DNA of 64,000 bases from Streptomyces sp. NBC_01260 (GTDB taxonomy: Bacteria; Actinomycetota; Actinomycetes; Streptomycetales; Streptomycetaceae). Shown one piece after another: positions 1 to 64,000 of this stretch. The stretch spans positions 3,348,001 through 3,412,000 of the forward strand of contig NZ_CP108464.1 in the NCBI RefSeq assembly GCF_036226405.1, in the 5' to 3' direction. The notes beneath the pieces were generated by a model, which saw only the letters and a program-made list of their open reading frames with translations, had not been told where the DNA came from and did not search any database. Position numbers and translations under genes: made by a program. Positions within the stretch are counted from its first letter, which is position 1. Each line of letters opens with the position of its first letter.

Positions 1-1451
1 CACTCCGCCTCGGCCAGCTCCTCGCCGATGCCGAACACCGAGAGCTGGTCGTGGTCGAACTGGATGATCTTCGCCGTCTTGCGGCCCAGCAGGATGTCGA
101 TGATCTGGCCGGCGCCGAACTTCTGCCCGCGCTCCCGCTTCAGCCGTACCACCGTGGACAGCAGCTTCTGGGAGACCACGGTGCCGTCCCAGGTCTCGGG
201 CGGGGCCAGGCAGGTGTCGCAGTTGCCGCAGGAGGCCGTGGCGGGCTCCTGGCCGAAGTACTTCAGCAGCTGGGCCCGGCGGCACCGCACGGTCTCGCAC
301 AGGGCCAGCATGGAGTCCAGGTGCGAGGCGGCCCGGCGGCGGAAGGCCTCGTCGCCCTCGCCGCCCTGGATGAGCTTGCGCTGCTGGACGACGTCCTGGA
401 GCCCGTAGGCCATCCAGGCCGTGGAGGGGGCGCCGTCCCGGCCGGCCCGGCCCGTCTCCTGGTAGTACCCCTCGACGGACTTCGGCAGGTCGAGGTGGGC
501 GACGAAGCGCACGTCCGGCTTGTCGATGCCCATGCCGAAGGCGATCGTCGCGACGACGACCAGGCCCTCCTCGCGCAGGAAGCGGGACTGGTGGCGCGCT
601 CGGGTGCCGGCGTCCAGACCCGCGTGGTAGGGGACGGCCTCGATGCCATTGCGGCAGAGGTACTCGGCGGTCTTCTCGGTGGAGTTGCGCGAGAGGCAGT
701 AGACGATGCCCGCGTCCCCGGCGTGCTCCTCCTTGAGGAAGGACAGCAGCTGCTTCTTCGGGTCGGCCTTGGGCACGATGCGGTACTGGATGTTGGGCCG
801 GTCGAAGCCCGCCACGAAGTGCTTGGCGTCGGGCATGCCCAGGCGCTGGGTGATCTCCTGGTGCGTGGCCGCGGTCGCCGTCGCCGTGAGCGCGATACGC
901 GGTACGTCGGGCCAGCGCTCGCCCAGCACGGACAGGGCCAGGTAGTCGGGCCGGAAGTCGTGGCCCCACTGGGCGACGCAGTGCGCCTCGTCGATGGCGA
1001 AGACGGAGATCTCACCGCGGGAGAGCAGACCGAGGGTGGAGTCCAGCCGGAGCCGCTCCGGGGCCAGGTACAGCAGGTCGAGCTCGCCCGCGACGTACTG
1101 GGCCTCCATGGAGCGCCGCTCGTCCAGGTCCTGCGTGGAGTTGACGAACCCGGCCCGCACGCCCAGCGCCCGCAGGGCATCCACCTGGTCCTGCATCAGG
1201 GCGATCAGCGGCGAGATGACGATGCCCGTACCGGACCTGACCAGGGACGGGATCTGGTAGCAGAGCGACTTGCCGCCGCCGGTCGGCATGAGCACGACGG
1301 CGTCGCCGCCGGCCACCACATGGTCGACGACCGCTTCCTGCTCGCCCCGGAACGCCTCGTACCCGAAAACCCGGTGGAGCGTCTGCCGCGCATCACTCTC
1401 GGTCACACCCATGGTCACGCCTGTCACACCTGTCACGCCCGTCCCGCTCAT
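1..1451 (-). CDS. recQ: ATP-dependent DNA helicase RecQ (3' end outside window)
   Basis: Superfamily 2 3'-5' DNA helicase for recombination and fork repair. Visible in order: Walker A MPTGGGKS (about residue 42 from the inner start), DEAH box in [13 protein letters not shown] (about 141), motif [12 protein letters not shown], then the RecQ zinc site (CETVRC followed by CGNCDTC). The gene leaves the window inside the winged-helix region, so an HRDC domain cannot be judged. Two in-frame ATGs exist (1451 and 1412). The 13 codons between them are a short repeat (GVT GVT GVT), so the true start is uncertain. The identification is secure from the motifs. Confidence 0.93.
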
Positions 1452-1519
1452 CGCTCTGTCCCCCGGCATCCGGCCCGTTCTGTCCCGCACTCCCCTGCCA
1501 CGATAGGCGCCGCCTACGA

Positions 1520-1560
1520 CAGCGCCGGACGGGCTTGACTTCCAAGCCCGTCCGGCGCTG
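1520..1560 (-). terminator. nuo operon terminator
   Basis: Perfect 18-bp inverted repeat (1520-1537 and 1543-1560, arm CAGCGCCGGACGGGCTTG) with a 5-nt loop. It starts 24 nt beyond the nuoN stop. nuo transcripts run leftwards and should end here, before recQ, whose own promoter must lie between the hairpin and 1451. Confidence 0.85.
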
Positions 1561-1583
1561 TTCCAGCGGTGGTGCGTCCGCCC

Positions 1584-3248
1584 CTACCGCACGAAGACTC
1601 CCGCCTGGCTCGCCAGGTCCAGGAAGTACTGCGGGGCCAGGCCCAGCACCAGCGTGACCGCGACCCCGACCGCGATCGTGGTCATCGTCAGCGGGGACGG
1701 GACGGCGACCGTGGGGCCGTCCGCCTTCGGCTCACTGAAGAACATCAGCACGATGACGCGGATGTAGAAGAACGCGGCGATCGCCGAGGAGATCACACCG
1801 ACGACGACCAGTCCGCCGGCGCCGCCGTCGGCCGCGGCCTTGAACACCGCGAACTTCCCGGCGAAGCCCGAGGTGAGCGGGATACCGGCGAAGGCCAGCA
1901 GGAACACCGCGAAGACCGCGGCGACCAGCGGCGAGCGACGGCCGAGCCCGGCCCACTTCGACAGATGCGTGGCCTCGCCGCCCGCGTCACGCACCAGGGT
2001 GACGACGGCGAAGGCGCCGACCGTCACGAAGGAGTACGTGGCCAGGTAGAAGAGGACCGAGGAGATGCCCTCCGGCGTGGCCGCGATGACACCGGCGAGG
2101 ATGAAGCCGGCGTGCGCGATCGAGGAGTAGGCCAGCAGCCGCTTGATGTCGGTCTGGGTGATGGCGACGATCGCGCCGCCCAGCATCGTGACGATCGCGA
2201 CGCCCCACATGACCGGCCGCAGGTCCCAGGTGAGACCGGGCAGCACCACGTACAGCAGGCGCAGCAGCGCACCGAACGCGGCGACCTTCGTGGCCGCGGC
2301 CATGAAGCCGGTGACCGGGGTCGGGGCGCCCTGGTAGACGTCCGGGGTCCACATGTGGAAGGGAACCGCGCCGACCTTGAAGAGCAGGCCGGTCAGGATC
2401 ATCGCGCCGCCGATGAGCAGCAGCGCGTCGTTGCCCATGGTGTCGGCGAGCGCCGGGTCGATCTTCTGGATGGAGCCGTCCACGACGGAGGCGATCCGGG
2501 CGTACGAGACGGAGCCGGCGTAACCGTAGATCAGGGCGATCCCGAAGAGCAGGAACGCCGAGGAGAAGGCGCCGAGCAGGAAGTACTTCACCGCGGCCTC
2601 CTGCGACATCAGCCGCTTGCGGCGGGCGACGGCGCACAGGAGGTAGAGCGGGAGCGAGAAGACTTCCAGGGCCACGAAGAGCGTCAGCAGATCGTTGGCC
2701 GCGGGGAAGACCAGCATGCCCGCCACCGAGAAGAGGATCAGCGGGAAGACCTCGGTGGTGGTGAACCCGGCCTTGACCGCGGCCTTCTCGCTGTCGCTGC
2801 CGGGGACCGAGGCGGCCTGTGCGGCGAACGAGTCGACGCGGTTGCCGTGCGACGCGGGATCGAGCCGCCGCTCGGCGAAGGTGAACACGGCGACCAGCGA
2901 CGTCAGCAGGATGGTGCCCTGAAGGAACAGGGCGGGCCCGTCGATGGCGACGGCCCCCATCGCGGCGATGTGCGCCTTTGTCGTACCGTATCCGCCGGCC
3001 GCCAGGCCGACCACCGCGGCGAACGCGGCGACCAGGGCGACGACGGCCAAGAAGACCTGTGTGTGGTAGCGGGCCCGGCGCGGCACGAAGGCCTCGACGA
3101 GCACGCCCAGGACGGCGACTCCGATCACGATCAGGACCGGGGTCAGCTGGGCGTACTCGATGACCGGCGCCTTGAACTTCTCGTCAGGGGCGGCCGATGT
3201 CACCCCGCCCGCCATTGTCCACAGGCTGTGGACAGCTGTTGCGCTCAC
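1584..3248 (-). CDS. nuoN: NADH-quinone oxidoreductase subunit N
   Basis: ND2-type antiporter-like, proton-pumping membrane subunit of complex I; 554 aa, polytopic. The family signatures LFKVGAVPFHMWTPDVY and KRLLAYSSIAHAGF are present. It is the last gene of the operon; its ATG overlaps the nuoM stop by 4 nt (3245-3248), which suggests translational coupling. Its first codons contain two facing DnaA-box-like sequences (see findings). Length and motifs fit actinobacterial NuoN. Confidence 0.96.
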   Translation of the reverse strand: MSATAVHSLWTMAGGVTSAAPDEKFKAPVIEYAQLTPVLIVIGVAVLGVLVEAFVPRRARYHTQVFLAVVALVAAFAAVVGLAAGGYGTTKAHIAAMGAVAIDGPALFLQGTILLTSLVAVFTFAERRLDPASHGNRVDSFAAQAASVPGSDSEKAAVKAGFTTTEVFPLILFSVAGMLVFPAANDLLTLFVALEVFSLPLYLLCAVARRKRLMSQEAAVKYFLLGAFSSAFLLFGIALIYGYAGSVSYARIASVVDGSIQKIDPALADTMGNDALLLIGGAMILTGLLFKVGAVPFHMWTPDVYQGAPTPVTGFMAAATKVAAFGALLRLLYVVLPGLTWDLRPVMWGVAIVTMLGGAIVAITQTDIKRLLAYSSIAHAGFILAGVIAATPEGISSVLFYLATYSFVTVGAFAVVTLVRDAGGEATHLSKWAGLGRRSPLVAAVFAVFLLAFAGIPLTSGFAGKFAVFKAAADGGAGGLVVVGVISSAIAAFFYIRVIVLMFFSEPKADGPTVAVPSPLTMTTIAVGVAVTLVLGLAPQYFLDLASQAGVFVR

Positions 3249-4840
3249 TTGGCGGCCTCCACCTCGGGCTGGGGGTCCTTCTTCTGTACGTCCGACATGG
3301 TGTGCTGCACCGCCGGGTTGACGATGTCCGTCAACGGCTTCGGGTAGACGCCCAGGAAGATCAGCAGTGCGATCAGCGGGACGACCACCACCAGCTCACG
3401 GACCTTGAGGTCCGCCATGCCCTGGACCTCGGCCTTGACCGGTCCCGTCATCGTCCGCTGGTAGAGGACCAGGACGTAGATCGCGGCGAGCACGATCCCG
3501 GTGGTGGCGATGATGCCGACCGCCGGATACGCGGAGAACACCCCGACCAGGACCAGGAACTCACTGACGAACGGGGCGAGCCCCGGCAGCGACAGGGTGG
3601 CCAGACCACCGATCAGGAAGGTGCCGGCCAGGATCGGCGCCACCTTCTGCACTCCGCCGTAGTCGGCGATGAGCCGCGAGCCGCGCCGGGTGATCAGGAA
3701 GCCCGCCACCAGCATCAGCGCGGCCGTCGAGATGCCGTGGTTGACCATGTAGAGCGTCGCGCCCGACTGGCCCTGGCTCGTCATGGCGAAGATGCCGAGG
3801 ACGATGAAGCCGAAGTGCGAGATCGACGCGTAGGCGATCAGCCGCTTGATGTCGCGCTGGCCGACGGCGAGCAGCGCCCCGTACACGATGCTGATCAGCG
3901 CCAGGACCAGGATCACCGGCGTGGCCCACTTGCTGGCCTCCGGGAAGAGCTGGAGGCAGAAGCGCATCATCGCGAAGGTGCCGACCTTGTCGACGACCGC
4001 GGTGAGCAGCACGGCGACCGGGGAGGTCGCCTCCCCCATGGCGTTGGGCAGCCAGGTGTGCAGCGGCCACAGCGGGGCCTTCACCGCGAAGGCGAAGAAG
4101 AACCCGAGGAAGAGCCAGCGCTCGGTGCTGGTCGCCATGGAGAACGTGCCGTTGGCGCGGGCCTCGGCGATCTCGGAGAGCGAGAACGTCCCCGCGACCG
4201 TGTAGAGCCCGATCACCGCGGCCAGCATGATGAGGCCGCCGACCAGGTTGTACAGGAGGAACTTCACTGCTGCGTACGAGCGTTGGGCCGCGGCGTTCTC
4301 GTCGCCGCCGCCCGCCGCCGCAGCGGCCGCGGAGGAGGTGGCCCGGTCCCCGAAGCCGCCGATGAGGAAGTACATCGGGATGAGCATGGCTTCGAACAGG
4401 ATGTAGAAGACGAAGACGTCGGTGGCCTCGAAGGAGAGGATCACCATCGCTTCGGTCATCAGCATCAGGGCGAAGAAGCCCTGGGTCGGCCGCCAGCGCC
4501 GGCTCTGGCTCTCCAGGGGGTCGGCATCGTGCCAGCCCGCCAGGATGATGAAGGGCATGAGCAGGGCGGTGAGCGCCAGGAGCGCCACGCCGATGCCGTC
4601 CACCCCCAGCTCGTACCGGACGCCGAAGTCCTTGATCCAGGCGTGCGATTCGGTGAGCTGGAAGCGGCTGCCGCCGGGTTCGAAGCGGGCGAGCACGACG
4701 CCCGCGAGCACCAGGGTGCCCAGCGAGAACAGCAGCGCCAGCCATTTGGCGGCGGTGCGCCGTGCGGCCGGGACGGCGGCGGTGGCGATCGCGCCGATCG
4801 CCGGGAGCACCGCCGTCGCTGTCAGGAGGGGAAAGGACAT
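3245..4840 (-). CDS. nuoM: NADH-quinone oxidoreductase subunit M
   Basis: ND4-type proton-channel subunit of complex I, 531 aa. Visible: the conserved ion-translocation stretch KAPLWPLHTWLPNAMGEATS and the half-channel motif KRLIAYASISHFGF. An Ala/Gly/Asn-rich loop (AAAAAAGGGDENAAAQ, roughly residues 173-190) interrupts the hydrophobic core and looks like a lineage-specific insertion. Four nt separate it from the nuoL stop (4845), and its stop overlaps the nuoN start. Confidence 0.96.
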   Translation of the reverse strand: MSFPLLTATAVLPAIGAIATAAVPAARRTAAKWLALLFSLGTLVLAGVVLARFEPGGSRFQLTESHAWIKDFGVRYELGVDGIGVALLALTALLMPFIILAGWHDADPLESQSRRWRPTQGFFALMLMTEAMVILSFEATDVFVFYILFEAMLIPMYFLIGGFGDRATSSAAAAAAGGGDENAAAQRSYAAVKFLLYNLVGGLIMLAAVIGLYTVAGTFSLSEIAEARANGTFSMATSTERWLFLGFFFAFAVKAPLWPLHTWLPNAMGEATSPVAVLLTAVVDKVGTFAMMRFCLQLFPEASKWATPVILVLALISIVYGALLAVGQRDIKRLIAYASISHFGFIVLGIFAMTSQGQSGATLYMVNHGISTAALMLVAGFLITRRGSRLIADYGGVQKVAPILAGTFLIGGLATLSLPGLAPFVSEFLVLVGVFSAYPAVGIIATTGIVLAAIYVLVLYQRTMTGPVKAEVQGMADLKVRELVVVVPLIALLIFLGVYPKPLTDIVNPAVQHTMSDVQKKDPQPEVEAAK

Positions 4841-4844
4841 GTGA

Positions 4845-6746
4845 TCAGACCGCCCTCATCAGCAGGGTCGCGGCGATGAGAACCGCCGTACCGCCGAACA
4901 TCGAGACCGCGTAGGAGCGGGCGTAGCCGTTCTGCAGTTTTCGCAGCCGGCCGGAGAGCCCGCCCATCGAGGCGGCCGTGCCGTTGACGACCCCGTCGAC
5001 CAGGGTGTGGTCGACGTAGACCAGGGAGCGGGTGAGGTGCTCGCCGCCGCGGACCAGGACCACGTGGTTGAAGTCGTCCTGGAGGAGATCGCGGCGGGCG
5101 GCCCGGGTGAGCAGCGAGCCGCGCGGGGCGACCGCGGGCACGGGCTTGCGCCCATACATCATCCAGGCGATGCCGACACCGATGACGAGCACCACCATGG
5201 TGGCGGCGGTGACGGTGGTCGCGCTGACCGGGGCGTCGCCGTGGTCGTGGCCGGTGACGGGCTCCAGCCAGTGCAGGAAGCGGTCGCCGATGGAGAAGAA
5301 GCCTCCGGCGAAGACCGAGCCGAACGCCAGGACGATCATGGGGATGGTCATGGACTTCGGGGACTCGTGCGGATGCGGCTCATGGCCTTCCGCGTCCGGC
5401 TGCCAGCGCTTCTCACCGAAGAACGTCAGCAGCATCACGCGCGTCATGTAGAACGCGGTGATCGCGGCGCCGAGGAGGGTGACCGCGCCGAGGATCCATC
5501 CCTCGGTGCCGCCCTTGGCGAAGGCCGCCTCGATGATCTTGTCCTTGGAGAAGAAGCCGGACAGTCCGGGGAAGCCGATGATCGCGAGGTAGCCGAGCCC
5601 GAAGGTGATGAAGGTGACCGGCATGTACGTGCGCAGGCCGCCGAACTTCCGCATGTCGACCTCGTCGTTCATGCCGTGCATGACCGAACCGGCGCCGAGG
5701 AAGAGCCCGGCCTTGAAGAAGCCGTGCGTCACCAGGTGCATGATCGCGAAGACGTAGCCGATCGGGCCGAGCCCGGCGGCCAGGATCATGTAGCCGATCT
5801 GCGACATCGTCGAGCCGGCGAGGGCCTTCTTGATGTCGTCCTTCGCGCAACCGACGATCGCCCCGAAGATCAGCGTGACCGCACCGACGACCACGACGAC
5901 CAGCTGTGCGTCCGGGGCGGCGTTGAAGATCGCGCCGGACCGGACGATGAGGTAGACGCCCGCGGTCACCATGGTGGCGGCGTGGATCAGGGCCGAGACC
6001 GGGGTCGGGCCCTCCATCGCGTCACCCAGCCAGGACTGCAGCGGCACCTGGGCGGACTTGCCGCACGCGGCGAGCAGCAGCATCAGGCCGATCGCCGTCA
6101 GCTTGCCCTCGCTCGCCTGGCCGGTGGCCGCCAGGACGGGGCCGAAGGCGAAGGTGCCGAAGGTGGTGAACATCAGCATGATCGCGATCGACAGGCCCAT
6201 GTCGCCGACCCGGTTGACCAGGAAGGCCTTCTTCGCGGCGGTGGCCGCGCTGGGCTTGTGCTGCCAGAAGCCGATGAGCAGGTACGACGCCAGACCGACG
6301 CCCTCCCACCCGACGTACAGCAGAAGGTAGTTGTCGGCGATGACCAGGATCAGCATCGCCGCGAGGAACAGGTTCAGATAGCCGAAGAAGCGGCGACGGC
6401 GCTCGTCGTGCGCCATGTAGCCGATCGAGTAGATGTGGATCAGCGTGCCCACACCGGTGATCAGCAGGACGAAGGTCATCGACAACTGGTCGAGCTGGAA
6501 GGCCACATCGGCCTGGAAGCCCTCGACGGGAATCCAGCTGAACAGCTTCTGGTGCAGCGCCCGGTCGTCGGCGCTCTTCCCCAGCATGTCGAGGAAGAGC
6601 ACCACGCCGATGACGAAGGAGGCGGCGGCGAACAGGGTGCCGAGCCAATGTCCCGCGCGGTCAAGGCGTCGGCCGCCGCAGAGCAGCACCGCCGCTCCGA
6701 GCAGGGGCGCCGCGACAAGCAGCGCAATCAGGTTCTCTGCGTTCAT
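4845..6746 (-). CDS. nuoL: NADH-quinone oxidoreductase subunit L
   Basis: ND5-type distal antiporter subunit of complex I, 633 aa. Contains [20 protein letters not shown] and [15 protein letters not shown], both typical of the proton-translocating core. The C-terminal part beyond about residue 440 has a polar His-rich stretch ([13 protein letters not shown]) and then hydrophobic segments expected to form the lateral amphipathic helix. Operon position K-L-M-N is canonical. Confidence 0.96.
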
Positions 6747-6762
6747 TGGGTCCAGCGCCCCT

Positions 6763-7062
6763 TTACAGCTTCATCAGGCTGGCGTCGTCGACCGAGGCCG
6801 AGTGGCGGGAACGGAACAGCGACACGATGATCGCGAGCCCGACGACGACCTCCGCGGCGGCGACGACCATCGTGAAGAAGGCGATGATCTGGCCGTCGAG
6901 GTTGCCGTGCATTCGGGAGAAGGTGACGAACGCGAGGTTGCAGGCGTTGAGCATCAGCTCCACGCACATGAACACCACGATCGCGTTCCGCCTGATCAGC
7001 ACCCCGGATGCGCCGATGGTGAACAACAGTGCGGCGAGATAGAGGTAGTTGACCGGATTCAC
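6763..7062 (-). CDS. nuoK: NADH-quinone oxidoreductase subunit K
   Basis: ND4L-type small membrane subunit, 99 aa, three hydrophobic segments. The conserved membrane glutamate lies in [17 protein letters not shown] and a second acidic residue in [15 protein letters not shown]. Its ATG overlaps the nuoJ stop by 4 nt. Only 16 nt separate it from nuoL. Confidence 0.96.
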
Positions 7063-7889
7063 TTGGCGACCTCCTCTTCTTCGGCGTTGTCCCGGCCGAG
7101 CCGTTCACCGGAGCGCTGTTCGAGCGCCTTGAGCTCGGCCAGCGACTCGTCGGAGACATCGCGCATCTGGCCGCGCTTGCGCAGCGTCTGCATCACGGTG
7201 AGTTCGGACGGTGTGCCGTCGGGGAGCAGTCCGGCGATATCCACGGCGTTGTGCCGGGCGTAGACGCCGGGGGCGGGCAGCGGCGGCAGATGGCTGCTGC
7301 GTACGCGGTCCTCGGACATCTCCCGCTGGGTCTTGGCCCGTTCGGTGCGCTCGCGGTGGGTGAGCACCATCGCGCCGACGGTCGCGGTGATCAGCAGGGC
7401 GCCGGTGATCTCGAAGGCGAAGACGTACTTGGTGAAGATGAGGCTGGCGAGCCCCTCCACGTTCCCGCCGTGCTCGGCGTTGGCCGCGCCGAGCCCGTTG
7501 AAGCTGCTCAGCGAGGCGTTGCCGATGCCGGCGATCAGCAGGACGCCGAAGCCGAGCCCACAGCCGACGGCCAGCCAGCGCTGGCCCTTGAGCGTCTCCT
7601 TCAGCGAGTCCGCCGCCGTGACACCGACGAGCATGACCACGAAGAGGAACAGCATCATGATCGCGCCGGTGTAGACGACGATCTGGACGATCCCCAGGAA
7701 GTAGGCGCCGTTGGCGAGGTAGAAGACCGCCAGGACGATCATGGTCCCGGCGAGGCTCAGCGCACTGTGCACGGCCCTCCTCATCAGGACGGTGGACAGC
7801 GCGCCGATCACGGCGACGGTGCCGAGCACCCAGAACTGGAAGGCCTCGCCGGTCGAGGTCTGGGAGGCCGCAGCGGCCAGGCCGGTCAT
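7059..7889 (-). CDS. nuoJ: NADH-quinone oxidoreductase subunit J
   Basis: ND6-type membrane subunit, 276 aa. Hydrophobic N-terminal two thirds with [25 protein letters not shown], the pi-bulge helix region of the family. The C-terminal ~95 residues are hydrophilic and charged ([20 protein letters not shown]...), longer than in enteric NuoJ. Four-nt overlaps with nuoI (upstream) and nuoK (downstream). Confidence 0.95.
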
Positions 7890-8614
7890 GCGTCCACCTC
7901 CTGCGCCGAGCCGTTGCTCTCGCTGTCGCGGTCGGACGGCTTCTCGCCCTTGGAGACGGCGACCTGGCGTTCCGTACCGGGGGCTACCTCGGTCACCAGG
8001 CCCCGGTAGTAGTCCTGTTCGTCCATGCCGGGGAAGATCGCGTGCGGACTGTCGACCATGCCTTCCTCCAGGCCCGCGAGCAGCTCGTCCTTGGTGTAGA
8101 TGAGGCTCTCGCGGGTGGTGTTGGCGAGCTCGAACTCATTGGTCATCGTGAGCGCCCGGGTCGGGCAGGCCTCGATGCACAGTCCGCACAGGATGCAGCG
8201 CGCGTAGTTGATCTGGTAGACGCGGCCGTAGCGCTCCCCCGGGGAGTAGCGCTCCTCGTCGGTGTTGTCCGCGCCCTCGACGTAGATCGCGTCCGCCGGG
8301 CAGGCCCAGGCGCACAGCTCGCAGCCGATGCACTTCTCCAGGCCGTCCGGGTGGCGATTGAGCTGGTGCCGGCCGTGGAAGCGCGGCGCCGTCACCTTCG
8401 GCGTCTCCGGATACTGCTCGGTCAGCCGCTTCTTGAACATGGCCTTGAAGGTCACGCCGAAGCCGGCCACCGGATTCTGGAACTTGTCGTCCGAGGACTG
8501 CGGGGACTGGGCGGACCCGCCGGCCCCCGAGCCCCCGGAAGCCACGCTCGACCCCGTCGGCCCGGTGGCCTTCGGCGGCTTCTCGGACCCCCGCGACTCA
8601 GGCAGTTCAGACAT
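7886..8614 (-). CDS. nuoI: NADH-quinone oxidoreductase subunit I (8Fe ferredoxin-like)
   Basis: Peripheral-arm subunit carrying clusters N6a and N6b, 242 aa. Both 4Fe-4S motifs are clear: [12 protein letters not shown] and [12 protein letters not shown]. The start ATG at 8614 is chosen because AAAGGAGG lies 7 nt upstream; the frame stays open further upstream but without a ribosome-binding site. The N-terminal ~45 residues are Ser/Gly/Pro-rich and probably unstructured. It overlaps the nuoH stop by 8 nt. Confidence 0.95.
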
Positions 8615-10013
8615 GGTCGGCCTCCTTTCCGTCACTCGGATTTCCGTCACTCTGAGTATCCGCCCCGCCACTGACAACGAGCTCCCGCTCACGGCGCGGC
8701 ACGCGCCGCGGCACTGGCGGCAGGGTCTGTCCGGGCAGCGGTGGCACCGGGAATCCGCCCGCCATCGGGTCGAACGCCGGCTGCTCCGGCTCCGCGTCCG
8801 CCTCGGCGTCCCGGCCCTTCTTGTCGCGGAACATGTCGACGACGAAGGAGATCAGCAGGATCGCGATCACGGCCCCGGCCACGTAGAGCAGGATCTTCGA
8901 GTAGTCGTAGCCCTCGTTGCGCAGCGCCCGCACCGTGGCGACGAGCATCAGCCAGAGCACGGAGACCGGGATCAGGACCTTCCAGCCCAGCTTCATCAGC
9001 TGGTCGTAGCGGACCCGGGGCAGCGTGCCGCGCAGCCAGATGAAGAAGAACAGCAGCAGCTGGACCTTGATGACGAACCAGAGCATCGGCCACCAGCCGT
9101 GGTTCGCGCCCTCCCAGAAGGTGCTGATCGGCCACGGGGCCCGCCAGCCGCCCAGGAACAGGGTGATGGAGACCGCGGAGACGGTGACCATGTTGACGTA
9201 CTCGGCGAGCATGAACATCGCGAACTTGATGGACGAGTACTCGGTGTTGAAGCCGCCGACCAGGTCGCCCTCGGACTCGGGCATGTCGAACGGGGCGCGG
9301 TTGGTCTCACCGACCATCGTGATGATGTAGATGATGAACGAGACCGGCAGCAGCAGGATGAACCAGCGGTCCTGCTGGGCCTCCACGATCTTCGAGGTCG
9401 ACATCGACCCGGAGTAGAGGAAGACCGAGGCGAACGCGGCGCCCATCGCGATCTCGTAGCTGATCATCTGCGCGCACGAGCGCAGACCGCCGAGCAGCGG
9501 GTACGTCGATCCGGAGGACCAGCCCGCCAGCACGATGCCGTAGATCCCGACCGAGGCGACCGCGAGGATGTAGAGCATCGCGATCGGCAGGTCGGTGAGC
9601 TGCATCGCCGTACGCTGCCCGAAGATCGAGACCTCGTTGCCGGGCGGGCCGAACGGGATCACCGCGATCGCCATGAACGCCGGTACGGCGGCGACGATCG
9701 GGGCGAGGATGTAGACGACCTTGTCCGCCCGCTTGACGACCAGGTCCTCCTTCAGCATCAGCTTGATGCCGTCGGCGAGCGACTGGAGCATGCCCCAGGG
9801 GCCGTGCCGGTTGGGACCGATGCGCAGCTGCATCCAGGCGACGACCTTGCGCTCCCACACGATGGAGAAGAGCACGGTCACCATCAGGAACGCGAAGCAG
9901 AAGACCGCCTTGACGACGACGAGCCACCAGGGGTCGGTGCCGAACATCGACAGGTCCTCGGCGGCGAGCACCGCGCCGTGCGGGGCCGCGGCCAGTTGAG
10001 CGAGGGCAGTCAC
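8607..10013 (-). CDS. nuoH: NADH-quinone oxidoreductase subunit H
   Basis: ND1-type membrane subunit at the junction with the peripheral arm, forming the quinone-site entrance; 468 aa. Motifs: [20 protein letters not shown] near the N-terminus and [20 protein letters not shown], the charged loop of the E-channel. The GTG start at 10013 overlaps the nuoG stop (GTGA). A hydrophilic Pro-rich tail of about 65 residues follows the last membrane helix. Confidence 0.95.
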
Positions 10014-12517
10014 GCTCGCACCTCCGGTGTGACGTCGGGAGTACCCGGTGCGGCGGGACCGATCCGCACCAGACCGCCGGGCCGGGCGCCGGTACCGGCC
10101 GGCACACCCCGTCCGACGGAGTTCAGCGGCACCCAGACCACCCGGTCCGGCATGTCGGTGACCTGGAGCGGGAGTTCGACACTGCCCGCCGGGCCGCTGA
10201 CGGCCAGCAGATCGCCGTCCTTGACGCCGGTCTCGGCGGCGGTGACGGCGGAGAGCCGGGCGACCGCGGCGTGCCGCGTCCCGGCCAGCGCCGTATCGCC
10301 CTCCTGGAGCCGGCCCAGGTCCAGCAGCAGCCGGTGGCCCGCCAGGACCGCCTCGCCGTCGCCGGGCCGGGGCAGCGGCTGGGCCGGCTCGCGCGGGTCG
10401 TCCGCGTGCGTGCCCTGCCAGCCGCCCAGCCGGTCCAGCTCGCGGCGTACGGACTTCAGGTCCGGCAGCGCGAAGTGGACGTCGAGCGCGTCGGCCAGCA
10501 TGTGCAGCACCCGGGCGTCGCCCGGCGCGAGGGTCCGGGTCATCTGCTCCGGCTTCAGCGCGGCCTCGAACATCCGCGCCCTGCCCTCCCAGTTGAGGAA
10601 GGTGCCGGACTTCTCGGCGACCGCGGCCACCGGGAACACCACATCGGCGCGGTCGGTGACCTCGCTGGGGCGGAGCTCCAGCGAGACCAGGAAGCCGACC
10701 CGGTCCAGGGCCTCCAGGGCCCGGTGCGGATCGGGCAGGTCCGCGGTCTCGACCCCGGCGACGAGCAGCGCGCCCAGTTCGCCGGTGGCCGCGGCCTCGA
10801 TGATCTGGCCGGTGTCGCGGCCGAACCGGGACGGGAGTTCGGCGACGCCCCAGACGGCCGCCACCTCGTCCCGGGCCCGCGGGTCGGTGGACGGGCGGCC
10901 GCCGGGCAGCAGCGACGGGAGTGCGCCCGCCTCCACCGCGCCGCGTTCGCCGGCCCGCCGGGGAATCCACACCAGGGTGGCACCGGTGGCGGTCGCGGCC
11001 CGTACCGCGGCGGTCGGACCGCCCGGCACGCCGGCCAGTCGCTCCCCCACCACGATCAGGGCGCCCGCACCGCGCAGCGCCTCGGCCGCGGCCGCGCCGT
11101 CGCCGTCCAGGCCGACACCGCCCGCGATCGCGTCCAGCCACTCCGTCTCGGTACCGGGGGCGGCGGGCAGCAGCGTGCCGCCCGCCTTCGTGAGCCCGCG
11201 GGTGGCGTGCGAGGCGACGGCGAAGGTGCGCTGGCCGTGGTTGCGGTGGGCCTTGCGCAGCCGCAGGAAGACGCCGGGCGCCTCCTCCTCGGACTCGAAG
11301 CCGACCAGCAGCACGGCCGGGGCCTTCTCCAGCGAGGTGTACGTGACCCCGCCGCCGTCCAGATCGCGTCCGCGCCCGGCGACGCGGGCGGCCAGGAAGT
11401 CGCCCTCCTCGCTGCTGTGCACCCGGGCCCGGAAGTCGATGTCGTTGGTGCCCAGGGCGATCCGGGCGAACTTGCTGTACGCGTAGGCGTCCTCGACGGT
11501 CAGCCGGCCGCCCGTGAGGACCCCGGCCCGGCCGCGTGCGGCCAGGAGTCCGGCGGCGGCCGCCGCCAGGGCCTCGGGCCAGCTCGCCGGTTCCAGCTCA
11601 CCGGCCTCGTTGCGTACCAGCGGTGTGGTGAGCCGGTCGCGCTGCTGCGCGTAGCGGAAGCCGAAGCGGCCCTTGTCGCAGAGCCACTCCTCGTTGACCT
11701 CGGGGTCGTTGGAGGCGAGCCGCCGCATGACCTTGCCGCGCCGGTGGTCGGTGCGGGTGGCGCAGCCGCCCGCGCAGTGCTCGCACACCGAGTGCGAGGA
11801 GACCAGGTCGAAGGGGCGGGAGCGGAACCGGTACGCCGCCGAGGTCAGTGCCCCGACGGGGCAGATCTGGATGGTGTTGCCGGAGAAGTACGACTCGAAC
11901 GGGTCGCCCTCGCCGGTGCCGACCTGCTGCAGCGCGCCGCGCTCGAGCAGCTCGATCATCGGGTCGCCCGCCACCTGGTTGGAGAACCGGGTGCAGCGGG
12001 CGCAGAGCACGCACCGCTCACGGTCCAGCAGCACCTGGGTGGAGATCGGGACGGGCTTTTCGAAGGTGCGCTTCTTGCCGTCGAAGCGTGAGTCGGTGTC
12101 GCCGTGCGACATCGCCTGGTTCTGCAGGGGGCACTCGCCGCCCTTGTCGCAGACGGGGCAGTCCAGCGGATGGTTGATCAGCAGCAGCTCCATCACGCCC
12201 TTCTGCGCCTTCTCGGCGACGGGCGAGGTGATCTGCGACTTGACGACCATGCCGTCGGTGCAGGTGATGGTGCAGGACGCCATCGGCTTGCGCTGGCCCT
12301 CGACCTCGACGATGCACTGGCGGCAGGCGCCGGCCGGGTCGAGGAGCGGGTGGTCGCAGAAGCGCGGGATCTCGATGCCGAGGAGTTCGGCGGCCCGGAT
12401 GACCAGGGTGCCCTTGGGCACGCTGATCTCGATGCCGTCGATGGTCAGCGTGACGAGGTCCTCGGGCGGGAGAGCCGCCTCGCCGCCCCCGGAGGGCGCA
12501 CTCGTGGTGACTGTCAT
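10010..12517 (-). CDS. nuoG: NADH-quinone oxidoreductase subunit G
   Basis: Large iron-sulfur subunit of the NADH module, 835 aa. The N-terminal 2Fe-2S ferredoxin domain shows [21 protein letters not shown] and SCTITC. A His/Cys cluster region ([17 protein letters not shown]) and 4Fe-4S motifs ([16 protein letters not shown]) follow. The C-terminal half is a molybdopterin-oxidoreductase-like fold without catalytic cofactor residues that I can recognise. Four-nt overlaps with nuoF and nuoH. Confidence 0.95.
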
Positions 12518-13878
12518 GCGTTCACCCCCCGGTGAGCGTTCTTGTCGTCGGCCCAGACGGTCGACTTGGCGGGATCGAAGGGGCAGCCCTTGCCCGTGAT
12601 GTGCTGCTCGTACTCCTCGCGGAAGTACTTGAGCGAGGAGAAGATCGGCGAGGCGGCGCCGTCACCGAGGGCGCAGAACGACTTGCCGTTGATGTTGTCG
12701 GCGATGTCGTTCAGCTTGTCGAGGTCGGACATCTGTCCCTTGCCGGCCTCGATGTCGCGGAGCAGCTGGACGAGCCAGTAGGTGCCCTCACGGCACGGCG
12801 TGCACTTGCCGCAGGACTCGTGGGCGTAGAACTCGGTCCACCGGGTGACGGCCCGCACGACGCAGGTCGTCTCGTCGAAGCACTGGAGCGCCTTGGTGCC
12901 GAGCATGGAACCGGCGGCACCGACGCCCTCGTAGTCGAGGGGCACGTCGAGGTGCTCCTCGGTGAACATCGGGGTGGAGGAGCCGCCCGGGGTCCAGAAC
13001 TTGAGCCGGTGGCCGGGGCGCATACCGCCGCTGATGTCGAGGAGCTGGCGCAGTGTGACGCCGAGCGGGGCCTCGTACTGGCCGGGCCCCGAGACGTGTC
13101 CGCTGAGCGAGTAGAGCGTGAAGCCCGGGGACTTCTCGCTGCCCATCGACTTGAACCAGTCCTTGCCCTTGTTCAGGATCGCGGGAACCGAGGCGATGGA
13201 CTCGACGTTGTTCACCACAGTGGGGCAGGCGTACAGACCGGCGACCGCGGGGAAGGGCGGCCGGAGCCGGGGCTGGCCGCGCCGTCCTTCGAGCGAGTCG
13301 AGCAGCGCGGTCTCCTCACCGCAGATGTACGCGCCGGCGCCCGCGTGCACGGTGAGTTCCAGATCGAGTCCGGAGCCCATGATGTCCGTACCGAGGTAGC
13401 CCGCCTCGTACGCCTCGCGCACGGCCTCGTGCAGCCGCCGCAGTACGGGGACGACTTCGCCGCGCAGGTAGATGAAGGCGTGCGAGGAGCGGATCGCGTA
13501 GCAGGCGATCACGATGCCTTCGATGAGGCTGTGCGGGTTGGCGAAGAGGAGCGGGATGTCCTTGCAGGTCCCGGGCTCCGACTCGTCGGCGTTGACCACC
13601 AGGTAGTGCGGTTTGCCGTCGCCCTGCGGGATGAACTGCCACTTCATCCCGGTGGGGAAGCCCGCGCCGCCGCGGCCGCGCAGACCGGAGTCCTTGACGT
13701 ACGCGATGAGGTCGTCCGGGGTCATGGCGAGGGCCTTGCGCAGTCCCTCGTACCCCTCGTGGCGGCGGTAGGTCTCCAGGGTCCAGGATTCGGGCTCGTC
13801 CCAGAAGGCGGACAGGACCGGTGCCAGAAGCTTCTCGGGACTGGTCCCGTTCTTGTCGATTTCGGCGGCCAACGTCAT
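12514..13878 (-). CDS. nuoF: NADH-quinone oxidoreductase subunit F
   Basis: NADH- and FMN-binding subunit with cluster N3, about 454 aa. Shows the glycine-rich FMN site [13 protein letters not shown], the NADH-site region [19 protein letters not shown] and the 4Fe-4S motif [12 protein letters not shown]. The codons GTG-ATG at 13881/13878 both follow GAGGAGGGGGA. ATG 13878 (TGATG overlap with the nuoE stop) is preferred; GTG 13881 would add one residue. Confidence 0.95.
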
Positions 13879-14741
13879 CACTCCCCCTCCTCGGCGGCGG
13901 GACCGGCCGGGTGGTCCGGGTCGGATGCCGAGGTCTGCTGTGGTGCGTCGTGGGAGCTGAGGTGCTCGGCGCCCTTGTGCGGTTCGTCGCGCGGGGCTTG
14001 GTCGCGCGGGGTCTCACCACGCGGGGAGACCACCCGCGGCTGTCCGGTGGCCTCGCCCTTGGCCAGCTTCAGGCCGATCAGCGAGGCGGGTCCGGCACCG
14101 CCGGTGGCCTGGACGGCGCCGGGGCGCTCGTCGGGGAAACCGGCCAGTATCCGGGCGGTCTCCTTGTACGAGCACAGCGGGGCGCCGCGGGTCGGCTCGA
14201 CGGTGCGGCCGGCGATCAGGTCGTCGACCAGCTGCGTCGCGCTCTCGGGCGTCTGGTTGTCGAAGAACTCCCAGTTCACCATCACGACGGGCGCGAAGTC
14301 GCAGGCCGCGTTGCACTCGATGTGTTCGAGGGTGACCTTGCCGTCCTCGGTCGTCTCGTCGTTGCCGACGCCGAGGTGGTCCTTGAGCCGGTCGAAGATC
14401 GCGTCGCCGCCCATCACCGCGCAGAGCGTGTTGGTGCAGACGCCGACCTGGTAGTCGCCGCTCGGCCTGCGGCGGTACATCGTGTAGAAGGTGGCGACCG
14501 CGGTGACCTCGGCGGTGGTGAGGCCGAGCAGCTCGGCGCAGAACGCCATGCCCGTACGGGAGACGTACCCCTCCTCCGACTGCACGAGGTGCAGCAGCGG
14601 CAGCAGCGCGGAGCGGCTGCCGGGGTAGCGGGCGATCACCTCCTTCGCATCCGCTTCGAGCCTGGCGCGCACCTCGGCCGGGTAGGCGGGGGCGGGGAGC
14701 TGCGGCATCCCCAGACTGACTTCGCTGCGTGCTTCGGTCAC
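13878..14741 (-). CDS. nuoE: NADH-quinone oxidoreductase subunit E
   Basis: Thioredoxin-fold 2Fe-2S (N1a) subunit, 287 aa from the GTG at 14741, which overlaps the nuoD stop (GTGA). Cluster ligands are in CTNTLC and CNAACDFAP. The core ends near residue 200. The remaining ~85 residues form a low-complexity tail rich in Pro, Arg, Asp and His with a repeated [13 protein letters not shown] pattern, longer than classical NuoE (about 165-240 aa). The tail's role is unknown. Confidence 0.94.
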
Positions 14742-16060
14742 CGGTCGACGCCTCCCATCACGGGGTCGAGGGATGCGACGGCGACGATGACGTCGGCCAC
14801 CTGGCCGCCCTCGCACATCGCCGCCATGGCCTGGAGATTGGTGAAGGACGGGTCACGGAAGTGGACCCGGTAGGGGCGGGTGCCGCCGTCCGAGACGACG
14901 TGCACGCCGAGTTCGCCCTTGGGCGACTCGACCGCGGTGTACGCCTGCCCGGCCGGGACCCGGAAGCCCTCGGTCACCAGCTTGAAGTGGTGGATCAGGG
15001 CCTCCATGGAGGTGCCCATGATCTTCCTGATGTGGTCGAGCGAGTTGCCGAGCCCGTCCGGTCCGAGCGCGAGCTGCGCGGGCCAGGCGATCTTCTTGTC
15101 GGCGACCATGACCGGGCCGGGGGCCAGCCGGTCGATGCACTGCTCGACGATCCGCAGCGACTGGCGCATCTCCTCGAGACGGATGAGGAAGCGGCCGTAG
15201 GCGTCGCAGCTGTCCGCCGTGGGGACGTCGAACTCGTAGTCCTCGTACCCGCAGTAGGGATCGGTCTTGCGCAGGTCGTGCGGGAGTCCGGCGGAGCGCA
15301 GGACGGGACCGGTGGCGCCGAGCGCCATGCAGCCGCTCAGGTCGAGGTAGCCGACGTCCTGCATACGGGCCTTGAAGATGGGGTTGCCGGTGGCGAGCTT
15401 GTCGTACTCCGGCAGGTTCTTCTTCATGGTCTTCACGAACTCGCGCAGCTGGTCGACCGCGCCCGGGGGCAGGTCCTGCGCGAGTCCGCCGGGCCGGACG
15501 AACGCGTGGTTCATCCGCAGGCCGGTGATCAGCTCGAAGAGATCGAGAACGAGTTCACGGTCGCGGAAGCCGTAGATCATGATCGTCGTGGCGCCGAGCT
15601 CCATGCCGCCGGTGGCGATGCACACCAGGTGCGAGGAGATCCGGTTGAGCTCCATCAGCAGCACGCGCAGGACGGTGGCCCGGTCGGGGATCTGGTCCTC
15701 GATGCCGAGGAGCTTCTCCACCCCCAGGCAGTACGCCGTCTCGTTGAAGAACGGCGTCAGGTAGTCCATGCGCGTGACGAAGGTGGTGCCCTGCGTCCAG
15801 TTCCGGAATTCGAGGTTCTTCTCGATGCCGGTGTGGAGGTAGCCGATGCCGCAGCGGGCCTCGGTGACGGTCTCGCCGTCGATCTCCAGGATCAGCCGGA
15901 GCACGCCGTGCGTGGACGGGTGCTGGGGGCCCATGTTGACGATGATGCGCTCGTCGTCGGAGGCGGCCGCCGACTGGACGACCTCGTCCCAGTCGCCGCC
16001 GGTGACTGTATATACAGTCCCCTCGGTCGTCGCACGGGGTGTCGCGTGGGGAGTGGTCAT
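14738..16060 (-). CDS. nuoD: NADH-quinone oxidoreductase subunit D
   Basis: 49-kDa-type subunit forming the quinone reduction site with NuoB, 440 aa. Contains [33 protein letters not shown] [14 protein letters not shown] and the C-terminal DPVMGGVDR typical of NuoD. Its ATG overlaps the nuoC stop by one base (TGATG). An unusual AT-rich 16-bp palindrome lies in codons 14-19 (see findings). Confidence 0.95.
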
Positions 16061-16785
16061 CAGGAGTACGACCTCCGCTGGTCCGGAGCCGGGATCTGGG
16101 CGCCCTTGTACTCGACGGCGATGCCGCCGAGCGGGTAGTCCTTGCGCTGCGGGAAGCCCTGCCAGTCGTCCGGCATCATGATCCGGGTGAGGGCGGGATG
16201 CCCGTCGAAGATGAGCCCGAAGAAGTCGTAGGTCTCGCGCTCGTGCCAGTCGTTGGTCGGGTAGACCGCGACGAGGGACGGGACGTGCGGATCGCTGTCC
16301 GGTGCGGACACCTCCAGCCGGATGAGCCGGCCGTGGGTGAGGGAGCGCAGGTGGTAGACGGCGTGCAGCTCACGTCCCTTGTCACCGAGGAAGTGGACGC
16401 CGCTCACCCCCGTACAGAGCTCGAAGCGCAGCGCCGGGTCGTCGCGCAAGGTCCTGGCGACGGTGGGCAGGTGCTCGCGGGCGATGTGGAAGGTGAGCTC
16501 GCCGCGGTCCACGACGGTCTTCTCGATGGCGTTGTCCGGAAGGAGACCCTGTTCCTCCAGGGCCCCTTCGAGCTCGTCGGCCACCTCGTCGAACCAGCCG
16601 CCGTACGGGCGCGAGGTGGCGCCCGGCAGGGTGACCGTGCGGATGAGCCCGCCGTAGCCGGAGGTGTCGCCGCCGTTGTCGGCGCCGAACATGCCCTTGC
16701 GTACGCCGATGACCTCGCCGGTCTCGTCGCGCGGGGAGGGGACGCCGTTGGCGTTCCGCTCGCCCTGGTTGCCGTTCTCGCTCAC
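16060..16785 (-). CDS. nuoC: NADH-quinone oxidoreductase subunit C
   Basis: 30-kDa-type peripheral subunit, 241 aa, encoded separately from nuoD as in other actinobacteria. The family signature is present as [20 protein letters not shown] followed by [18 protein letters not shown]. The N-terminal ~45 residues are hydrophilic and not conserved in shorter homologues. Four-nt overlap with the nuoB stop; single-base overlap with nuoD. Confidence 0.95.
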
Positions 16786-17336
16786 CGGAGCAGCCCCTTC
16801 ATCTCGATCAGGGGCAGTGCGTTGAGCGCCGCTTCCTCCGCCTCGCGGGCGGCCTCCTCCGCGTTGACCCCGAGCTTGGAGCCCTGGATCTTCTGGTGGA
16901 GCTTGAGGATCGCGTCGATCAGCATCTCGGGACGCGGTGGGCAGCCCGGCAAATAGATATCAACCGGGACAATGTGATCAACACCCTGAACAATGGCGTA
17001 ATTATTGAACATACCGCCCGATGACGCGCAAACCCCCATGGAGATGACCCACTTGGGGTTCGGCATCTGGTCATAGACCTGCCGCAGGACGGGCGCCATC
17101 TTCTGGCTGACCCGCCCCGCCACGATCATCAGGTCCGCCTGCCGCGGCGATCCGCGGAAGACCTCCATCCCGAACCGGGCCAGGTCGTAGCGCCCGGCCC
17201 CGGTCGTCATCATCTCGATGGCGCAGCAGGCGAGGCCGAAGGTGGCGGGGAATACGGACGACTTCCGTACCCAGCCGGCGGCCTGCTCGACAGTGGTCAG
17301 CACGAAGCCGCTGGGCAGCTTCTCTTCGAGTCCCAT
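16782..17336 (-). CDS. nuoB: NADH-quinone oxidoreductase subunit B
   Basis: PSST-type subunit binding cluster N2, the last iron-sulfur centre before quinone; 184 aa. The adjacent-cysteine motif [17 protein letters not shown] and the distal ligands [15 protein letters not shown] and [10 protein letters not shown] are all present. About 33 codons between 16937 and 17040, covering the distal ligands, use A/T-ending codons far more than the rest of the operon (see findings). Confidence 0.96.
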
Positions 17337-17354
17337 GGTGTGCCCCTCAGCCCC

Positions 17355-17714
17355 TCAGTCCCATTCCAGGCCGCCGCGACGCCATACATACGCATAGGCG
17401 ACGAAGACGGTGAGCACGAAGAGCAGCATCTCGACGAGCCCGAAAATCCCCAGGGCGTCGAAGGTGACCGCCCAGGGATAGAGGAAGACGATCTCGATGT
17501 CGAAGACGATGAAGAGCATCGCCGTCAGGTAGTACTTGATCGGGAAGCGGCCGCCTCCGGCTGGAGTGGGGGTGGGTTCGATACCGCACTCGTACGCTTC
17601 GAGCTTTGCCCGGTTGTACCGCTTGGGGCCGATAAGCGTGGCGCTGACCACGGAGAAGATCGCAAACCCTGCCCCGAGGGCGCCGAGCACGAGGATGGGC
17701 GCGTAGGCATTCAC
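17355..17714 (-). CDS. nuoA: NADH-quinone oxidoreductase subunit A
   Basis: ND3-type membrane subunit, 119 aa, first gene of the nuo operon. Three hydrophobic helices and the conserved loop KLEAYECGIEPT, whose Cys sits near the quinone channel. The GTG start at 17714 follows AAGGAGCGAGGAG; an upstream ATG at 17756 has no ribosome-binding site. 18 nt separate it from nuoB. Confidence 0.93.
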   Translation of the reverse strand: MNAYAPILVLGALGAGFAIFSVVSATLIGPKRYNRAKLEAYECGIEPTPTPAGGGRFPIKYYLTAMLFIVFDIEIVFLYPWAVTFDALGIFGLVEMLLFVLTVFVAYAYVWRRGGLEWD

Positions 17715-18505
17715 GCTCCTCGCTCCTTCCAGTCGTCCTTGACCGTTGGACCGCATCGGGCAATCTGGCTCGCCACCTCACCAAGATCGTGCACATGTGA
17801 GGCAGTTCACAAGCCCGACTGCCCCGCATCCTATGCCCGCCATCCTGTGATCTGCGACACGGGGTGCGACAACGTCTTTGTGATCTCCACCACCTGACGA
17901 ACGATCATGAAGTCGGATGAGCGGTGATCTTCGTACACGAAGCGGCCGAGTGATCACGAGACGTGACATCCGGCCCCGTTACCGCTGGTCAAAGGGGTGT
18001 CGCTCTATCAAGCCGTGGCGGCTACAGCCAAATTGGCGATGGACGCGATGCGGTGATATAGGGATCTGCCCCACTCTGGGGCAAGCACGAGGCCATCCCG
18101 GGGCACGCGGGCGAGGGCCACGGGGAACGAAGTGGACGCATCCGGACACGCACCCCCTTCCGGGCGAATGGGTCATCGAGCGCCTTCGGTTCCGCACGCG
18201 CCCCACGCCTCTCGCGCGAGGTGCCCGTATGCCCGTCACCCCGAGACCATGCCGTGACCTGCGTCACTCGACCGACCCCGTCATATAAGCGGGCTTGGCC
18301 AACAGTGTGAACGGATGGTAAGTGACGGGCAATTCGGGCGTATTGCCGAAAACCCGTGATCACAGCCGTGATCACGTCCGCCCGATTTGCCCGTTACGGC
18401 GTCAATAAAGGCCACCGGAAAGCGGATTCACAGATTCCGGACGTAACTGTGTCGCAACACACGTTTCTTGATGGGACCCCTGAGGCCCTGATAGCGCTAG
18501 TACCC
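17715..18505. other. nuoA / nlpC divergent intergenic region
   Basis: 790 bases with no convincing gene between two divergent transcription units. It holds a Rex-like operator (17796-17811), three GTGATCAC palindromes (17950, 18357, 18368; the last two spaced 11 bp), a small hairpin TGCCCC-N5-GGGGCA near 18067, and an AT-rich TATAAG near 18284 that could be a -10 element for the rightward gene. Nothing recognisable as a tRNA or as a known riboswitch. Confidence 0.6.
17796..17811. promoter_or_regulatory. Rex (NADH/NAD+ redox repressor) operator-like site
   Basis: TGTGAGGCAGTTCACA, 82 nt upstream of the nuoA GTG. It matches the Rex consensus TGTGAAC-N3-TTCACA at 11 of 13 fixed positions and is a near-perfect inverted repeat (TGTGA/TTCACA). 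In Streptomyces coelicolor Rex is known to control respiratory genes including nuo, so position and target agree. Confidence 0.7.
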
Positions 18506-19342
18506 ATGTCCCACACCGCTCTCATACCCAGCCACCGGAAGCCCCGCCGAAACGCCTCGAAGACGGCGCTGCGAGCCGGAGTTGCCGGTGGCGTCCTCAG
18601 CACCATCGCGGTCGCAGGCGCTGCCGCTCCGGCCCAGGCCGAGCCGGTGACCCAGACCATCGAGATGCCCACCATCACGGCCGGGCTCTCCACCACCGTC
18701 GCGGCGTCCGCCGAGGCCACGCAGCAGGTCGCCCTGGACCTGGAGACGCAGGCCCAGGAGAACGCCGCAGCCACGACCGCCGCCAAGGCCGCCAAGAAGG
18801 CCAAGGCCGAGGCCGTCCGCAAGGCCGAGGCCAAGAAGAAGGCCGAGGCGGCCGCCAAGGCCAAGGCGGAGGCCGCCGAGCGCGCCTCCCGCACCGCCGA
18901 GCGCACGACGCTCAGCACCCCCTCGGGCTCCTCCTCGTCCGGTTCCTCGGTGTCGACCGCCTCGGCACCGGCCTCCTCCTCCGCCACGGGCTCCGCGGCC
19001 TCCGTCGTCTCGTTCGTGCAGATGCAGGTCGGCGACGCGTACGTCCCCGGCGGCACCGGCCCCAACTCGTGGGACTGCTCCGGCCTCGTCCAGGCCGCGT
19101 TCCGCACGGTGGGCGTCGACCTGCCGCGCGTCTCGCAGAGCCAGTCGACCGCGGGCACCCAGGTCGGGCTCGGCAACCTCCAGCCGGGCGACATCCTTTA
19201 CTGGGGCAGCGCGGGCAGCGCGTACCACGTCGGGGTCTACGTGGGCGGCGGCCAGTTCGTCGGCGCGCAGAACTCCTCCACCGGTGTGGTGCAGCGCCCC
19301 CTGGACTACGACATGCCGACCGGCGCGGTCCGCATCCTCTGA
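18506..19342 (+). CDS. Secreted NlpC/P60 peptidoglycan hydrolase
   Basis: 278 aa. An Arg/Lys-rich start and hydrophobic segment ending at Ala-rich APAQAEP form a signal peptide (about residues 1-45). Residues ~85-135 are a Lys/Ala/Glu-rich coiled coil, then a Ser-rich linker (~140-165). The C-terminal NlpC/P60 domain shows the nucleophile in NSWDCSGLVQAAF (Cys near 189) and His in SAYHVGVYVGGG (near 240). It probably cleaves peptide stems in peptidoglycan outside the membrane. The ATG at 18506 lacks a strong ribosome-binding site. It is monocistronic, ending in a hairpin at 19375. Confidence 0.88.
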   Translation: MSHTALIPSHRKPRRNASKTALRAGVAGGVLSTIAVAGAAAPAQAEPVTQTIEMPTITAGLSTTVAASAEATQQVALDLETQAQENAAATTAAKAAKKAKAEAVRKAEAKKKAEAAAKAKAEAAERASRTAERTTLSTPSGSSSSGSSVSTASAPASSSATGSAASVVSFVQMQVGDAYVPGGTGPNSWDCSGLVQAAFRTVGVDLPRVSQSQSTAGTQVGLGNLQPGDILYWGSAGSAYHVGVYVGGGQFVGAQNSSTGVVQRPLDYDMPTGAVRIL

Positions 19343-19374
19343 GTTCTCGGATTCACAAGCGCCTCGGCGCACAT

Positions 19375-19417
19375 CGAAGGGCCGTCGCTCCCCCGCTCGG
19401 GAGCCGCGGCCCTTCGG
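19375..19417 (+). terminator. Terminator after NlpC/P60 gene
   Basis: 18-nt arms (CGAAGGGCCGTCGCTCCC and GGGAGCCGCGGCCCTTCG) with two mismatches around a 7-nt loop, 33 nt after the stop codon. Confidence 0.75.
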
Positions 19418-19562
19418 CGTTTCCGGTCGGCGCCTGCGGCGGGAACGCGACCTCACCCCCGGCGGGCGACGTTGACGTCGCGAACCTGCCGGACACCGGC
19501 CGCGTGCGCTTGTGAACTGGAGCGAACAGCCCCCGCCCCAGCGAACACAGGACGGCCCCGCC

Positions 19563-20780
19563 ATGCCCACGACGGTCACCGCTGGCACCACCGGCACCAC
19601 TGGCACCTCAACCCGCACACGCTTACGCGGCTGGTGGGCCGTTTTCTCCATGACGCTGGCTCTGTTCGCCATCGTCACCACCGAGATCCTGCCCATCGGT
19701 CTGCTGACGCCGATCGGGGCCGAGTTCGGCGTCTCCGACGGCACAGCGGGCCTGATGATGACCATGCCGGGGCTCCTCGCCGCCGTCGCCGCCCCGACCG
19801 TGACCGTCGCGACGGCCCGCGTCGACCGCAGGCTGATGCTCTGCGCCCTCGTCCTGCTGCTCGCGGTGGCCAACTTCCTCACCGCTGCCGCGACGGCCTA
19901 CTGGCTGGTGCTGGTCGCCCGGGTGCTGGTCGGCATCACCATCGGCGGCTTCTGGTCGATCGGCGCCGGACTGGCCGGCCGGCTGGTCCGCCCGGCATCG
20001 ACGGGACGGGCGACGGCGGTCATCTTCTCGGCCGTACCCCTCGGTTCCGTCCTCGGCGTCCCCGCCGGCACGCTCATCGGTGATCTGGCGGGCTGGCGCA
20101 CCACGTTCGCGGCGATGGGGCTGCTGAGCACCGGCGCCCTGGCCCTGCTCCTCCTGACGCTCCCCGCCCTGCCCCCGGCCGGCGTCACCCGCCCCTCGGT
20201 GCTCCGCGCCCTGCTGCGCGGCACGGGCACCCGGTACGCCCTGCTGATGACGTTCCTCGTCGTACTGGCCCATTTCGCCGCGTACACCTATGTAACCCCC
20301 TTCCTGCGGCAGATCACCCGGGCCGATCCGGGACAGATCACCGGATACCTGCTGATCTACGGCGCCGCGGGGGTGGCCGGCAACTTCATCGGCGGCGCAC
20401 TGGTCACACGCGCCCCACGCCTCGCGTTCGGGACGGCCGCCGGGACGATCGCCGCCGCGACCGCGCTGCTGCCAGTCCTGGGCCGCGGCGATGCGGGCGC
20501 CCTCGCGCTGCTCATCGTCTGGGGACTCGGCTACGGCGCGGTCCCGGTCTGCTCCCAGACCTGGTTCGTCCGCGCCGCCCCGCGAACGCCCGAGGCCGCC
20601 ACGGTCCTGTTCACCGCGTCCTTCCAGGCCACACTGGCCGCCGGCGCGCTGGCCGGCGGCACGGTCGTCGACCACACCTCGCTCAGCGCGGTCATGTGGT
20701 GCGGGGCGGTGACGGCGGGTCTGGTGGTGCTCGTCGCGACAGCCTCCCGGAACGCGGGCACGCCTCCGCGGGACCATTGA
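19563..20780 (+). CDS. MFS transporter, drug:H+ antiporter-1 type
   Basis: 405 aa with about 12 hydrophobic segments. Signatures: N-terminal FAIVTTEILPIGLLTPIG and, at the end of helix 5, SAVPLGSVLGVPAGTLIGD, as in the DHA1 (AraJ/NepI/YdhP-like) exporters. Likely exports a small hydrophobic compound; substrate not predictable. ATG 19563 is preferred over the GTG at 19512, although neither has a strong ribosome-binding site. The 220 bases upstream hold the preceding terminator and a presumed promoter. Confidence 0.85.
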   Translation: MPTTVTAGTTGTTGTSTRTRLRGWWAVFSMTLALFAIVTTEILPIGLLTPIGAEFGVSDGTAGLMMTMPGLLAAVAAPTVTVATARVDRRLMLCALVLLLAVANFLTAAATAYWLVLVARVLVGITIGGFWSIGAGLAGRLVRPASTGRATAVIFSAVPLGSVLGVPAGTLIGDLAGWRTTFAAMGLLSTGALALLLLTLPALPPAGVTRPSVLRALLRGTGTRYALLMTFLVVLAHFAAYTYVTPFLRQITRADPGQITGYLLIYGAAGVAGNFIGGALVTRAPRLAFGTAAGTIAAATALLPVLGRGDAGALALLIVWGLGYGAVPVCSQTWFVRAAPRTPEAATVLFTASFQATLAAGALAGGTVVDHTSLSAVMWCGAVTAGLVVLVATASRNAGTPPRDH

Positions 20781-20802
20781 CGGCGCGGGCGCGTCCCCCG
20801 GT

Positions 20803-21255
20803 TCACCAGCGGTCCAGGGCGCGTTCGACCAGGACGAACCAGACGCTCTTGGCGGTCCGTACCCGCCCGCCGCGCGTCGTGGTCCCCCACCGATCGGTCA
20901 GGCTCTCCACGATGACGAGCCCGCGTCCGCTCTCCGCGTGCGGCGCGGCGCCCGGCCTCGGCAGCCGGTCCGGTTCGTCGTCGGTCACGTAGACCATGAC
21001 CTGACGCCGGTTCACCGTGACATCGACCCGGATGCGCGCCGACCGCGTATGGCAGTGCGCGTTGGACACCACCTCGCTCACGCACAACCGGGCGTCGTCG
21101 ATCAGCCCGGGGTGCTCGGTGGTCCGCAGCAACGTACCCACGAAGTCCCGCGCGACGCGGGGTGCGGTGGGGGTGTTCGGCGCGACGAGCCGGTAGCGCT
21201 CGCCGCGCTGCGGGAGGTACGGGGCGGGCGGGGGCGGAACGGTTACGGAGGTCAT
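20803..21255 (-). CDS. ATP-binding protein, HATPase_c_2 (anti-sigma-factor kinase-like)
   Basis: 150 aa single-domain GHKL ATPase resembling SpoIIAB/RsbW-type regulators common in Streptomyces. Bergerat-fold boxes: N-box SEVVSNAHCHT, G1-like VTDDEPDRLP and G2 ESGRGLVIVESLTDRWG. Proteins of this class sit next to XRE and DUF397 genes, as here (the divergent XRE gene starts 265 bp away), and are thought to act in sporulation or sigma-factor control. Target unknown. Confidence 0.85.
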   Translation of the reverse strand: MTSVTVPPPPAPYLPQRGERYRLVAPNTPTAPRVARDFVGTLLRTTEHPGLIDDARLCVSEVVSNAHCHTRSARIRVDVTVNRRQVMVYVTDDEPDRLPRPGAAPHAESGRGLVIVESLTDRWGTTTRGGRVRTAKSVWFVLVERALDRW

Positions 21256-21409
21256 GGCGCGGTCTCCCTACGTGAATGGGTCTCCGGTACGTCGGCCGGT
21301 TCCGGTGAGGCGTGGCATCGGCCGGTCCCGTGCGAGGGCAACTCGCTTCCGGATGGCTGCACTTCGGCTCACCGAACCGTGGTGGTCGACACCACTGGAC
21401 GTTAGGGTC

Positions 21410-21438
21410 AATACATGCACCGGTGCAAGGCTGCACCG
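21410..21438 (+). promoter_or_regulatory. Candidate XRE operator, copy 1
   Basis: AATACA followed by a perfect 12-bp palindrome TGCACCGGTGCA (21416-21427) and a further half-site TGCACCG (21432-21438). It lies 83 nt upstream of the XRE gene start. A closely matching copy stands at 22651-22683. Confidence 0.55.
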
Positions 21439-21520
21439 CAAGGATTCACGCCCAGGAGTGAACCCGTCGCACACGGACCAGGGCCCTGCGAGACTGCACA
21501 CGCGAACAGAAGAAGGTGAC

Positions 21521-22375
21521 ATGCCACCAAGGGACAACCCCACCGCACGCCAGGCCCGCCTGGGCAGCGAGCTGCGCAAGCTCCGCGAGCGCGCGGGCAG
21601 AACGGCCCGCGAGGCCGCCGGACGCATCTCCACCGACCAGGCCAGGATCAGCCATATCGAGGCCGGTCGCAGTGGCATCGGCGAGGAGCGGATTCGCCGG
21701 CTCGCGAGCTTCTACACCTGCGACGACGAAGCACTGATCGAGGCGCTGTGCGCGATATCCCGCGAGCACCGGGGCCAGTTCTGGTGGGACGAATACCGAG
21801 GCACACTGGCACCCGGATTCCTGAACATCGCGGAGCTTGAGCACCACGCGAGCCATATGCGGTGCCTCCAGTCCATGACACTGCCAGGACTGCTCCAGAC
21901 TCCGGCGTACTCCCGGGCCCTGTTCGACGGGGTGCTCCCGAAGCTGCCCGAGGACGAGGTCGCGGCACGCGTCGAGCACCGCATGCGCAGAAAGTCGGTG
22001 CTCGACCGCGACGAACCACCCGAGTTCGAGGCGATCATGCACGAGGCGAGCCTGCGCATGCGGGTCGGCGGTCGCAAGGTTGCCCGCGAGCAACTTGAGC
22101 ATCTGCTTGAGGCGACGGACCGGCCGGCCGTGACAGTCCGAGTGATTCCGTTCGCGAGCGAACAGTTCGTCGAAGTCACACAGACAGTGCTGTACGCGGG
22201 CGGAGTTGTGCCCCAGCTGGACACCGTGCACATCGACGCACCCTTCGGCGGCGTCCAGTTGGATGCCGCCGCCGATCTCCACCGGTACGGGATGCAGCTC
22301 GACTTCGCCCAGCGAGCCTGCCTGTCGCCCGAGGAGTCGCGCAGCTTCATTCACCACATCACACGGGACCTGTGA
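21521..22375 (+). CDS. XRE-family helix-turn-helix regulator with DUF5753 domain
   Basis: 284 aa. HTH at about residues 10-65 (LGSELRKLRERAGRTAREAA...STDQARISHIEAGRSG), followed by the DUF5753 effector domain with its hallmark MTLPGLLQTPAYSRA. ATG 21521 follows AGAAGGTGAC. The DUF397 gene starts 12 nt downstream. Such XRE/DUF397/ATPase trios are abundant in Streptomyces and influence development (family knowledge); the specific role here is unknown. Confidence 0.9.
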   Translation: MPPRDNPTARQARLGSELRKLRERAGRTAREAAGRISTDQARISHIEAGRSGIGEERIRRLASFYTCDDEALIEALCAISREHRGQFWWDEYRGTLAPGFLNIAELEHHASHMRCLQSMTLPGLLQTPAYSRALFDGVLPKLPEDEVAARVEHRMRRKSVLDRDEPPEFEAIMHEASLRMRVGGRKVAREQLEHLLEATDRPAVTVRVIPFASEQFVEVTQTVLYAGGVVPQLDTVHIDAPFGGVQLDAAADLHRYGMQLDFAQRACLSPEESRSFIHHITRDL

Positions 22376-22386
22376 TAATCCGCAGC

Positions 22387-22587
22387 ATGAACACAGAGAT
22401 TGAGTGGCAGAAGTCGTCTTTCTCGGGGGGCGGCGGAGAGCAGTGCGTCGAGGTGGCTCAGCACGCCGAGCAGATCCTGATGCGCGAAAGCGACGATCCC
22501 GGCGCGGTGACCACCACCAGCCGCGCAAAGTTCGCCGCGTTCATCAAGGGCGTCAAGGCCGGCGAGTTCGACCACTTCGCCCAGTAA
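22387..22587 (+). CDS. DUF397 small protein
   Basis: 66 aa. Has the family signature WQKSSFSGGGGEQCVEVA and an internal SRAKFAAFIKGVKAGEFD. It is immediately downstream of, and surely co-transcribed with, the XRE gene; DUF397 proteins act as partners of the XRE/DUF5753 regulator. Followed by a terminator. Confidence 0.88.
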   Translation: MNTEIEWQKSSFSGGGGEQCVEVAQHAEQILMRESDDPGAVTTTSRAKFAAFIKGVKAGEFDHFAQ

Positions 22588-22610
22588 AGCCTTCAGCCCC
22601 GAGGTCTGCC

Positions 22611-22638
22611 GAGCCCCCTGCCCGACGGCGGGGGGCTC
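22611..22638 (+). terminator. Terminator after XRE-DUF397 pair
   Basis: GAGCCCCC (22611-22618) pairs with GGGGGCTC (22631-22638), 12-nt loop, followed by TTGTG; 24 nt after the DUF397 stop. Confidence 0.7.
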
Positions 22639-22650
22639 TTGTGCGTCTCG

Positions 22651-22683
22651 AATACATAGATGCACCGGAGCATGGTTGCACCG
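22651..22683 (+). promoter_or_regulatory. Candidate XRE operator, copy 2
   Basis: AATACAT, then TGCACCGGAGCA (22661-22672) and TGCACCG (22677-22683). Same two-element architecture and 16-nt register as the copy at 21416, here upstream of the hypothetical gene at 22841. Confidence 0.55.
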
Positions 22684-22840
22684 AAAACATCGGTGCCGCT
22701 ACCGTCACCGTACGTCGCCACCCCGGCCGGGCACACCGCCCGACCGCACTCGGTGACGCCGCAACTTCCCCTGCGTACAGGCCAATCGAGGGTCACGCGC
22801 CTATTCCGCGCGCCCGCACGCCGCGATCGGACGGTCGACC

Positions 22841-23245
22841 ATGCGTACGTCACCCCGCACCACCTCCGTAGAGGCCCGCGTCGAACGCGGCTTCCGGTTC
22901 GAAGTGCTCCGGTACTCCCCCGCGACCGGCTTCCTCCCGGAACCGGTCGACCTGCGCATCCTGCCCGGCCCCCGCGAGGCGATCCGCGCCATCCGCGTCC
23001 AGCTCCGCGCGAGCCACGTACTGGGGCTGACCCCACGCGAAACGGCGCGGGCGCTCTACTGGGCGGACCAGGGCGGCTGGGTACAGGCGCTCGGCGCACT
23101 CCATCGTGGCGAGCCCTGCGGATTCACCCTCCTGCTCCGCAGGGGGCGCCACATCGAGTGGCGCGTACGCCCCGTGCTCCACCTGACGCTCACGCCCCCG
23201 GCACCGGCGCACGGGGGGTTCAGTGAGGCCTTCTCGGCAACGTGA
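22841..23245 (+). CDS. Hypothetical protein, unknown family
   Basis: 134 aa, no domain recognised. The frame has strong G/C third-position bias, so it is likely a real gene. The middle (residues ~20-95) is amphipathic with a short helix RETARALYWADQGGWVQALGAL; the tail is Pro-rich. The antisense frame over the same stretch is also open but has poorer codon statistics. It shares an upstream motif with the XRE gene at 21521, suggesting control by that regulator. Confidence 0.6.
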   Translation: MRTSPRTTSVEARVERGFRFEVLRYSPATGFLPEPVDLRILPGPREAIRAIRVQLRASHVLGLTPRETARALYWADQGGWVQALGALHRGEPCGFTLLLRRGRHIEWRVRPVLHLTLTPPAPAHGGFSEAFSAT

Positions 23246-23344
23246 CAGTTGCGGAGTGTGACGGGGTGCGGGTGCCCGCTCGCGGCCCAGTTCTGCGGTG
23301 CCAGGGTGCCCAGGACGTCGGACTCGTTGCCGAACCAGCCTGAT

Positions 23345-23391
23345 GACGAGGCTGCGGGCCGTGCCTTCTCGGCGCGGCCCGCAGCCTCGTC
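23345..23391. terminator. Bidirectional terminator
   Basis: Perfect 17-bp stem (23345-23361 with 23375-23391; arm GACGAGGCTGCGGGCCG) between the convergent hypothetical gene and the flavoprotein gene; serves both strands. The remaining bases between the two genes show no other structure. Confidence 0.85.
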
Positions 23392-23472
23392 CGCGCCTCG
23401 CGAACGGGCAGCTCGGCTACAACGCCCGCGCGGCGTTCCCGAACATCCTCCGAGGTCGAAAGTCTCGCCCGC

Positions 23473-24756
23473 TCAGGACTTCGGCGCCACCTTCGAGAGC
23501 CCGTTGATGATGCGGTCCATCGCGTCGCCGCCCGTCGGGTCGGTGAGGTTGGCGAGCATCTTCAGGGTGAACTTCATCAGCAGCGGGTGCGTCAGGCCGC
23601 GCTGGGTGGCGACCTTCATGACCTTCGGGTTGCCGATCAGCTTCACGAAGGCGCGGCCCATCGTGTAGTAGCCGCCGTAGGTCTCCTTGAGCACCTTCGG
23701 GTAGTTGTTCAGGGCCAGTTCGCGCTGGGCCGGGGTCGAACGCGCGTGGGCCTGGACGATGACGTCCGCGGCGATCTGGCCCGACTCCATGGCGTACGCG
23801 ATGCCTTCGCCGTTGAACGGGTTGACCATGCCACCCGCGTCACCGACCAGCAGCAGACCCTTGGTGTAGTGCGGCTGACGGTTGAAGGCCATCGGGAGGG
23901 CGGCGCCGCGGATCGGCATCGTCATGTTCTCGGGGGTGTAGCCCCAGTCCTCGGGCATGGACGCGCACCACGCCTTGAGGACCTCGCGCCAGTCCAGCTC
24001 CTTGAAGGCGGAGGAGGAGTTGAGGATGCCGAGGCCGACGTTGGAGGTGCCGTCGCCCATGCCGAAGATCCAGCCGTAGCCGGGCAGCAGCCGGTCCTCG
24101 GCGCCCCGGCGGTCCCAGAGTTCCAGCCAGGACTCCAGGTAGTCGTCGTCGTGACGGGGCGAGGTGAAATACGTACGGACCGCGACGCCCATCGGGCGGT
24201 CCTCGCGGCGGTGCAGGCCCATCGCCAGAGAGAGCCGGGTGGAGTTGCCGTCGGCGGCGACGACGAGGGGGGCGTGGAAGGTGACCGGGGTCTTCTCCTC
24301 GCCGAGCTTCGCGTGCACGCCGGTGATCCGGCCGGTGCGGGGGTCGGTGATCGGGGCGCCGACGTTGCAGCGCTCGTACAGCCGCGCGCCGCCCTTCTGC
24401 GCCTGGCGGGCCAGCTGCTCGTCGAAGTCGTCGCGCTTGCGGACCAGCCCGTAGTCCGGGTAGGAGGCGAGATCCGGCCAGTCCAGCTGGAGCCGGACGC
24501 CGCCGCCGATGATGCGCAGGCCCTTGTTCCGGAGCCAGCCGGCCTCTTCGGAGATGTCGATGCCCATGGAGACGAGCTGCTTGGTGGCGCGCGGTGTGAG
24601 GCCGTCGCCGCAGACCTTCTCGCGAGGGAAGGCGGTCTTCTCCAGGAGGAGGACGTCGAGGCCCGCCTTGGCGAGGTAGTACGCGGTCGTGGAGCCGGCT
24701 GGGCCTGCCCCGACGACGATCACGTCCGCGCTGTGTTCGGACAGGGGCTCGGTCAC
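23473..24756 (-). CDS. Geranylgeranyl reductase family FAD-dependent oxidoreductase (MenJ-like)
   Basis: 427 aa. Rossmann FAD motif VIVVGAGPAGSTTAYYLAKAG at the N-terminus, CGDGLTPRA (the family's K-V-C-G-D-G loop) near residue 55, and the second FAD motif LLLVGDAGGMVNPFNGEGI near residue 290. The family saturates isoprenoid chains. Beside menG and near mqnA/mqnC, the likely substrate is the menaquinone side chain, giving partially hydrogenated MK-9 as in streptomycetes; this is inferred from context. GTG 24756 follows GGGAG. Confidence 0.82.
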   Translation of the reverse strand: MTEPLSEHSADVIVVGAGPAGSTTAYYLAKAGLDVLLLEKTAFPREKVCGDGLTPRATKQLVSMGIDISEEAGWLRNKGLRIIGGGVRLQLDWPDLASYPDYGLVRKRDDFDEQLARQAQKGGARLYERCNVGAPITDPRTGRITGVHAKLGEEKTPVTFHAPLVVAADGNSTRLSLAMGLHRREDRPMGVAVRTYFTSPRHDDDYLESWLELWDRRGAEDRLLPGYGWIFGMGDGTSNVGLGILNSSSAFKELDWREVLKAWCASMPEDWGYTPENMTMPIRGAALPMAFNRQPHYTKGLLLVGDAGGMVNPFNGEGIAYAMESGQIAADVIVQAHARSTPAQRELALNNYPKVLKETYGGYYTMGRAFVKLIGNPKVMKVATQRGLTHPLLMKFTLKMLANLTDPTGGDAMDRIINGLSKVAPKS

Positions 24757-24853
24757 GGTCGGATCTCCCGAAGACTCGAAATCGCGTGCCGCGCGGCACA
24801 TGTCCCGTGCAGTCTATGGGGGCCTGCTGATCAACCTCCCGAAGGGCTCCCCC

Positions 24854-25378
24854 ATGTCGATCGCGCCCCGCGCACTCCCTGCCGTACAGCTGCGTGTCCC
24901 GACCGACGAGGACGCGATGGCCTGGCACCGCGCCTTCGCCGACCCGGCGGTGATGGAGTTCCTCGGCGGCCGCCCGTCCGAACTGTCCCTGTACGAGGAG
25001 TGGACCGCCCGGCAGCGCAGACTCGACGCCGAACGAGGCTTCTGCCTGTGGACCGTGCTCGACGCGAACGGCGCGGTCGTCGGCTTCACCGGGGCGCAGC
25101 CGTGGCCGCAGACCGCGTACGGCCCGGTGGGCGAGATCGAGATCGGCTGGCGGCTGGCCCGTCCGGCCTGGGGCCGCGGCTACGTGACCGCGGCCGCGCA
25201 CCTCGCACTGGAGCGGCTGCGCGCGGCCGGGGTGGAGCGGATCGTGGCGACGGTCGACGAGCTCAACGAGCGGTCGGTCGCGGTGGCCCGGCGTCTCGGC
25301 ATGGAGCGGGCCGAGAGCTTCACGGCCCCCCGGTCGGGGCAGGAGGTGCGCTGCTTCCGGCTGGAGCTGGGACGGTGA
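24854..25378 (+). CDS. GNAT family N-acetyltransferase (RimJ/RimL type)
   Basis: 174 aa. Covers the Acetyltransf_3 fold: LRVPTDEDAMAWHRAFADP at the start, the acetyl-CoA loop LARPAWGRGYVTAAAHLALE in the middle, and NERSVAVARRLGMERAE near the end. ATG 24854 has a weak GAAGGG 9 nt upstream. Lone gene between two leftward menaquinone genes. Substrate unknown. Confidence 0.85.
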   Translation: MSIAPRALPAVQLRVPTDEDAMAWHRAFADPAVMEFLGGRPSELSLYEEWTARQRRLDAERGFCLWTVLDANGAVVGFTGAQPWPQTAYGPVGEIEIGWRLARPAWGRGYVTAAAHLALERLRAAGVERIVATVDELNERSVAVARRLGMERAESFTAPRSGQEVRCFRLELGR

Positions 25379-25404
25379 GCCGCTCCCCGTGAGGCCGGGG
25401 CCCG

Positions 25405-26106
25405 TCAGGCCCGGACGCCCCGGTGCAGCGCCACCACGCCGCCGGTGAGGTTGCGCCAGGCGACCTTCGACCAGCCGGCCTCCTGGAGCAGGGCGGCGAG
25501 CCCGGCCTGGTCGGGCCAGGCGCGGATCGACTCGGCGAGGTAGACGTACGCGTCGGGGTTGGACGACACCGCGCGCGCGACCGGCGGCAGCGCCCGCATC
25601 AGGTACTCGGTGTAGACGGTCCGGAACGGCGTCCAGACCGGCTGGGAGAACTCGCAGATGACGACCCGGCCGCCCGGCTTCGTCACCCGGTACAGCTCGC
25701 GCAGCGCCGCGTCCGTGTCCTGGACGTTGCGCAGCCCGAAGGAGATGGTCACCGCGTCGAACGTCTCGTCGCGGAACGGCAGCCGTGTCGCGTCGCCCGC
25801 GGTGAACGGCAGCCAGGAGTTGCGCCTCTTGCCCTCCTGGAGCATGCCGATGGAGAAGTCGCACGGCACGACGTACGCACCGGTCGCGGCGAACGGCAGC
25901 GAGGACGTCGCGGTCCCGGCGGCCAGGTCGAGGACCTTCTCCGCGGGCCGGGCGTGCACCGCCTTCGCGACCTCCTTGCGCCACAGCCGGGCCTGGCCGA
26001 GCGAGAGCACGTCGTTGGTGAGGTCGTAGTTCGCCGCCACGTCGTCGAACATCGAGGCGACTTCGTGCGGCTGCTTGTCCAGGGAGGCTCGGGTCACGTC
26101 TCCCAT
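25405..26106 (-). CDS. menG: Demethylmenaquinone methyltransferase
   Basis: 233 aa, UbiE/MenG class I SAM-dependent methyltransferase performing the last step of menaquinone synthesis. Signatures: [17 protein letters not shown], the SAM loop [12 protein letters not shown] and [20 protein letters not shown]. Start uncertain between ATG 26106 (no ribosome-binding site) and GTG 26097 ([18 protein letters not shown] very close). Acts on the product of the futalosine pathway genes mqnA and mqnC found in this window. Confidence 0.93.
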
Positions 26107-26278
26107 TCAAGCAGTCCGCCCGGGGAGCGGCGGGGCGGGCCCGCCGTCCGGAGACCGGGCGACCGGTACGGCCGGGGCCGGGATGCGGACACGGATTTGA
26201 ATTCGGCTTCAACCTTTCCGGCCCGTGAGCTCTCAGTAACAGGAGGAGAGACCACCCACGGACCGTGAAGGGGGCCGG
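26107..26278. other. menG upstream / decayed locus promoter region
   Basis: No gene. Contains the menG promoter area and, rightwards, AACAGGAGGAGAG and GAAGGGGG, which look like leftover ribosome-binding sequences of the degenerate locus that follows. Confidence 0.4.
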
Positions 26279-26655
26279 ATGACCACGGGGCCCAGCCGGG
26301 GCGCCGACAAGCTTCGAGGAGTTCGCGCGGGCGAGTCAGCGCCGGCGGCAACGTCTTCCCCGTCGTCTTCTCGGCACGCCCCGAGAGCGATCGGAGTGTC
26401 GCTCCACAGGAAGCGCCCTGCCGCAACTACGCGGACAAGAAGCTGCGTTGCAAAGGGGCGATGCTTCCCGGCGGGATCGAGGCCCATACGGTGACCGTGG
26501 TCTCGGTCAGCGGTGACGAGGACACGAGAGGGCCCTCACCCGTCACCGCCGATCAACTGCTCGCCGTCGCAGGGAAACCCAGGTTCCTGAACCTCGTGAA
26601 GTACGCGGCGGCATACCCCATGGAAACGAAGGAGTACGCGGATCGTGTCGGCTGA
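26279..26655 (+). pseudogene. Degenerate ECF sigma factor (SigE-type) N-terminus joined to remnant of partner protein
   Basis: ATG 26279 follows GAAGGGGG and reads MTTGPSRGAD. In the next frame (from about 26311) the sequence reads SFEEFARASQRRR, a close fit to the first residues of SigE-family ECF sigma factors (typically ...FEEFVRAR). From about 26335 the third frame is open to the TGA at 26653, encoding a Cys-containing segment (PCRNYADKKLRCKGAMLPGG) ending in PVTADQLLAVAGKPRFLNLV, which resembles the C-terminal end of the exported proteins encoded beside such sigma factors. No single frame gives a full gene, so this is read as a deletion plus frameshift relic. The sigma identification rests on one short match. 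Confidence 0.5.
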
Positions 26656-27565
26656 GGTACGGAGAAGGCAGACACGGCGACGGGGCGGGGGGACCCGGCG
26701 GCGCTCGCGGCAGGAGCGTCACCGCCGCAGCCGGATAAGGCTGCTGGTCGCGGTCCTCGTGCCGACGGCGGTGATCTGCGTCGCGGTCGCGGCCGCGCCG
26801 CTGTGGACCGGCGGGGACGATCTGTCGACTGCGGCGGCCGCGTCCGGATCGGCCGGTTCCGTCAAGGACCCGCCTGCCTCGGCCTCCGCGTCCGGTCCCG
26901 GTTCAAAGGCAGGGGCGAGCACCGAGCCGAAGGCGAGAGCCAAGCCCAGCACGAAGACCAAGCCGGGTTCCGGCTCCGGCTCCGGGGCCGGTGGCCATCC
27001 GGTCATTCCCCCGTCCGGCCCCGGCACCTTCACGGTCGCCCGCGCGGGCGCGTCGGACACCGGCAGGGGCAACGCCTACCGGGTCGAGGTGGAGGACGGC
27101 TCCGGCGTCGATCCGGACGCGGCCGCCACCCAGATCGCCGGTTTCCTGGCCGCGCCGCGCGGCTGGGCGCACGGCGGGGAGCACTCGTTCCACCAGGTCT
27201 CGGAGGGTCCGGCGGGGCTGGTGGTCCGTATCGCCACGGCGGCGACCACCGACCGGATCTGCGGGAGGAGCGGTCTCGACACGCACGGCGAGGTCAACTG
27301 CCGCGTCGGCGTCGACGTCATGGTCAACCTCAAACGCTGGCAGACCGGTTCACCCGAATTCGACGGACCCCTCGCCGACTACCGGGCCCTCATCATCAAC
27401 CACGAAGTCGGCCACTGGCTCGGCCACGGCCACGAGACCTGCCCCGGCAAGGGCCGCCCCGCCCCCGCCATGATGCAACAGATCTACGGCCTCAAAGGAT
27501 GCGTCGCCAACGCCTGGCCCTACAACGCCAAAGGCCAGTACCTGAGCGGCCCGTCAGTCCCCTGA
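26645..27565 (+). CDS. DUF3152 secreted zinc-metalloprotease-like protein, copy 1
   Basis: 306 aa. Arg-rich N-terminus and one hydrophobic segment (IRLLVAVLVPTAVICVAVAAA, ~residues 30-50), then a Ser/Lys/Pro/Gly linker to ~125, then the DUF3152 domain with NHEVGHWLGHGHETC, a metzincin-like zinc site (three His plus catalytic Glu). The enzyme should face outside. GTG 26645 lies within the end of the preceding remnant, with AAGGAG 10 nt upstream. The last 318 nt are identical to the next gene. Confidence 0.85.
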   Translation: MSAEVRRRQTRRRGGGTRRRSRQERHRRSRIRLLVAVLVPTAVICVAVAAAPLWTGGDDLSTAAAASGSAGSVKDPPASASASGPGSKAGASTEPKARAKPSTKTKPGSGSGSGAGGHPVIPPSGPGTFTVARAGASDTGRGNAYRVEVEDGSGVDPDAAATQIAGFLAAPRGWAHGGEHSFHQVSEGPAGLVVRIATAATTDRICGRSGLDTHGEVNCRVGVDVMVNLKRWQTGSPEFDGPLADYRALIINHEVGHWLGHGHETCPGKGRPAPAMMQQIYGLKGCVANAWPYNAKGQYLSGPSVP

Positions 27566-28380
27566 GCCTCCTGCGGGCACCCGTCCCGCGCCCGCATCGC
27601 AGCCGAGTGGACTGAACCAATCCACGCCGGCAGCAGTCATTACAGAGGGGAGTACGGAACACTGGAGTACTGGGGAGGGGAGCGGATGTCCGGATCGGGC
27701 GTGCGTCGGCAGGGGCAGCGGGAACGCGGCCGGAACCGGCTTTTCATCATGGCCGTCGTTCCGGTCGTGCTGGTGGCGGCCACCGCGGTGGGGCTCCGGT
27801 GGAAGAGCGAGCGCTCGGGACCCGGCCCTTCGTCCTCCTCCAGCTCCTTCGCCGTCGCCCGCGCGGGCGCAACGGACACCGGCAGGGGCAACGCCTACCG
27901 GGTCGAGGTGGAGGACGGCTCCGGCCTGGACCCGGACAAGGCGGCCGCCGAGGTCACCCGCATCCTGGCCGCTCCCCGGGGCTGGTCGCACCACGGCGAG
28001 AACACCTTCCGCCAGGTCGCCGAGGGCCCGGCGGGCCTGGTCATACGCATCGCCTCCCCCCGGACCACCGACCGGATCTGCGGGAGGAGCGGTCTCGACA
28101 CGCACGGCGAGGTCAACTGCCGCGTCGGCGTCGACGTCATGGTCAACCTCAAACGCTGGCAGACCGGTTCACCCGAATTCGACGGACCCCTCGCCGACTA
28201 CCGGGCCCTCATCATCAACCACGAAGTCGGCCACTGGCTCGGCCACGGCCACGAGACCTGCCCCGGCAAGGGCCGCCCCGCCCCCGCCATGATGCAACAG
28301 ATCTACGGCCTCAAAGGATGCGTCGCCAACGCCTGGCCCTACAACGCCAAAGGCCAGTACCTGAGCGGCCCGTCAGTCCC
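27035..28380 (+). repeat. Tandem duplication with identical 3' segment (819-nt offset)
   Basis: 27244-27561 and 28063-28380 match base for base over 318 bp. A second, nearly identical block (27035-27108 and 27854-27927) has the same offset of 819. Between them 135 bp diverge by many substitutions but no indels, and the 5' thirds of the genes are unrelated. Pattern typical of gene conversion between tandem paralogues. Confidence 0.9.
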
Positions 28381-28384
28381 GTGA
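27686..28384 (+). CDS. DUF3152 secreted zinc-metalloprotease-like protein, copy 2
   Basis: 232 aa, shorter than copy 1 because the linker is nearly absent. N-terminal anchor (RLFIMAVVPVVLVAATAVGL, ~residues 18-38) followed by the DUF3152 domain with the same NHEVGHWLGHGHETC zinc site. The start ATG 27686 follows GGGGAGGGGAGCGG, a good ribosome-binding site. The C-terminal 106 residues are identical to copy 1. It lies 120 nt downstream of copy 1 and may be co-transcribed or have its own promoter. Confidence 0.85.
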   Translation: MSGSGVRRQGQRERGRNRLFIMAVVPVVLVAATAVGLRWKSERSGPGPSSSSSSFAVARAGATDTGRGNAYRVEVEDGSGLDPDKAAAEVTRILAAPRGWSHHGENTFRQVAEGPAGLVIRIASPRTTDRICGRSGLDTHGEVNCRVGVDVMVNLKRWQTGSPEFDGPLADYRALIINHEVGHWLGHGHETCPGKGRPAPAMMQQIYGLKGCVANAWPYNAKGQYLSGPSVP

Positions 28385-28407
28385 CACCGGACCGGGCGCC
28401 GCTGCGC

Positions 28408-29061
28408 TCAGCGCCGGCGGTACACCAGCCGCCCGGCAAGGACGGTGACCACGCAGGACGCCGCCCCCGCCGCGACGAGCGCGGCCTCGTCCGGCACGTC
28501 GAAAACCGCGAAGTCGGCGCGGGCACCGGTGACGAGCGGGGTGTGCACGGAGCCCGGCAGGTCACGGCCCACCGCGAACGGGTCCAGGTCCGGACCGCCG
28601 TCCGGGATGCCGGGGGCCGCGGCGGCGGGCACCTCGACCAGGCCCGAGCGGGACACGGCGGTACGGACGACCGGGTCGCGGAACGGGCCGGTGAGGTGTG
28701 TCGTGCCGTACCGCAGCATCTGCTGGAGACCCCGTCGTACGCTGCCCGCCCACCGAGTCGCGTCCAGCTCCCCCGCCAGCCGTGCGAACGCCTCGCCGGA
28801 CAGCGGATCGGTCCCGAGTTCGTCCGCCTCGCGCGGGTCGGGGTGGTAGCAGCGGGTGAGCAGCCATTCGGCGTGCCGCTGCCGAAGGCCCGGGGCGATG
28901 ACGCCCGGCCACTGCCGCACCCGCGCCGCCGGATGGGCGGCGGCGACCTCGTCGTACGGGCCGAGGGCGGTGATCCGGTCCCCCTCCACGGCCACCGCGC
29001 CCCGCCCGACGGCAGCCGCGCCGACCGGGAGAACCAGCGGCGCGGCGTGAACGGTCAGCAT
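28408..29061 (-). CDS. Truncated amidohydrolase-fold protein (imidazolonepropionase-like domain)
   Basis: 217 aa. N-terminal beta-sandwich of an amidohydrolase (GRGAVAVEGDRITALGPYDEVAA ... WPGVIAPGL) and a C-terminal piece (ADFAVFDVPDEAALVAAGAASCVVTVLAGRLVY), but the TIM barrel is largely missing and the metal-binding HxH that should follow PG(L/F) is absent (RQRHAEWLLT instead). It ends 8 nt from the mqnC stop, in the same direction, so it is probably the second gene of the mqnC operon. Likely non-catalytic; function unknown. Confidence 0.72.
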   Translation of the reverse strand: MLTVHAAPLVLPVGAAAVGRGAVAVEGDRITALGPYDEVAAAHPAARVRQWPGVIAPGLRQRHAEWLLTRCYHPDPREADELGTDPLSGEAFARLAGELDATRWAGSVRRGLQQMLRYGTTHLTGPFRDPVVRTAVSRSGLVEVPAAAAPGIPDGGPDLDPFAVGRDLPGSVHTPLVTGARADFAVFDVPDEAALVAAGAASCVVTVLAGRLVYRRR

Positions 29062-29068
29062 GACGGCG

Positions 29069-30268
29069 TCAGTTGGCGCTCAGGAGCTTGAGCTCCGGGT
29101 GGGCGGTGCCGCCCTCGATCGCGGTGGACGAGATGTGCGAGACGACGCGCTCGTCGACCGGGTCGTTCGCCGGGTCGTCGTGGACGACGAGGTGCTCGTA
29201 CGTGGTGGCGCGCTGGGCCGGGACCCGGTCCGCCTTGCGGATCAGGTCGATGATCTCCAGCCGGTTGGAGCGGTGCTTGGCCCCGGCGGAGGAGACGACG
29301 TTCTCCTCCAGCATGATCGAGCCGAGGTCGTCCGCGCCGTAGTGCAGCGACAGCTGGCCGACCTCCTTGCCGGTGGTGAGCCAGGAGCCCTGGATGTGGG
29401 CGACGTTGTCCAGGAAGAGCCGGGCGATGGCGATGATCCGCAGGTACTCGAAGAGCGTGGCCTGCGTCTGGCCCTTCAGCTTGTTGTTCTCCGGCTGGTA
29501 CGTGTACGGGATGAAGGCGCGGAAGCCGCCGGTGCGGTCCTGCACATCGCGGATCATGCTCAGGTGCTCGATGCGCTCGGCGTTGGTCTCGCCGGTGCCC
29601 ATCAGCATGGTGGAGGTGGACTCGACACCGAGGCGGTGGGCGATCTCCATGATCTCCAGCCAGCGCTCGCCGGACTCCTTGAGCGGGGCGATCGCGGTAC
29701 GCGGCCGGGCCGGCAGCAGCTCGGCGCCGGCGCCCGCGAAGGAGTCGAGGCCGGCGGCGTGGATGCGCTGGATGGCCTCCTCCGCGGAGACCTTCGAGAT
29801 ACGGGCCATGTGCTCGATCTCGGAGGCGCCGAGGGAGTGGATGACCAGCTGCGGGAACGCCTTCTTGATCGCGGAGAAGTGCTCCTCGTAGTACTCCACG
29901 CCGTAGTCCGGGTGGTGCCCGCCCTGGAACATGATCTGCGTGCCGCCCAGTTCGACGGTCTCCGCGCAGCGGCGCAGGATGTCGTCGAGGTCGCGGGACC
30001 AGCCCTTGGCGGTGTCCTTGGGCGCTGCGTAGAAGGCGCAGAACTTGCACGCCGTGACGCACACGTTCGTGTAGTTGATGTTGCGCTCGATGATGTACGT
30101 CGCGATGTGCTCCGTACCGGCGTAGCGGCGTCGGCGCACGGCGTCGGCGGCCGCGCCCAGCGCGTGCAGGGGCGCGGAGCGGTAGAGGTCGAGCGCCTCC
30201 GCCGGGGTGATCCGGCCGCCTTCGGCGGCTCGGTCGAGGATGGGCTGGAGGTCGGCCTTCTCGGTCAC
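29069..30268 (-). CDS. mqnC: Cyclic dehypoxanthinyl futalosine synthase (radical SAM)
   Basis: 399 aa enzyme of the futalosine menaquinone pathway, converting dehypoxanthine futalosine to its cyclic form. Radical-SAM cluster motif CVTACKFC near residue 70, then FQGGHHPDYGVEYYE and PYTYQPENNKLKG, which distinguish MqnC from MqnE. GTG 30268 with AAAGGTG upstream. Pairs functionally with mqnA at 32404 and menG at 25405. Confidence 0.94.
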   Translation of the reverse strand: MTEKADLQPILDRAAEGGRITPAEALDLYRSAPLHALGAAADAVRRRRYAGTEHIATYIIERNINYTNVCVTACKFCAFYAAPKDTAKGWSRDLDDILRRCAETVELGGTQIMFQGGHHPDYGVEYYEEHFSAIKKAFPQLVIHSLGASEIEHMARISKVSAEEAIQRIHAAGLDSFAGAGAELLPARPRTAIAPLKESGERWLEIMEIAHRLGVESTSTMLMGTGETNAERIEHLSMIRDVQDRTGGFRAFIPYTYQPENNKLKGQTQATLFEYLRIIAIARLFLDNVAHIQGSWLTTGKEVGQLSLHYGADDLGSIMLEENVVSSAGAKHRSNRLEIIDLIRKADRVPAQRATTYEHLVVHDDPANDPVDERVVSHISSTAIEGGTAHPELKLLSAN

Positions 30269-30340
30269 CGGGCTGTCACCTTTCGGCGGTTTTTCAACGG
30301 ATCTACGGACCGGTTCAGCGTACGCCAGCCCCGGTCGGGG

Positions 30341-32044
30341 TCAGTGGCCGGACCGGGTCAGCGTGCCGTACGGAAGTCCGGCGCCCCGCTCGTCGGACCG
30401 GAAGCGCAGGGTGCCGTCGGCGGCGCGGGTGAAGTGGACGTCCGTGGTGGTGACCGTGCACAGGCCCGGGGTGCTGGGGCGGTCCGGATCGTCGCGTTCC
30501 CGCAGGGTCAACTCCTTCTCGGTGCCGGAGGTGAGGGATCCGACGCTGTTGCAGCTGACCTCGATGTCCAGGGCGGTGACCGTCGTGTTCATCGTGACCA
30601 CGTCGGCGCCCTTCTTCCCCTCCTTGAACACCGCGGTGAGCGTGCCGTGCGGCTGGCCGGTCGTCTTCTCGGTGATCGGCCCCTTCCAGGTGCCGACGAA
30701 GCTCTTCGGCACCTTGGTGACCTGGCCGCCCGGGGTTGCGGTGGCGGCGTCCCCGGGTGCGGACGGCCCGGCCGACGCGGTGGCCCCCGGGGTCGGCGCG
30801 GTGTCCCCGTGCCCGGCGGTGTTGCCGCCGTCGCCGCCCGGCATCAGGTCGAAGACATAGGCGCTGCCCACCGTCACCGCGGCGAGCGCTCCGGCCACCG
30901 CGAGGGCGACGGTGCAGCTCAGCCTGCGCCCCCGGTGCTCGCCGGGCCCGGCGCCGGCGCTCATGGAGACGGCGAACCGGGGGTCGGGGGTGCGCTGCCC
31001 CGGCACCCCGTCCGTCTCGGTGGGCGGGTGCCGCGGCGGGGCCGGGAGCGGTTCGAGCGGCGGGCCGAACACACCGGCGGCTCCAGCCCCGTTGAACCCG
31101 AACGACGCCTGGGTGAACGGCACCGGCCCCGACTGCACGGGGGCCTCCTGCGGTTCCAGGTCCAGCAGCGCGACCGCCGACCGGCTGACCTCGCGCACCA
31201 GCGGGCCGGGCAGCCAGCCCGCCGCCACCCGGGCCGCCGCACCGCCGGGCGCCAACTGCCGGGCGAGCTCCGCCGGGGTGGGCCGGTGCGCGGGGTTCTT
31301 CGCCAGGCAGGAGGCGACGACCTCGCGCAGCCCGCCCTCCAGATCACCCAGTTCGGGCTCCTCGTGCACCACCTTGTAGAGCAGTACGGCGGACGAGTCG
31401 CCGAGGAAGGGGGCGGCGCCGGTGGCCGCGTACGCGAGCACCGCGCCCAGCGAGAAGACGTCGACCGCGCCCGAGATCTCCTGGCCCCGGATCTGCTCCG
31501 GCGCCATGTAGCCGGGTGAGCCGACCGAGACCCCGGTGGAGGTGAGGGAGGCGGTGGCGTCGATGGCCCTGGCGATGCCGAAGTCGATCAGGCGGGGGCC
31601 GTCGAGGGCCAGCAGGACGTTGGAGGGCTTGACGTCCCGGTGGATCAGGCCCTGCTCATGGACCGCGGTGAGCGCCTCGGCGAGCCCGGCGCCCAGGGTG
31701 CGTACCGCCTGTTCGGGCAGCGGACCGTGTTCGGTGATCGCGGCCGAGAGCGGGGGGCCGGCCACGTAGCCGGTGGCCACCCACGGGACGGGGGCGTCCG
31801 GATCGGCGTCCAGGACGGGCGCGGTCCACTGGGCGCCGATGCGCCGTGCCGCGTCCACCTCGCGCCTGAACCGGGCGCGGAACTGCTCGTCGAGCGCGAA
31901 GTGCGGATGGACCACCTTGACCGCCACGGTGCGGCCGCCGGCGCTGCGTCCCAGATAGACGCGCCCCATGCCACCGGCACCGAGTCTGCCGAGCAGTCGG
32001 TAGGCACCGATGCTCAGCGGTTCGCCGGCTTCCAGCGGCTGCAT
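30341..32044 (-). CDS. Receptor-type Ser/Thr protein kinase
   Basis: 567 aa. Hanks-type kinase domain at ~10-265: glycine loop LGAGGMGRVYLG, catalytic LIHRDVKPSNVLL (~135), DFGIA and APE-type GSPGYMAPEQ. A Pro/Ala juxtamembrane region, one transmembrane helix (ALAVAGALAAVTVGSAYVF, ~380-400) and an extracytoplasmic domain of about 160 residues follow, the latter containing the only two cysteines outside (SCNSVG, GLCTV). ATG 32044 follows GGGGGAG; the frame is open upstream but unsupported. Extracellular ligand unknown. Confidence 0.9.
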   Translation of the reverse strand: MQPLEAGEPLSIGAYRLLGRLGAGGMGRVYLGRSAGGRTVAVKVVHPHFALDEQFRARFRREVDAARRIGAQWTAPVLDADPDAPVPWVATGYVAGPPLSAAITEHGPLPEQAVRTLGAGLAEALTAVHEQGLIHRDVKPSNVLLALDGPRLIDFGIARAIDATASLTSTGVSVGSPGYMAPEQIRGQEISGAVDVFSLGAVLAYAATGAAPFLGDSSAVLLYKVVHEEPELGDLEGGLREVVASCLAKNPAHRPTPAELARQLAPGGAAARVAAGWLPGPLVREVSRSAVALLDLEPQEAPVQSGPVPFTQASFGFNGAGAAGVFGPPLEPLPAPPRHPPTETDGVPGQRTPDPRFAVSMSAGAGPGEHRGRRLSCTVALAVAGALAAVTVGSAYVFDLMPGGDGGNTAGHGDTAPTPGATASAGPSAPGDAATATPGGQVTKVPKSFVGTWKGPITEKTTGQPHGTLTAVFKEGKKGADVVTMNTTVTALDIEVSCNSVGSLTSGTEKELTLRERDDPDRPSTPGLCTVTTTDVHFTRAADGTLRFRSDERGAGLPYGTLTRSGH

Positions 32045-32403
32045 ATGCGGACTCCCCCTGTGGACCGGCCGGACCTCCGACCGAAGCCTAGAGGCGAAGG
32101 TCATCAGGTCACAGGCAAACCATCCGCCGATTTCGTCCCCAAGGGAACGAACGGCGCCATTCATCACAAGAAAAGGGCGCGAATGTGTCGTCCCCAGGTG
32201 ACAGACCGATTGGCGGGAGACGCCGGGCCGTACTCCCGACGCTTCCCGCCAATCGGCCATTCAACGCGTATTCACCCGAATCGATATCCACCGTGAACAT
32301 CCTGGGGGAACGGAAGGAGCGCGGAACGAAGGGAACGCGGAAAGGGAGGCGGGTGGAATGGCGCGCATTCCACCTGCCCGGCGCGTGAGGCCGGCGCGTG
32401 CGC
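32045..32403. other. Kinase upstream region / mqnA 3' region
   Basis: 359 bases without a gene. Contains the mqnA terminator (32206-32256) and the promoter area of the kinase gene, which is AT-richer than its surroundings (around 32100-32190). No other element recognised. Confidence 0.5.
32206..32256 (-). terminator. Terminator after mqnA
   Basis: Perfect 13-bp arms CCGATTGGCGGGA (32206-32218) and TCCCGCCAATCGG (32244-32256) around a 25-nt loop, 148 nt beyond the mqnA stop. Confidence 0.65.
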
Positions 32404-33634
<1,231 letters not shown>

Positions 33635-33838
33635 ATGGCTACCGGAACCGTCAAGTGGTTCAACGCTGAAAAGGGCTTCGGCTTCATCGCCCAGGACGGC
33701 GGCGGCCCGGATGTCTTCGTCCACTACTCCGCGATCAACGCGTCCGGGTTCCGCTCCCTCGAGGAGAACCAGGTCGTGAACTTCGACGTCACTCAGGGAC
33801 CCAAGGGTCCGCAGGCTGAGAACGTCACCCCGGCCTAG
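33635..33838 (+). CDS. Cold-shock domain protein (CspA family)
   Basis: 67 aa single OB-fold nucleic-acid chaperone. RNP1 KGFGFIAQ and RNP2 VFVHYSAI are both intact, and [10 protein letters not shown] starts the domain. ATG 33635 follows the strong site CCAAGGAGGGCTT. Monocistronic with its own leader and terminator. Confidence 0.97.
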
Positions 33839-34143
33839 TTGCCCGGGTCGGCCGATCGCGGCCGGTAACGCAGTACCCAAGGAGCCCCGCTCCCCCGCCT
33901 CGGCGGAGGAGCGGGGCTCCTGCCTGTGGTGGCGACCCGCGAGCGGGCGGCCGGTCCACTGCTCGTCGAAGAGGCCGCCGAACGCGTCCGGGTCACCTGC
34001 CCGTATCCGGGCTCTCAAGGAATGCTCCACATCAGGTCCTGTCCGCAGCGGACAGTGAGTTCCGGTGCTCCGCGTCACGCCCGCGTCGGGGCGCTGCGAC
34101 CCTTGACCCTGACACCGTGTGAGGCCGTGCACTGGGAGACATC
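33839..34143. other. csp 3' region / merR upstream region
   Basis: 305 bases without a gene: csp terminator (33880-33921) and then the presumed promoter of the MerR gene. I see no clear MerR-type dyad with long spacer. Confidence 0.4.
33880..33921 (+). terminator. Terminator after cold-shock gene
   Basis: Perfect 14-bp arms AGGAGCCCCGCTCC (33880-33893) and GGAGCGGGGCTCCT (33908-33921), 14-nt loop that can pair further internally. Confidence 0.85.
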
Positions 34144-34971
34144 ATGTTCACCATCGGAGACTTCGCCCGGCACGGGCGGGTGTCGGCCCGGATGCTGCGT
34201 CACTACGACGCGATCGGGCTGCTGCACCCCGACAGTACCGACCCCGCGACCGGCTACCGCCACTACGGCGGCGGCCAGCTGGCCCGGCTCAACCGGATCA
34301 TCGCCCTCAAGGATCTCGGCTTCACGCTCCAGCAGGTGCGGGCCGTCCTCGACGAGGAGGTGGGTCCCGAGGAGCTGCGCGGAATGCTCCGGCTGCGGCA
34401 CTCGGAGCTGGAGGCGGCGATGGCCGCGGCGGCGGCACGGCTGGCCCAGGTCGAGGCGAGGCTCCGGTCGATCGAGAGCGAGGGACACATGTCTGTGGAC
34501 GATGTGGTGGTAAGGCACGTTCCGGCGGTACGGGTCGCGGAGCTGACGGGGATGGCCGCCGGCTACGGGCCCGGGGACATCACTCCGGTGATCCGCCCGC
34601 TGTACGAGCAGCTGTTCCCGCTGCTGAACCGGGCCGGGGTCTCCCCGACGGGCCCCGGGATCGCGCGCTACGAGGACGCCCCGGACGGCGGCGGAGCGGT
34701 CGTCGTCCATGCCGGGGTGACGGTCTCGGCGCCGGTGGGGCCGCTGGGCGACACCGGGGTCACGGTGGTCGAGCTGCCCCCGTTCGAGGCGGCGACCATC
34801 ATCCACCGGGGTGCGATGGACGGCGTCCTGCCGACGGCCCAGACCCTGGCCCGCTGGATCGACGCCTCCGGGTACCGGTCGGCGGGGTACGCCCGTGAGA
34901 TCAGCCTGGAGTGCCCCGAGGACGAGGCGAAGTGGGTGACGGAGCTCCAGGAGCCGGTCGTCGGGGACTGA
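34144..34971 (+). CDS. MerR-family transcriptional regulator with GyrI-like effector domain
   Basis: 275 aa. MerR HTH at 1-70 (FTIGDFARHGRVSARMLRHYDAIGLL ... YRHY), coiled coil at ~75-115 (HSELEAAMAAAAARLAQVEARL), then a GyrI/BmrR-type ligand domain from ~120 (PAVRVAELTG ... MDGVLPTAQTLARWIDASGYRSAG). Probably a multidrug- or metabolite-responsive activator. Converges on the amidohydrolase gene with a shared terminator. Confidence 0.9.
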   Translation: MFTIGDFARHGRVSARMLRHYDAIGLLHPDSTDPATGYRHYGGGQLARLNRIIALKDLGFTLQQVRAVLDEEVGPEELRGMLRLRHSELEAAMAAAAARLAQVEARLRSIESEGHMSVDDVVVRHVPAVRVAELTGMAAGYGPGDITPVIRPLYEQLFPLLNRAGVSPTGPGIARYEDAPDGGGAVVVHAGVTVSAPVGPLGDTGVTVVELPPFEAATIIHRGAMDGVLPTAQTLARWIDASGYRSAGYAREISLECPEDEAKWVTELQEPVVGD

Positions 34972-34980
34972 TGCGGGAGG

Positions 34981-35024
34981 GGCGGGTGCCGGGACCGTCC
35001 GGGCGGACGGCCACGGCACCCGCC
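34981..35024. terminator. Bidirectional terminator
   Basis: Perfect 11-bp arms GGCGGGTGCCG (34981-34991) and CGGCACCCGCC (35014-35024) with a nested CCGTCC/GGACGG stem in the loop, between convergent genes. Confidence 0.75.
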
Positions 35025-35028
35025 CGTT

Positions 35029-36261
35029 TCACGCCCCGGTACCCGGACCCGCCCACAGTCCGTCCCGGGTCAGCCCGAGCAGGTCGATCGCGTTACGGCG
35101 CACGATGCGGTCCACCACGTCCGCGTCCAGGTGCCCCATCTGTTCCTCGCCGACCTCGCGGGACTTGGGCCAGGTCGAGTCGGAGTGCGGGTAGTCCGTC
35201 TCGTACAGCACGTTGCCGACGCCGATCGCGTCCAGGTTCTTCAGCCCGAAGGCGTCGTCGAAGAAGCAGCCGTAGACGTGCTCGGTGAACAGCTCCGACG
35301 GCGGCCGGTGGACCTTGTCGGCGACTCCGCCCCAGCCGCGGTTCTCCTCCCAGACCACGTCGGCGCGTTCCAGGATGTACGGAATCCAGCCGATCTGACC
35401 CTCCGCGTACATGATCCGCAGGTTCGGGAAGCGCTCGAACTTGCCGCTCATCAGCCAGTCGACCATCGAGAAGCAGCAGTTGGCGAAGGTGATGGTGGAG
35501 CCGACGGCGGGCGGGGCGTCGGCCGAGGTGGACGGCATCTTCGAGGACGAGCCGATGTGCATGGCGATCACCGTCCCCGTCTCGTCGCAGGCCCGGAGGA
35601 ACGGATCCCACTCGTCCGTATGAATGGACGGCAGTCCGAGATGTGGAGGTATTTCGGAGAACGCCACCGCACGCACCCCGCGTGCCGCGTTGCGCCTGAC
35701 CTCGTCGGCGGCCAGTTCCGCGTCCCAGAGCGGGACCAGGGTGAGCGGTATGAGCCGGCCGTGCGCCGCCGGGCCGCACCACTCGTCGACCATCCAGTCG
35801 TTGTACGCCCGCACCCCGAGCAGCCCGAGCTCGCGGTCCTTCGCTTCGGTGAAGGTCTGGCCGCAGAAGCGGGGGAAGGTCGGGAAGCAGAGCGCGGACT
35901 GCACGTGGTTGATGTCCATGTCGGCGAGCCGCTCGGGCACCGAGAACGAACCGGGGCGCATCTGCTCGTAAGTGATGACTTCGAGCTTGATCTCGTCCCT
36001 GTCGTAGCCGACGGAGGTGTCGAGGCGGGTGAGCGGGCGGTGCAGGTCCTCGTACACCCACCAGTCGCCGACCGGTCCGTCGTCGCCCTTCGCACCCATC
36101 ACGGGCGCGAACTTTCCGCCCATGAACGTCATTTCCTTGAGTGGCGCCCGGACGATGCGCGGACCGGAGTCCGCGTACTTGGACGGGAGCCGGTCCCGCC
36201 AGACATGAGGGGGCTCCACCGTGTGGTCGTCCACCGAGATGATCTTCGGGAAGGTCTCCAT
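35029..36261 (-). CDS. Amidohydrolase_2 family metal-dependent hydrolase
   Basis: 410 aa from ATG 36261 (GTG 36270 is an alternative). TIM-barrel hydrolase/decarboxylase of the ACMSD-like group: the N-terminal metal motif is degenerate (ISVDDHTVEPP), with later conserved HIGSSS, YAEGQIGWIPYILERAD and ETDYPHSDSTWP. Such enzymes recur in actinobacterial CoA-dependent degradation clusters. A CTGACG-N3-CGTCAG operator lies 22 nt upstream, grouping it with the ligase, thiolase and dehydrogenase genes of this window. Confidence 0.88.
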   Translation of the reverse strand: METFPKIISVDDHTVEPPHVWRDRLPSKYADSGPRIVRAPLKEMTFMGGKFAPVMGAKGDDGPVGDWWVYEDLHRPLTRLDTSVGYDRDEIKLEVITYEQMRPGSFSVPERLADMDINHVQSALCFPTFPRFCGQTFTEAKDRELGLLGVRAYNDWMVDEWCGPAAHGRLIPLTLVPLWDAELAADEVRRNAARGVRAVAFSEIPPHLGLPSIHTDEWDPFLRACDETGTVIAMHIGSSSKMPSTSADAPPAVGSTITFANCCFSMVDWLMSGKFERFPNLRIMYAEGQIGWIPYILERADVVWEENRGWGGVADKVHRPPSELFTEHVYGCFFDDAFGLKNLDAIGVGNVLYETDYPHSDSTWPKSREVGEEQMGHLDADVVDRIVRRNAIDLLGLTRDGLWAGPGTGA

Positions 36262-36282
36262 GCGTACCACGGTAGCGTTGAT

Positions 36283-36297
36283 CTGACGAACCGTCAG
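36283..36297. promoter_or_regulatory. Palindromic operator A (CTGACG-N3-CGTCAG)
   Basis: CTGACGAACCGTCAG, perfect 6-3-6 palindrome between the amidohydrolase gene (start 36261) and afsR (start 36498). On the minus strand TAGCTG precedes it, possibly the -10. Confidence 0.7.
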
Positions 36298-36497
36298 CTA
36301 TCTGTGCGAGGCTCCGTTCCACAATCGTTGTCGAGGGCTCGTGCAGAGAGTCACCCACTGCTGACGCGTCCCCCTTTCACAAGGCAGACTGTTGACGGCG
36401 ATACCAACGGTATGGAGCAATCCGGATCTCCTCGGCGGTGTCCCGACATGTGCGCAGCGGCACTGGGCAGTGGCGGAGAGCAGGACAGGAGGCGGCA

Positions 36498-39467
36498 ATG
36501 GGCCGTGACGACGGGCCACGGGTGCGTGTTCCGGAACAGCGAGCTCCGGAGCGACGGCCGGTGGACGGCACAGACCTGTACTTTTCCGTGCTCGGCCCGG
36601 TACGGGCCCGGCGGAACGGCGAGACGCTGCCGTCCGGTTCGCCGCAGCAGCGCGCCCTGTTGACCGCTCTCCTGCTGCGCGGCGGGCACACCGCCACGGC
36701 CTCCGAACTCATCGACGCCATCTGGGGCGACGAGCCGCCCTCGCAGGCGCTGGCCGCCGTGCGTACGTACGCCTCCCGGCTCCGCAAGATCCTGGGTCCG
36801 CAGACCCTGGCGAGCGATTCCGGCGGGTACGCGATGCGGACCGGGCCCGACGCCCTCGATGTGACCGTGGCCGAGGAACTGGCCGCCGGCGCCGACAAGG
36901 CCCGCACCGCGGGCGACCGGGGCCGGGCCAGGGCGCTGCTGAACAAGGCGCTCGCCCTGTGGGACGGCGAGGCGCTCGCCTCCGTGCCCGGCCCGTACGC
37001 CGAGAACCAGCGCACCCGGCTGGAGGAGTGGCGGCTCCAGCTCACCGAGACCCGCCTGGACCTGGACCTGGAGGTCGGCTGCCACGCGGAGGCGGTCTCC
37101 GAACTGACCGCGCTCACCGCCGCGCACCCGCTGCGCGAACGGCTGCGCGAGCTCCTGATGGTGGCCCTGTACCGCAGCGGCCGGCAGGCCGAGGCCCTCG
37201 CGGTGTACGCCGACACCCGCCGGCTGCTCGCCGAGGAACTGGGCGTCGACCCGCGCCCCGAACTCGCCCAGCTCCAGCAGCGCATCCTGCAGGCCGACGA
37301 GGAGCTGGCCCGCCCGGCCGACGACCCCACCCCGGCCGCCGCACCGGTGCGCCCCGCGCAGCTCCCGGCCACGGTGCCCGACTTCACCGGCCGCGCCTCC
37401 TTCGTACGCGAACTGGGCGACCGCATCGCCACCGCCGAGGGCTCCGTCATGGCCGTCTCCGCGCTGGCCGGCATCGGCGGCGTCGGCAAGACGACCCTCG
37501 CCGTGCACGTCGCCCACCAGGCCCGCAAGCACTTCCCGGACGGCCAGCTGTACGTCGACCTCCAGGGCGCGGGCTCCCGCGCCGCCGAACCGGAGACGGT
37601 CCTCGGTGCGTTCCTGCGCGCCCTGGGCACGGCGGACTCGGCGATCCCCGAATCCCTCGACGAACGCGCCGCGCTCTACCGCTCCACGCTCGACGGCCGC
37701 CGCATCCTGATCCTCCTGGACAACGCCCACGACGCGGCCCAGATCCGCCCCCTGCTCCCCGGTACGACGGGCTGCGCGGCGCTGGTCACCAGCCGGGTCC
37801 GGATGGTCGACCTGGCGGGCGCGCACCTGGTCGACCTGGACGTGATGTCGCCCGAGGAGGCGCTCCAGCTCTTCACCCGCATCGTGGGCGAGGAGCGCAT
37901 CAACTCCGAGCGCAAGGCGGCCCTGGACGTGGTCGCCGCCTGCGGCTTCCTCCCGCTGGCCATCCGCATCGCCGCCTCCCGCCTGGCCTCCCGCCGCACC
38001 TGGACGGTCTCGGTCCTGGCCGCCAAGCTCGCCGACGAACGCCGCCGCCTGGACGAACTCCAGGCGGGCGACCTCGCGGTGAAGGCCACCTTCGAACTCG
38101 GCTACGGCCAGCTGGAACCCGCCCAGGCCCGCGCCTTCCGCCTCCTGGGCCTCGCGGACGGCCCCGACATCTCCCTCGCCGCCGCGGCCGCCCTGCTGAA
38201 CCTGGAGGTGCACGCGGCGGAGGACCTCCTGGAGGCCCTGGTCGACACGTCCCTGGTGGAGTCGGCGGCCCCGGGCCGCTACCGCTACCACGACCTGGTG
38301 CGCCTCTACGCGCGTTCCTGCGCGGAGCGGGACGAGCAGCCGCCGGTGGAGCGGGAGCTGGCGCTGTCACGGCTGCTGGACTTCTACCTGGCCACGGCGG
38401 CGGGGGTGTACGCACTGGAGCGGCCGGGCGACCGGACGGTCAACCACCTGGAGCGCACCGAGCATCCCGGGCTGTCGTTCACCGACCACGGCCGGGCCCT
38501 GGACTGGCTGTACGCGGAGGCGAACCCACTCCTGGCATGCGTCCGGCAGAGCATCACCGCCACCACCATCCGGCGGGCCGTTGATCTCCTCCTCGCCTCC
38601 AAGGACCTCGCCGAGTCGGGTGCCAACTCACGCCAGTTCGAGTCGGTCGCCACCATCGTGCGGGATGCCGCGACCGTCACGGGTGACGCTCGTTCCGAGG
38701 CGAGGGCACGGACGACACTCGCCCAGGTGCACAGCACCGCGGGCCGTTTCGACCAGGCCGAGGACGAGGCCCGGCAGGCGATGGTCCTCGCGTCGTCGAT
38801 CGATGACATCTGGACCCACTGCAACGCTCCGAACGAGCTCGGGATCATCGCCGGATACCGCAACCGGCTCGACGAGGCGGAAGTCCTCCTCCAGCAGACC
38901 ATCACCGCCTTCCGGGCCGACACCAACCAAGCGGGCGAAGCCAGCGCGCTGTGCAATCTGTCCCGGGTCCACCTGGCCATCGGACGGACCGCGAGTGCCG
39001 TCGAGCTCGCCGGCCAGGGAATCGATCTCTACGCCCGGCTGGGCCTCACCCTGCGCCTGGCGAACGGCCGCTACGCCCTGGGACTCGCCCTGACCCGGGC
39101 GGGCCGGCAGAACGAGGCCGAGGGCCGCCTCTCCGAGGCGCTCACCGTCTTCCGGGAGAGCCGCCAGCGGCTGTGGGAAGGCATGACTCTCTTCAGGCTG
39201 GCCGAGGTACACCTCGCCGCTCAGCGTCCGGCCCGGGCCGCCGCGTTCTCCGAGCAGGCTCTGACGGTGCTGCTCCACATCGGCGGCGAGTGGCGTCGGG
39301 CCAACGTGCTGACCGTACTGGGCCAGGCCCTGGACGGCATCGGGCAGGCGGACCGGGCGAGTGTCTGCTGGCGGGAGGCGCTCGCGGTCTTCGATCAGTT
39401 GAAGGCTCCGGAGAGCGACATCGTCCGCGGCCTGCTCGCTCCGACGGTCTCACCGCAGAGACGCTGA
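36498..39467 (+). CDS. afsR: AfsR: SARP-family transcriptional activator with NB-ARC and TPR domains
   Basis: 989 aa. OmpR-like DNA-binding domain ~28-105 (FSVLGPVRARRNGETLPSGS ... YASRLRKIL), bacterial transcription-activation domain ~110-260 (RLRELLMVALYRSGRQAEAL), NB-ARC ATPase with P-loop GIGGVGKTT at ~325, and C-terminal TPR-like repeats ~690-980. In S. coelicolor, AfsR is phosphorylated by AfsK and activates afsS to raise secondary metabolism. Identity is supported by the AfsS-like gene directly downstream and afsK nearby. ATG 36498 follows AGGAGGCGGCA; an upstream start at 36438 is unsupported. Confidence 0.93.
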   Translation: MGRDDGPRVRVPEQRAPERRPVDGTDLYFSVLGPVRARRNGETLPSGSPQQRALLTALLLRGGHTATASELIDAIWGDEPPSQALAAVRTYASRLRKILGPQTLASDSGGYAMRTGPDALDVTVAEELAAGADKARTAGDRGRARALLNKALALWDGEALASVPGPYAENQRTRLEEWRLQLTETRLDLDLEVGCHAEAVSELTALTAAHPLRERLRELLMVALYRSGRQAEALAVYADTRRLLAEELGVDPRPELAQLQQRILQADEELARPADDPTPAAAPVRPAQLPATVPDFTGRASFVRELGDRIATAEGSVMAVSALAGIGGVGKTTLAVHVAHQARKHFPDGQLYVDLQGAGSRAAEPETVLGAFLRALGTADSAIPESLDERAALYRSTLDGRRILILLDNAHDAAQIRPLLPGTTGCAALVTSRVRMVDLAGAHLVDLDVMSPEEALQLFTRIVGEERINSERKAALDVVAACGFLPLAIRIAASRLASRRTWTVSVLAAKLADERRRLDELQAGDLAVKATFELGYGQLEPAQARAFRLLGLADGPDISLAAAAALLNLEVHAAEDLLEALVDTSLVESAAPGRYRYHDLVRLYARSCAERDEQPPVERELALSRLLDFYLATAAGVYALERPGDRTVNHLERTEHPGLSFTDHGRALDWLYAEANPLLACVRQSITATTIRRAVDLLLASKDLAESGANSRQFESVATIVRDAATVTGDARSEARARTTLAQVHSTAGRFDQAEDEARQAMVLASSIDDIWTHCNAPNELGIIAGYRNRLDEAEVLLQQTITAFRADTNQAGEASALCNLSRVHLAIGRTASAVELAGQGIDLYARLGLTLRLANGRYALGLALTRAGRQNEAEGRLSEALTVFRESRQRLWEGMTLFRLAEVHLAAQRPARAAAFSEQALTVLLHIGGEWRRANVLTVLGQALDGIGQADRASVCWREALAVFDQLKAPESDIVRGLLAPTVSPQRR

Positions 39468-39473
39468 CCCCGC

Positions 39474-39495
39474 GTTCATCGTTCGTTTATCGCCA
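39474..39495 (+). promoter_or_regulatory. AfsR/PhoP-type direct repeat in afsS promoter
   Basis: Two 11-nt direct-repeat units, GTTCATCGTTC (39474-39484) and GTTTATCGCCA (39485-39495), just after the afsR stop. Spacing and the GTTCATC core match the direct repeats over which AfsR and PhoP compete in the known afsS promoter. TCGTACCTGT about 15 nt downstream could hold the -10. Confidence 0.65.
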
Positions 39496-39583
39496 CCCGG
39501 CACTCTCGTACCTGTCGATGCGTCGCGTCGGGGGGCAGGCGAGTCGACAGTGGAACCGCACACTAAGGTGAACGGCTCTGAAC

Positions 39584-39623
39584 AGCCCGTCCGGCAACAC
39601 ACGGGGGAGTCGCCGGACGGGCT
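39584..39623 (+). promoter_or_regulatory. Hairpin in afsS leader
   Basis: Perfect 12-bp arms AGCCCGTCCGGC (39584-39595) and GCCGGACGGGCT (39612-39623), 16-nt loop, ending 39 nt before the afsS ATG. Could end afsR read-through or regulate afsS. Confidence 0.55.
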
Positions 39624-39662
39624 TTGCCGACTAACCATGCATCCAGCAACGGAGTTCACAGC

Positions 39663-39881
39663 ATGAGCGACGACAAGAAGACCCAGATACCCACACCGAA
39701 GTCCGGCACCACGGGCGACGTCAAGCCTGCGGACAGCCACATGACCGGCGAGCCCGAAGTCCAGGCGATGGACAGCCACATGACCGGCGAGCCCAAGGTC
39801 AAGCCGCTGGACAGCCACATGACCGGCGAGCCCGAGATCAAGCCGATGGACAGCCACATGACCGGCGCCGACCCGCGCTGA
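39663..39881 (+). CDS. afsS: AfsS small regulatory protein with DSHMTG repeats
   Basis: 72 aa, no enzymatic domain. Four copies of DSHMTG at a 13-residue (39-nt) period, spaced by EPEVQAM, EPKVKPL and EPEIKPM. S. coelicolor AfsS is a 63-aa protein with three such repeats that stimulates antibiotic synthesis downstream of AfsR; the extra repeat explains the greater length. ATG 39663 follows AACGGAG. It is preceded by AfsR/PhoP-type repeats and a leader hairpin. Confidence 0.92.
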   Translation: MSDDKKTQIPTPKSGTTGDVKPADSHMTGEPEVQAMDSHMTGEPKVKPLDSHMTGEPEIKPMDSHMTGADPR

Positions 39882-39922
39882 AGCCACCCTGCGGGGGCAT
39901 GGGGGACACGGGGGCACGGGGG

Positions 39923-39963
39923 AGCGGCCGCGGCGGCGCGGAGGGGGAGCCGTCGCGGCCGCT
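39923..39963 (+). terminator. Terminator after afsS
   Basis: AGCGGCCGCGGCG (39923-39935) pairs with CGTCGCGGCCGCT (39951-39963) at 12 of 13 positions. Confidence 0.7.
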
Positions 39964-40074
39964 GCATGTCCGCACGCCGGCAGGGCGACCGCGCACTTCC
40001 CGGTAGCCGCACCAGCCGTCATTGCCCTGGGTCGGCGCGCCCCATGGTGTGACCGGCAGGCACGTCCCGCCTCC

Positions 40075-41637
40075 TCAGCCCCCCGCACGCCCCCGCAGCT
40101 CCCCCTTCACCACCTTGCCGCCCGCGTTGCGCGGCAGCTCCGTCACGAACTCCACCGCCCTGGGCACCTTGTAGTTCGCCATCTCGCGCCGCGACCAGGC
40201 GATCAGGTCGTCGGCGGTCACCGTCGAGCCCGGGCGGCGCACCGCGTACGCCTTGCCGACCTCGCCGAGGCGGGGGTCGGGGATGCCGATGACCGCGACG
40301 TCGGCCACGTCCGGGTGCAGGCCCAGGAGCTGTTCGATCTCCGCGGGGTAGGCGTTGAAGCCGCCGACAATGAACATGTCCTTGATCCGGTCCGTGATCC
40401 GCAGGCTGCCGTCCTCCTCCAGGACGCCCACGTCGCCGGTGTGCAGCCAGCCGTCCGAGGTGATCGTGGCGGCGGTGGTCGCCGGGTCCTCGAAGTAGCC
40501 ACGCATCACGTTGAAGCCGCGGACCAGGACCTCGCCCGGTTCGCCGGGGGCCGCCAGGACGCGTATCTCGGTGCCGGGGATCGCCCGGCCGGAGGTGGAG
40601 GCGATGACCTCCGCCGGGTCGCCGCGGCGGCACATCGAGACGATGCCGCTCGCCTCGGAGAGGCCGTAGGCGGTCAGGACCGTGGCGATGCCGAGTTCGG
40701 TGCGCAGGCGCTCCACCAGCTGGAGCGGGACCACCGCCGCGCCCGTCACGACCAGGCGGAGCGCCGAGAGGTCGTGGCTGGAGCGGGCCGGGTGGTCCAG
40801 GAGCGACTGGTGGAGGGTGGGCGGGCCGGGGAGGACCGAGATGCGCTCCGCGGCGATGTTGGCGAGGACCGTGTCCACGTTGAACACCGGCTGCGGGATC
40901 ATCGTCGCGCCCCGCATCAGGCACGCGATGACGCCCGCCTTGTAGCCGAAGGTGTGGAAGAACGGGTTCACGATCAGATAGCGGTCGCCCTCGCGCAGAC
41001 CGGCCAGCTCGCTCCAGATCTCGTAGCAGCGCAGGGTCTGGGCATGGCTGATGACCGCGCCCTTGGGGCGTCCCGTGGTGCCCGAGGTGTAGATGATGTC
41101 GGAGGGGGCGGACGATGAGATCGCGTCCGCCCGTTCGCGTACTCGCTCGGAGGAGATCCGCTCCCCGCCGGCCAGGAAGTCCTTCCAGGTGACGTAGTCG
41201 GCGGGGGCGGTGTCGGCGAGGACCACCACCGTTTCCAGGTGCGGGAGTTCGATGTCGGCGCGGCGCAGGGACGCCACGTACGACGTGCCGAGGAAGGTGC
41301 CCGTGACGAAGAGCAGCTTCGCCCGGCTCCGCTCCAGGACGTACGCCGCCTCCGTGCCCTTGAAGCGGGTGTTGAGCGGGACCAGGACCGCGCCGGCCGT
41401 CACCGCGCCCAGCGCGGAGACGATCCAGTCCAGGGTGTTCGGCGCCCAGACCGCCACCCGGTCCCCCGGTTCCACCCCCGAGGCCATGCACGCGGCGGCG
41501 GCCCGCTCCACGCGCTCGCCGAGTTCCGTGTAGGTGATCCTGGCGCGGCCCTCGACCACCGCCTCGCGGTCGCCGTACCGCCGCGCCGCCTCCCGTACCA
41601 GGTTCGGGACGGTGGACCATTCCTCGTCGCCGCGCAT
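40075..41637 (-). CDS. Acyl-CoA ligase, FadD3-like (AMP-forming)
   Basis: 520 aa. Adenylate-forming signatures: P-loop YTSGTTGRPKGAVISH (~185), FFHTFGYKAG, TAYGLSEASG, GWLHTGDVG and RITDRIKDMFIVGGFNAYPAEIE. FFHTFGYKAG, LPGPPTLHQSLLDHPAR and the overall pattern resemble FadD3, the mycobacterial ligase for the steroid C/D-ring propionate, more than generic fatty-acid ligases. This family call is from memory of the sequence and needs alignment. Diverges from the thiolase gene; operator B lies between. Confidence 0.88.
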   Translation of the reverse strand: MRGDEEWSTVPNLVREAARRYGDREAVVEGRARITYTELGERVERAAAACMASGVEPGDRVAVWAPNTLDWIVSALGAVTAGAVLVPLNTRFKGTEAAYVLERSRAKLLFVTGTFLGTSYVASLRRADIELPHLETVVVLADTAPADYVTWKDFLAGGERISSERVRERADAISSSAPSDIIYTSGTTGRPKGAVISHAQTLRCYEIWSELAGLREGDRYLIVNPFFHTFGYKAGVIACLMRGATMIPQPVFNVDTVLANIAAERISVLPGPPTLHQSLLDHPARSSHDLSALRLVVTGAAVVPLQLVERLRTELGIATVLTAYGLSEASGIVSMCRRGDPAEVIASTSGRAIPGTEIRVLAAPGEPGEVLVRGFNVMRGYFEDPATTAATITSDGWLHTGDVGVLEEDGSLRITDRIKDMFIVGGFNAYPAEIEQLLGLHPDVADVAVIGIPDPRLGEVGKAYAVRRPGSTVTADDLIAWSRREMANYKVPRAVEFVTELPRNAGGKVVKGELRGRAGG

Positions 41638-41670
41638 CTCGTGCCCTCCCGCCGAACGGAACCGCAGTAG

Positions 41671-41685
41671 CTGACTATCCGTCAG
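41671..41685. promoter_or_regulatory. Palindromic operator B
   Basis: CTGACTATCCGTCAG: 11 of 12 bases of CTGACG-N3-CGTCAG, in the 102-bp gap between the divergent ligase (start 41637) and thiolase (start 41740). Confidence 0.68.
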
Positions 41686-41739
41686 ATTAGCTGTAGCCTC
41701 CTCCGCTGTCAGCAGTCATGACGGCTTCGGAGGTGGCGG

Positions 41740-42888
41740 GTGGCGACGCTCAAGGACAAGACAGCGATAGCCGGGATAGGTCAGACGCGGTTCGCGAAAC
41801 ACCTGCCCGAGTCGGAGAAGACCCTGGCCTGCCGGGCCATCGTCGCGGCGCTCGACGACGCGGGCATCGCCGCGTCGGAGGTGGACGCGTTCGCCTCGTA
41901 CACGATGGAGGAGACCGACGAGGTCGAGGTCGCCAAGTCCATCGGGGCCGGCGATGTCACCTTCTTCAGCAAGGTGGGCTACGGGGGCGGCGGTTCCTGC
42001 GCGACGCTCGCGCACCTCGCCGCCGCCGTGGCGACCGGGCAGGCGAGTGTGGGGGTCGCCTGGCGGTCGCGGAAGCGGGGGTCGGGGCCCCGGCCCTGGA
42101 AGAACACCGCCGTGCAACTGCCCACCCCCGCGCAGTGGACCCGGCCCTACGGGCTGCTTCGGCCCGCCGACGAGATCGGGATGCTGGCCCGGCGGTACAT
42201 GCACGAGTACGGCGCGACCCGCGACCATCTCTTCAACGTGGCGCTGGCCTGCCGCAACCGGGCCAACCAGAATCCCGACGCGGTGATGTACGAGCGGCCG
42301 CTGACCCGCGACATGTATATGACCTCGCGCTGGATCAGCGAACCGCTCTGCCTCTTCGACAACTGCCTGGAGACGGACGGTGCGCTGGCCTGTGTCATCG
42401 TCTCCGCAGAACGGGCCCGCGACTGCCGGCAGAAGCCCGTCTACCTCCACTCCGTCGCCCAGGGGCTGCCCGCCCAGCACCACGGGATGGTCAACTACTG
42501 GAACGACGACCCGCTCACCGGTCCGGCCTGGGCCGCCGCCCGCCAGCTGTGGAAGCAGGCCGATTTCGGACCGGACGACGTCGATGTCGCCCAGATCTAC
42601 GACGCGTTCACCCCGCTCATCCCGCTCTCCCTGGAGGGGTACGGATTCTGCGGCCGCGGCGAGGGCGCCGCGTTCACCGAGGGCGGGGCCCTGGAGAGCG
42701 GGGGCCGGCTGCCCATCAATACGGGTGGCGGCGGGCTCAGCGAGGGGTACGTGCACGGCTTCAACCTCATCAACGAGGGCGTGAAGCAGTTGCGCGGCGT
42801 CTCCACCGCCCAGGTCCCGGACGCCTCGACCTGCCTGGTCACCGCCGGTGAGGGCGTGCCCACATCCGCCGTACTGCTGAGGAGCTGA
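41740..42888 (+). CDS. Thiolase-fold protein (SCP-x / Ltp type)
   Basis: 382 aa. Lipid-transfer-protein-type thiolase: KTAIAGIGQTRFAKHLPES at the start, the nucleophile-loop region GYGGGGSCATLAHLAAA (Cys87), VDVAQIYDAFTPLIPLSLE and INTGGGGLSEGYVHG. In this family partners with a DUF35 protein (next gene, 5 nt away) act either as thiolases or as retro-aldolases in steroid side-chain removal. The GTG start follows GGAGGTGGCGG. Under operator B. Confidence 0.88.
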   Translation: MATLKDKTAIAGIGQTRFAKHLPESEKTLACRAIVAALDDAGIAASEVDAFASYTMEETDEVEVAKSIGAGDVTFFSKVGYGGGGSCATLAHLAAAVATGQASVGVAWRSRKRGSGPRPWKNTAVQLPTPAQWTRPYGLLRPADEIGMLARRYMHEYGATRDHLFNVALACRNRANQNPDAVMYERPLTRDMYMTSRWISEPLCLFDNCLETDGALACVIVSAERARDCRQKPVYLHSVAQGLPAQHHGMVNYWNDDPLTGPAWAAARQLWKQADFGPDDVDVAQIYDAFTPLIPLSLEGYGFCGRGEGAAFTEGGALESGGRLPINTGGGGLSEGYVHGFNLINEGVKQLRGVSTAQVPDASTCLVTAGEGVPTSAVLLRS

Positions 42889-42893
42889 CCGAG

Positions 42894-43334
42894 ATGGATG
42901 CCATGCTGCTGCCCGCCGTGGACGAGGACGGCACGCCCTTCTGGGAGTACGCGGCCCGCGGTGAACTGCGCGTCCAGGCGTGCGCCGCCCCGGAGTGCGG
43001 CCGGCTCCGCTTCCCGCCCCGGCCGTGCTGCCCGCACTGCCAGTCGTTCGAGAGCGAGTGGCGGGCGATGAGCGGGCGCGGCCGCATCTGGTCGTACGTG
43101 CTGCCGCATCCGCCGCTGCTGCCCGCCTACGCGGCGCAGGCCCCGTACAACGCGGTGGTGGTCGAACTGGCCGACGCCCCGGAGATCCGGCTGGTCGGCA
43201 ATGTGGTGACCGGGCCGGACGCACCACTGAACTCGGTGGACCCGGGCCGGCTGCGGATCGGGGCGGCGGTGAAGGCGGTCTTCTGCCCCGTCTCCCCCGA
43301 AGTGACCCTGGTCCGCTGGCTGCTGGAGCGGTGA
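42894..43334 (+). CDS. DUF35 zinc-ribbon OB-fold protein, partner of the thiolase
   Basis: 146 aa. Rubredoxin-like zinc ribbon CAAPECGRLRFPPRPCCPHC (residues ~30-50), then an OB-fold acyl-CoA-binding domain (GRGRIWSYVLPH ... PYNAVVVELADAPEIRLVGNVV). DUF35 proteins form complexes with Ltp-type thiolases or MaoC-like hydratases. Five nt after the thiolase stop and 6 nt before the hydratase gene, so one operon. Confidence 0.9.
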   Translation: MDAMLLPAVDEDGTPFWEYAARGELRVQACAAPECGRLRFPPRPCCPHCQSFESEWRAMSGRGRIWSYVLPHPPLLPAYAAQAPYNAVVVELADAPEIRLVGNVVTGPDAPLNSVDPGRLRIGAAVKAVFCPVSPEVTLVRWLLER

Positions 43335-43340
43335 CCGGCG

Positions 43341-44123
43341 ATGGCGCTGCGCACGGAGACGGACAAGGCGACCGGGGTCGCGCTGCTCACCCTGGACCGG
43401 CCTGCGAGGCTCAACGCGATCGACCTCGCGACGGCCGCCGAACTGGCCGCCGCCTGGCGGGCGTTCCGCTATGACGAGGGGGTGCGGGCCGTCGTCGTGA
43501 CCGGCGCCGGCGGCCGGGCGTTCTGTACCGGGATCGATCGCGGCGTGGACGTCCCGCAGCCCTCGTCCCCGTACACGATCGACGATCCGCTGATCGCGAT
43601 CGGGCCGAAGGCGAACGACCTGTGGAAGCCGGTGATCGCGGCCGTGGAGGGGATGGCCTGCGGTGGGGCCTTCTACCTGCTGGGCGAGTCGGAGTTCGTC
43701 ATCGCGTCCGAGGAGGCGACGTTCTTCGACCCGCACACCACGTACGGCATGGTCAGCGCCTACGAGGCGATCTCGATGGCGCAGCGGATGCCGTTCGGCG
43801 AGGTCGCCCGGATGTCCCTGATGGGGACGGCCGAACGGGTCACGGCCCGTCGCGCGTACGAGACCGGGCTGGTCAGCGAGGTCACCGAGCCCGGCGGCGC
43901 GGTCCCGGCGGCGCTGCGGGCGGCGGCGGTCATCGCCTCGTACCCGACCGCGGCGGTGCAGGGGACGGTACGGGCCGTCTGGTCCGCGAAGGAGGCGGCG
44001 AGAACGCAGGCACTGGCCCATGCCCCGCACCTGATCGCGCTCGGCAACCTGGCGCCGGAGCGGCAGGCGGAGCTGTTCGGGGAGCGGGGCAGGGGGGCCG
44101 GTGGTGAGTACCGCCTGCGGTGA
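43341..44123 (+). CDS. Enoyl-CoA hydratase/isomerase family protein
   Basis: 260 aa crotonase fold. LDRPARLNAIDLATAAELA, the CoA/oxyanion region GRAFCTGID and the second oxyanion segment MACGGAFYLLGESEFVIASE. At the place where classical hydratases have PE(x)G with a catalytic Glu, this protein has FFDPHTTYGMVSA, so the reaction may not be simple hydration. Third gene of the thiolase operon. Confidence 0.88.
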   Translation: MALRTETDKATGVALLTLDRPARLNAIDLATAAELAAAWRAFRYDEGVRAVVVTGAGGRAFCTGIDRGVDVPQPSSPYTIDDPLIAIGPKANDLWKPVIAAVEGMACGGAFYLLGESEFVIASEEATFFDPHTTYGMVSAYEAISMAQRMPFGEVARMSLMGTAERVTARRAYETGLVSEVTEPGGAVPAALRAAAVIASYPTAAVQGTVRAVWSAKEAARTQALAHAPHLIALGNLAPERQAELFGERGRGAGGEYRLR

Positions 44124-44161
44124 GCCCGGTGTTTCGGTGGCGGTGGCGGCTGCGCCGTCCG

Positions 44162-44707
44162 TCAGTAGCTGAGCTCGGCGGTGACCGAGCACCTCTTCAC
44201 CCGGGAGACCTTCCCCGGGCTGTCCATCCGGACGGAGACGGTCTTCGTCTCGCCGCCGTCCGCGTCCACGCTCGCCTCACCCGTGTCGACGGTGTTGCCG
44301 AGCGAGTCGAGGAACGTCACGTCGACCTCGTAGCTGTGGCTGCCGGCCGCGCTCGCGGTGAGCCGCACGGTGGAGGTGGTGACGGCCTTGCGCTTGCCCT
44401 TGCGGGGCGTCGCACAGCGGAAGACGTACGCCCGGGGCGCGTCCGTCGCGGTGGCGCCGGGGGTCGCCGTGCCGTAGGTGGAGCCGCTGGAGGAGCTGCC
44501 CGACGTGCCGTAGTCGTCATCGTCGTAGTCGGTGTCGTGGTAGGTGCCGTTGCTCTTCTTGGAGTTGGAGCACCCGCCGCCACTGCTGCCGGACTTCCCG
44601 CTCCTGCCGCTCTTGCTGCCGTGGCCGTGGCCGGAGCTGGAGAAGCCGGTGAGCGCGAGGACCACCGCGGCCAGGACCACTGTCAGTTTCATGTGCTGCC
44701 GCATCAT
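44162..44707 (-). CDS. Secreted hypothetical protein with broken lipobox
   Basis: 181 aa from ATG 44707 (AAGGGGGG upstream; ATG 44704 also possible). Signal peptide MKLTVVLAAVVLALTGF, then a low-complexity Ser/Gly/His/Lys/Asp segment and a ~100-residue beta-rich C-terminal domain with two Cys (FRCATP, KRCSV). The signal looks like a lipoprotein signal in which the lipobox Cys (LTGC) is replaced by Phe (LTGF, codon TTC at 44642-44644). Function unknown. Confidence 0.75.
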   Translation of the reverse strand: MMRQHMKLTVVLAAVVLALTGFSSSGHGHGSKSGRSGKSGSSGGGCSNSKKSNGTYHDTDYDDDDYGTSGSSSSGSTYGTATPGATATDAPRAYVFRCATPRKGKRKAVTTSTVRLTASAAGSHSYEVDVTFLDSLGNTVDTGEASVDADGGETKTVSVRMDSPGKVSRVKRCSVTAELSY

Positions 44708-44973
44708 CGATGCCGCCCCCCTTGTGTTGTGGCTCAGCTGTACGGTCTTCGGCGCTGCTGCCGGACAGCCGCGCGACACCGTAGCGCACAGCATGGCCGG
44801 TTCTGATCGGCGTCTCAGTCATGACCCTGTCACGATCTCGTCATCGTCTGCCCGCAGCCCGCGTGTCGCCGTCTGGTGGCGGGGGTCATGCGCCCGGCGT
44901 AGCGTCGAGGCGAGAGCGGTGCTGATCCGCGCCACCGGCCGGTGGCGCCCCGCACGCCCGCTGGAGGCCGGAG

Positions 44974-45609
44974 ATGATCCGTAACGTCCTCGGCTCGATC
45001 GTCGCTCTCGCAGGAGCGGCGGCCGCCGTGCTGAGCCCCTTCCGTGACTGGTACGACGGCCGCCTCGGGCGGTATTACCGGATCGGCGACCTCTTCACCG
45101 GGGTCACCGCGGCGCACCCCGGCCTCTTCGGTTCGATCCTGCTGCCCTTTCTCTTCGCCGCGGTCGTGACGGTCGTCGGTGTGGTGCTGCGGTCCCGGCT
45201 GCTGGTCGCGCTCGCGGGCGTGGTGGTCCTCGGGTTCACGGTGCTCTGGATGGTCCGCCAGGGCCAGGCGGCCGGAGAGCTGACGGTCACGGGCGGCGGT
45301 TCCGGGCTCCAGCAGGGGGTGGCGAGCGCGGCGGGCGGCGGGGTGCTGCTGCTGCTGGGGGCGGCGCTGATGTCGGGGCGCGCGGGCGCGCGGGCGGACC
45401 GGAACCGGCCGTACACCGCGCCGGGGTCGGCCGATCCCGACACCTGGCCGCCCACGCGGGAGCCGGGTCCTTCGATGCAGACGAGCCCCTGGCCGGAGCC
45501 GGAGGCGGAGCCGTACGTGGGGCCGTCGCCCGAAGCGGCCCCGGACGGGCCCGACACGGCCCCGTACCCGGTCCGGCACCCGGATGACCCCGCGCCTCCG
45601 CAACGCTGA
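44974..45609 (+). CDS. Membrane protein of unknown function
   Basis: 211 aa. About four hydrophobic segments (MIRNVLGSIVALAGAAAAVL; SILLPFLFAAVVTVVGVVL; LLVALAGVVVLGFTVLWMV; ASAAGGGVLLLLGAALM) and a ~75-residue acidic Pro-rich cytoplasmic or external tail (PEPEAEPYVGPSPEAAPDG). ATG 44974 preceded by CTGGAGGCCGGAG. No family recognised; converges on afsK. Confidence 0.72.
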   Translation: MIRNVLGSIVALAGAAAAVLSPFRDWYDGRLGRYYRIGDLFTGVTAAHPGLFGSILLPFLFAAVVTVVGVVLRSRLLVALAGVVVLGFTVLWMVRQGQAAGELTVTGGGSGLQQGVASAAGGGVLLLLGAALMSGRAGARADRNRPYTAPGSADPDTWPPTREPGPSMQTSPWPEPEAEPYVGPSPEAAPDGPDTAPYPVRHPDDPAPPQR

Positions 45610-45643
45610 GGCCGCCCGCACCTTCACGCCCGTGCGTACCGGC

Positions 45644-45697
45644 GCCCGCCCCTCCGCGGTTTCGTCCTCGAACGCCGGACGGGCGGAGGCGGCGGGC
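45644..45697. terminator. Bidirectional terminator before afsK 3' end
   Basis: GCCCGCC-CCTCCGC (45644-45657) pairs with GCGGAGG-C-GGCGGGC (45683-45697), one-base bulge, between convergent genes. Confidence 0.6.
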
Positions 45698-45705
45698 CAG
45701 GGCCC

Positions 45706-48090
<2,385 letters not shown>

Positions 48091-48269
48091 CACTTACCTG
48101 CCACCCTCCCCGTACGGACCTCAGTCGACAGAGGCCCGCGAAAAACCGCCCTGTGCAGCGTCTCACCACTGGGCACCACCCGACGGTGCGCACCCCGATT
48201 GTTCCTGGCCGAGGCGCCGGTTGCGAACCCGGGGGCAGAACCGGGTGTCATGGATCACTCCGGGCGGTA

Positions 48270-49070
48270 TCAGGACACCGGTGGCTGAAGTACGGCGAAG
48301 ACGGCGCCCTGATCGTCCTGGAGCACCGCCATCCGCCCGTACGGGATGTCGAAGGGCGGTGCGGAGACCCGGCCGCCGAGCCGTACGACGGTCTCGGCCG
48401 CCTCGTCGCAGTCCGCCACGGCGAAGTAGATGAGGAAGTAGCTGGGCATCATGGCGGGGAACGCGTCGGTGATGACGCTGCGCCCGCCGACCGCGGTGTC
48501 CGGCCCGGGTTCCGTGCCCGCCGGCGACCAGATGCGGAAGTCGACGCCGGACTCGTCCGTGCCCGGAGCGCCGGAGCCGGCCTCGTCCGGATCGACGGAG
48601 CGGAAGCCGAAGACCTCCTCGTAGAAGGGGTCGACGCGTTCCTTCTGCCGGGTGTAGACCTCGGTCCAGCAGAAGGAGCCCGGCTCGTTCTGCTTCTGGA
48701 ACCCCGCGCGCTCACCCGCCTGCCACAGCCCGAAGACCGCGCCGCCGGGGTCGGCGGCCTGGGCGAGCGCCCCCAGCCGGCCGGCCCGGACCGGTTCGGT
48801 GATCACCTGACCGCCCGCCTCCCTGACGCGGGCGACGGAGTCGGTGATGTCCGCGGTCGCGAAGTAGACGCCCCAGGTGGTCGGCATCCGGCCGTCCTGC
48901 TTGGCGGCGAGCGCGGCGACCAGGGCCCCGCCGCTGAGGGCGTCGGCGCGGGGGCCGTCGCCCGCCCGGAAGGTCCAGCCGAAGAGCTCACCGTAGAAGC
49001 GCTTGCCCGCTTCGAGGTCGGGGAGCTGCACATCCACCCAGCACGGCGCGGACTGCGCGAATGCGGCCAT
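48270..49070 (-). CDS. VOC family protein (two glyoxalase domains)
   Basis: 266 aa with two vicinal-oxygen-chelate halves: CWVDVQLPDLEAGKRFYGELFGW at the start of the first and CWTEVYTRQKERVDPFYEEVFGF at the start of the second. Fits glyoxalase/bleomycin-resistance-like proteins typical of Streptomyces; metal ligands uncertain. ATG 49070 follows GGAAGGA. Same direction as afsK, 179 nt upstream of it. Confidence 0.87.
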   Translation of the reverse strand: MAAFAQSAPCWVDVQLPDLEAGKRFYGELFGWTFRAGDGPRADALSGGALVAALAAKQDGRMPTTWGVYFATADITDSVARVREAGGQVITEPVRAGRLGALAQAADPGGAVFGLWQAGERAGFQKQNEPGSFCWTEVYTRQKERVDPFYEEVFGFRSVDPDEAGSGAPGTDESGVDFRIWSPAGTEPGPDTAVGGRSVITDAFPAMMPSYFLIYFAVADCDEAAETVVRLGGRVSAPPFDIPYGRMAVLQDDQGAVFAVLQPPVS

Positions 49071-49381
49071 CGGCCCGGATCCTTCCGTCGCGGTGACGCT
49101 CGTCACACCCAACGTAACCGCGCGTCGCGTTGACCGCGCCCCGGACCTTTTCATGCGAACACATTTTCGATATCAAGGTCACCGAACCCCGCCGTCACGG
49201 AAAGTTATCCACGGAAGTTATCCACAGGCTGTTCATAACATTAGCCAGACTGTGGGGAACCGGGTGCGAAGCCATGGACACATGGCCGGATATCCCCTCA
49301 CTCCCCCCCGCCCCGCCTGCGGCCCTCCCCATTTGCAGTCGGCCGAATCGCGCTCCGATCACCCGTCGGTAAGCTGACGGC
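49071..49381. other. VOC / TetR divergent intergenic region with DnaA-box-like sequences
   Basis: 311 bases without a gene, AT-richer than average. Contains TTATCCACG (49205-49213) and TTATCCACA (49218-49226) in tandem, and TTCCCCACA on the minus strand (49251-49259). Promoters of both flanking genes must lie here. Confidence 0.55.
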
Positions 49382-49388
49382 ATGACAG
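49374..49388. promoter_or_regulatory. Weak operator-like site overlapping TetR start
   Basis: CTGACGGCATGACAG: 10 of 12 fixed bases of CTGACG-N3-CGTCAG, spanning the ATG at 49382. If real, it would allow autoregulation. Alone it could be chance. Confidence 0.35.
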
Positions 49389-50029
49389 GACAAGTACGCA
49401 CCGTCGACGGCCGCGTGGCCGGTCGACGCGGACAGGCGACGCGGCAGAAGCTGCTCGACTGCCTCAGCGAGATGCTCAGCTCCTCGCCGTACCGGGACGT
49501 CAAAGTCATCGACGTCGCCCGGAAGGCGGGGACTTCACCCGCGACCTTCTATCAATACTTCCCCGACGTCGAGGGCGCCGTCCTCGAAATCGCCGAAGAG
49601 ATGGCCAAGGAGGGCGCCGGCCTGACCGAACTGGTCGCCGGGCGCTCCTGGGTCGGCAAGTCGGGCTGGCAGACCGCCGAAGAACTCGTCGAGGGATTCC
49701 TCGACTTCTGGCGGCGCAACGACGCGATCCTCCGCGTGGTCGACCTCGGCGCGGCCGAGGGCGACAAACGGTTCTACAAGATCCGTATGAAGATCCTCAA
49801 CTCCGTCACCAACTCCCTTACGGATTCGGTGAAGGAGCTCCAGTCCAAGGGCAAGGTGGACAAGGACATCAACCCCGCGGCGATGGCCGGCTCCCTGGTA
49901 GCGATGCTGGCCGCGGTCGCCTCGCACCAGAAGGGCTTCACCACCTGGGGTGTGAAGCAGGCCGAACTCCGGCCGAACCTCGCGCTGCTGGTGCATCTGG
50001 GCATCACCGGCAAGAAGCCGGTGAAGTAG
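49382..50029 (+). CDS. TetR-family transcriptional regulator
   Basis: 215 aa. N-terminal HTH ~20-65 (GQATRQKLLDCLSEMLSSSP ... VARKAGTSPATFYQYFPD) and a helical ligand domain. Lies in the middle of the operator-linked catabolic genes and is a candidate regulator of the CTGACG-N3-CGTCAG set; likely effector an acyl-CoA, by analogy with KstR/KstR2-type TetRs. Converges on the F420 reductase gene across a strong terminator. Confidence 0.9.
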   Translation: MTGQVRTVDGRVAGRRGQATRQKLLDCLSEMLSSSPYRDVKVIDVARKAGTSPATFYQYFPDVEGAVLEIAEEMAKEGAGLTELVAGRSWVGKSGWQTAEELVEGFLDFWRRNDAILRVVDLGAAEGDKRFYKIRMKILNSVTNSLTDSVKELQSKGKVDKDINPAAMAGSLVAMLAAVASHQKGFTTWGVKQAELRPNLALLVHLGITGKKPVK

Positions 50030-50094
50030 CGCCCGCGCCGGATTCCCCGTACTGGGTGACGCGCGGTGATCCCGGGCGCCCCAGGTCCTGTCTC

Positions 50095-50130
50095 ACCGAC
50101 GGCGGACCACGCATGTGGTCCGCCGTCGGT
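50095..50130. terminator. Bidirectional terminator after TetR gene
   Basis: Perfect 16-bp stem (ACCGACGGCGGACCAC with GTGGTCCGCCGTCGGT) and a 4-nt GCAT loop, between convergent genes. Confidence 0.88.
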
Positions 50131-50183
50131 GTATCCGGACGTATCGCCGCCCAGGGCCGGGCAGCCGGCACGAACCGGCACAC

Positions 50184-50681
50184 TCACACGGAATCGCCCC
50201 GCCGCTCCAGCCGGAACAGCCGGATCTCGCGGTCGATCCGCGCCTGGTACGCCGCGTAGGGCGGCCAGAACTTCAGCGCCGCCTCCCACACCGCCGCCCG
50301 CTCGGCACCCGCCAGCAGCCGGGCCCGTACCGGAATGTCGCGGCCCTTCCAGCTGATGACGGCCGCCTCCGGATGCGCCAGCAGGTTCGCCGTCCAGGCC
50401 GGGTGCCCCGTACGGCCGAAGTTGCTGCCGACCAGGATCCAGCTGCCCGGGTCACCGTCCCCGCGTTCCGGCATACAGGCCAGCGGGGTGGTCCTGAGCT
50501 GTCCGCTGCGCGCCCCCGGCACCGTCAGGACCACCCCCGGCAGCATCTGCGCGCTGAGCAGCACCCGGCCGCGGGTGAGCCGGTGGACGGTCCGGTCCAT
50601 GGCCGGTACGAGATGGGGTGCGATCCGGGCGAAGGCCCGGGTCGAGGAGACCTTCTGGACGAGGCGGACGCCGGGCGCCAT
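50184..50681 (-). CDS. Nitroreductase family deazaflavin (F420)-dependent oxidoreductase
   Basis: 165 aa split-barrel protein of the DUF385/Ddn type. Signatures: LLSAQMLPGVVLTVPGARSG, LRTTPLACMPERGDG and WILVGSNFGRTGHPAWTANLLAHPEA. The family uses F420H2 to reduce enones or quinones. Its ATG overlaps the acyl-CoA dehydrogenase stop by one base, so the two are translationally coupled and probably act in the same pathway. Confidence 0.86.
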   Translation of the reverse strand: MAPGVRLVQKVSSTRAFARIAPHLVPAMDRTVHRLTRGRVLLSAQMLPGVVLTVPGARSGQLRTTPLACMPERGDGDPGSWILVGSNFGRTGHPAWTANLLAHPEAAVISWKGRDIPVRARLLAGAERAAVWEAALKFWPPYAAYQARIDREIRLFRLERRGDSV

Positions 50682-51931
50682 CAGACCGCCACCCGATCGG
50701 CCGGTCCCGCTTCGGCCGGTCCTTGTTCGGACGGTCCCGCCGTGTCCGGACCGGGGCCGAAGAGTCCGGCCCGCCGGGCCGCGTGGTCGCGGAGCCGGTG
50801 GACCGGGCCCAGGAGCAGTTCGTCGGCGGCGGCCCGCTTGAAGTACAGGTGCGCCTCGTGCTCCCAGGTGAAGCCGATGCCCCCGTGCAGCTGCACGGCC
50901 TCGGCGGTGGTGACCCGCAGGGCCTCCAGCGCCTGGGCGAGGGCGAGCCCGCCGGCCTCCGGGTCCCAGGCCGCGTAGTACGCCGCGGAGCGGGCCGACT
51001 GCACCCGTACGTACAGATCGGCGAGGCGGTGCTTCACGGCCTGGAAGGAGCCGATCGCACGGCCGAACTGCTCGCGCTCCCCGACGTAGGCGACCGTCCG
51101 CTCCAGCGCGCTCGCCGCCGCCCCCACCGCCTCGGCGGCGAGCGCCGCGGCGGCGGCGCGGCCGGCCACGGCGAGGGCCGCCGTCGCGTCCACGGTGTCG
51201 TCGGCGCCGAGGAGTTCGGCCTCGGTGTCGCGCAGCTGGACGCGGGCGAGCGGCCGGGTCTCGTCGAGTGCGGTCTGCCGGGTGCGGACGAGTCCGGCGG
51301 GCGCCTGCGGCCCGTCCGTCCGGACCAGGAACAGCAGGGTGCGGCTGCGCGGGAAGCCGCCCGTGTGCGCGGCGACCAGGAGCAGTCCGGCGCTGTGCCC
51401 GTCCAGCACCTGGTCGGCCTCTCCGTACAACCGCCACCCCCCGTCGCCGCCGGCCGGCCGGGCCTGGACTCCGCCCGCCCGGCCGCCGCCCGCCCAGCTG
51501 CCGCCGGTGAGGTCGCCGGTGAGGCCGAGGGCGGTGGAGAGCGAGCCGCCGGGCACGGCCAGCGCCGCGGTGAGCTCGCCCGCCGCGACGGCCGGCAGCA
51601 GGGCGGTGCGCTGCTCCTCGGTGCCGAGCGCCGCGATCAGGGGCGCGGCGAGTACGGCGGTGGCGAGCAGCGGGGACGGCAGCAGCGCGCGGCCCGCCTC
51701 CTCGCAGACCACGGCGAGCTCGGCGGGGCCGCAGCCGGCACCTCCGTACTCCTGCGGGAGGGCGAGTCCGGGCAGCCCGAGGCCCTGGGCGAGCCGGCGC
51801 CACAGCGCGGCGTCGTACCCCTCCCGCGTACCCACCGCGCTCCTGACGTCGTCGGGGCCGCTGTGTCTGGCCAGCAGTTCGCGCACGGTGCGGCGGATCT
51901 CGTCCTGTTCCGCGGTGAAGGCGGCATCCAT
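50681..51931 (-). CDS. Acyl-CoA dehydrogenase
   Basis: 416 aa. N-terminal MDAAFTAEQDEIRRTVRELL, middle LGLPGLALPQEYGGAGCGP, and C-terminal VYGREQFGR-like VGEREQFGRAIGSFQAVKHRLAD and LHGGIGFTWEHEAHLYFKRA. The divergent middle domain (Gly/Ala-rich, residues ~150-180) suggests a FadE subunit of the kind found in heteromeric steroid-type dehydrogenases. ATG 51931 follows GGAAGGAG. Under operator C. Confidence 0.88.
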   Translation of the reverse strand: MDAAFTAEQDEIRRTVRELLARHSGPDDVRSAVGTREGYDAALWRRLAQGLGLPGLALPQEYGGAGCGPAELAVVCEEAGRALLPSPLLATAVLAAPLIAALGTEEQRTALLPAVAAGELTAALAVPGGSLSTALGLTGDLTGGSWAGGGRAGGVQARPAGGDGGWRLYGEADQVLDGHSAGLLLVAAHTGGFPRSRTLLFLVRTDGPQAPAGLVRTRQTALDETRPLARVQLRDTEAELLGADDTVDATAALAVAGRAAAAALAAEAVGAAASALERTVAYVGEREQFGRAIGSFQAVKHRLADLYVRVQSARSAAYYAAWDPEAGGLALAQALEALRVTTAEAVQLHGGIGFTWEHEAHLYFKRAAADELLLGPVHRLRDHAARRAGLFGPGPDTAGPSEQGPAEAGPADRVAV

Positions 51932-51948
51932 CGTCGGACTCCTTCCCC

Positions 51949-51969
51949 TCAGAGGCCGACGGCCTCTGA
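51949..51969. promoter_or_regulatory. Palindrome in acyl-CoA dehydrogenase leader
   Basis: TCAGAGGCC-N3-GGCCTCTGA, a perfect 9-3-9 palindrome immediately beside operator C and 18 nt upstream of the ATG at 51931. Could be an RNA hairpin near the ribosome-binding site or a second operator. Confidence 0.5.
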
Positions 51970-51970
51970 T

Positions 51971-51985
51971 CTGACGGGCCGTCAT
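51971..51985. promoter_or_regulatory. Palindromic operator C
   Basis: CTGACGGGCCGTCAT, 11 of 12 consensus bases. On the minus strand a TAGCAT -10-like hexamer abuts it, so a bound repressor would cover the acyl-CoA dehydrogenase promoter. Confidence 0.68.
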
Positions 51986-52069
51986 GCTAGGGCGGATACG
52001 GCGAGATGCCCAGAGCCGCGCACCGCGACGGCCCGCAAGATCCCGCTGCCGCGAGCCGGTTCACTCCGA

Positions 52070-52093
52070 TAGAATCTGATGTACCGTCAGATT
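52070..52093 (+). promoter_or_regulatory. -10 TAGAAT plus palindromic operator D
   Basis: TAGAAT (52070-52075) is followed at once by CTGATGTACCGTCAG (52076-52090). The dyad extends to 9-3-9 with flanking AAT/ATT (52073-52093) and one mismatch. The ATG of the next gene is at 52095, so the transcript is nearly leaderless and the operator covers the start point. Confidence 0.72.
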
Positions 52094-52094
52094 C

Positions 52095-53264
52095 ATGCCC
52101 TCTTCCCACCGCAAGGTCGCTGTCGTCGGCATATCCCTCGCCGACTGCGGACGCGTCGACACGGCCACGCCGTACGCCCTGCACGCCCAGGCCGCCCGCC
52201 GGGCGCTCGCCGACTCGGGTCTGGACCGGTCGGTCGTCGACGGGTTCGCCTCCGCCGGACTCGGCACGCTCGCCCCGGTCGAGGTCGCCGAGTACCTGGG
52301 GCTGAAACCCACCTGGGTGGACTCCACCTCGGTCGGCGGATCGACCTGGGAGGTGATGGCGGCCCATGCGGCGGACGCCATCGCGGCGGGCCGCGCCAAC
52401 GCCGTACTGCTGGTGTACGGGTCGACGGCACGGGCGGACATCAAGGCGGGGCGCCGCACGTCCAACCTCTCCTTCGGGGCCCGCGGCCCGCTCCAGTTCG
52501 AGGTGCCGTACGGGCACTCGCTGATCGCCAAGTACGCGATGGCCGCCCGCCGCCACATGCACGAGTACGGCACCACCCTGGAGCAGCTCGCCGAGGTGGC
52601 GGTACAGGCCCGCGCCAACGCGGCCGCCAACCCGGACGCGATGTTCCGCGAGCCGGTCACCGTGGACGAGGTGCTGTCCGGCCCGATGATCGCCGACCCG
52701 TTCACCAAACTGCACTGCTGCATCCGCAGCGACGGCGGCTGCGCGGTGCTGCTGGCCGCCGAGGAGTACGTGGCGGACACGGCGAAGGAACCGGTCTGGA
52801 TTCTCGGCACCGGCGAGCACGTCTCGCACTCCGCCATGTCCGAGTGGGACGACTTCACGGTCTCCCCCGCCGCCGTCTCGGGCCGGCTGGCCTTCGAGCG
52901 GGCGGGGGTGCGGCCCGCCGACATCGATCTGGCCGAGATCTACGACGCCTTCACCTATATGACGCTGGTGACGCTGGAGGACCTGGGATTCTGCGCGAAG
53001 GGCGAGGGCGGCGCGTACGTCGAGAAGGGCCGCACCGGCCTGACGGGCGAGCTCCCGGTGAACACCGACGGGGGCGGCCTCTCCGCCTGCCACCCCGGGA
53101 TGCGCGGGCTGTTCCTGCTGGTGGAGGCGGTACGCCAGCTGCGCGGCGAGGCGGGGGCGCGCCAGGTCCGCAAGGCGGGCGGCCGGCTGCCGGAGCTGGC
53201 GGTGGCGTCGGGGACGGGCGGCTGGTTCTGCTCGTCGGGGACGGTGGTGCTGGGGCGGGGGTGA
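52095..53264 (+). CDS. Thiolase-fold protein lacking the nucleophilic cysteine (Ltp type)
   Basis: 389 aa. Same family as the gene at 41740 (YDAFTYMTLVTLEDLGFCAKGEGG, VNTDGGGLSACHPGMRG), but the nucleophile-loop region reads STSVGGSTWEVMAAHAADA with no Cys. It is thus more likely a retro-aldolase-type Ltp protein or thiolase-like subunit than a Claisen thiolase. No ribosome-binding site; start 19 nt after the end of a TAGAAT box. Under operator D. Confidence 0.86.
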   Translation: MPSSHRKVAVVGISLADCGRVDTATPYALHAQAARRALADSGLDRSVVDGFASAGLGTLAPVEVAEYLGLKPTWVDSTSVGGSTWEVMAAHAADAIAAGRANAVLLVYGSTARADIKAGRRTSNLSFGARGPLQFEVPYGHSLIAKYAMAARRHMHEYGTTLEQLAEVAVQARANAAANPDAMFREPVTVDEVLSGPMIADPFTKLHCCIRSDGGCAVLLAAEEYVADTAKEPVWILGTGEHVSHSAMSEWDDFTVSPAAVSGRLAFERAGVRPADIDLAEIYDAFTYMTLVTLEDLGFCAKGEGGAYVEKGRTGLTGELPVNTDGGGLSACHPGMRGLFLLVEAVRQLRGEAGARQVRKAGGRLPELAVASGTGGWFCSSGTVVLGRG

Positions 53265-53315
53265 GGGGTGGGGGGCGGGGGGGCAGGGGTGGTCCGGGGC
53301 CCGGATCCCGCCGGA

Positions 53316-53720
53316 TCACACGGCGACGACGGTGAGCACACCTTCCAGCCCCTTGAAGTCGTCCGCATTGCGGGTGAAGAGCGGCAACCCCCTGACGGAG
53401 GCGATGGACGCGATCATCAGGTCCGTGCGACGGGGGCGGGGGGTGCGGCCCGCAGCGACGACAAGGGACACCAGGCTCCCGTACCGGGCAGCCGCCTCGC
53501 CGTCAAAGGGGAGCGGTTCGAAGTCGGCCACGGCGGCGCCCAGCTTCTCCATCCGCGCCGCCCGCCCGGCCGCGTCCCCGGCCATCGCCACACCTTGCTG
53601 AAGCTCGGCCATCGTCACGGCGGTGAGTGCCGGAAAGGCAGGGAGATCCTCGGCACACAGCAGGTCGAGGTCGATGTACGTGCAGGTGTCGAGCACACCC
53701 ACGCGGTAGCGCTCAGCCAT
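53316..53720 (-). CDS. VapC-type PIN-domain toxin
   Basis: 134 aa PIN ribonuclease. Acidic active-site residues are visible: [10 protein letters not shown] (first Asp), MAELQQGVA (Glu), [11 protein letters not shown] (Asp) and [11 protein letters not shown] (Asp). ATG 53720 overlaps the antitoxin's 3' end by 8 nt, the usual antitoxin-first order. Would inhibit translation by cleaving RNA when free of antitoxin. Confidence 0.88.
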
Positions 53721-53991
53721 GCACGCGCTCCCAGGGATCGTCGTCCCCGGCCCGGTCCTCGTCACCGAAGAGCTCGTCCGCCTCGCGACGCATCAACGCA
53801 CCGTCCACGCGGGGAAGCCGCCGGTGCCGGGCCACCAGTTCCTCGGCACTCAGCCTCCGCTTACGCGTGAGCGGCCTGAGCTCCGCGACCTCTATCCCGT
53901 TTCGGGTGATGTGGAAGATCTCGCCCTCCTCCACAGCGTTCATGACATCCGCGGACCGGTTCCGGAACTCGCGCTGCGTGATGGTCTTCAT
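53713..53991 (-). CDS. Phd/YefM-family antitoxin
   Basis: 92 aa. Phd fold at the N-terminus ([24 protein letters not shown] ... [14 protein letters not shown]), with an acidic C-terminal tail ([19 protein letters not shown]) that should wrap the toxin. First gene of the pair and expected to autorepress. Upstream at 54001-54027 an inverted repeat GTAGC...GCTAC is a possible operator. Confidence 0.88.
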
Positions 53992-54000
53992 GCGTCCAGC

Positions 54001-54027
54001 GTAGCTCTACGTGTCTCGCTGTGCTAC
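54001..54027 (-). promoter_or_regulatory. Possible toxin-antitoxin operator
   Basis: GTAGC (54001-54005) and GCTAC (54023-54027) flank the promoter area 10 nt upstream of the antitoxin start, with GTAGCTCTAC a partial inner dyad. Inferred from position only. Confidence 0.35.
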
Positions 54028-54068
54028 ATCGTTCTCGATGCCCACGGTCCATGAGGTCCAATGGCCGC

Positions 54069-54785
54069 ATGACCGACGCATCCGCCTCCGCCGCACAGCA
54101 CGCCTTCCGTGACCTGCTCCACGCCCAGCGTGTGTGGGACATCGAACTCCCCGCCTTCGACGCGGCCGCCGCGCCGCAGGCCCCGCTCCCCCTCTTCCAC
54201 TCCTGGTTCGCCGAGGCGGTGGCCGCCGGGCAGGTGGAGCCGCACACCATGACCCTGGCCACGGCCGACGCGGAGGGCCGGCCCGATGTGCGCACCCTGA
54301 TGCTGCACGACGCGGACGAGCGCGGCTGGCACTTCGCCACCCACGCCACCAGCGCGAAGGGCCGCCAGCTCGCCGGCCTGCCCCATGCCGCGCTGGGCTT
54401 CTACTGGCCCGCGCAGGGGCGGCAGGTACGGGTGCGGGGACCGGTCACCGCGTGCTCCGCCGCCGAGAGCCGGGCCGATCTGCACGCCCGTTCCACCGGG
54501 GCGCTGGCCTCGGCGCTGGTGGGGCGGCAGAGCGAGGTGCTGGGCTCGTCCGCGGAGCTGGACCGCGCCTCCGACGCCGCCTGGGACCGGGCCCGGGAGG
54601 AGCCGGAGGCGGAGGTGGCGAGCTGGACGCGGTACGTGGTCGAGCCGTACGAGGTCGAGTTCTTCCAGGGCGACGCACGGCGGCGGCACATCCGGCTGCG
54701 CTACCACCGGGAGGCCGGGGCGGCGGGGGCCGCAGAAACCTCGGAGCCCGCCGGGGCCTGGCAGCGGGAGCTGCTCTGGCCCTGA
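54069..54785 (+). CDS. Pyridoxamine 5'-phosphate oxidase-like flavoprotein
   Basis: 238 aa, PNPOx split barrel. TMTLATADAEGRPDVRTLMLHDADERGWHFATH and the GRQVRVRGPV strand match the FMN-binding core; the C-terminal RRRHIRLRYHRE ... WQRELLWP resembles the PdxH dimerisation tail. Could be a PdxH paralogue or a general flavin/F420 oxidase. ATG 54069 lacks a clear ribosome-binding site. Confidence 0.82.
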   Translation: MTDASASAAQHAFRDLLHAQRVWDIELPAFDAAAAPQAPLPLFHSWFAEAVAAGQVEPHTMTLATADAEGRPDVRTLMLHDADERGWHFATHATSAKGRQLAGLPHAALGFYWPAQGRQVRVRGPVTACSAAESRADLHARSTGALASALVGRQSEVLGSSAELDRASDAAWDRAREEPEAEVASWTRYVVEPYEVEFFQGDARRRHIRLRYHREAGAAGAAETSEPAGAWQRELLWP

Positions 54786-54786
54786 C

Positions 54787-54863
54787 CGGCCGGGCGGCCG
54801 GCGGACGGACGGATGGACGGCTGCCCCGCCCCGCGCCGTGCTGTGCGGGCAGCCGCCCGGCCG
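54787..54863. terminator. Long-loop inverted repeat between convergent genes
   Basis: CGGCCGGGCGGC (54787-54798) and GCCGCCCGGCCG (54852-54863), perfect 12-bp arms with a long loop containing smaller stems. Confidence 0.5.
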
Positions 54864-54864
54864 C

Positions 54865-55059
54865 TCAGTTCACCGTGATCGCCTGCACAGGACAGGCGCG
54901 GGCCGCCTCACCGACCAGGGGACCGGCGAGGGCGTCTCCCGGTTCGGGCAGCAGCTCACTGAACCCGTCGTCGTCCTGGGTGAACACCTTCGGCGCGGCG
55001 AGCGCGCACTGCCCCGCGCCGATGCACACGTCCCGGTCGATATCGATCTTCATCGGCAT
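54865..55059 (-). CDS. 3Fe-4S ferredoxin, P450 partner
   Basis: 64 aa. Three cluster cysteines in DVCIGAGQCALAAP and RACPVQAITVN (CxxxxxC ... C-P pattern with the fourth Cys replaced), as in ferredoxins paired with CYP105 P450s. Start ATG 55059 (GGAAGG upstream). ATG 55053 is also possible, as is GTG 55092, which overlaps the P450 stop (GTGA). Supplies electrons to the P450 encoded just upstream. Confidence 0.88.
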   Translation of the reverse strand: MPMKIDIDRDVCIGAGQCALAAPKVFTQDDDGFSELLPEPGDALAGPLVGEAARACPVQAITVN

Positions 55060-55088
55060 CCCAGCAGGGCCTTCCGGTCGGATTTCGG

Positions 55089-56309
55089 TCACCACGTCAC
55101 GGGCAGTTCCAGGAGCCCCTGGATCGTGTCCCCCGGTTTGAACGGAACGTCCTCGGCGGGCACCGCCAGCCGCAGACCGGGAAGACGCTCGAAGAGGGCG
55201 GGCAGCGCGATCTCCAGTTCGGCCCGTGCCAGGTTCTGGCCCAGGCACTGGTGGATACCGAACCCGAACGCCACGTGATTGCGCGCGTTGCGGCCGAGGT
55301 CCAGCTCATCGGGCGACGGGTACACGGACTCGTCCCGGTTGATCACCGACGTGGACAGCAGGACGCCGTCACCCGCCCGGACGGTCACCCCGCCCACCTC
55401 GATGTCCTCGACGGCCACCCGCGACAGCCCGTCCGCGATGGACAGGAACCGCAGCAGCTCCTCCACCGCGGCAGGCATCCCAGGACCGGGGTCGTCACCG
55501 GTACCGGCACCGGCGGCGCGCAGCAAGGCCAGCTGATCCGGGTGCTGGAGAAGGGTGAAGGTGCCGAGCGAGATCATGTTCGCGGTCGTCTCGTGGCCCG
55601 CCACGAGCAGGATCTCGGCCAGCCGCACCAGCTCCTCGCCGTCCACCGCACCGGTCTCCAGCTGCTTGACGATCAGCTCGTCGAGCAGTCCTTCGCCGGG
55701 ATCACGCCGCTTCCGCTCGATCAGTACCCGGAAGTACTCGTCGAGGGTGTCCCGCGCGGCTTCGAGATCGGAGGCCTCGGGGCCGCGGAGCAGCTTGCGC
55801 GACTGCGCCTCGAAGAACTCGTGGTCCGCGTACGGCACCCCGAGCAGCGCGCAGATGACCATGGAGGGCACGGGCAGCGCGAAGGCGTTGACCAGATCGG
55901 CCGGCGGACCCTGCTCGACCATCGCGTCCAGCAGGGTGTCCACGGTCGCCCGGATCTGCGGCCGCAGGGCCGCCGTCCGCCTGACCGTGAAGCTCGGGAT
56001 CAGCATCCGGCGCTGGACGTTGTGCTCCGGATCATCGACGCCGATCAGCTCGACGCGCCGCTGGGTGGTCTCGGCCTGCCGCTTGGCGAACAGCGGGAAC
56101 GCGGGATTCTCCCGGTCGGACGACAGCCTGGGGTCCACCAGGAGCGACCGCGCCTCGGCGTGCCCGGTGACCAGCCACACCGTCCGGCCGGTGTAGAGCC
56201 GGACGGGGGTCACCGACTGCTGCCCCCGGCTCTCACTCGGATAGCCCGTCGGCGGGTGGTAGGGGCAGGTGCGGTTCTGCGGAAAGGTGACGGTCTCGGT
56301 CTCTGCCAT
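55089..56309 (-). CDS. Cytochrome P450, CYP105-like
   Basis: 406 aa. I-helix LLVAGHETTANMI, ExxR-bearing EELLRF, and haem loop FGFGIHQCLGQNLARAELEIAL with the axial Cys. The N-terminal FPQNRTCPYHPPTGY is characteristic of CYP105. Oxidises a hydrophobic small molecule; partner ferredoxin follows. ATG 56309 has GAGG 7 nt upstream. A near-perfect CTAGATGCC-N3-GGCACCTAG dyad lies 48 nt upstream. Confidence 0.93.
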   Translation of the reverse strand: MAETETVTFPQNRTCPYHPPTGYPSESRGQQSVTPVRLYTGRTVWLVTGHAEARSLLVDPRLSSDRENPAFPLFAKRQAETTQRRVELIGVDDPEHNVQRRMLIPSFTVRRTAALRPQIRATVDTLLDAMVEQGPPADLVNAFALPVPSMVICALLGVPYADHEFFEAQSRKLLRGPEASDLEAARDTLDEYFRVLIERKRRDPGEGLLDELIVKQLETGAVDGEELVRLAEILLVAGHETTANMISLGTFTLLQHPDQLALLRAAGAGTGDDPGPGMPAAVEELLRFLSIADGLSRVAVEDIEVGGVTVRAGDGVLLSTSVINRDESVYPSPDELDLGRNARNHVAFGFGIHQCLGQNLARAELEIALPALFERLPGLRLAVPAEDVPFKPGDTIQGLLELPVTW

Positions 56310-56356
56310 GGAGGACCTCGCGAAGAGAGTGGGGGCGTCCTGCCGATCACCCACCA

Positions 56357-56377
56357 CTAGATGCCCCAGGCACCTAG
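56357..56377. promoter_or_regulatory. CTAG-containing palindrome upstream of P450
   Basis: CTAGATGCC-N3-GGCACCTAG, a 9-3-9 dyad with one mismatch; a third CTAG follows at 56383. CTAG is scarce in Streptomyces DNA, so three within 30 bp stand out. Probably the operator for the P450-ferredoxin operon. Confidence 0.55.
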
Positions 56378-56525
56378 ATGGGCTAGACGATGTTCGGCCA
56401 AATCCCCCGTACCCGTCCATCGGATGACGATCGGGACCACCCCGCCCCCCATTTACCCGTCGGGCTTATCCGCTTTCAACCGCCGAGGAGCACTATGGGA
56501 AGCAGATGAGGACTGGAGGTCACCC

Positions 56526-57437
56526 ATGACCCGAACCCGTAGCCGGTACGCCCCGGACCGCGGTCTGACCACACGCATGGTCACCACCATGTTCCTGATC
56601 GGTCTGCTGTACGTGGTACTGGTCGGCGTACTGCTAGCCGTGCTGCGCGGCGCCTGGCCGATCATCCTGATCATCACCGGCGGCATGTTCATCGCCCAGT
56701 TCTGGTTCAGCGACCGCATCGCGGCCTTCAGCATGGGCGCCCGCGAGGTCACCCCGGAACAGGCGCCGGAACTGCACGGGGCCATCGACCGGATCTGCGC
56801 TCTCGCCGACATGCCCAAACCGCGGGTGGCCATCGCCCAGAGCGACGTCCCGAACGCCTTCGCCACCGGGCGCAGCGAACGCACGGCCCTCGTCTGCGCG
56901 ACCACGGGGCTGCTGCGCAGACTGGAGCCCGAGGAGCTGGAGGGCGTGCTGGCCCACGAGATGTCGCACGTCGCGCACCGTGACGTCGCCGTCATGACGA
57001 TCGCCTCGTTCCTCGGCGTACTCGCGGGCATCATCACCCGTGTCGCCCTGTGGGGCGGTTTTTCCCGCTCCAGCCGGAGCAACGACCCCGTCGGCATCGC
57101 GATCATGCTGATTCCGCTGATCAGCGCGGTGGTCTATGCCCTGAGCTTCCTCCTCACCCGGCTGCTGTCGCGCTACCGCGAGCTGTCCGCCGACCGCACC
57201 GCCGCCCTGCTCACCGGCCGGCCCTCGGCCCTCGCCTCCGCCCTCACCAAGGTGAGCGGCCAGATGGCGCGGATCCCGACGGAGGACCTGCGGAAGGCGG
57301 AGCCGTACAACGCCTTCTACTTCGTCCCGGCCTTCTCCTCCAAGGAGAGCCTGAGCCGGCTGCTCTCCTCGCACCCGACGCTGGAACAGCGCCTGGACCA
57401 GCTGGCCCGCATCTCCGCCGACCTCGCCCGCCCGTAA
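56526..57437 (+). CDS. htpX: M48 family zinc metalloprotease HtpX
   Basis: 303 aa integral membrane protease for misfolded membrane proteins. Two N-terminal hydrophobic helices, zinc site VLAHEMSHVAHRD (~residue 140), two more helices, then the downstream Glu in SRYRELSADRTAALL, and SSHPTLEQRLDQL at the end. ATG 56526 follows GGAGGTCACCC. Forms an operon with the PspAB-like gene. Confidence 0.92.
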   Translation: MTRTRSRYAPDRGLTTRMVTTMFLIGLLYVVLVGVLLAVLRGAWPIILIITGGMFIAQFWFSDRIAAFSMGAREVTPEQAPELHGAIDRICALADMPKPRVAIAQSDVPNAFATGRSERTALVCATTGLLRRLEPEELEGVLAHEMSHVAHRDVAVMTIASFLGVLAGIITRVALWGGFSRSSRSNDPVGIAIMLIPLISAVVYALSFLLTRLLSRYRELSADRTAALLTGRPSALASALTKVSGQMARIPTEDLRKAEPYNAFYFVPAFSSKESLSRLLSSHPTLEQRLDQLARISADLARP

Positions 57438-57446
57438 GGAGCGTCC

Positions 57447-58028
57447 ATGGGCCTGCTCGACACCATCCTGGGCCGCAGCAAACCGGTCCGCCCCGACCTC
57501 GACCAGCTCTTCGCCGTCCCGTCCGCCGCCCTCACCCTCCAGGCGGCGACGGGCTTCGTGCCGACCGGCCTCGGCTCGGTGTGCTTCGCGGGCGTGGAGG
57601 GCGGCACCTTCGCCCGTATCCGGCAGGACGTGCAGGAGCTGCTGGACGCGGACACCGCGAGCGGCGGCGTCCCGGTGGAGTTCAGCAGGGACTCCTACGG
57701 CTACACCTGGCTGCTCGCCCGGCAGCCCGCCGAGGACACCGCCTCACTCGTCAACGACCTGCACGCGGTGAACACCCTGCTCCAGGACGGCGGCTTCGGC
57801 CCGCAGCTCCTCTGCTCACTGGTCAGCTTCCGGGACGAGCGGGAACGGCCGCTGGCCCTGGTCTACCTCTACAAGCGCGGCACGTTCTACCCCTTCGCCC
57901 CGCTGCCGGGCGGCGAGAAGCGCGACAACGAACTCGAACTCCAGGTCCGGGCCGCCCTCGGCGACGACCTCCGCGTGGAGAAGGACCTGGCCCGGTGGTT
58001 TCCGGTGTGGGGGGCGCCGGGGCTGTGA
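57447..58028 (+). CDS. PspA-associated protein PspAB-like
   Basis: 193 aa, soluble. MGLLDTILGRSKPVRPDLDQLFAVPSAA at the start and FEGVEGG-like CFAGVEGGTFARIRQDVQELL match the actinobacterial family found beside htpX or pspA genes in envelope-stress loci. Nine nt after the htpX stop. Molecular role not established. Confidence 0.8.
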   Translation: MGLLDTILGRSKPVRPDLDQLFAVPSAALTLQAATGFVPTGLGSVCFAGVEGGTFARIRQDVQELLDADTASGGVPVEFSRDSYGYTWLLARQPAEDTASLVNDLHAVNTLLQDGGFGPQLLCSLVSFRDERERPLALVYLYKRGTFYPFAPLPGGEKRDNELELQVRAALGDDLRVEKDLARWFPVWGAPGL

Positions 58029-58062
58029 GGCAGCGCATCTCAGGAGGTGCGGCGGGTCCACG

Positions 58063-58521
58063 TCATGGGCGAACAGCGGCCGTATCCTGCGGACCGAGGT
58101 AGAACATTTCCGGGTCGCCCTCGTCCAGGCCGTGGAGCAGACCGGCCGGCGCCCATCCCGCTCGCTGAAGCAGCCGCTGCATCGGCTGGTTGGAGACGTT
58201 CGTCGAGGTGAACAGCTTCGGGGTGACGCACGAAGCCGCAGCCTCCGCCAGCAGCCGCCCGCCCACACCCCGGCCACGGGCGGCGGGCGCCACCATCAGC
58301 ATCGTGACGAAGCCCTGCTCGAAGAACGTGTACTCCACCACGCAGTACCCCAGGGGCCCGGACGCGTCCTCGGCCATGATCGCGAGGCCCTGCCCGCACC
58401 ACCGTCCGATGTTCGTGCACCGCCCCTCGTCGCCTTCCGCCGCGACCGAGTCGATCCGGACCAGCGCGTCCGCATCCGACCCACTCGCGCGGCGCACGGC
58501 GAACCCATCCGCGAGGCGCAC
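58063..58521 (-). CDS. GNAT family N-acetyltransferase
   Basis: 152 aa. Acetyl-CoA loop APAARGRGVGGRLLAEA and the late NVSNQPMQRLLQRAGWAPAG segment typical of N-acetyltransferases. GTG start at 58521, 3 nt from the stop of the DUF397 gene upstream, so likely in the same transcript as the XRE/DUF397 pair. Confidence 0.84.
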   Translation of the reverse strand: MRLADGFAVRRASGSDADALVRIDSVAAEGDEGRCTNIGRWCGQGLAIMAEDASGPLGYCVVEYTFFEQGFVTMLMVAPAARGRGVGGRLLAEAAASCVTPKLFTSTNVSNQPMQRLLQRAGWAPAGLLHGLDEGDPEMFYLGPQDTAAVRP

Positions 58522-58524
58522 CGG

Positions 58525-58776
58525 TCAGCCGTTGCCGGCCGCGTGCCCCAGGAACGCGGTCCAGGCGGCGGGGGCGACCGCGAAGGTCGGCCCGTCGGTG
58601 ACCTTGGAGTCGCGGACGTGGACGGTGTGCGGGCAGGTGGCGACCTCTACGCAGGCCGCGCCCTCGTTGCCGCTGTAGCTGGACTTGTGCCAGGCGTAGG
58701 CGACTTCGATGCATTCGCCGCCCTCATTGCCGCTGTAGCTGGACTTGAACCAGGTCAGTCCGGGTCCGTGGTTCAC
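58525..58776 (-). CDS. DUF397 protein with duplicated motif
   Basis: 83 aa. The DUF397 core (FKSSYSGNEGGECIEVA) is followed directly by a second copy (HKSSYSGNEGAACVEVA), then RDSKVTDGPTFAVAPAAWTAFLG. The 60-nt duplication is also visible in DNA (58675-58750). GTG 58776 overlaps the XRE stop by 4 nt (GTGA). Partner of the XRE/DUF5753 regulator. Confidence 0.87.
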   Translation of the reverse strand: MNHGPGLTWFKSSYSGNEGGECIEVAYAWHKSSYSGNEGAACVEVATCPHTVHVRDSKVTDGPTFAVAPAAWTAFLGHAAGNG

Positions 58777-59594
58777 AGTTGCCCCACCTTCGTCTCGATG
58801 ATCTCCGCGGACATCCAAGGATTGAGTGCCTGAGCCCGCAGGATGCCGAAAAGGTCGAACTGATCGCTCACCCGATCCGGCTTCGAGATCAACCTATCGT
58901 CGCCATGCGCCTCTACGTACACCAGAGTGCGGCCTTCAGCCGTGGACATCAACTGCATAGGCCCCATCAACCCCGCGTGCGTGTGCTGAGCCGACGGCAT
59001 CACCTGCACCGTCAAGTGGTTGAACCGCTTCGTGCAGTCGAGCAGATGCCGCAGTTGCTCTTTCAGTACCTCGGGCCCGCCGAGCGTCCGGTCCAGGACC
59101 GATTCCTCGATGACGTACCCGATGCGTGGCGGGGATGTGCGCCCCAGCACGGCCTGTCGTTCCAGCCTCGCTTCGACGAGACGGACGATCTCCGCCTCGG
59201 AGTACGCCGGGACGCGCGAACGGAAGAGCGCGTACACGTACTCCTCCGTCTGGAGCAGGCCAGGGATCAGCATCGTCTCGTACGCACTGATGACCCGCGC
59301 GGCCCGCTCCAACTTGGCCCAGTCCAGGAACTTAGGCGGGTACTTCTCCCCATCCACCAACTCGGCACACGCCTTCAACGCCCCGCCCGCGTCGAACACC
59401 TTGTCCGCATCGCGCAGGAACTCCAGCGAGGGAATGCGCTCCGCCCGCTCGTACGCCCCCAGCAGGGATTCCGACACCAACAGCTTCTCCGACGCGTCCT
59501 TCTGCGTCAGCCCCGCGCGCACCCGATGGATGCGAATCAGGTCCCCCACGAGCCTCCGCACCTGCGACGGCTCATTGCCCGTCCCCACAGCCAC
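58773..59594 (-). CDS. XRE-family helix-turn-helix regulator with DUF5753 domain
   Basis: 273 aa from GTG 59594, 7 nt after GGGAAGG; other GTGs at 59609, 59600, 59597 and 59588 are possible. HTH ~20-70 (IRIHRVRAGLTQKDASEKL ... LGAYERAERIPS), DUF5753 with MLIPGLLQTEEYVYALF. Second such regulator in the window. A perfect CACATCA-N3-TGATGTG palindrome overlaps its start region. Confidence 0.9.
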   Translation of the reverse strand: MAVGTGNEPSQVRRLVGDLIRIHRVRAGLTQKDASEKLLVSESLLGAYERAERIPSLEFLRDADKVFDAGGALKACAELVDGEKYPPKFLDWAKLERAARVISAYETMLIPGLLQTEEYVYALFRSRVPAYSEAEIVRLVEARLERQAVLGRTSPPRIGYVIEESVLDRTLGGPEVLKEQLRHLLDCTKRFNHLTVQVMPSAQHTHAGLMGPMQLMSTAEGRTLVYVEAHGDDRLISKPDRVSDQFDLFGILRAQALNPWMSAEIIETKVGQL

Positions 59595-59606
59595 CACCAC
59601 CCTTCC

Positions 59607-59623
59607 CACATCACGTTGATGTG
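59607..59623. promoter_or_regulatory. Palindrome at XRE start
   Basis: CACATCACGTTGATGTG, perfect 7-3-7, just upstream of the XRE start and 50 nt upstream of the divergent gene. Likely the autoregulatory operator of the XRE protein. Confidence 0.5.
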
Positions 59624-59672
59624 GACCGTGTCCTCCTGGTCACGCTACGCAACCGGCGGAATGCTCGTAGCC

Positions 59673-60077
59673 ATGACGAGCGAGAAACTCCCCGAATGGG
59701 TACCCGCCTCGGGGCTCCAACTCCACCTGTCCGGCATCCACTTCGACGCGATCCGGCTGCGCGGCGTACGGGGCGAGGCGGTGCTGCACCATCTGGCCAC
59801 CCTCACCGACGGCGATCCGGGGCCCGTCGTGCGGGAGATCGCGGGGGCGCGGTGGACGTACTTCCTGCTGGCGCCCGGTGCGAGCCGGGGCTTCGACTGG
59901 CCGCCCGGCGCGAAGTGCTTCGGCCCGACCGCCCGCGACCAGTACGTGGGGATTCCCGCGCCGGACGGCAACACGTATCCGCTGAGCTGGCGGTGCGGGG
60001 CGCCGGAGGAAGGGGACTTCGTGGACGCGGAGTTGCTGTACGGAGTGGTGTCGGCGCAACTCGTACCCGAGGAGTGA
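59673..60077 (+). CDS. Hypothetical protein linked to XRE module
   Basis: 134 aa; start at ATG 59673 or ATG 59661. Compact soluble protein: LQLHLSGIHFDAIRLRGVRGE, DGDPGPVVREIAGARWTYFLL and CFGPTARDQYVGIPAPDG. I know of similar unnamed Streptomyces proteins beside XRE genes but no defined function. Divergent from the XRE gene and possibly under its palindrome. Confidence 0.7.
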   Translation: MTSEKLPEWVPASGLQLHLSGIHFDAIRLRGVRGEAVLHHLATLTDGDPGPVVREIAGARWTYFLLAPGASRGFDWPPGAKCFGPTARDQYVGIPAPDGNTYPLSWRCGAPEEGDFVDAELLYGVVSAQLVPEE

Positions 60078-60131
60078 CCGGCCGGGCCGAGAGCTGCCGC
60101 CGGGTGCGGGGGCGTCCGTATCATCAGGTTC

Positions 60132-60722
60132 ATGACTGCAGAGCCCTCGCGATCCGCCGGCCGTATGCGTGCCTCCGACGCCGACCGCGAAGCGGTGGTG
60201 GACCAGCTGCGGGAGGCGGCGGCCGAGGGCCGGATCGACCTCGACGAGCTGGATACCCGGCTGGGGCAGGCGCTCGTGGCCAAGACGCGCGGCGAACTGG
60301 CGCCGCTCACCGATGACCTCGGGCCGGCCGTGTTCGACTCGGGTGAACCGCTGACCCTGCGGGGCGGCATCCACGGCGCGGAGCGGACCGGCCGCTGGAA
60401 GGTGCCGCCGCGGATTCACGCGAAGGGCGGTATGGGCGGCGTACGTCTCGACTTCACGCGGGCGGAGTGCCGGCTGCGTGAGATCGAGGTGGAGGTGGAC
60501 GCGCAGATGGCCGGGGTGCGGATCGTGATCCCGGTCGGCTGGCAGGCGGACACCGACGGGCTGGACCCCTCGCTCGGCGGCCTCAAGGACAAGACCTCCG
60601 GCCAGCGGCTGCCGGGCGCGCCGCTGATCCGGCTCACGGGCACGTGCGGCATGGGCGGCGTGCTCATCCGCCACCCCAACCTCCTGGAGCGCCGCAGGCA
60701 GCGCAAGGACCAGGCGCGCTGA
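60132..60722 (+). CDS. DUF1707 domain protein with LiaF-like C-terminus
   Basis: 196 aa. N-terminal DUF1707 (MRASDADREAVVDQLREAAAEGRIDLDELDTRL, ~12-60) and a C-terminal beta-rich domain like the cell-wall-active-antibiotic-response fold (KGGMGGVRLDFTRAE ... AGVRIVIPVGW ... CGMGGVLIRHP). No transmembrane helix. Probably a regulatory protein of envelope stress; exact role unknown. Confidence 0.83.
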   Translation: MTAEPSRSAGRMRASDADREAVVDQLREAAAEGRIDLDELDTRLGQALVAKTRGELAPLTDDLGPAVFDSGEPLTLRGGIHGAERTGRWKVPPRIHAKGGMGGVRLDFTRAECRLREIEVEVDAQMAGVRIVIPVGWQADTDGLDPSLGGLKDKTSGQRLPGAPLIRLTGTCGMGGVLIRHPNLLERRRQRKDQAR

Positions 60723-60740
60723 GCGGCGGCCGGACCGGTA

Positions 60741-61523
60741 CTACGAGGGCCGGACGGTGAGGATCTGCTGGGCCTGGCCGACGGGTCCGTTGATGTCGTG
60801 CAGGACGGTGCTGGTGATGCCCTGGCCCGTCGGACCGAAGACGACCGTGGTGTCGAGCCCGGTCCAGCGGCCTTCGGGCTGCCGGTGCAGGTGGATGGTC
60901 AGGTCGACGTTGGGGAACGTCCAGGCGCCGGGCTGCTGGCGTACGGCGATGCCGTTGGCCGTGTCGACGAGCGCGATGTAGGACGCGAGCGTGCTGACGG
61001 GCTCACCCGCGACGAGGTCGAGGGGCGTGGAGATCCAGGCCGTCGTACGGCCCGGCCGGGGCGGCGCGAGCGGGCGGACGTCGATGGACGCGATGTAGCC
61101 GCCGGGCCAGACGTCGGCCATGGCCCAGGGCGCGAGTGCCTCGGGGGCCGTGAGCCGGTCGGCGGCACCCCCGGCGACGGCGTCGGTGTCGCCGGAGGCG
61201 AGGCACCAGGCCCTGGCACGTACGACGGGTCGGTCGGCGATGAGGGCGACGGCTTCGACCAGTTCGATGGTGCGGCCGGGGCGGATGGTCTCGACCCGGA
61301 TCTCGCACTCGTCGAGGGCGAGCCGGCCCAGGATGTCGAAGCTGATCCGGGACAGCAGCAGGCCGGTTCCCGGCCGGTCGGCCAGGTGCCGGTCGATGGC
61401 GTGGACGACGAGGCCGCCGAGCGGGCTGAAGTGCACTTCGTCCGTGCTCCACGCACCGCTCGCGTGGGCGGTGGGCTTGTAGCGGTGTGCGTCGATGCGC
61501 TCGTAGTAGCTGCCGGTGTTCAT
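60741..61523 (-). CDS. Acyl-CoA thioesterase family protein (TesB-like double hotdog)
   Basis: 260 aa. Two hotdog halves: N-terminal SYYERIDAHRYKPTAHASGAWS and GLVVHAIDRHL ... LLLSRISFDILG; C-terminal GEPVSTLASYIALVDTANGI and FPNVDLTIHLHRQPEG with the active-site-type Asp. Would hydrolyse acyl-CoA, fitting the catabolic set. Lies 89 nt downstream of the OB-fold gene with a hairpin between. Confidence 0.85.
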   Translation of the reverse strand: MNTGSYYERIDAHRYKPTAHASGAWSTDEVHFSPLGGLVVHAIDRHLADRPGTGLLLSRISFDILGRLALDECEIRVETIRPGRTIELVEAVALIADRPVVRARAWCLASGDTDAVAGGAADRLTAPEALAPWAMADVWPGGYIASIDVRPLAPPRPGRTTAWISTPLDLVAGEPVSTLASYIALVDTANGIAVRQQPGAWTFPNVDLTIHLHRQPEGRWTGLDTTVVFGPTGQGITSTVLHDINGPVGQAQQILTVRPS

Positions 61524-61541
61524 CGGGTGCGTACCTCGCGG

Positions 61542-61579
61542 CCGTGCGGATCAGGGAACCTCAGCCTGACACCGCACGG
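61542..61579 (-). terminator. Hairpin between OB-fold and thioesterase genes
   Basis: CCGTGCGG (61542-61549) pairs with CCGCACGG (61572-61579), 22-nt loop. Weak terminator or processing site. Confidence 0.4.
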
Positions 61580-61612
61580 TCGCCGGCCGGCGCCCGGGTC
61601 CCCCGCAGCGCC

Positions 61613-62077
61613 CTACGGCCGGAACACCGCCACCGCCTCGCGCCCCTCCTCCTCCCGGAACGTCACCCGGAGCTCCATGCCGATGGCGAGCGCGGACTCC
61701 TCGCACTCCACGACCTCCGTCATCATCCGCGGCCCCTCGGCCAGGTCGACGACGGCCGCGACGTACGGCACGCGGGTGCCGAACGGCGGCAGGTCGTTGC
61801 GGTGGACGACGGACCAGGTGTAGAGCGTGGCCCGGCCGCTCGCCCGCTCCCAGGCGACGTCCTCGCTCCAGCAGTGCGGGCAGAACTCGCGCGGGTAGTG
61901 GTGCGCCCGGTCGCAGCCCCGGCAGCGGCGCAGCAGCAGGTGGCCCTCGGCGGCGGCGTCCCAGTAGGGGCGGGTGGACGCGTCCGGCTCCGGCAGGTCG
62001 TACCGGGGGGCCGGCGCGGTGGACGTCCGGGGGGCCGGCGCGGTGGACGTCCGGGGGGCCGGTGGGGTCGCCGTCAC
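61613..62077 (-). CDS. DUF35 zinc-ribbon OB-fold protein, second copy
   Basis: 154 aa from GTG 62077, which overlaps the DoxX stop (GTGA). N-terminal tandem repeat APRTSTAP x2 (24-nt repeat at 62008-62056), then DASTRPYWDAAAEGHLLLRRC, the zinc ribbon CRGCDRAHHYPREFCPHC and an OB-fold (GRATLYTWSVVH ... PYVAAVVDLAEGPRMMTEVV). It could serve the Cys-less thiolase at 52095, which lacks an adjacent DUF35 gene. Under operator E through doxX. Confidence 0.87.
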   Translation of the reverse strand: MTATPPAPRTSTAPAPRTSTAPAPRYDLPEPDASTRPYWDAAAEGHLLLRRCRGCDRAHHYPREFCPHCWSEDVAWERASGRATLYTWSVVHRNDLPPFGTRVPYVAAVVDLAEGPRMMTEVVECEESALAIGMELRVTFREEEGREAVAVFRP

Positions 62078-62526
62078 AGGAAGAGTCCGATCGCGTGGTC
62101 GAGGGACCAGGTCTGCCAGGACATCGCGAACAGTGCGACGAGGGAGATCAGCGCCATCATCGCGTTCTGCCCCTGCTCGGCCCAGTCGTGGATCATCAGC
62201 ACCAGGTAGAGCAGGTTGAGCAGGAGTCCCGCGATCAGGGCGACCGGGGTCAGGAGTCCGGTCACCAGGCCGAGCCCCAGGGCGAGTTCCGCGTAGACGA
62301 CGATGTACGCCATCGCCTTCGGGCGCGGTGCGACGATCTTCTCGAAGCCGCCGCGCACCACCGGCCAGCGGTGCTTCCCGGCGACGTCCGCGGCCCAGGC
62401 GATGCCGGTGCCGCGCTCGAACCAGCCCTTCTTGTCCTTGTGCCGCCAGCTCTCCAGCCACCACAGGCCGAGGCCTATCCGGAGCACGGCGAGCCACTCG
62501 GCTCCGTCGAGCCAGATCGTCCGCAT
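62074..62526 (-). CDS. DoxX family membrane protein
   Basis: 150 aa, about four hydrophobic helices (e.g. AYIVVYAELALGLGLVTGLL, LIAGLLLNLLYLVLMIHDW). DoxX-like proteins accompany quinone- or sulfur-linked oxidoreductases; WLESWRHKDKKGWFERG is typical of the actinobacterial branch. ATG 62526 follows GGGAGGGCCCC. First gene of an operon with the OB-fold protein. Confidence 0.86.
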   Translation of the reverse strand: MRTIWLDGAEWLAVLRIGLGLWWLESWRHKDKKGWFERGTGIAWAADVAGKHRWPVVRGGFEKIVAPRPKAMAYIVVYAELALGLGLVTGLLTPVALIAGLLLNLLYLVLMIHDWAEQGQNAMMALISLVALFAMSWQTWSLDHAIGLFL

Positions 62527-62548
62527 GGGGCCCTCCCGTTCACGTAAT

Positions 62549-62563
62549 CTGACGGTACGTCAG
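62549..62563. promoter_or_regulatory. Palindromic operator E (perfect)
   Basis: CTGACGGTACGTCAG, all 12 fixed bases, 23 nt upstream of doxX and 112 nt upstream of the divergent FMO gene. Confidence 0.72.
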
Positions 62564-62674
62564 TTCACCTGATGGCGGCGGGCTGCGCAAGGGGTGCGCA
62601 CCCGTGATCAATTCGCAATCGATTCCGGTCTTGACCGAGACCCATCAAGAGGGCGCGCGATTACGCTCCAAACC

Positions 62675-63862
62675 ATGCCCGACAGCACATCCACCCCCGG
62701 TAGCCCCATTCCGGCCCCCACGGACCTCACCGAGGGCCGCCCCGTCTACGTCATCGGCGGCGGTCCGGGCGGTCTCGCAGTCGCGGCGGCCCTGCGCGCA
62801 CAGGGCCAACGGGCCGTCGTGCTGGAGAAGTCCGCGGACGTCGGCGCGTCCTGGCGGGGCCACTACGACCGGCTGCACCTGCACACCACCCGGCGCTGGT
62901 CCGCCCTCCCGGGGCTGGCCATGCCCCGCCGGTTCGGCCGCTGGGTGTCCCGCGACAACGTGGTGCGCTACCTGGAGAAGTACGCCGAGCACCACGAGCT
63001 GGAAGTGGTGACGGGCGTCGAGGTGTCCCGCATCGACCGGGCGCCGGACGGCACCGGGTGGCGGCTGACCGCGACCGGCGGCCGTGAACTGACCGGCCGG
63101 GCCGTGGTCGTGGCCACCGGCTTCAACCACACCCCGCGCATCCCCGACTGGTCCGGGCGCGACACCTTCACCGGCGGACTCGTACACGCCGCCGACTACC
63201 GCAACCCGGCCCCCTACGCGGGCAAGGACGTCCTCGTCGTGGGCGTCGGCAACACGGGGGCGGAGATCGCCGTCGACCTGGTGGAGGGCGGCGCCTCACG
63301 GGTGCGGCTCGCGGTGCGCACCGTCCCGCACATCCTGCGCCGCTCCACGGCGGGCTGGCCCGCCCAGGGCACCGGCATCCTGGTGCGCCGGCTGCCGGTC
63401 GCCCTCGTGGACCGGGCCGGGGGGCTGCTGACCCGCGTCTCCATGCCCGACCTCGCCGAACACGGACTGCCCCGCCCGGACACCGGCCTGTACTCACGGG
63501 TCAAGGACGGCGCCATTCCGGTCCAGGACGTGGGGCTGGTCAACGCGGTGAAGGGCGGCCGGGTGGTGCCGGTGGCGGCCGTCGAGTCGTTCGACGAGGA
63601 CGCGGTGGTACTGGCGGACGGCACCCGGATCACCCCGGACGCGGTCATCGCCGCGACCGGCTATCTGCGCTCCCTGGAGGGGCTGGTCGGCCACCTCGGC
63701 GTACTGGACGCCCGGGGCCGGCCGGTGGTGCACGGCGGCCGCACGCCGAGGCAGGCACCCGGGCTGTACTTCACCGGGTTCACCAACCCGATCAGCGGCA
63801 TGCTCCGCGAACTGGCCCGGGACGCGGAGAAGATCGCCAAGAAGCTGGCCCGCACCCGCTGA
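62675..63862 (+). CDS. Flavin-containing monooxygenase-like NAD(P)/FAD oxidoreductase
   Basis: 395 aa. FAD Rossmann motif YVIGGGPGGLAVAAALRAQG (~25), GASWRGHYDRLHLHT (FMO/Baeyer-Villiger-like), ATG motif VVVATGFNHTPRIPDW, NADPH motif VLVVGVGNTGAEIAVDL (~185) and late AATGYLRSLEGLVG. Likely an N- or C-oxygenase or a ring-opening Baeyer-Villiger-like enzyme. ATG 62675; an in-frame start at 62594 lacks support. Shares operator E with doxX. Confidence 0.88.
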   Translation: MPDSTSTPGSPIPAPTDLTEGRPVYVIGGGPGGLAVAAALRAQGQRAVVLEKSADVGASWRGHYDRLHLHTTRRWSALPGLAMPRRFGRWVSRDNVVRYLEKYAEHHELEVVTGVEVSRIDRAPDGTGWRLTATGGRELTGRAVVVATGFNHTPRIPDWSGRDTFTGGLVHAADYRNPAPYAGKDVLVVGVGNTGAEIAVDLVEGGASRVRLAVRTVPHILRRSTAGWPAQGTGILVRRLPVALVDRAGGLLTRVSMPDLAEHGLPRPDTGLYSRVKDGAIPVQDVGLVNAVKGGRVVPVAAVESFDEDAVVLADGTRITPDAVIAATGYLRSLEGLVGHLGVLDARGRPVVHGGRTPRQAPGLYFTGFTNPISGMLRELARDAEKIAKKLARTR

Positions 63863-63904
63863 CCCGCCACCGCCCACCCGCGACCCCACCCGCCGCACCC
63901 ACCC

Positions 63905-63937
63905 GCAGCCCCCGTCGGACGCCCCGGCGGGGGCTGC
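63905..63937 (+). terminator. Terminator after FMO gene
   Basis: GCAGCCCCCG (63905-63914) pairs perfectly with CGGGGGCTGC (63928-63937), 13-nt loop; 42 nt after the stop. Confidence 0.8.
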
Positions 63938-63988
63938 GGCGACCCGGCCCAAAACCGCCACTCTCAGGCTTTGCCTGCACACCCATTC

Positions 63989-64000
63989 CTGACGGGCCGT
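63989..64000. promoter_or_regulatory. Palindromic operator F, cut by window edge
   Basis: CTGACGGGCCGT: the first 12 bases of the 15-bp operator, ending at the last base of the window. All nine fixed bases present match. Confidence 0.5.

Follow-up and report, generated by a model that had tools for sequence, protein, structure and literature searches.

The palindrome CTGACGNNNCGTCAG marks a regulon that is real and bigger than an earlier reading of the same DNA, made from its letters alone (the sequence-only reading), had described. That reading covered the window, i.e., a stretch of 64,000 nucleotides of Streptomyces sp. NBC_01260. The sites, their intergenic placement, their conservation, the classes of genes they precede and the co-occurrence of motif and regulator were computed here, and we consider it likely that the palindrome is the operator of a TetR repressor with a PF19352 domain, freed by a hydrophobic acyl-CoA-like intermediate and controlling scattered catabolic loci. 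Among open-licence PMC papers no account of this regulon was noticed, and neither the motif strings, nor the motif halves together with TetR, nor PF19352 gave a literature match there.

All six palindrome positions given by the sequence-only reading are correct: those at 36283 and 62549 are perfect, those at 41671, 51971 and 52076 have 11 of the 12 fixed bases, and the sixth, truncated at 63989, is perfect once the genome sequence completes it (CTGACGGGCCGTCAG), with a second site (one mismatch) beginning 24 bp beyond it. The five complete sites are intergenic and lie 5′ of the genes that had been named for them (Table 1). Sites with at most one mismatch number five in the window, compared with 0.47 ± 0.70 expected from dinucleotide shuffles, and none of 100 shuffles contained five or more. 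At up to three mismatches there is no excess, with 40 sites against 70 expected, which means that the signal is confined to near-perfect sites.

The same holds on the scale of genomes. Exact copies occur 12 times in this genome and 392 times in 31 genomes, against 0 and 5, respectively, for the reversed pattern. With one mismatch allowed the genome contains 108 sites against 46 for the reversed control, so that many of the one-mismatch sites must be due to chance, and three of the 12 exact sites also look unconnected: one is within a gene, one has no target and one precedes an integrase-like gene. The one-mismatch sites traced in full were 45 of the form CTGAYNNNNCGTCAG and five others (L013, L014, L015, L087 and L088), out of the 108. 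Of the 45, 36 are intergenic and only 9 lie inside genes as predicted by our own codon-usage caller, yet 85% of the genome bases are coding. Equal frequency in coding DNA, which the sequence-only reading had named as evidence against itself, is thus replaced by a strong genome-wide depletion there; its statement that genes are free of copies is true of the window's near-perfect sites but not of the genome.

Table 1. Predicted operators, proposed targets and candidate regulator in the window (positions are those of the window).
Feature	Coordinates	Strand	Remark
Operator, perfect	36283..36297	.	21 bp ahead of amidohydrolase start
Amidohydrolase (PF04909), target	35029..36261	-	site kept in 2/2 loci reaching that far
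Operator, 1 mismatch, between divergent FadD and thiolase-like A	41671..41685	.	conserved 43/43 and 47/47
FadD3-family acyl-CoA ligase, target	40075..41637	-	NF005801, 823 bits, cut-off 657
Target operon: thiolase-like A (41740-42888), DUF35/ChsH2-type (42894-43334), enoyl-CoA hydratase (43341-44123)	41740..44123	+	
TetR regulator, PF19352, proposed operator reader	49382..50029	+	SCO4421 orthologue by synteny
Degenerate operator, 2 mismatches, overlapping TetR start codon	49374..49388	.	CTGACGNCATGACAG conserved
Operator, 1 mismatch, ahead of acyl-CoA dehydrogenase	51971..51985	.	conserved 63/63
Target operon: acyl-CoA dehydrogenase (50681-51931), F420H2-type reductase (50184-50681)	50184..51931	-	
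Operator, 1 mismatch	52076..52090	.	4 bp ahead of thiolase-like B; a site conserved 66/66
Thiolase-like B without nucleophilic Cys, target	52095..53264	+	
Operator, perfect, between divergent genes	62549..62563	.	
One-strand targets: DoxX-like (62074-62526), DUF35/ChsH2-type (61613-62077), acyl-CoA thioesterase-like (60741-61523)	60741..62526	-	
FMO-like flavoprotein, target	62675..63862	+	true start maybe further upstream
Operator cut by window end, before ADP-forming-type acyl-CoA ligase	63989..64000	.	perfect in genome

The predicted targets include a FadD3-family ligase, Cys-less thiolase-like proteins, acyl-CoA dehydrogenases, CYP125, and SDR and LLM enzymes. The steroid or isoprenoid flavour suggested by the sequence-only reading gains support from the matches to the FadD3 family, to steroid 3-ketoacyl-CoA thiolase and to CYP125, and enzymes of the steroid side-chain type are present (CYP125, 2e-155; NF005889, 696 bits with a cut-off of 515; NF005801, Table 1). 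One Rieske protein has a KshA_C domain (73 bits), its match to a solved KshA being weak (1e-23) and restricted to the first half, and an HsaB-like flavin reductase scores 185, below the cut-off of 230. Both thiolase-like proteins, starting at 41740 and 52095, indeed have no Cys at the FadA5-type nucleophile column of a three-sequence alignment. The DoxX-like protein scores slightly below its Pfam cut-off. Site 36283 also faces afsR, whose product is, like AfsK, an antibiotic regulator; none of the six afsR promoters within reach has a site at up to one mismatch, and one of the six has one at up to two mismatches, and for this reason we do not count afsR among the targets.

Conservation was followed in the best 80 of 580 confirmed relatives (by title 79 Streptomyces and one Streptosporangium). 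A site with at most one mismatch precedes every orthologue read of the four target genes (43/43, 47/47, 63/63 and 66/66), compared with 0/50, 0/60, 0/61 and 0/67 for four control genes, and the reversed control matches only before thiolase A (1/47) and PNPOx (1/61). For thiolase A a narrower search range still finds the site in 45/47. The CYP125 promoter, 2.6 Mb away, has a site in 28 of the 30 loci read, which were the best 30 from 47 genomes with a match among 61 searched. In another family of the same order the cluster is syntenic, the TetR gene lies inside it and the motif is conserved. The sites are thus kept both in other streptomycetes and beyond their family, where a lack of conservation upstream of orthologues would have spoken against the earlier proposal.

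The sequence-only reading had predicted a single TetR-like repressor without naming the gene, and a matching candidate lies within the cluster: the PF19352 protein encoded at 49382-50029 is very probably the regulator that reads the palindrome. Its N-terminal part matches the TetR helix-turn-helix PF00440 (26.8 bits, cut-off 24.0) and its C-terminal part PF19352 (TetR_C_38; 245.6 bits, cut-off 23.9). The structure model is all-helical, with ten helices and a mean pLDDT of 93.9, and the top matches to its fold are TetR-family repressors with EthR nearest; EthR is also the best of the 23 PDB sequences matching its profile. The gene is present in 30 of 31 genomes sampled from the order, and the genome without it has no sites. 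Outside the genus, at least four exact sites are found in 13 of 21 genomes with the TetR and in 5 of 355 without it (Fisher p = 4e-15, ignoring phylogeny), where PF19352 was scored on at most 10 candidates per genome and some PF19352 genes may be missed. Around 26 distant TetR genes we count 34 sites at up to one mismatch compared with 1 for the reversed control, distributed over 18 neighbourhoods (control, 1), with 8 site-free. In 4 of the first 17 distant loci, which come from 15 of the 21 genomes and mostly from site-rich ones (the other six genomes joined in the 26-locus count), the TetR gene itself has a site in the 100 bp ahead of it; own-promoter sites are seen in G158, G305, G236 and perhaps G282. 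Some genomes have few sites despite the TetR, with one exact copy each in G046, G069, G375 and the congener G324; G078 has none, and its TetR frame holds a stop. In Streptomyces the gene's own site is only a two-mismatch copy, and CTGACGNCATGACAG lies over its start in 80/80 loci as well as in G020 and G024, possibly reflecting autoregulation. A conserved GACAC sequence, the WhiA-like box, was looked for upstream of the TetR gene and none was found. An adjoining -10 element, sought by eye, is not claimed.

That the motif is merely a chance or compositional pattern is extremely improbable. The missing excess at three mismatches and the control count at one mismatch fit such a pattern, but the exact counts, the intergenic bias and the conservation rule it out for the near-perfect intergenic sites, and the co-occurrence with the TetR gene argues against it as well. 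It is also very unlikely that the regulon is real with a different reader, e.g., another TetR or the MerR-like protein at 34144-34971, and that the PF19352 TetR is a mere neighbour. (The MerR type of this protein was assigned by eye.) Consistent with such a reader, five genomes without a PF19352 match carry 4-7 exact sites each, the best TetR matches in these five differ in their recognition helices, and the Streptomyces gene has a degenerate site only; the co-occurrence outside the genus, the sites around distant TetR genes and those in their own promoters instead favour the PF19352 protein. A divergent relative of the TetR was also sought in these five motif-rich genomes and rejected, the best match of each being without the SPATFYQYF helix.

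Accepting the PF19352 protein as the reader, it could still be an activator, or a repressor used mainly for sporulation, rather than a catabolic repressor released by its substrate. By synteny it corresponds to SCO4421 of S. coelicolor, a TetR gene close to afsK that is whiA-dependent, induced at sporulation and active in spores and not in vegetative hyphae, and for which a deletion strain exists, described as without phenotype (PMC3878966). The likeness rests on gene order, namely a nearby afsK and equal neighbours, and the NCBIfam matches beside the window gene are KbpA (276 bits, cut-off 250) and AfsK (1557 bits, cut-off 1300); unlike our analysis, the portion of that description drawn on here gives whiA dependence and spore activity and no regulon or operator (PMC3878966). 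The spore pattern agrees with a developmental or activating role, but the targets are catabolic enzymes, and half of 43 site-to-start distances are at most 57 bp with a minimum of 4 bp, which favours blocking. On balance an activator or sporulation repressor seems quite unlikely.

That the protein binds the palindrome and represses instead of activating is inferred, as are its ligand and the substrate. In the preferred mechanism, CTGACGNNNCGTCAG, often flanked by A-T, would serve the PF19352 protein of the same cluster as its operator; this TetR-family repressor would sit as a dimer on sites near target start codons and block transcription. A hydrophobic pathway intermediate, probably a bulky isoprenoid-type or steroid-like acid carried as its acyl-CoA thioester, would release it, so that the scattered ligase, dehydrogenase, hydratase, Cys-less thiolase-like, SDR, LLM and P450 genes would come on together. 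If so, a conserved orphan regulator beside the kinase AfsK acquires a function together with its operator and a set of target genes, and scattered CoA, P450 and F420-type enzymes are united as one testable regulon, in a genus mostly reported to be without the steroid pathway (absent from 55 of 57 Streptomyces genomes; PMC4810484). A wider speculation, which we hold rather unlikely as a whole, is that an ancient actinobacterial regulon breaks down a so far unrecognised substrate of isoprenoid type, which may come from the cell itself (e.g., hopanoid-like lipids), with CYP125 starting the side-chain chemistry, and that a spore-made repressor in the afsR-afsS-afsK-kbpA locus couples catabolism to development and antibiotic control.

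Among known repressors, EthR of M. tuberculosis has the nearest fold (TM by query 0.78-0.79 in the top matches) at 16-17% identity. To our knowledge its own operator and target are unrelated to the present regulon. CYP125 is a target of KstR and the FadD3 gene a target of KstR2, so the FadD3-family ligase in our regulon is a KstR2-like trait. No chain named KstR is among the 23 PDB sequences matched by the TetR profile. KstR2 is a TetR-type repressor of cholesterol genes, with the operator AnCAAGnnCTTGnT in three promoter regions (PMC3068626), whereas here a different sequence occurs at dozens of sites. For KstR the operator is TnnAACnnGTTnnA (PMC1995591), and the conserved operator here, being neither of these, does not match the KstR or KstR2 regulon. 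What the proposed system shares with KstR of mycobacteria is a TetR-type repressor, a short palindrome in many promoters and a large lipid-degradation regulon, and the KstR site overlaps the putative -10 region of KstR's own promoter (PMC1995591).

The five complete CTGACG-N3-CGTCAG sites with at most one mismatch in the 64 kb window lie exactly where the sequence-only reading had placed them, and 100 dinucleotide shuffles of the window gave 0.47 ± 0.70 such sites, never reaching five; at up to three mismatches the excess is gone (40 seen, 70 expected). The site cut at the window end, also reported in that reading, is perfect in the whole genome, and a second site, with one mismatch, begins 24 bp beyond it. 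The regulon cluster extends past the window: with genes predicted by a caller that was trained on the 140 kb around it, we find 11 sites (≤1 mismatch) from 36283 to 90512 on the window scale, none in a predicted gene. Further targets lie past the window end. One is an acyl-CoA ligase of the ADP-forming type, with an enoyl-CoA hydratase behind it; another is an SDR divergent from an HsaB-like flavin reductase, whose 185 bits are under its cut-off (230). A third group has a PF04199 cyclase on one side and, on the other, an SDR, an acyl-CoA dehydrogenase and an alcohol dehydrogenase; the last has a second acyl-CoA ligase facing a second amidohydrolase and two acyl-CoA dehydrogenases.

Features of the cluster and associated loci (window scale unless marked genome)
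Feature	Position (strand)	Remark
Site	36283	Between amidohydrolase gene and afsR
afsR, AfsS-like small repeat protein (by eye), afsK, kbpA	36561-39881 and 45706-49070	Interleaved with CoA-catabolism operons
FadD	40075-41637 (-)	
Thiolase-like A	41740-42888	Cys-less; DUF35 gene next
Conserved stretch	49331-49420	50 bases before TetR start and first codons almost invariant in 80 loci
TetR gene	49382-50029 (+)	C-terminal domain PF19352
Acyl-CoA dehydrogenase	50681-51931 (-)	
Doubled sites	51971/52076, 63989/64013, 90410/90498	
Thiolase-like B	52095-53264	
Small PIN-type protein, antitoxin-like partner	53316-53991 (-)	Immediately past thiolase-like B; by eye, translations
Gas-vesicle-type gene run (L016)	73796-79773	Beyond window, within regulon cluster region; by eye, translations
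Two site pairs (L089)	genome 4736565-4738555	Spaced 43 and 62 bp; LLM-type genes follow
Amidohydrolase-like and aldehyde-dehydrogenase-like genes (L089)	genome 4739904-4743112	Downstream of LLM gene; distant genome G395 has a comparable pair flanking a site; both by eye

The 9.28 Mb genome holds 12 exact copies of the palindrome compared with none of the reversed pattern, and 108 compared with 46 when one mismatch is allowed. The regulon proposed from the sequence would be refuted if the motif were equally common in coding DNA or lost upstream of orthologues in other streptomycetes, and neither is the case. Genome-wide, the form CTGAYNNNNCGTCAG occurs 45 times (reversed control: 6), and each of these sites was followed; 36 are intergenic and only 9 lie in predicted genes, against a coding share of 85% in the 140 kb region (binomial P = 3e-22; with the cluster excluded, 9/36 coding, P = 9e-16). 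Intergenic sites also favour A-T flanks, with an adjoining T in 26/43 oriented flanks vs 1/18 at coding sites. Among the 12 exact sites the exceptions are one inside a gene, one without a target in reach and one before an integrase-like gene.

Conservation was scored at 80 loci that surround the TetR gene, the best 80 of 580 confirmed relatives and 79 of them titled Streptomyces, as a site of no more than one mismatch in or beside the 250 bp upstream of a gene. Every orthologue of FadD (43/43), thiolase-like A (47/47), the acyl-CoA dehydrogenase (63/63) and thiolase-like B (66/66) has a site, which is absent from the controls afsK (0/50), kbpA (0/60), PNPOx-like (0/61), HtpX-like (0/24), the P450 at 55 kb (0/8), afsR (0/6) and, within an operon, the F420-type reductase (0/67). 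The reversed pattern appears at 1/47 thiolase A and 1/61 PNPOx genes and at no other gene. In another family of the order, syntenic clusters that include the TetR orthologue carry 9 sites (G020) and 7 sites (G024), none in predicted genes.

Off the cluster, a start codon follows within 250 bp at 22 sites, which fall in 20 promoter regions. In 14 of these regions the targets include enzymes of CoA or redox catabolism: acyl-CoA dehydrogenases, LLM flavin or F420-type enzymes, SDR, acyl-CoA ligase, CYP125 and, divergent from it, a steroid-type thiolase, MaoC hydratase, old-yellow-enzyme type, ferredoxin-reductase type, DUF35 and enoyl-CoA hydratase. The other six are Ser/Thr-kinase-like, NlpC/P60, a protein without Pfam match, integrase-like, a 46-aa frame and peptidase-like (kinase, integrase and peptidase by eye). 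CYP125 lies 2.6 Mb from the cluster and has a match in 47/61 Streptomyces; the 30 best of these 47 loci have a site in 28 cases at ≤1 mismatch and in all 30 at ≤2 (reversed control 0/30).

The candidate reader of the motif, the PF19352 TetR protein, is single-copy in the source genome, 99% identical to a protein from S. laculatispora, and without a match among 14 control genomes. It is present in 30 of 31 genomes of the order, the remaining one having no exact site, and in a phylum sample of 396 genomes all 20 of the genus have it, with 1 to 20 exact sites. Outside the genus, 21/376 genomes have a strong PF19352 match (E < 1e-12), and at least four exact sites are found in 13/21 of these vs 5/355 others (Fisher p = 4e-15, ignoring phylogeny; 11 weak matches scored as TetR-less). 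The 26 TetR neighbourhoods from these 21 genomes, each 6-20 kb, contain 34 sites (≤1 mismatch) in 18 loci vs one reversed copy in one locus, and exact sites in 11 loci vs 0; eight have no site, and exact sites are scarce in several of the genomes that carry the TetR. Four neighbourhoods have a site in the last 100 bp before the TetR gene: G158 (exact, 37 bp), G305 (19 bp), G236 (21 bp) and G282 (93 bp, from a start perhaps called too late). In Streptomyces a degenerate copy, CTGACGNCATGACAG, overlaps the TetR start codon in 80/80 loci, which says little by itself because the sequence around it is nearly invariant as well, a conservation exceeding what an operator alone needs. Five genomes (G183, G126, G088, G104, G227) have 4 to 7 exact sites without a PF19352 match. 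Their best TetR relatives have a different recognition helix, and so another reader or chance would account for the sites there, if the gene was not simply missed.

Of 43 distances from site to start, half do not exceed 57 bp and some are only 4 bp, and therefore a bound TetR dimer would sit near the transcription and translation starts of its targets. The structure model (pLDDT 93.9) is nearest to EthR (TM 0.78-0.79), which has a hydrophobic ligand tunnel. Because of these short distances and the EthR-like fold, the protein is probably a repressor, from which a hydrophobic ligand would release the targets. The targets look like steroid side-chain catabolism: the FadD3-family ligase and the steroid 3-ketoacyl-CoA thiolase are over their model cut-offs, CYP125 matches at 2e-155, and thiolase-like A has as its best PDB match the lipid-transfer protein 6ok1, which we take to be the Ltp2 aldolase. 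KshA has no convincing match in the source genome, and one survey reported 55 of 57 Streptomyces genomes as lacking a steroid pathway (PMC4810484).

AfsR, AfsK and KbpA of the window match NCBIfam models over cut-offs, and by synteny the TetR is very probably the orthologue of S. coelicolor SCO4421, a TetR gene close to afsK. PMC3878966 describes SCO4421 as lowered by mutation of whiA and without phenotype when deleted; its activity is in spore chains, not vegetative hyphae. In the open-licence literature, with most subscription papers outside its scope, we found nothing on the motif strings, PF19352 or motif halves with TetR, and a single paper that mentions SCO4421. A dispersed CoA-catabolic regulon under a TetR repressor is a known kind of system, but the operators of KstR and KstR2, as given in PMC1995591 and PMC3068626 respectively, differ from this palindrome, and the PF19352 regulator, its operator and its regulon appear to be new.
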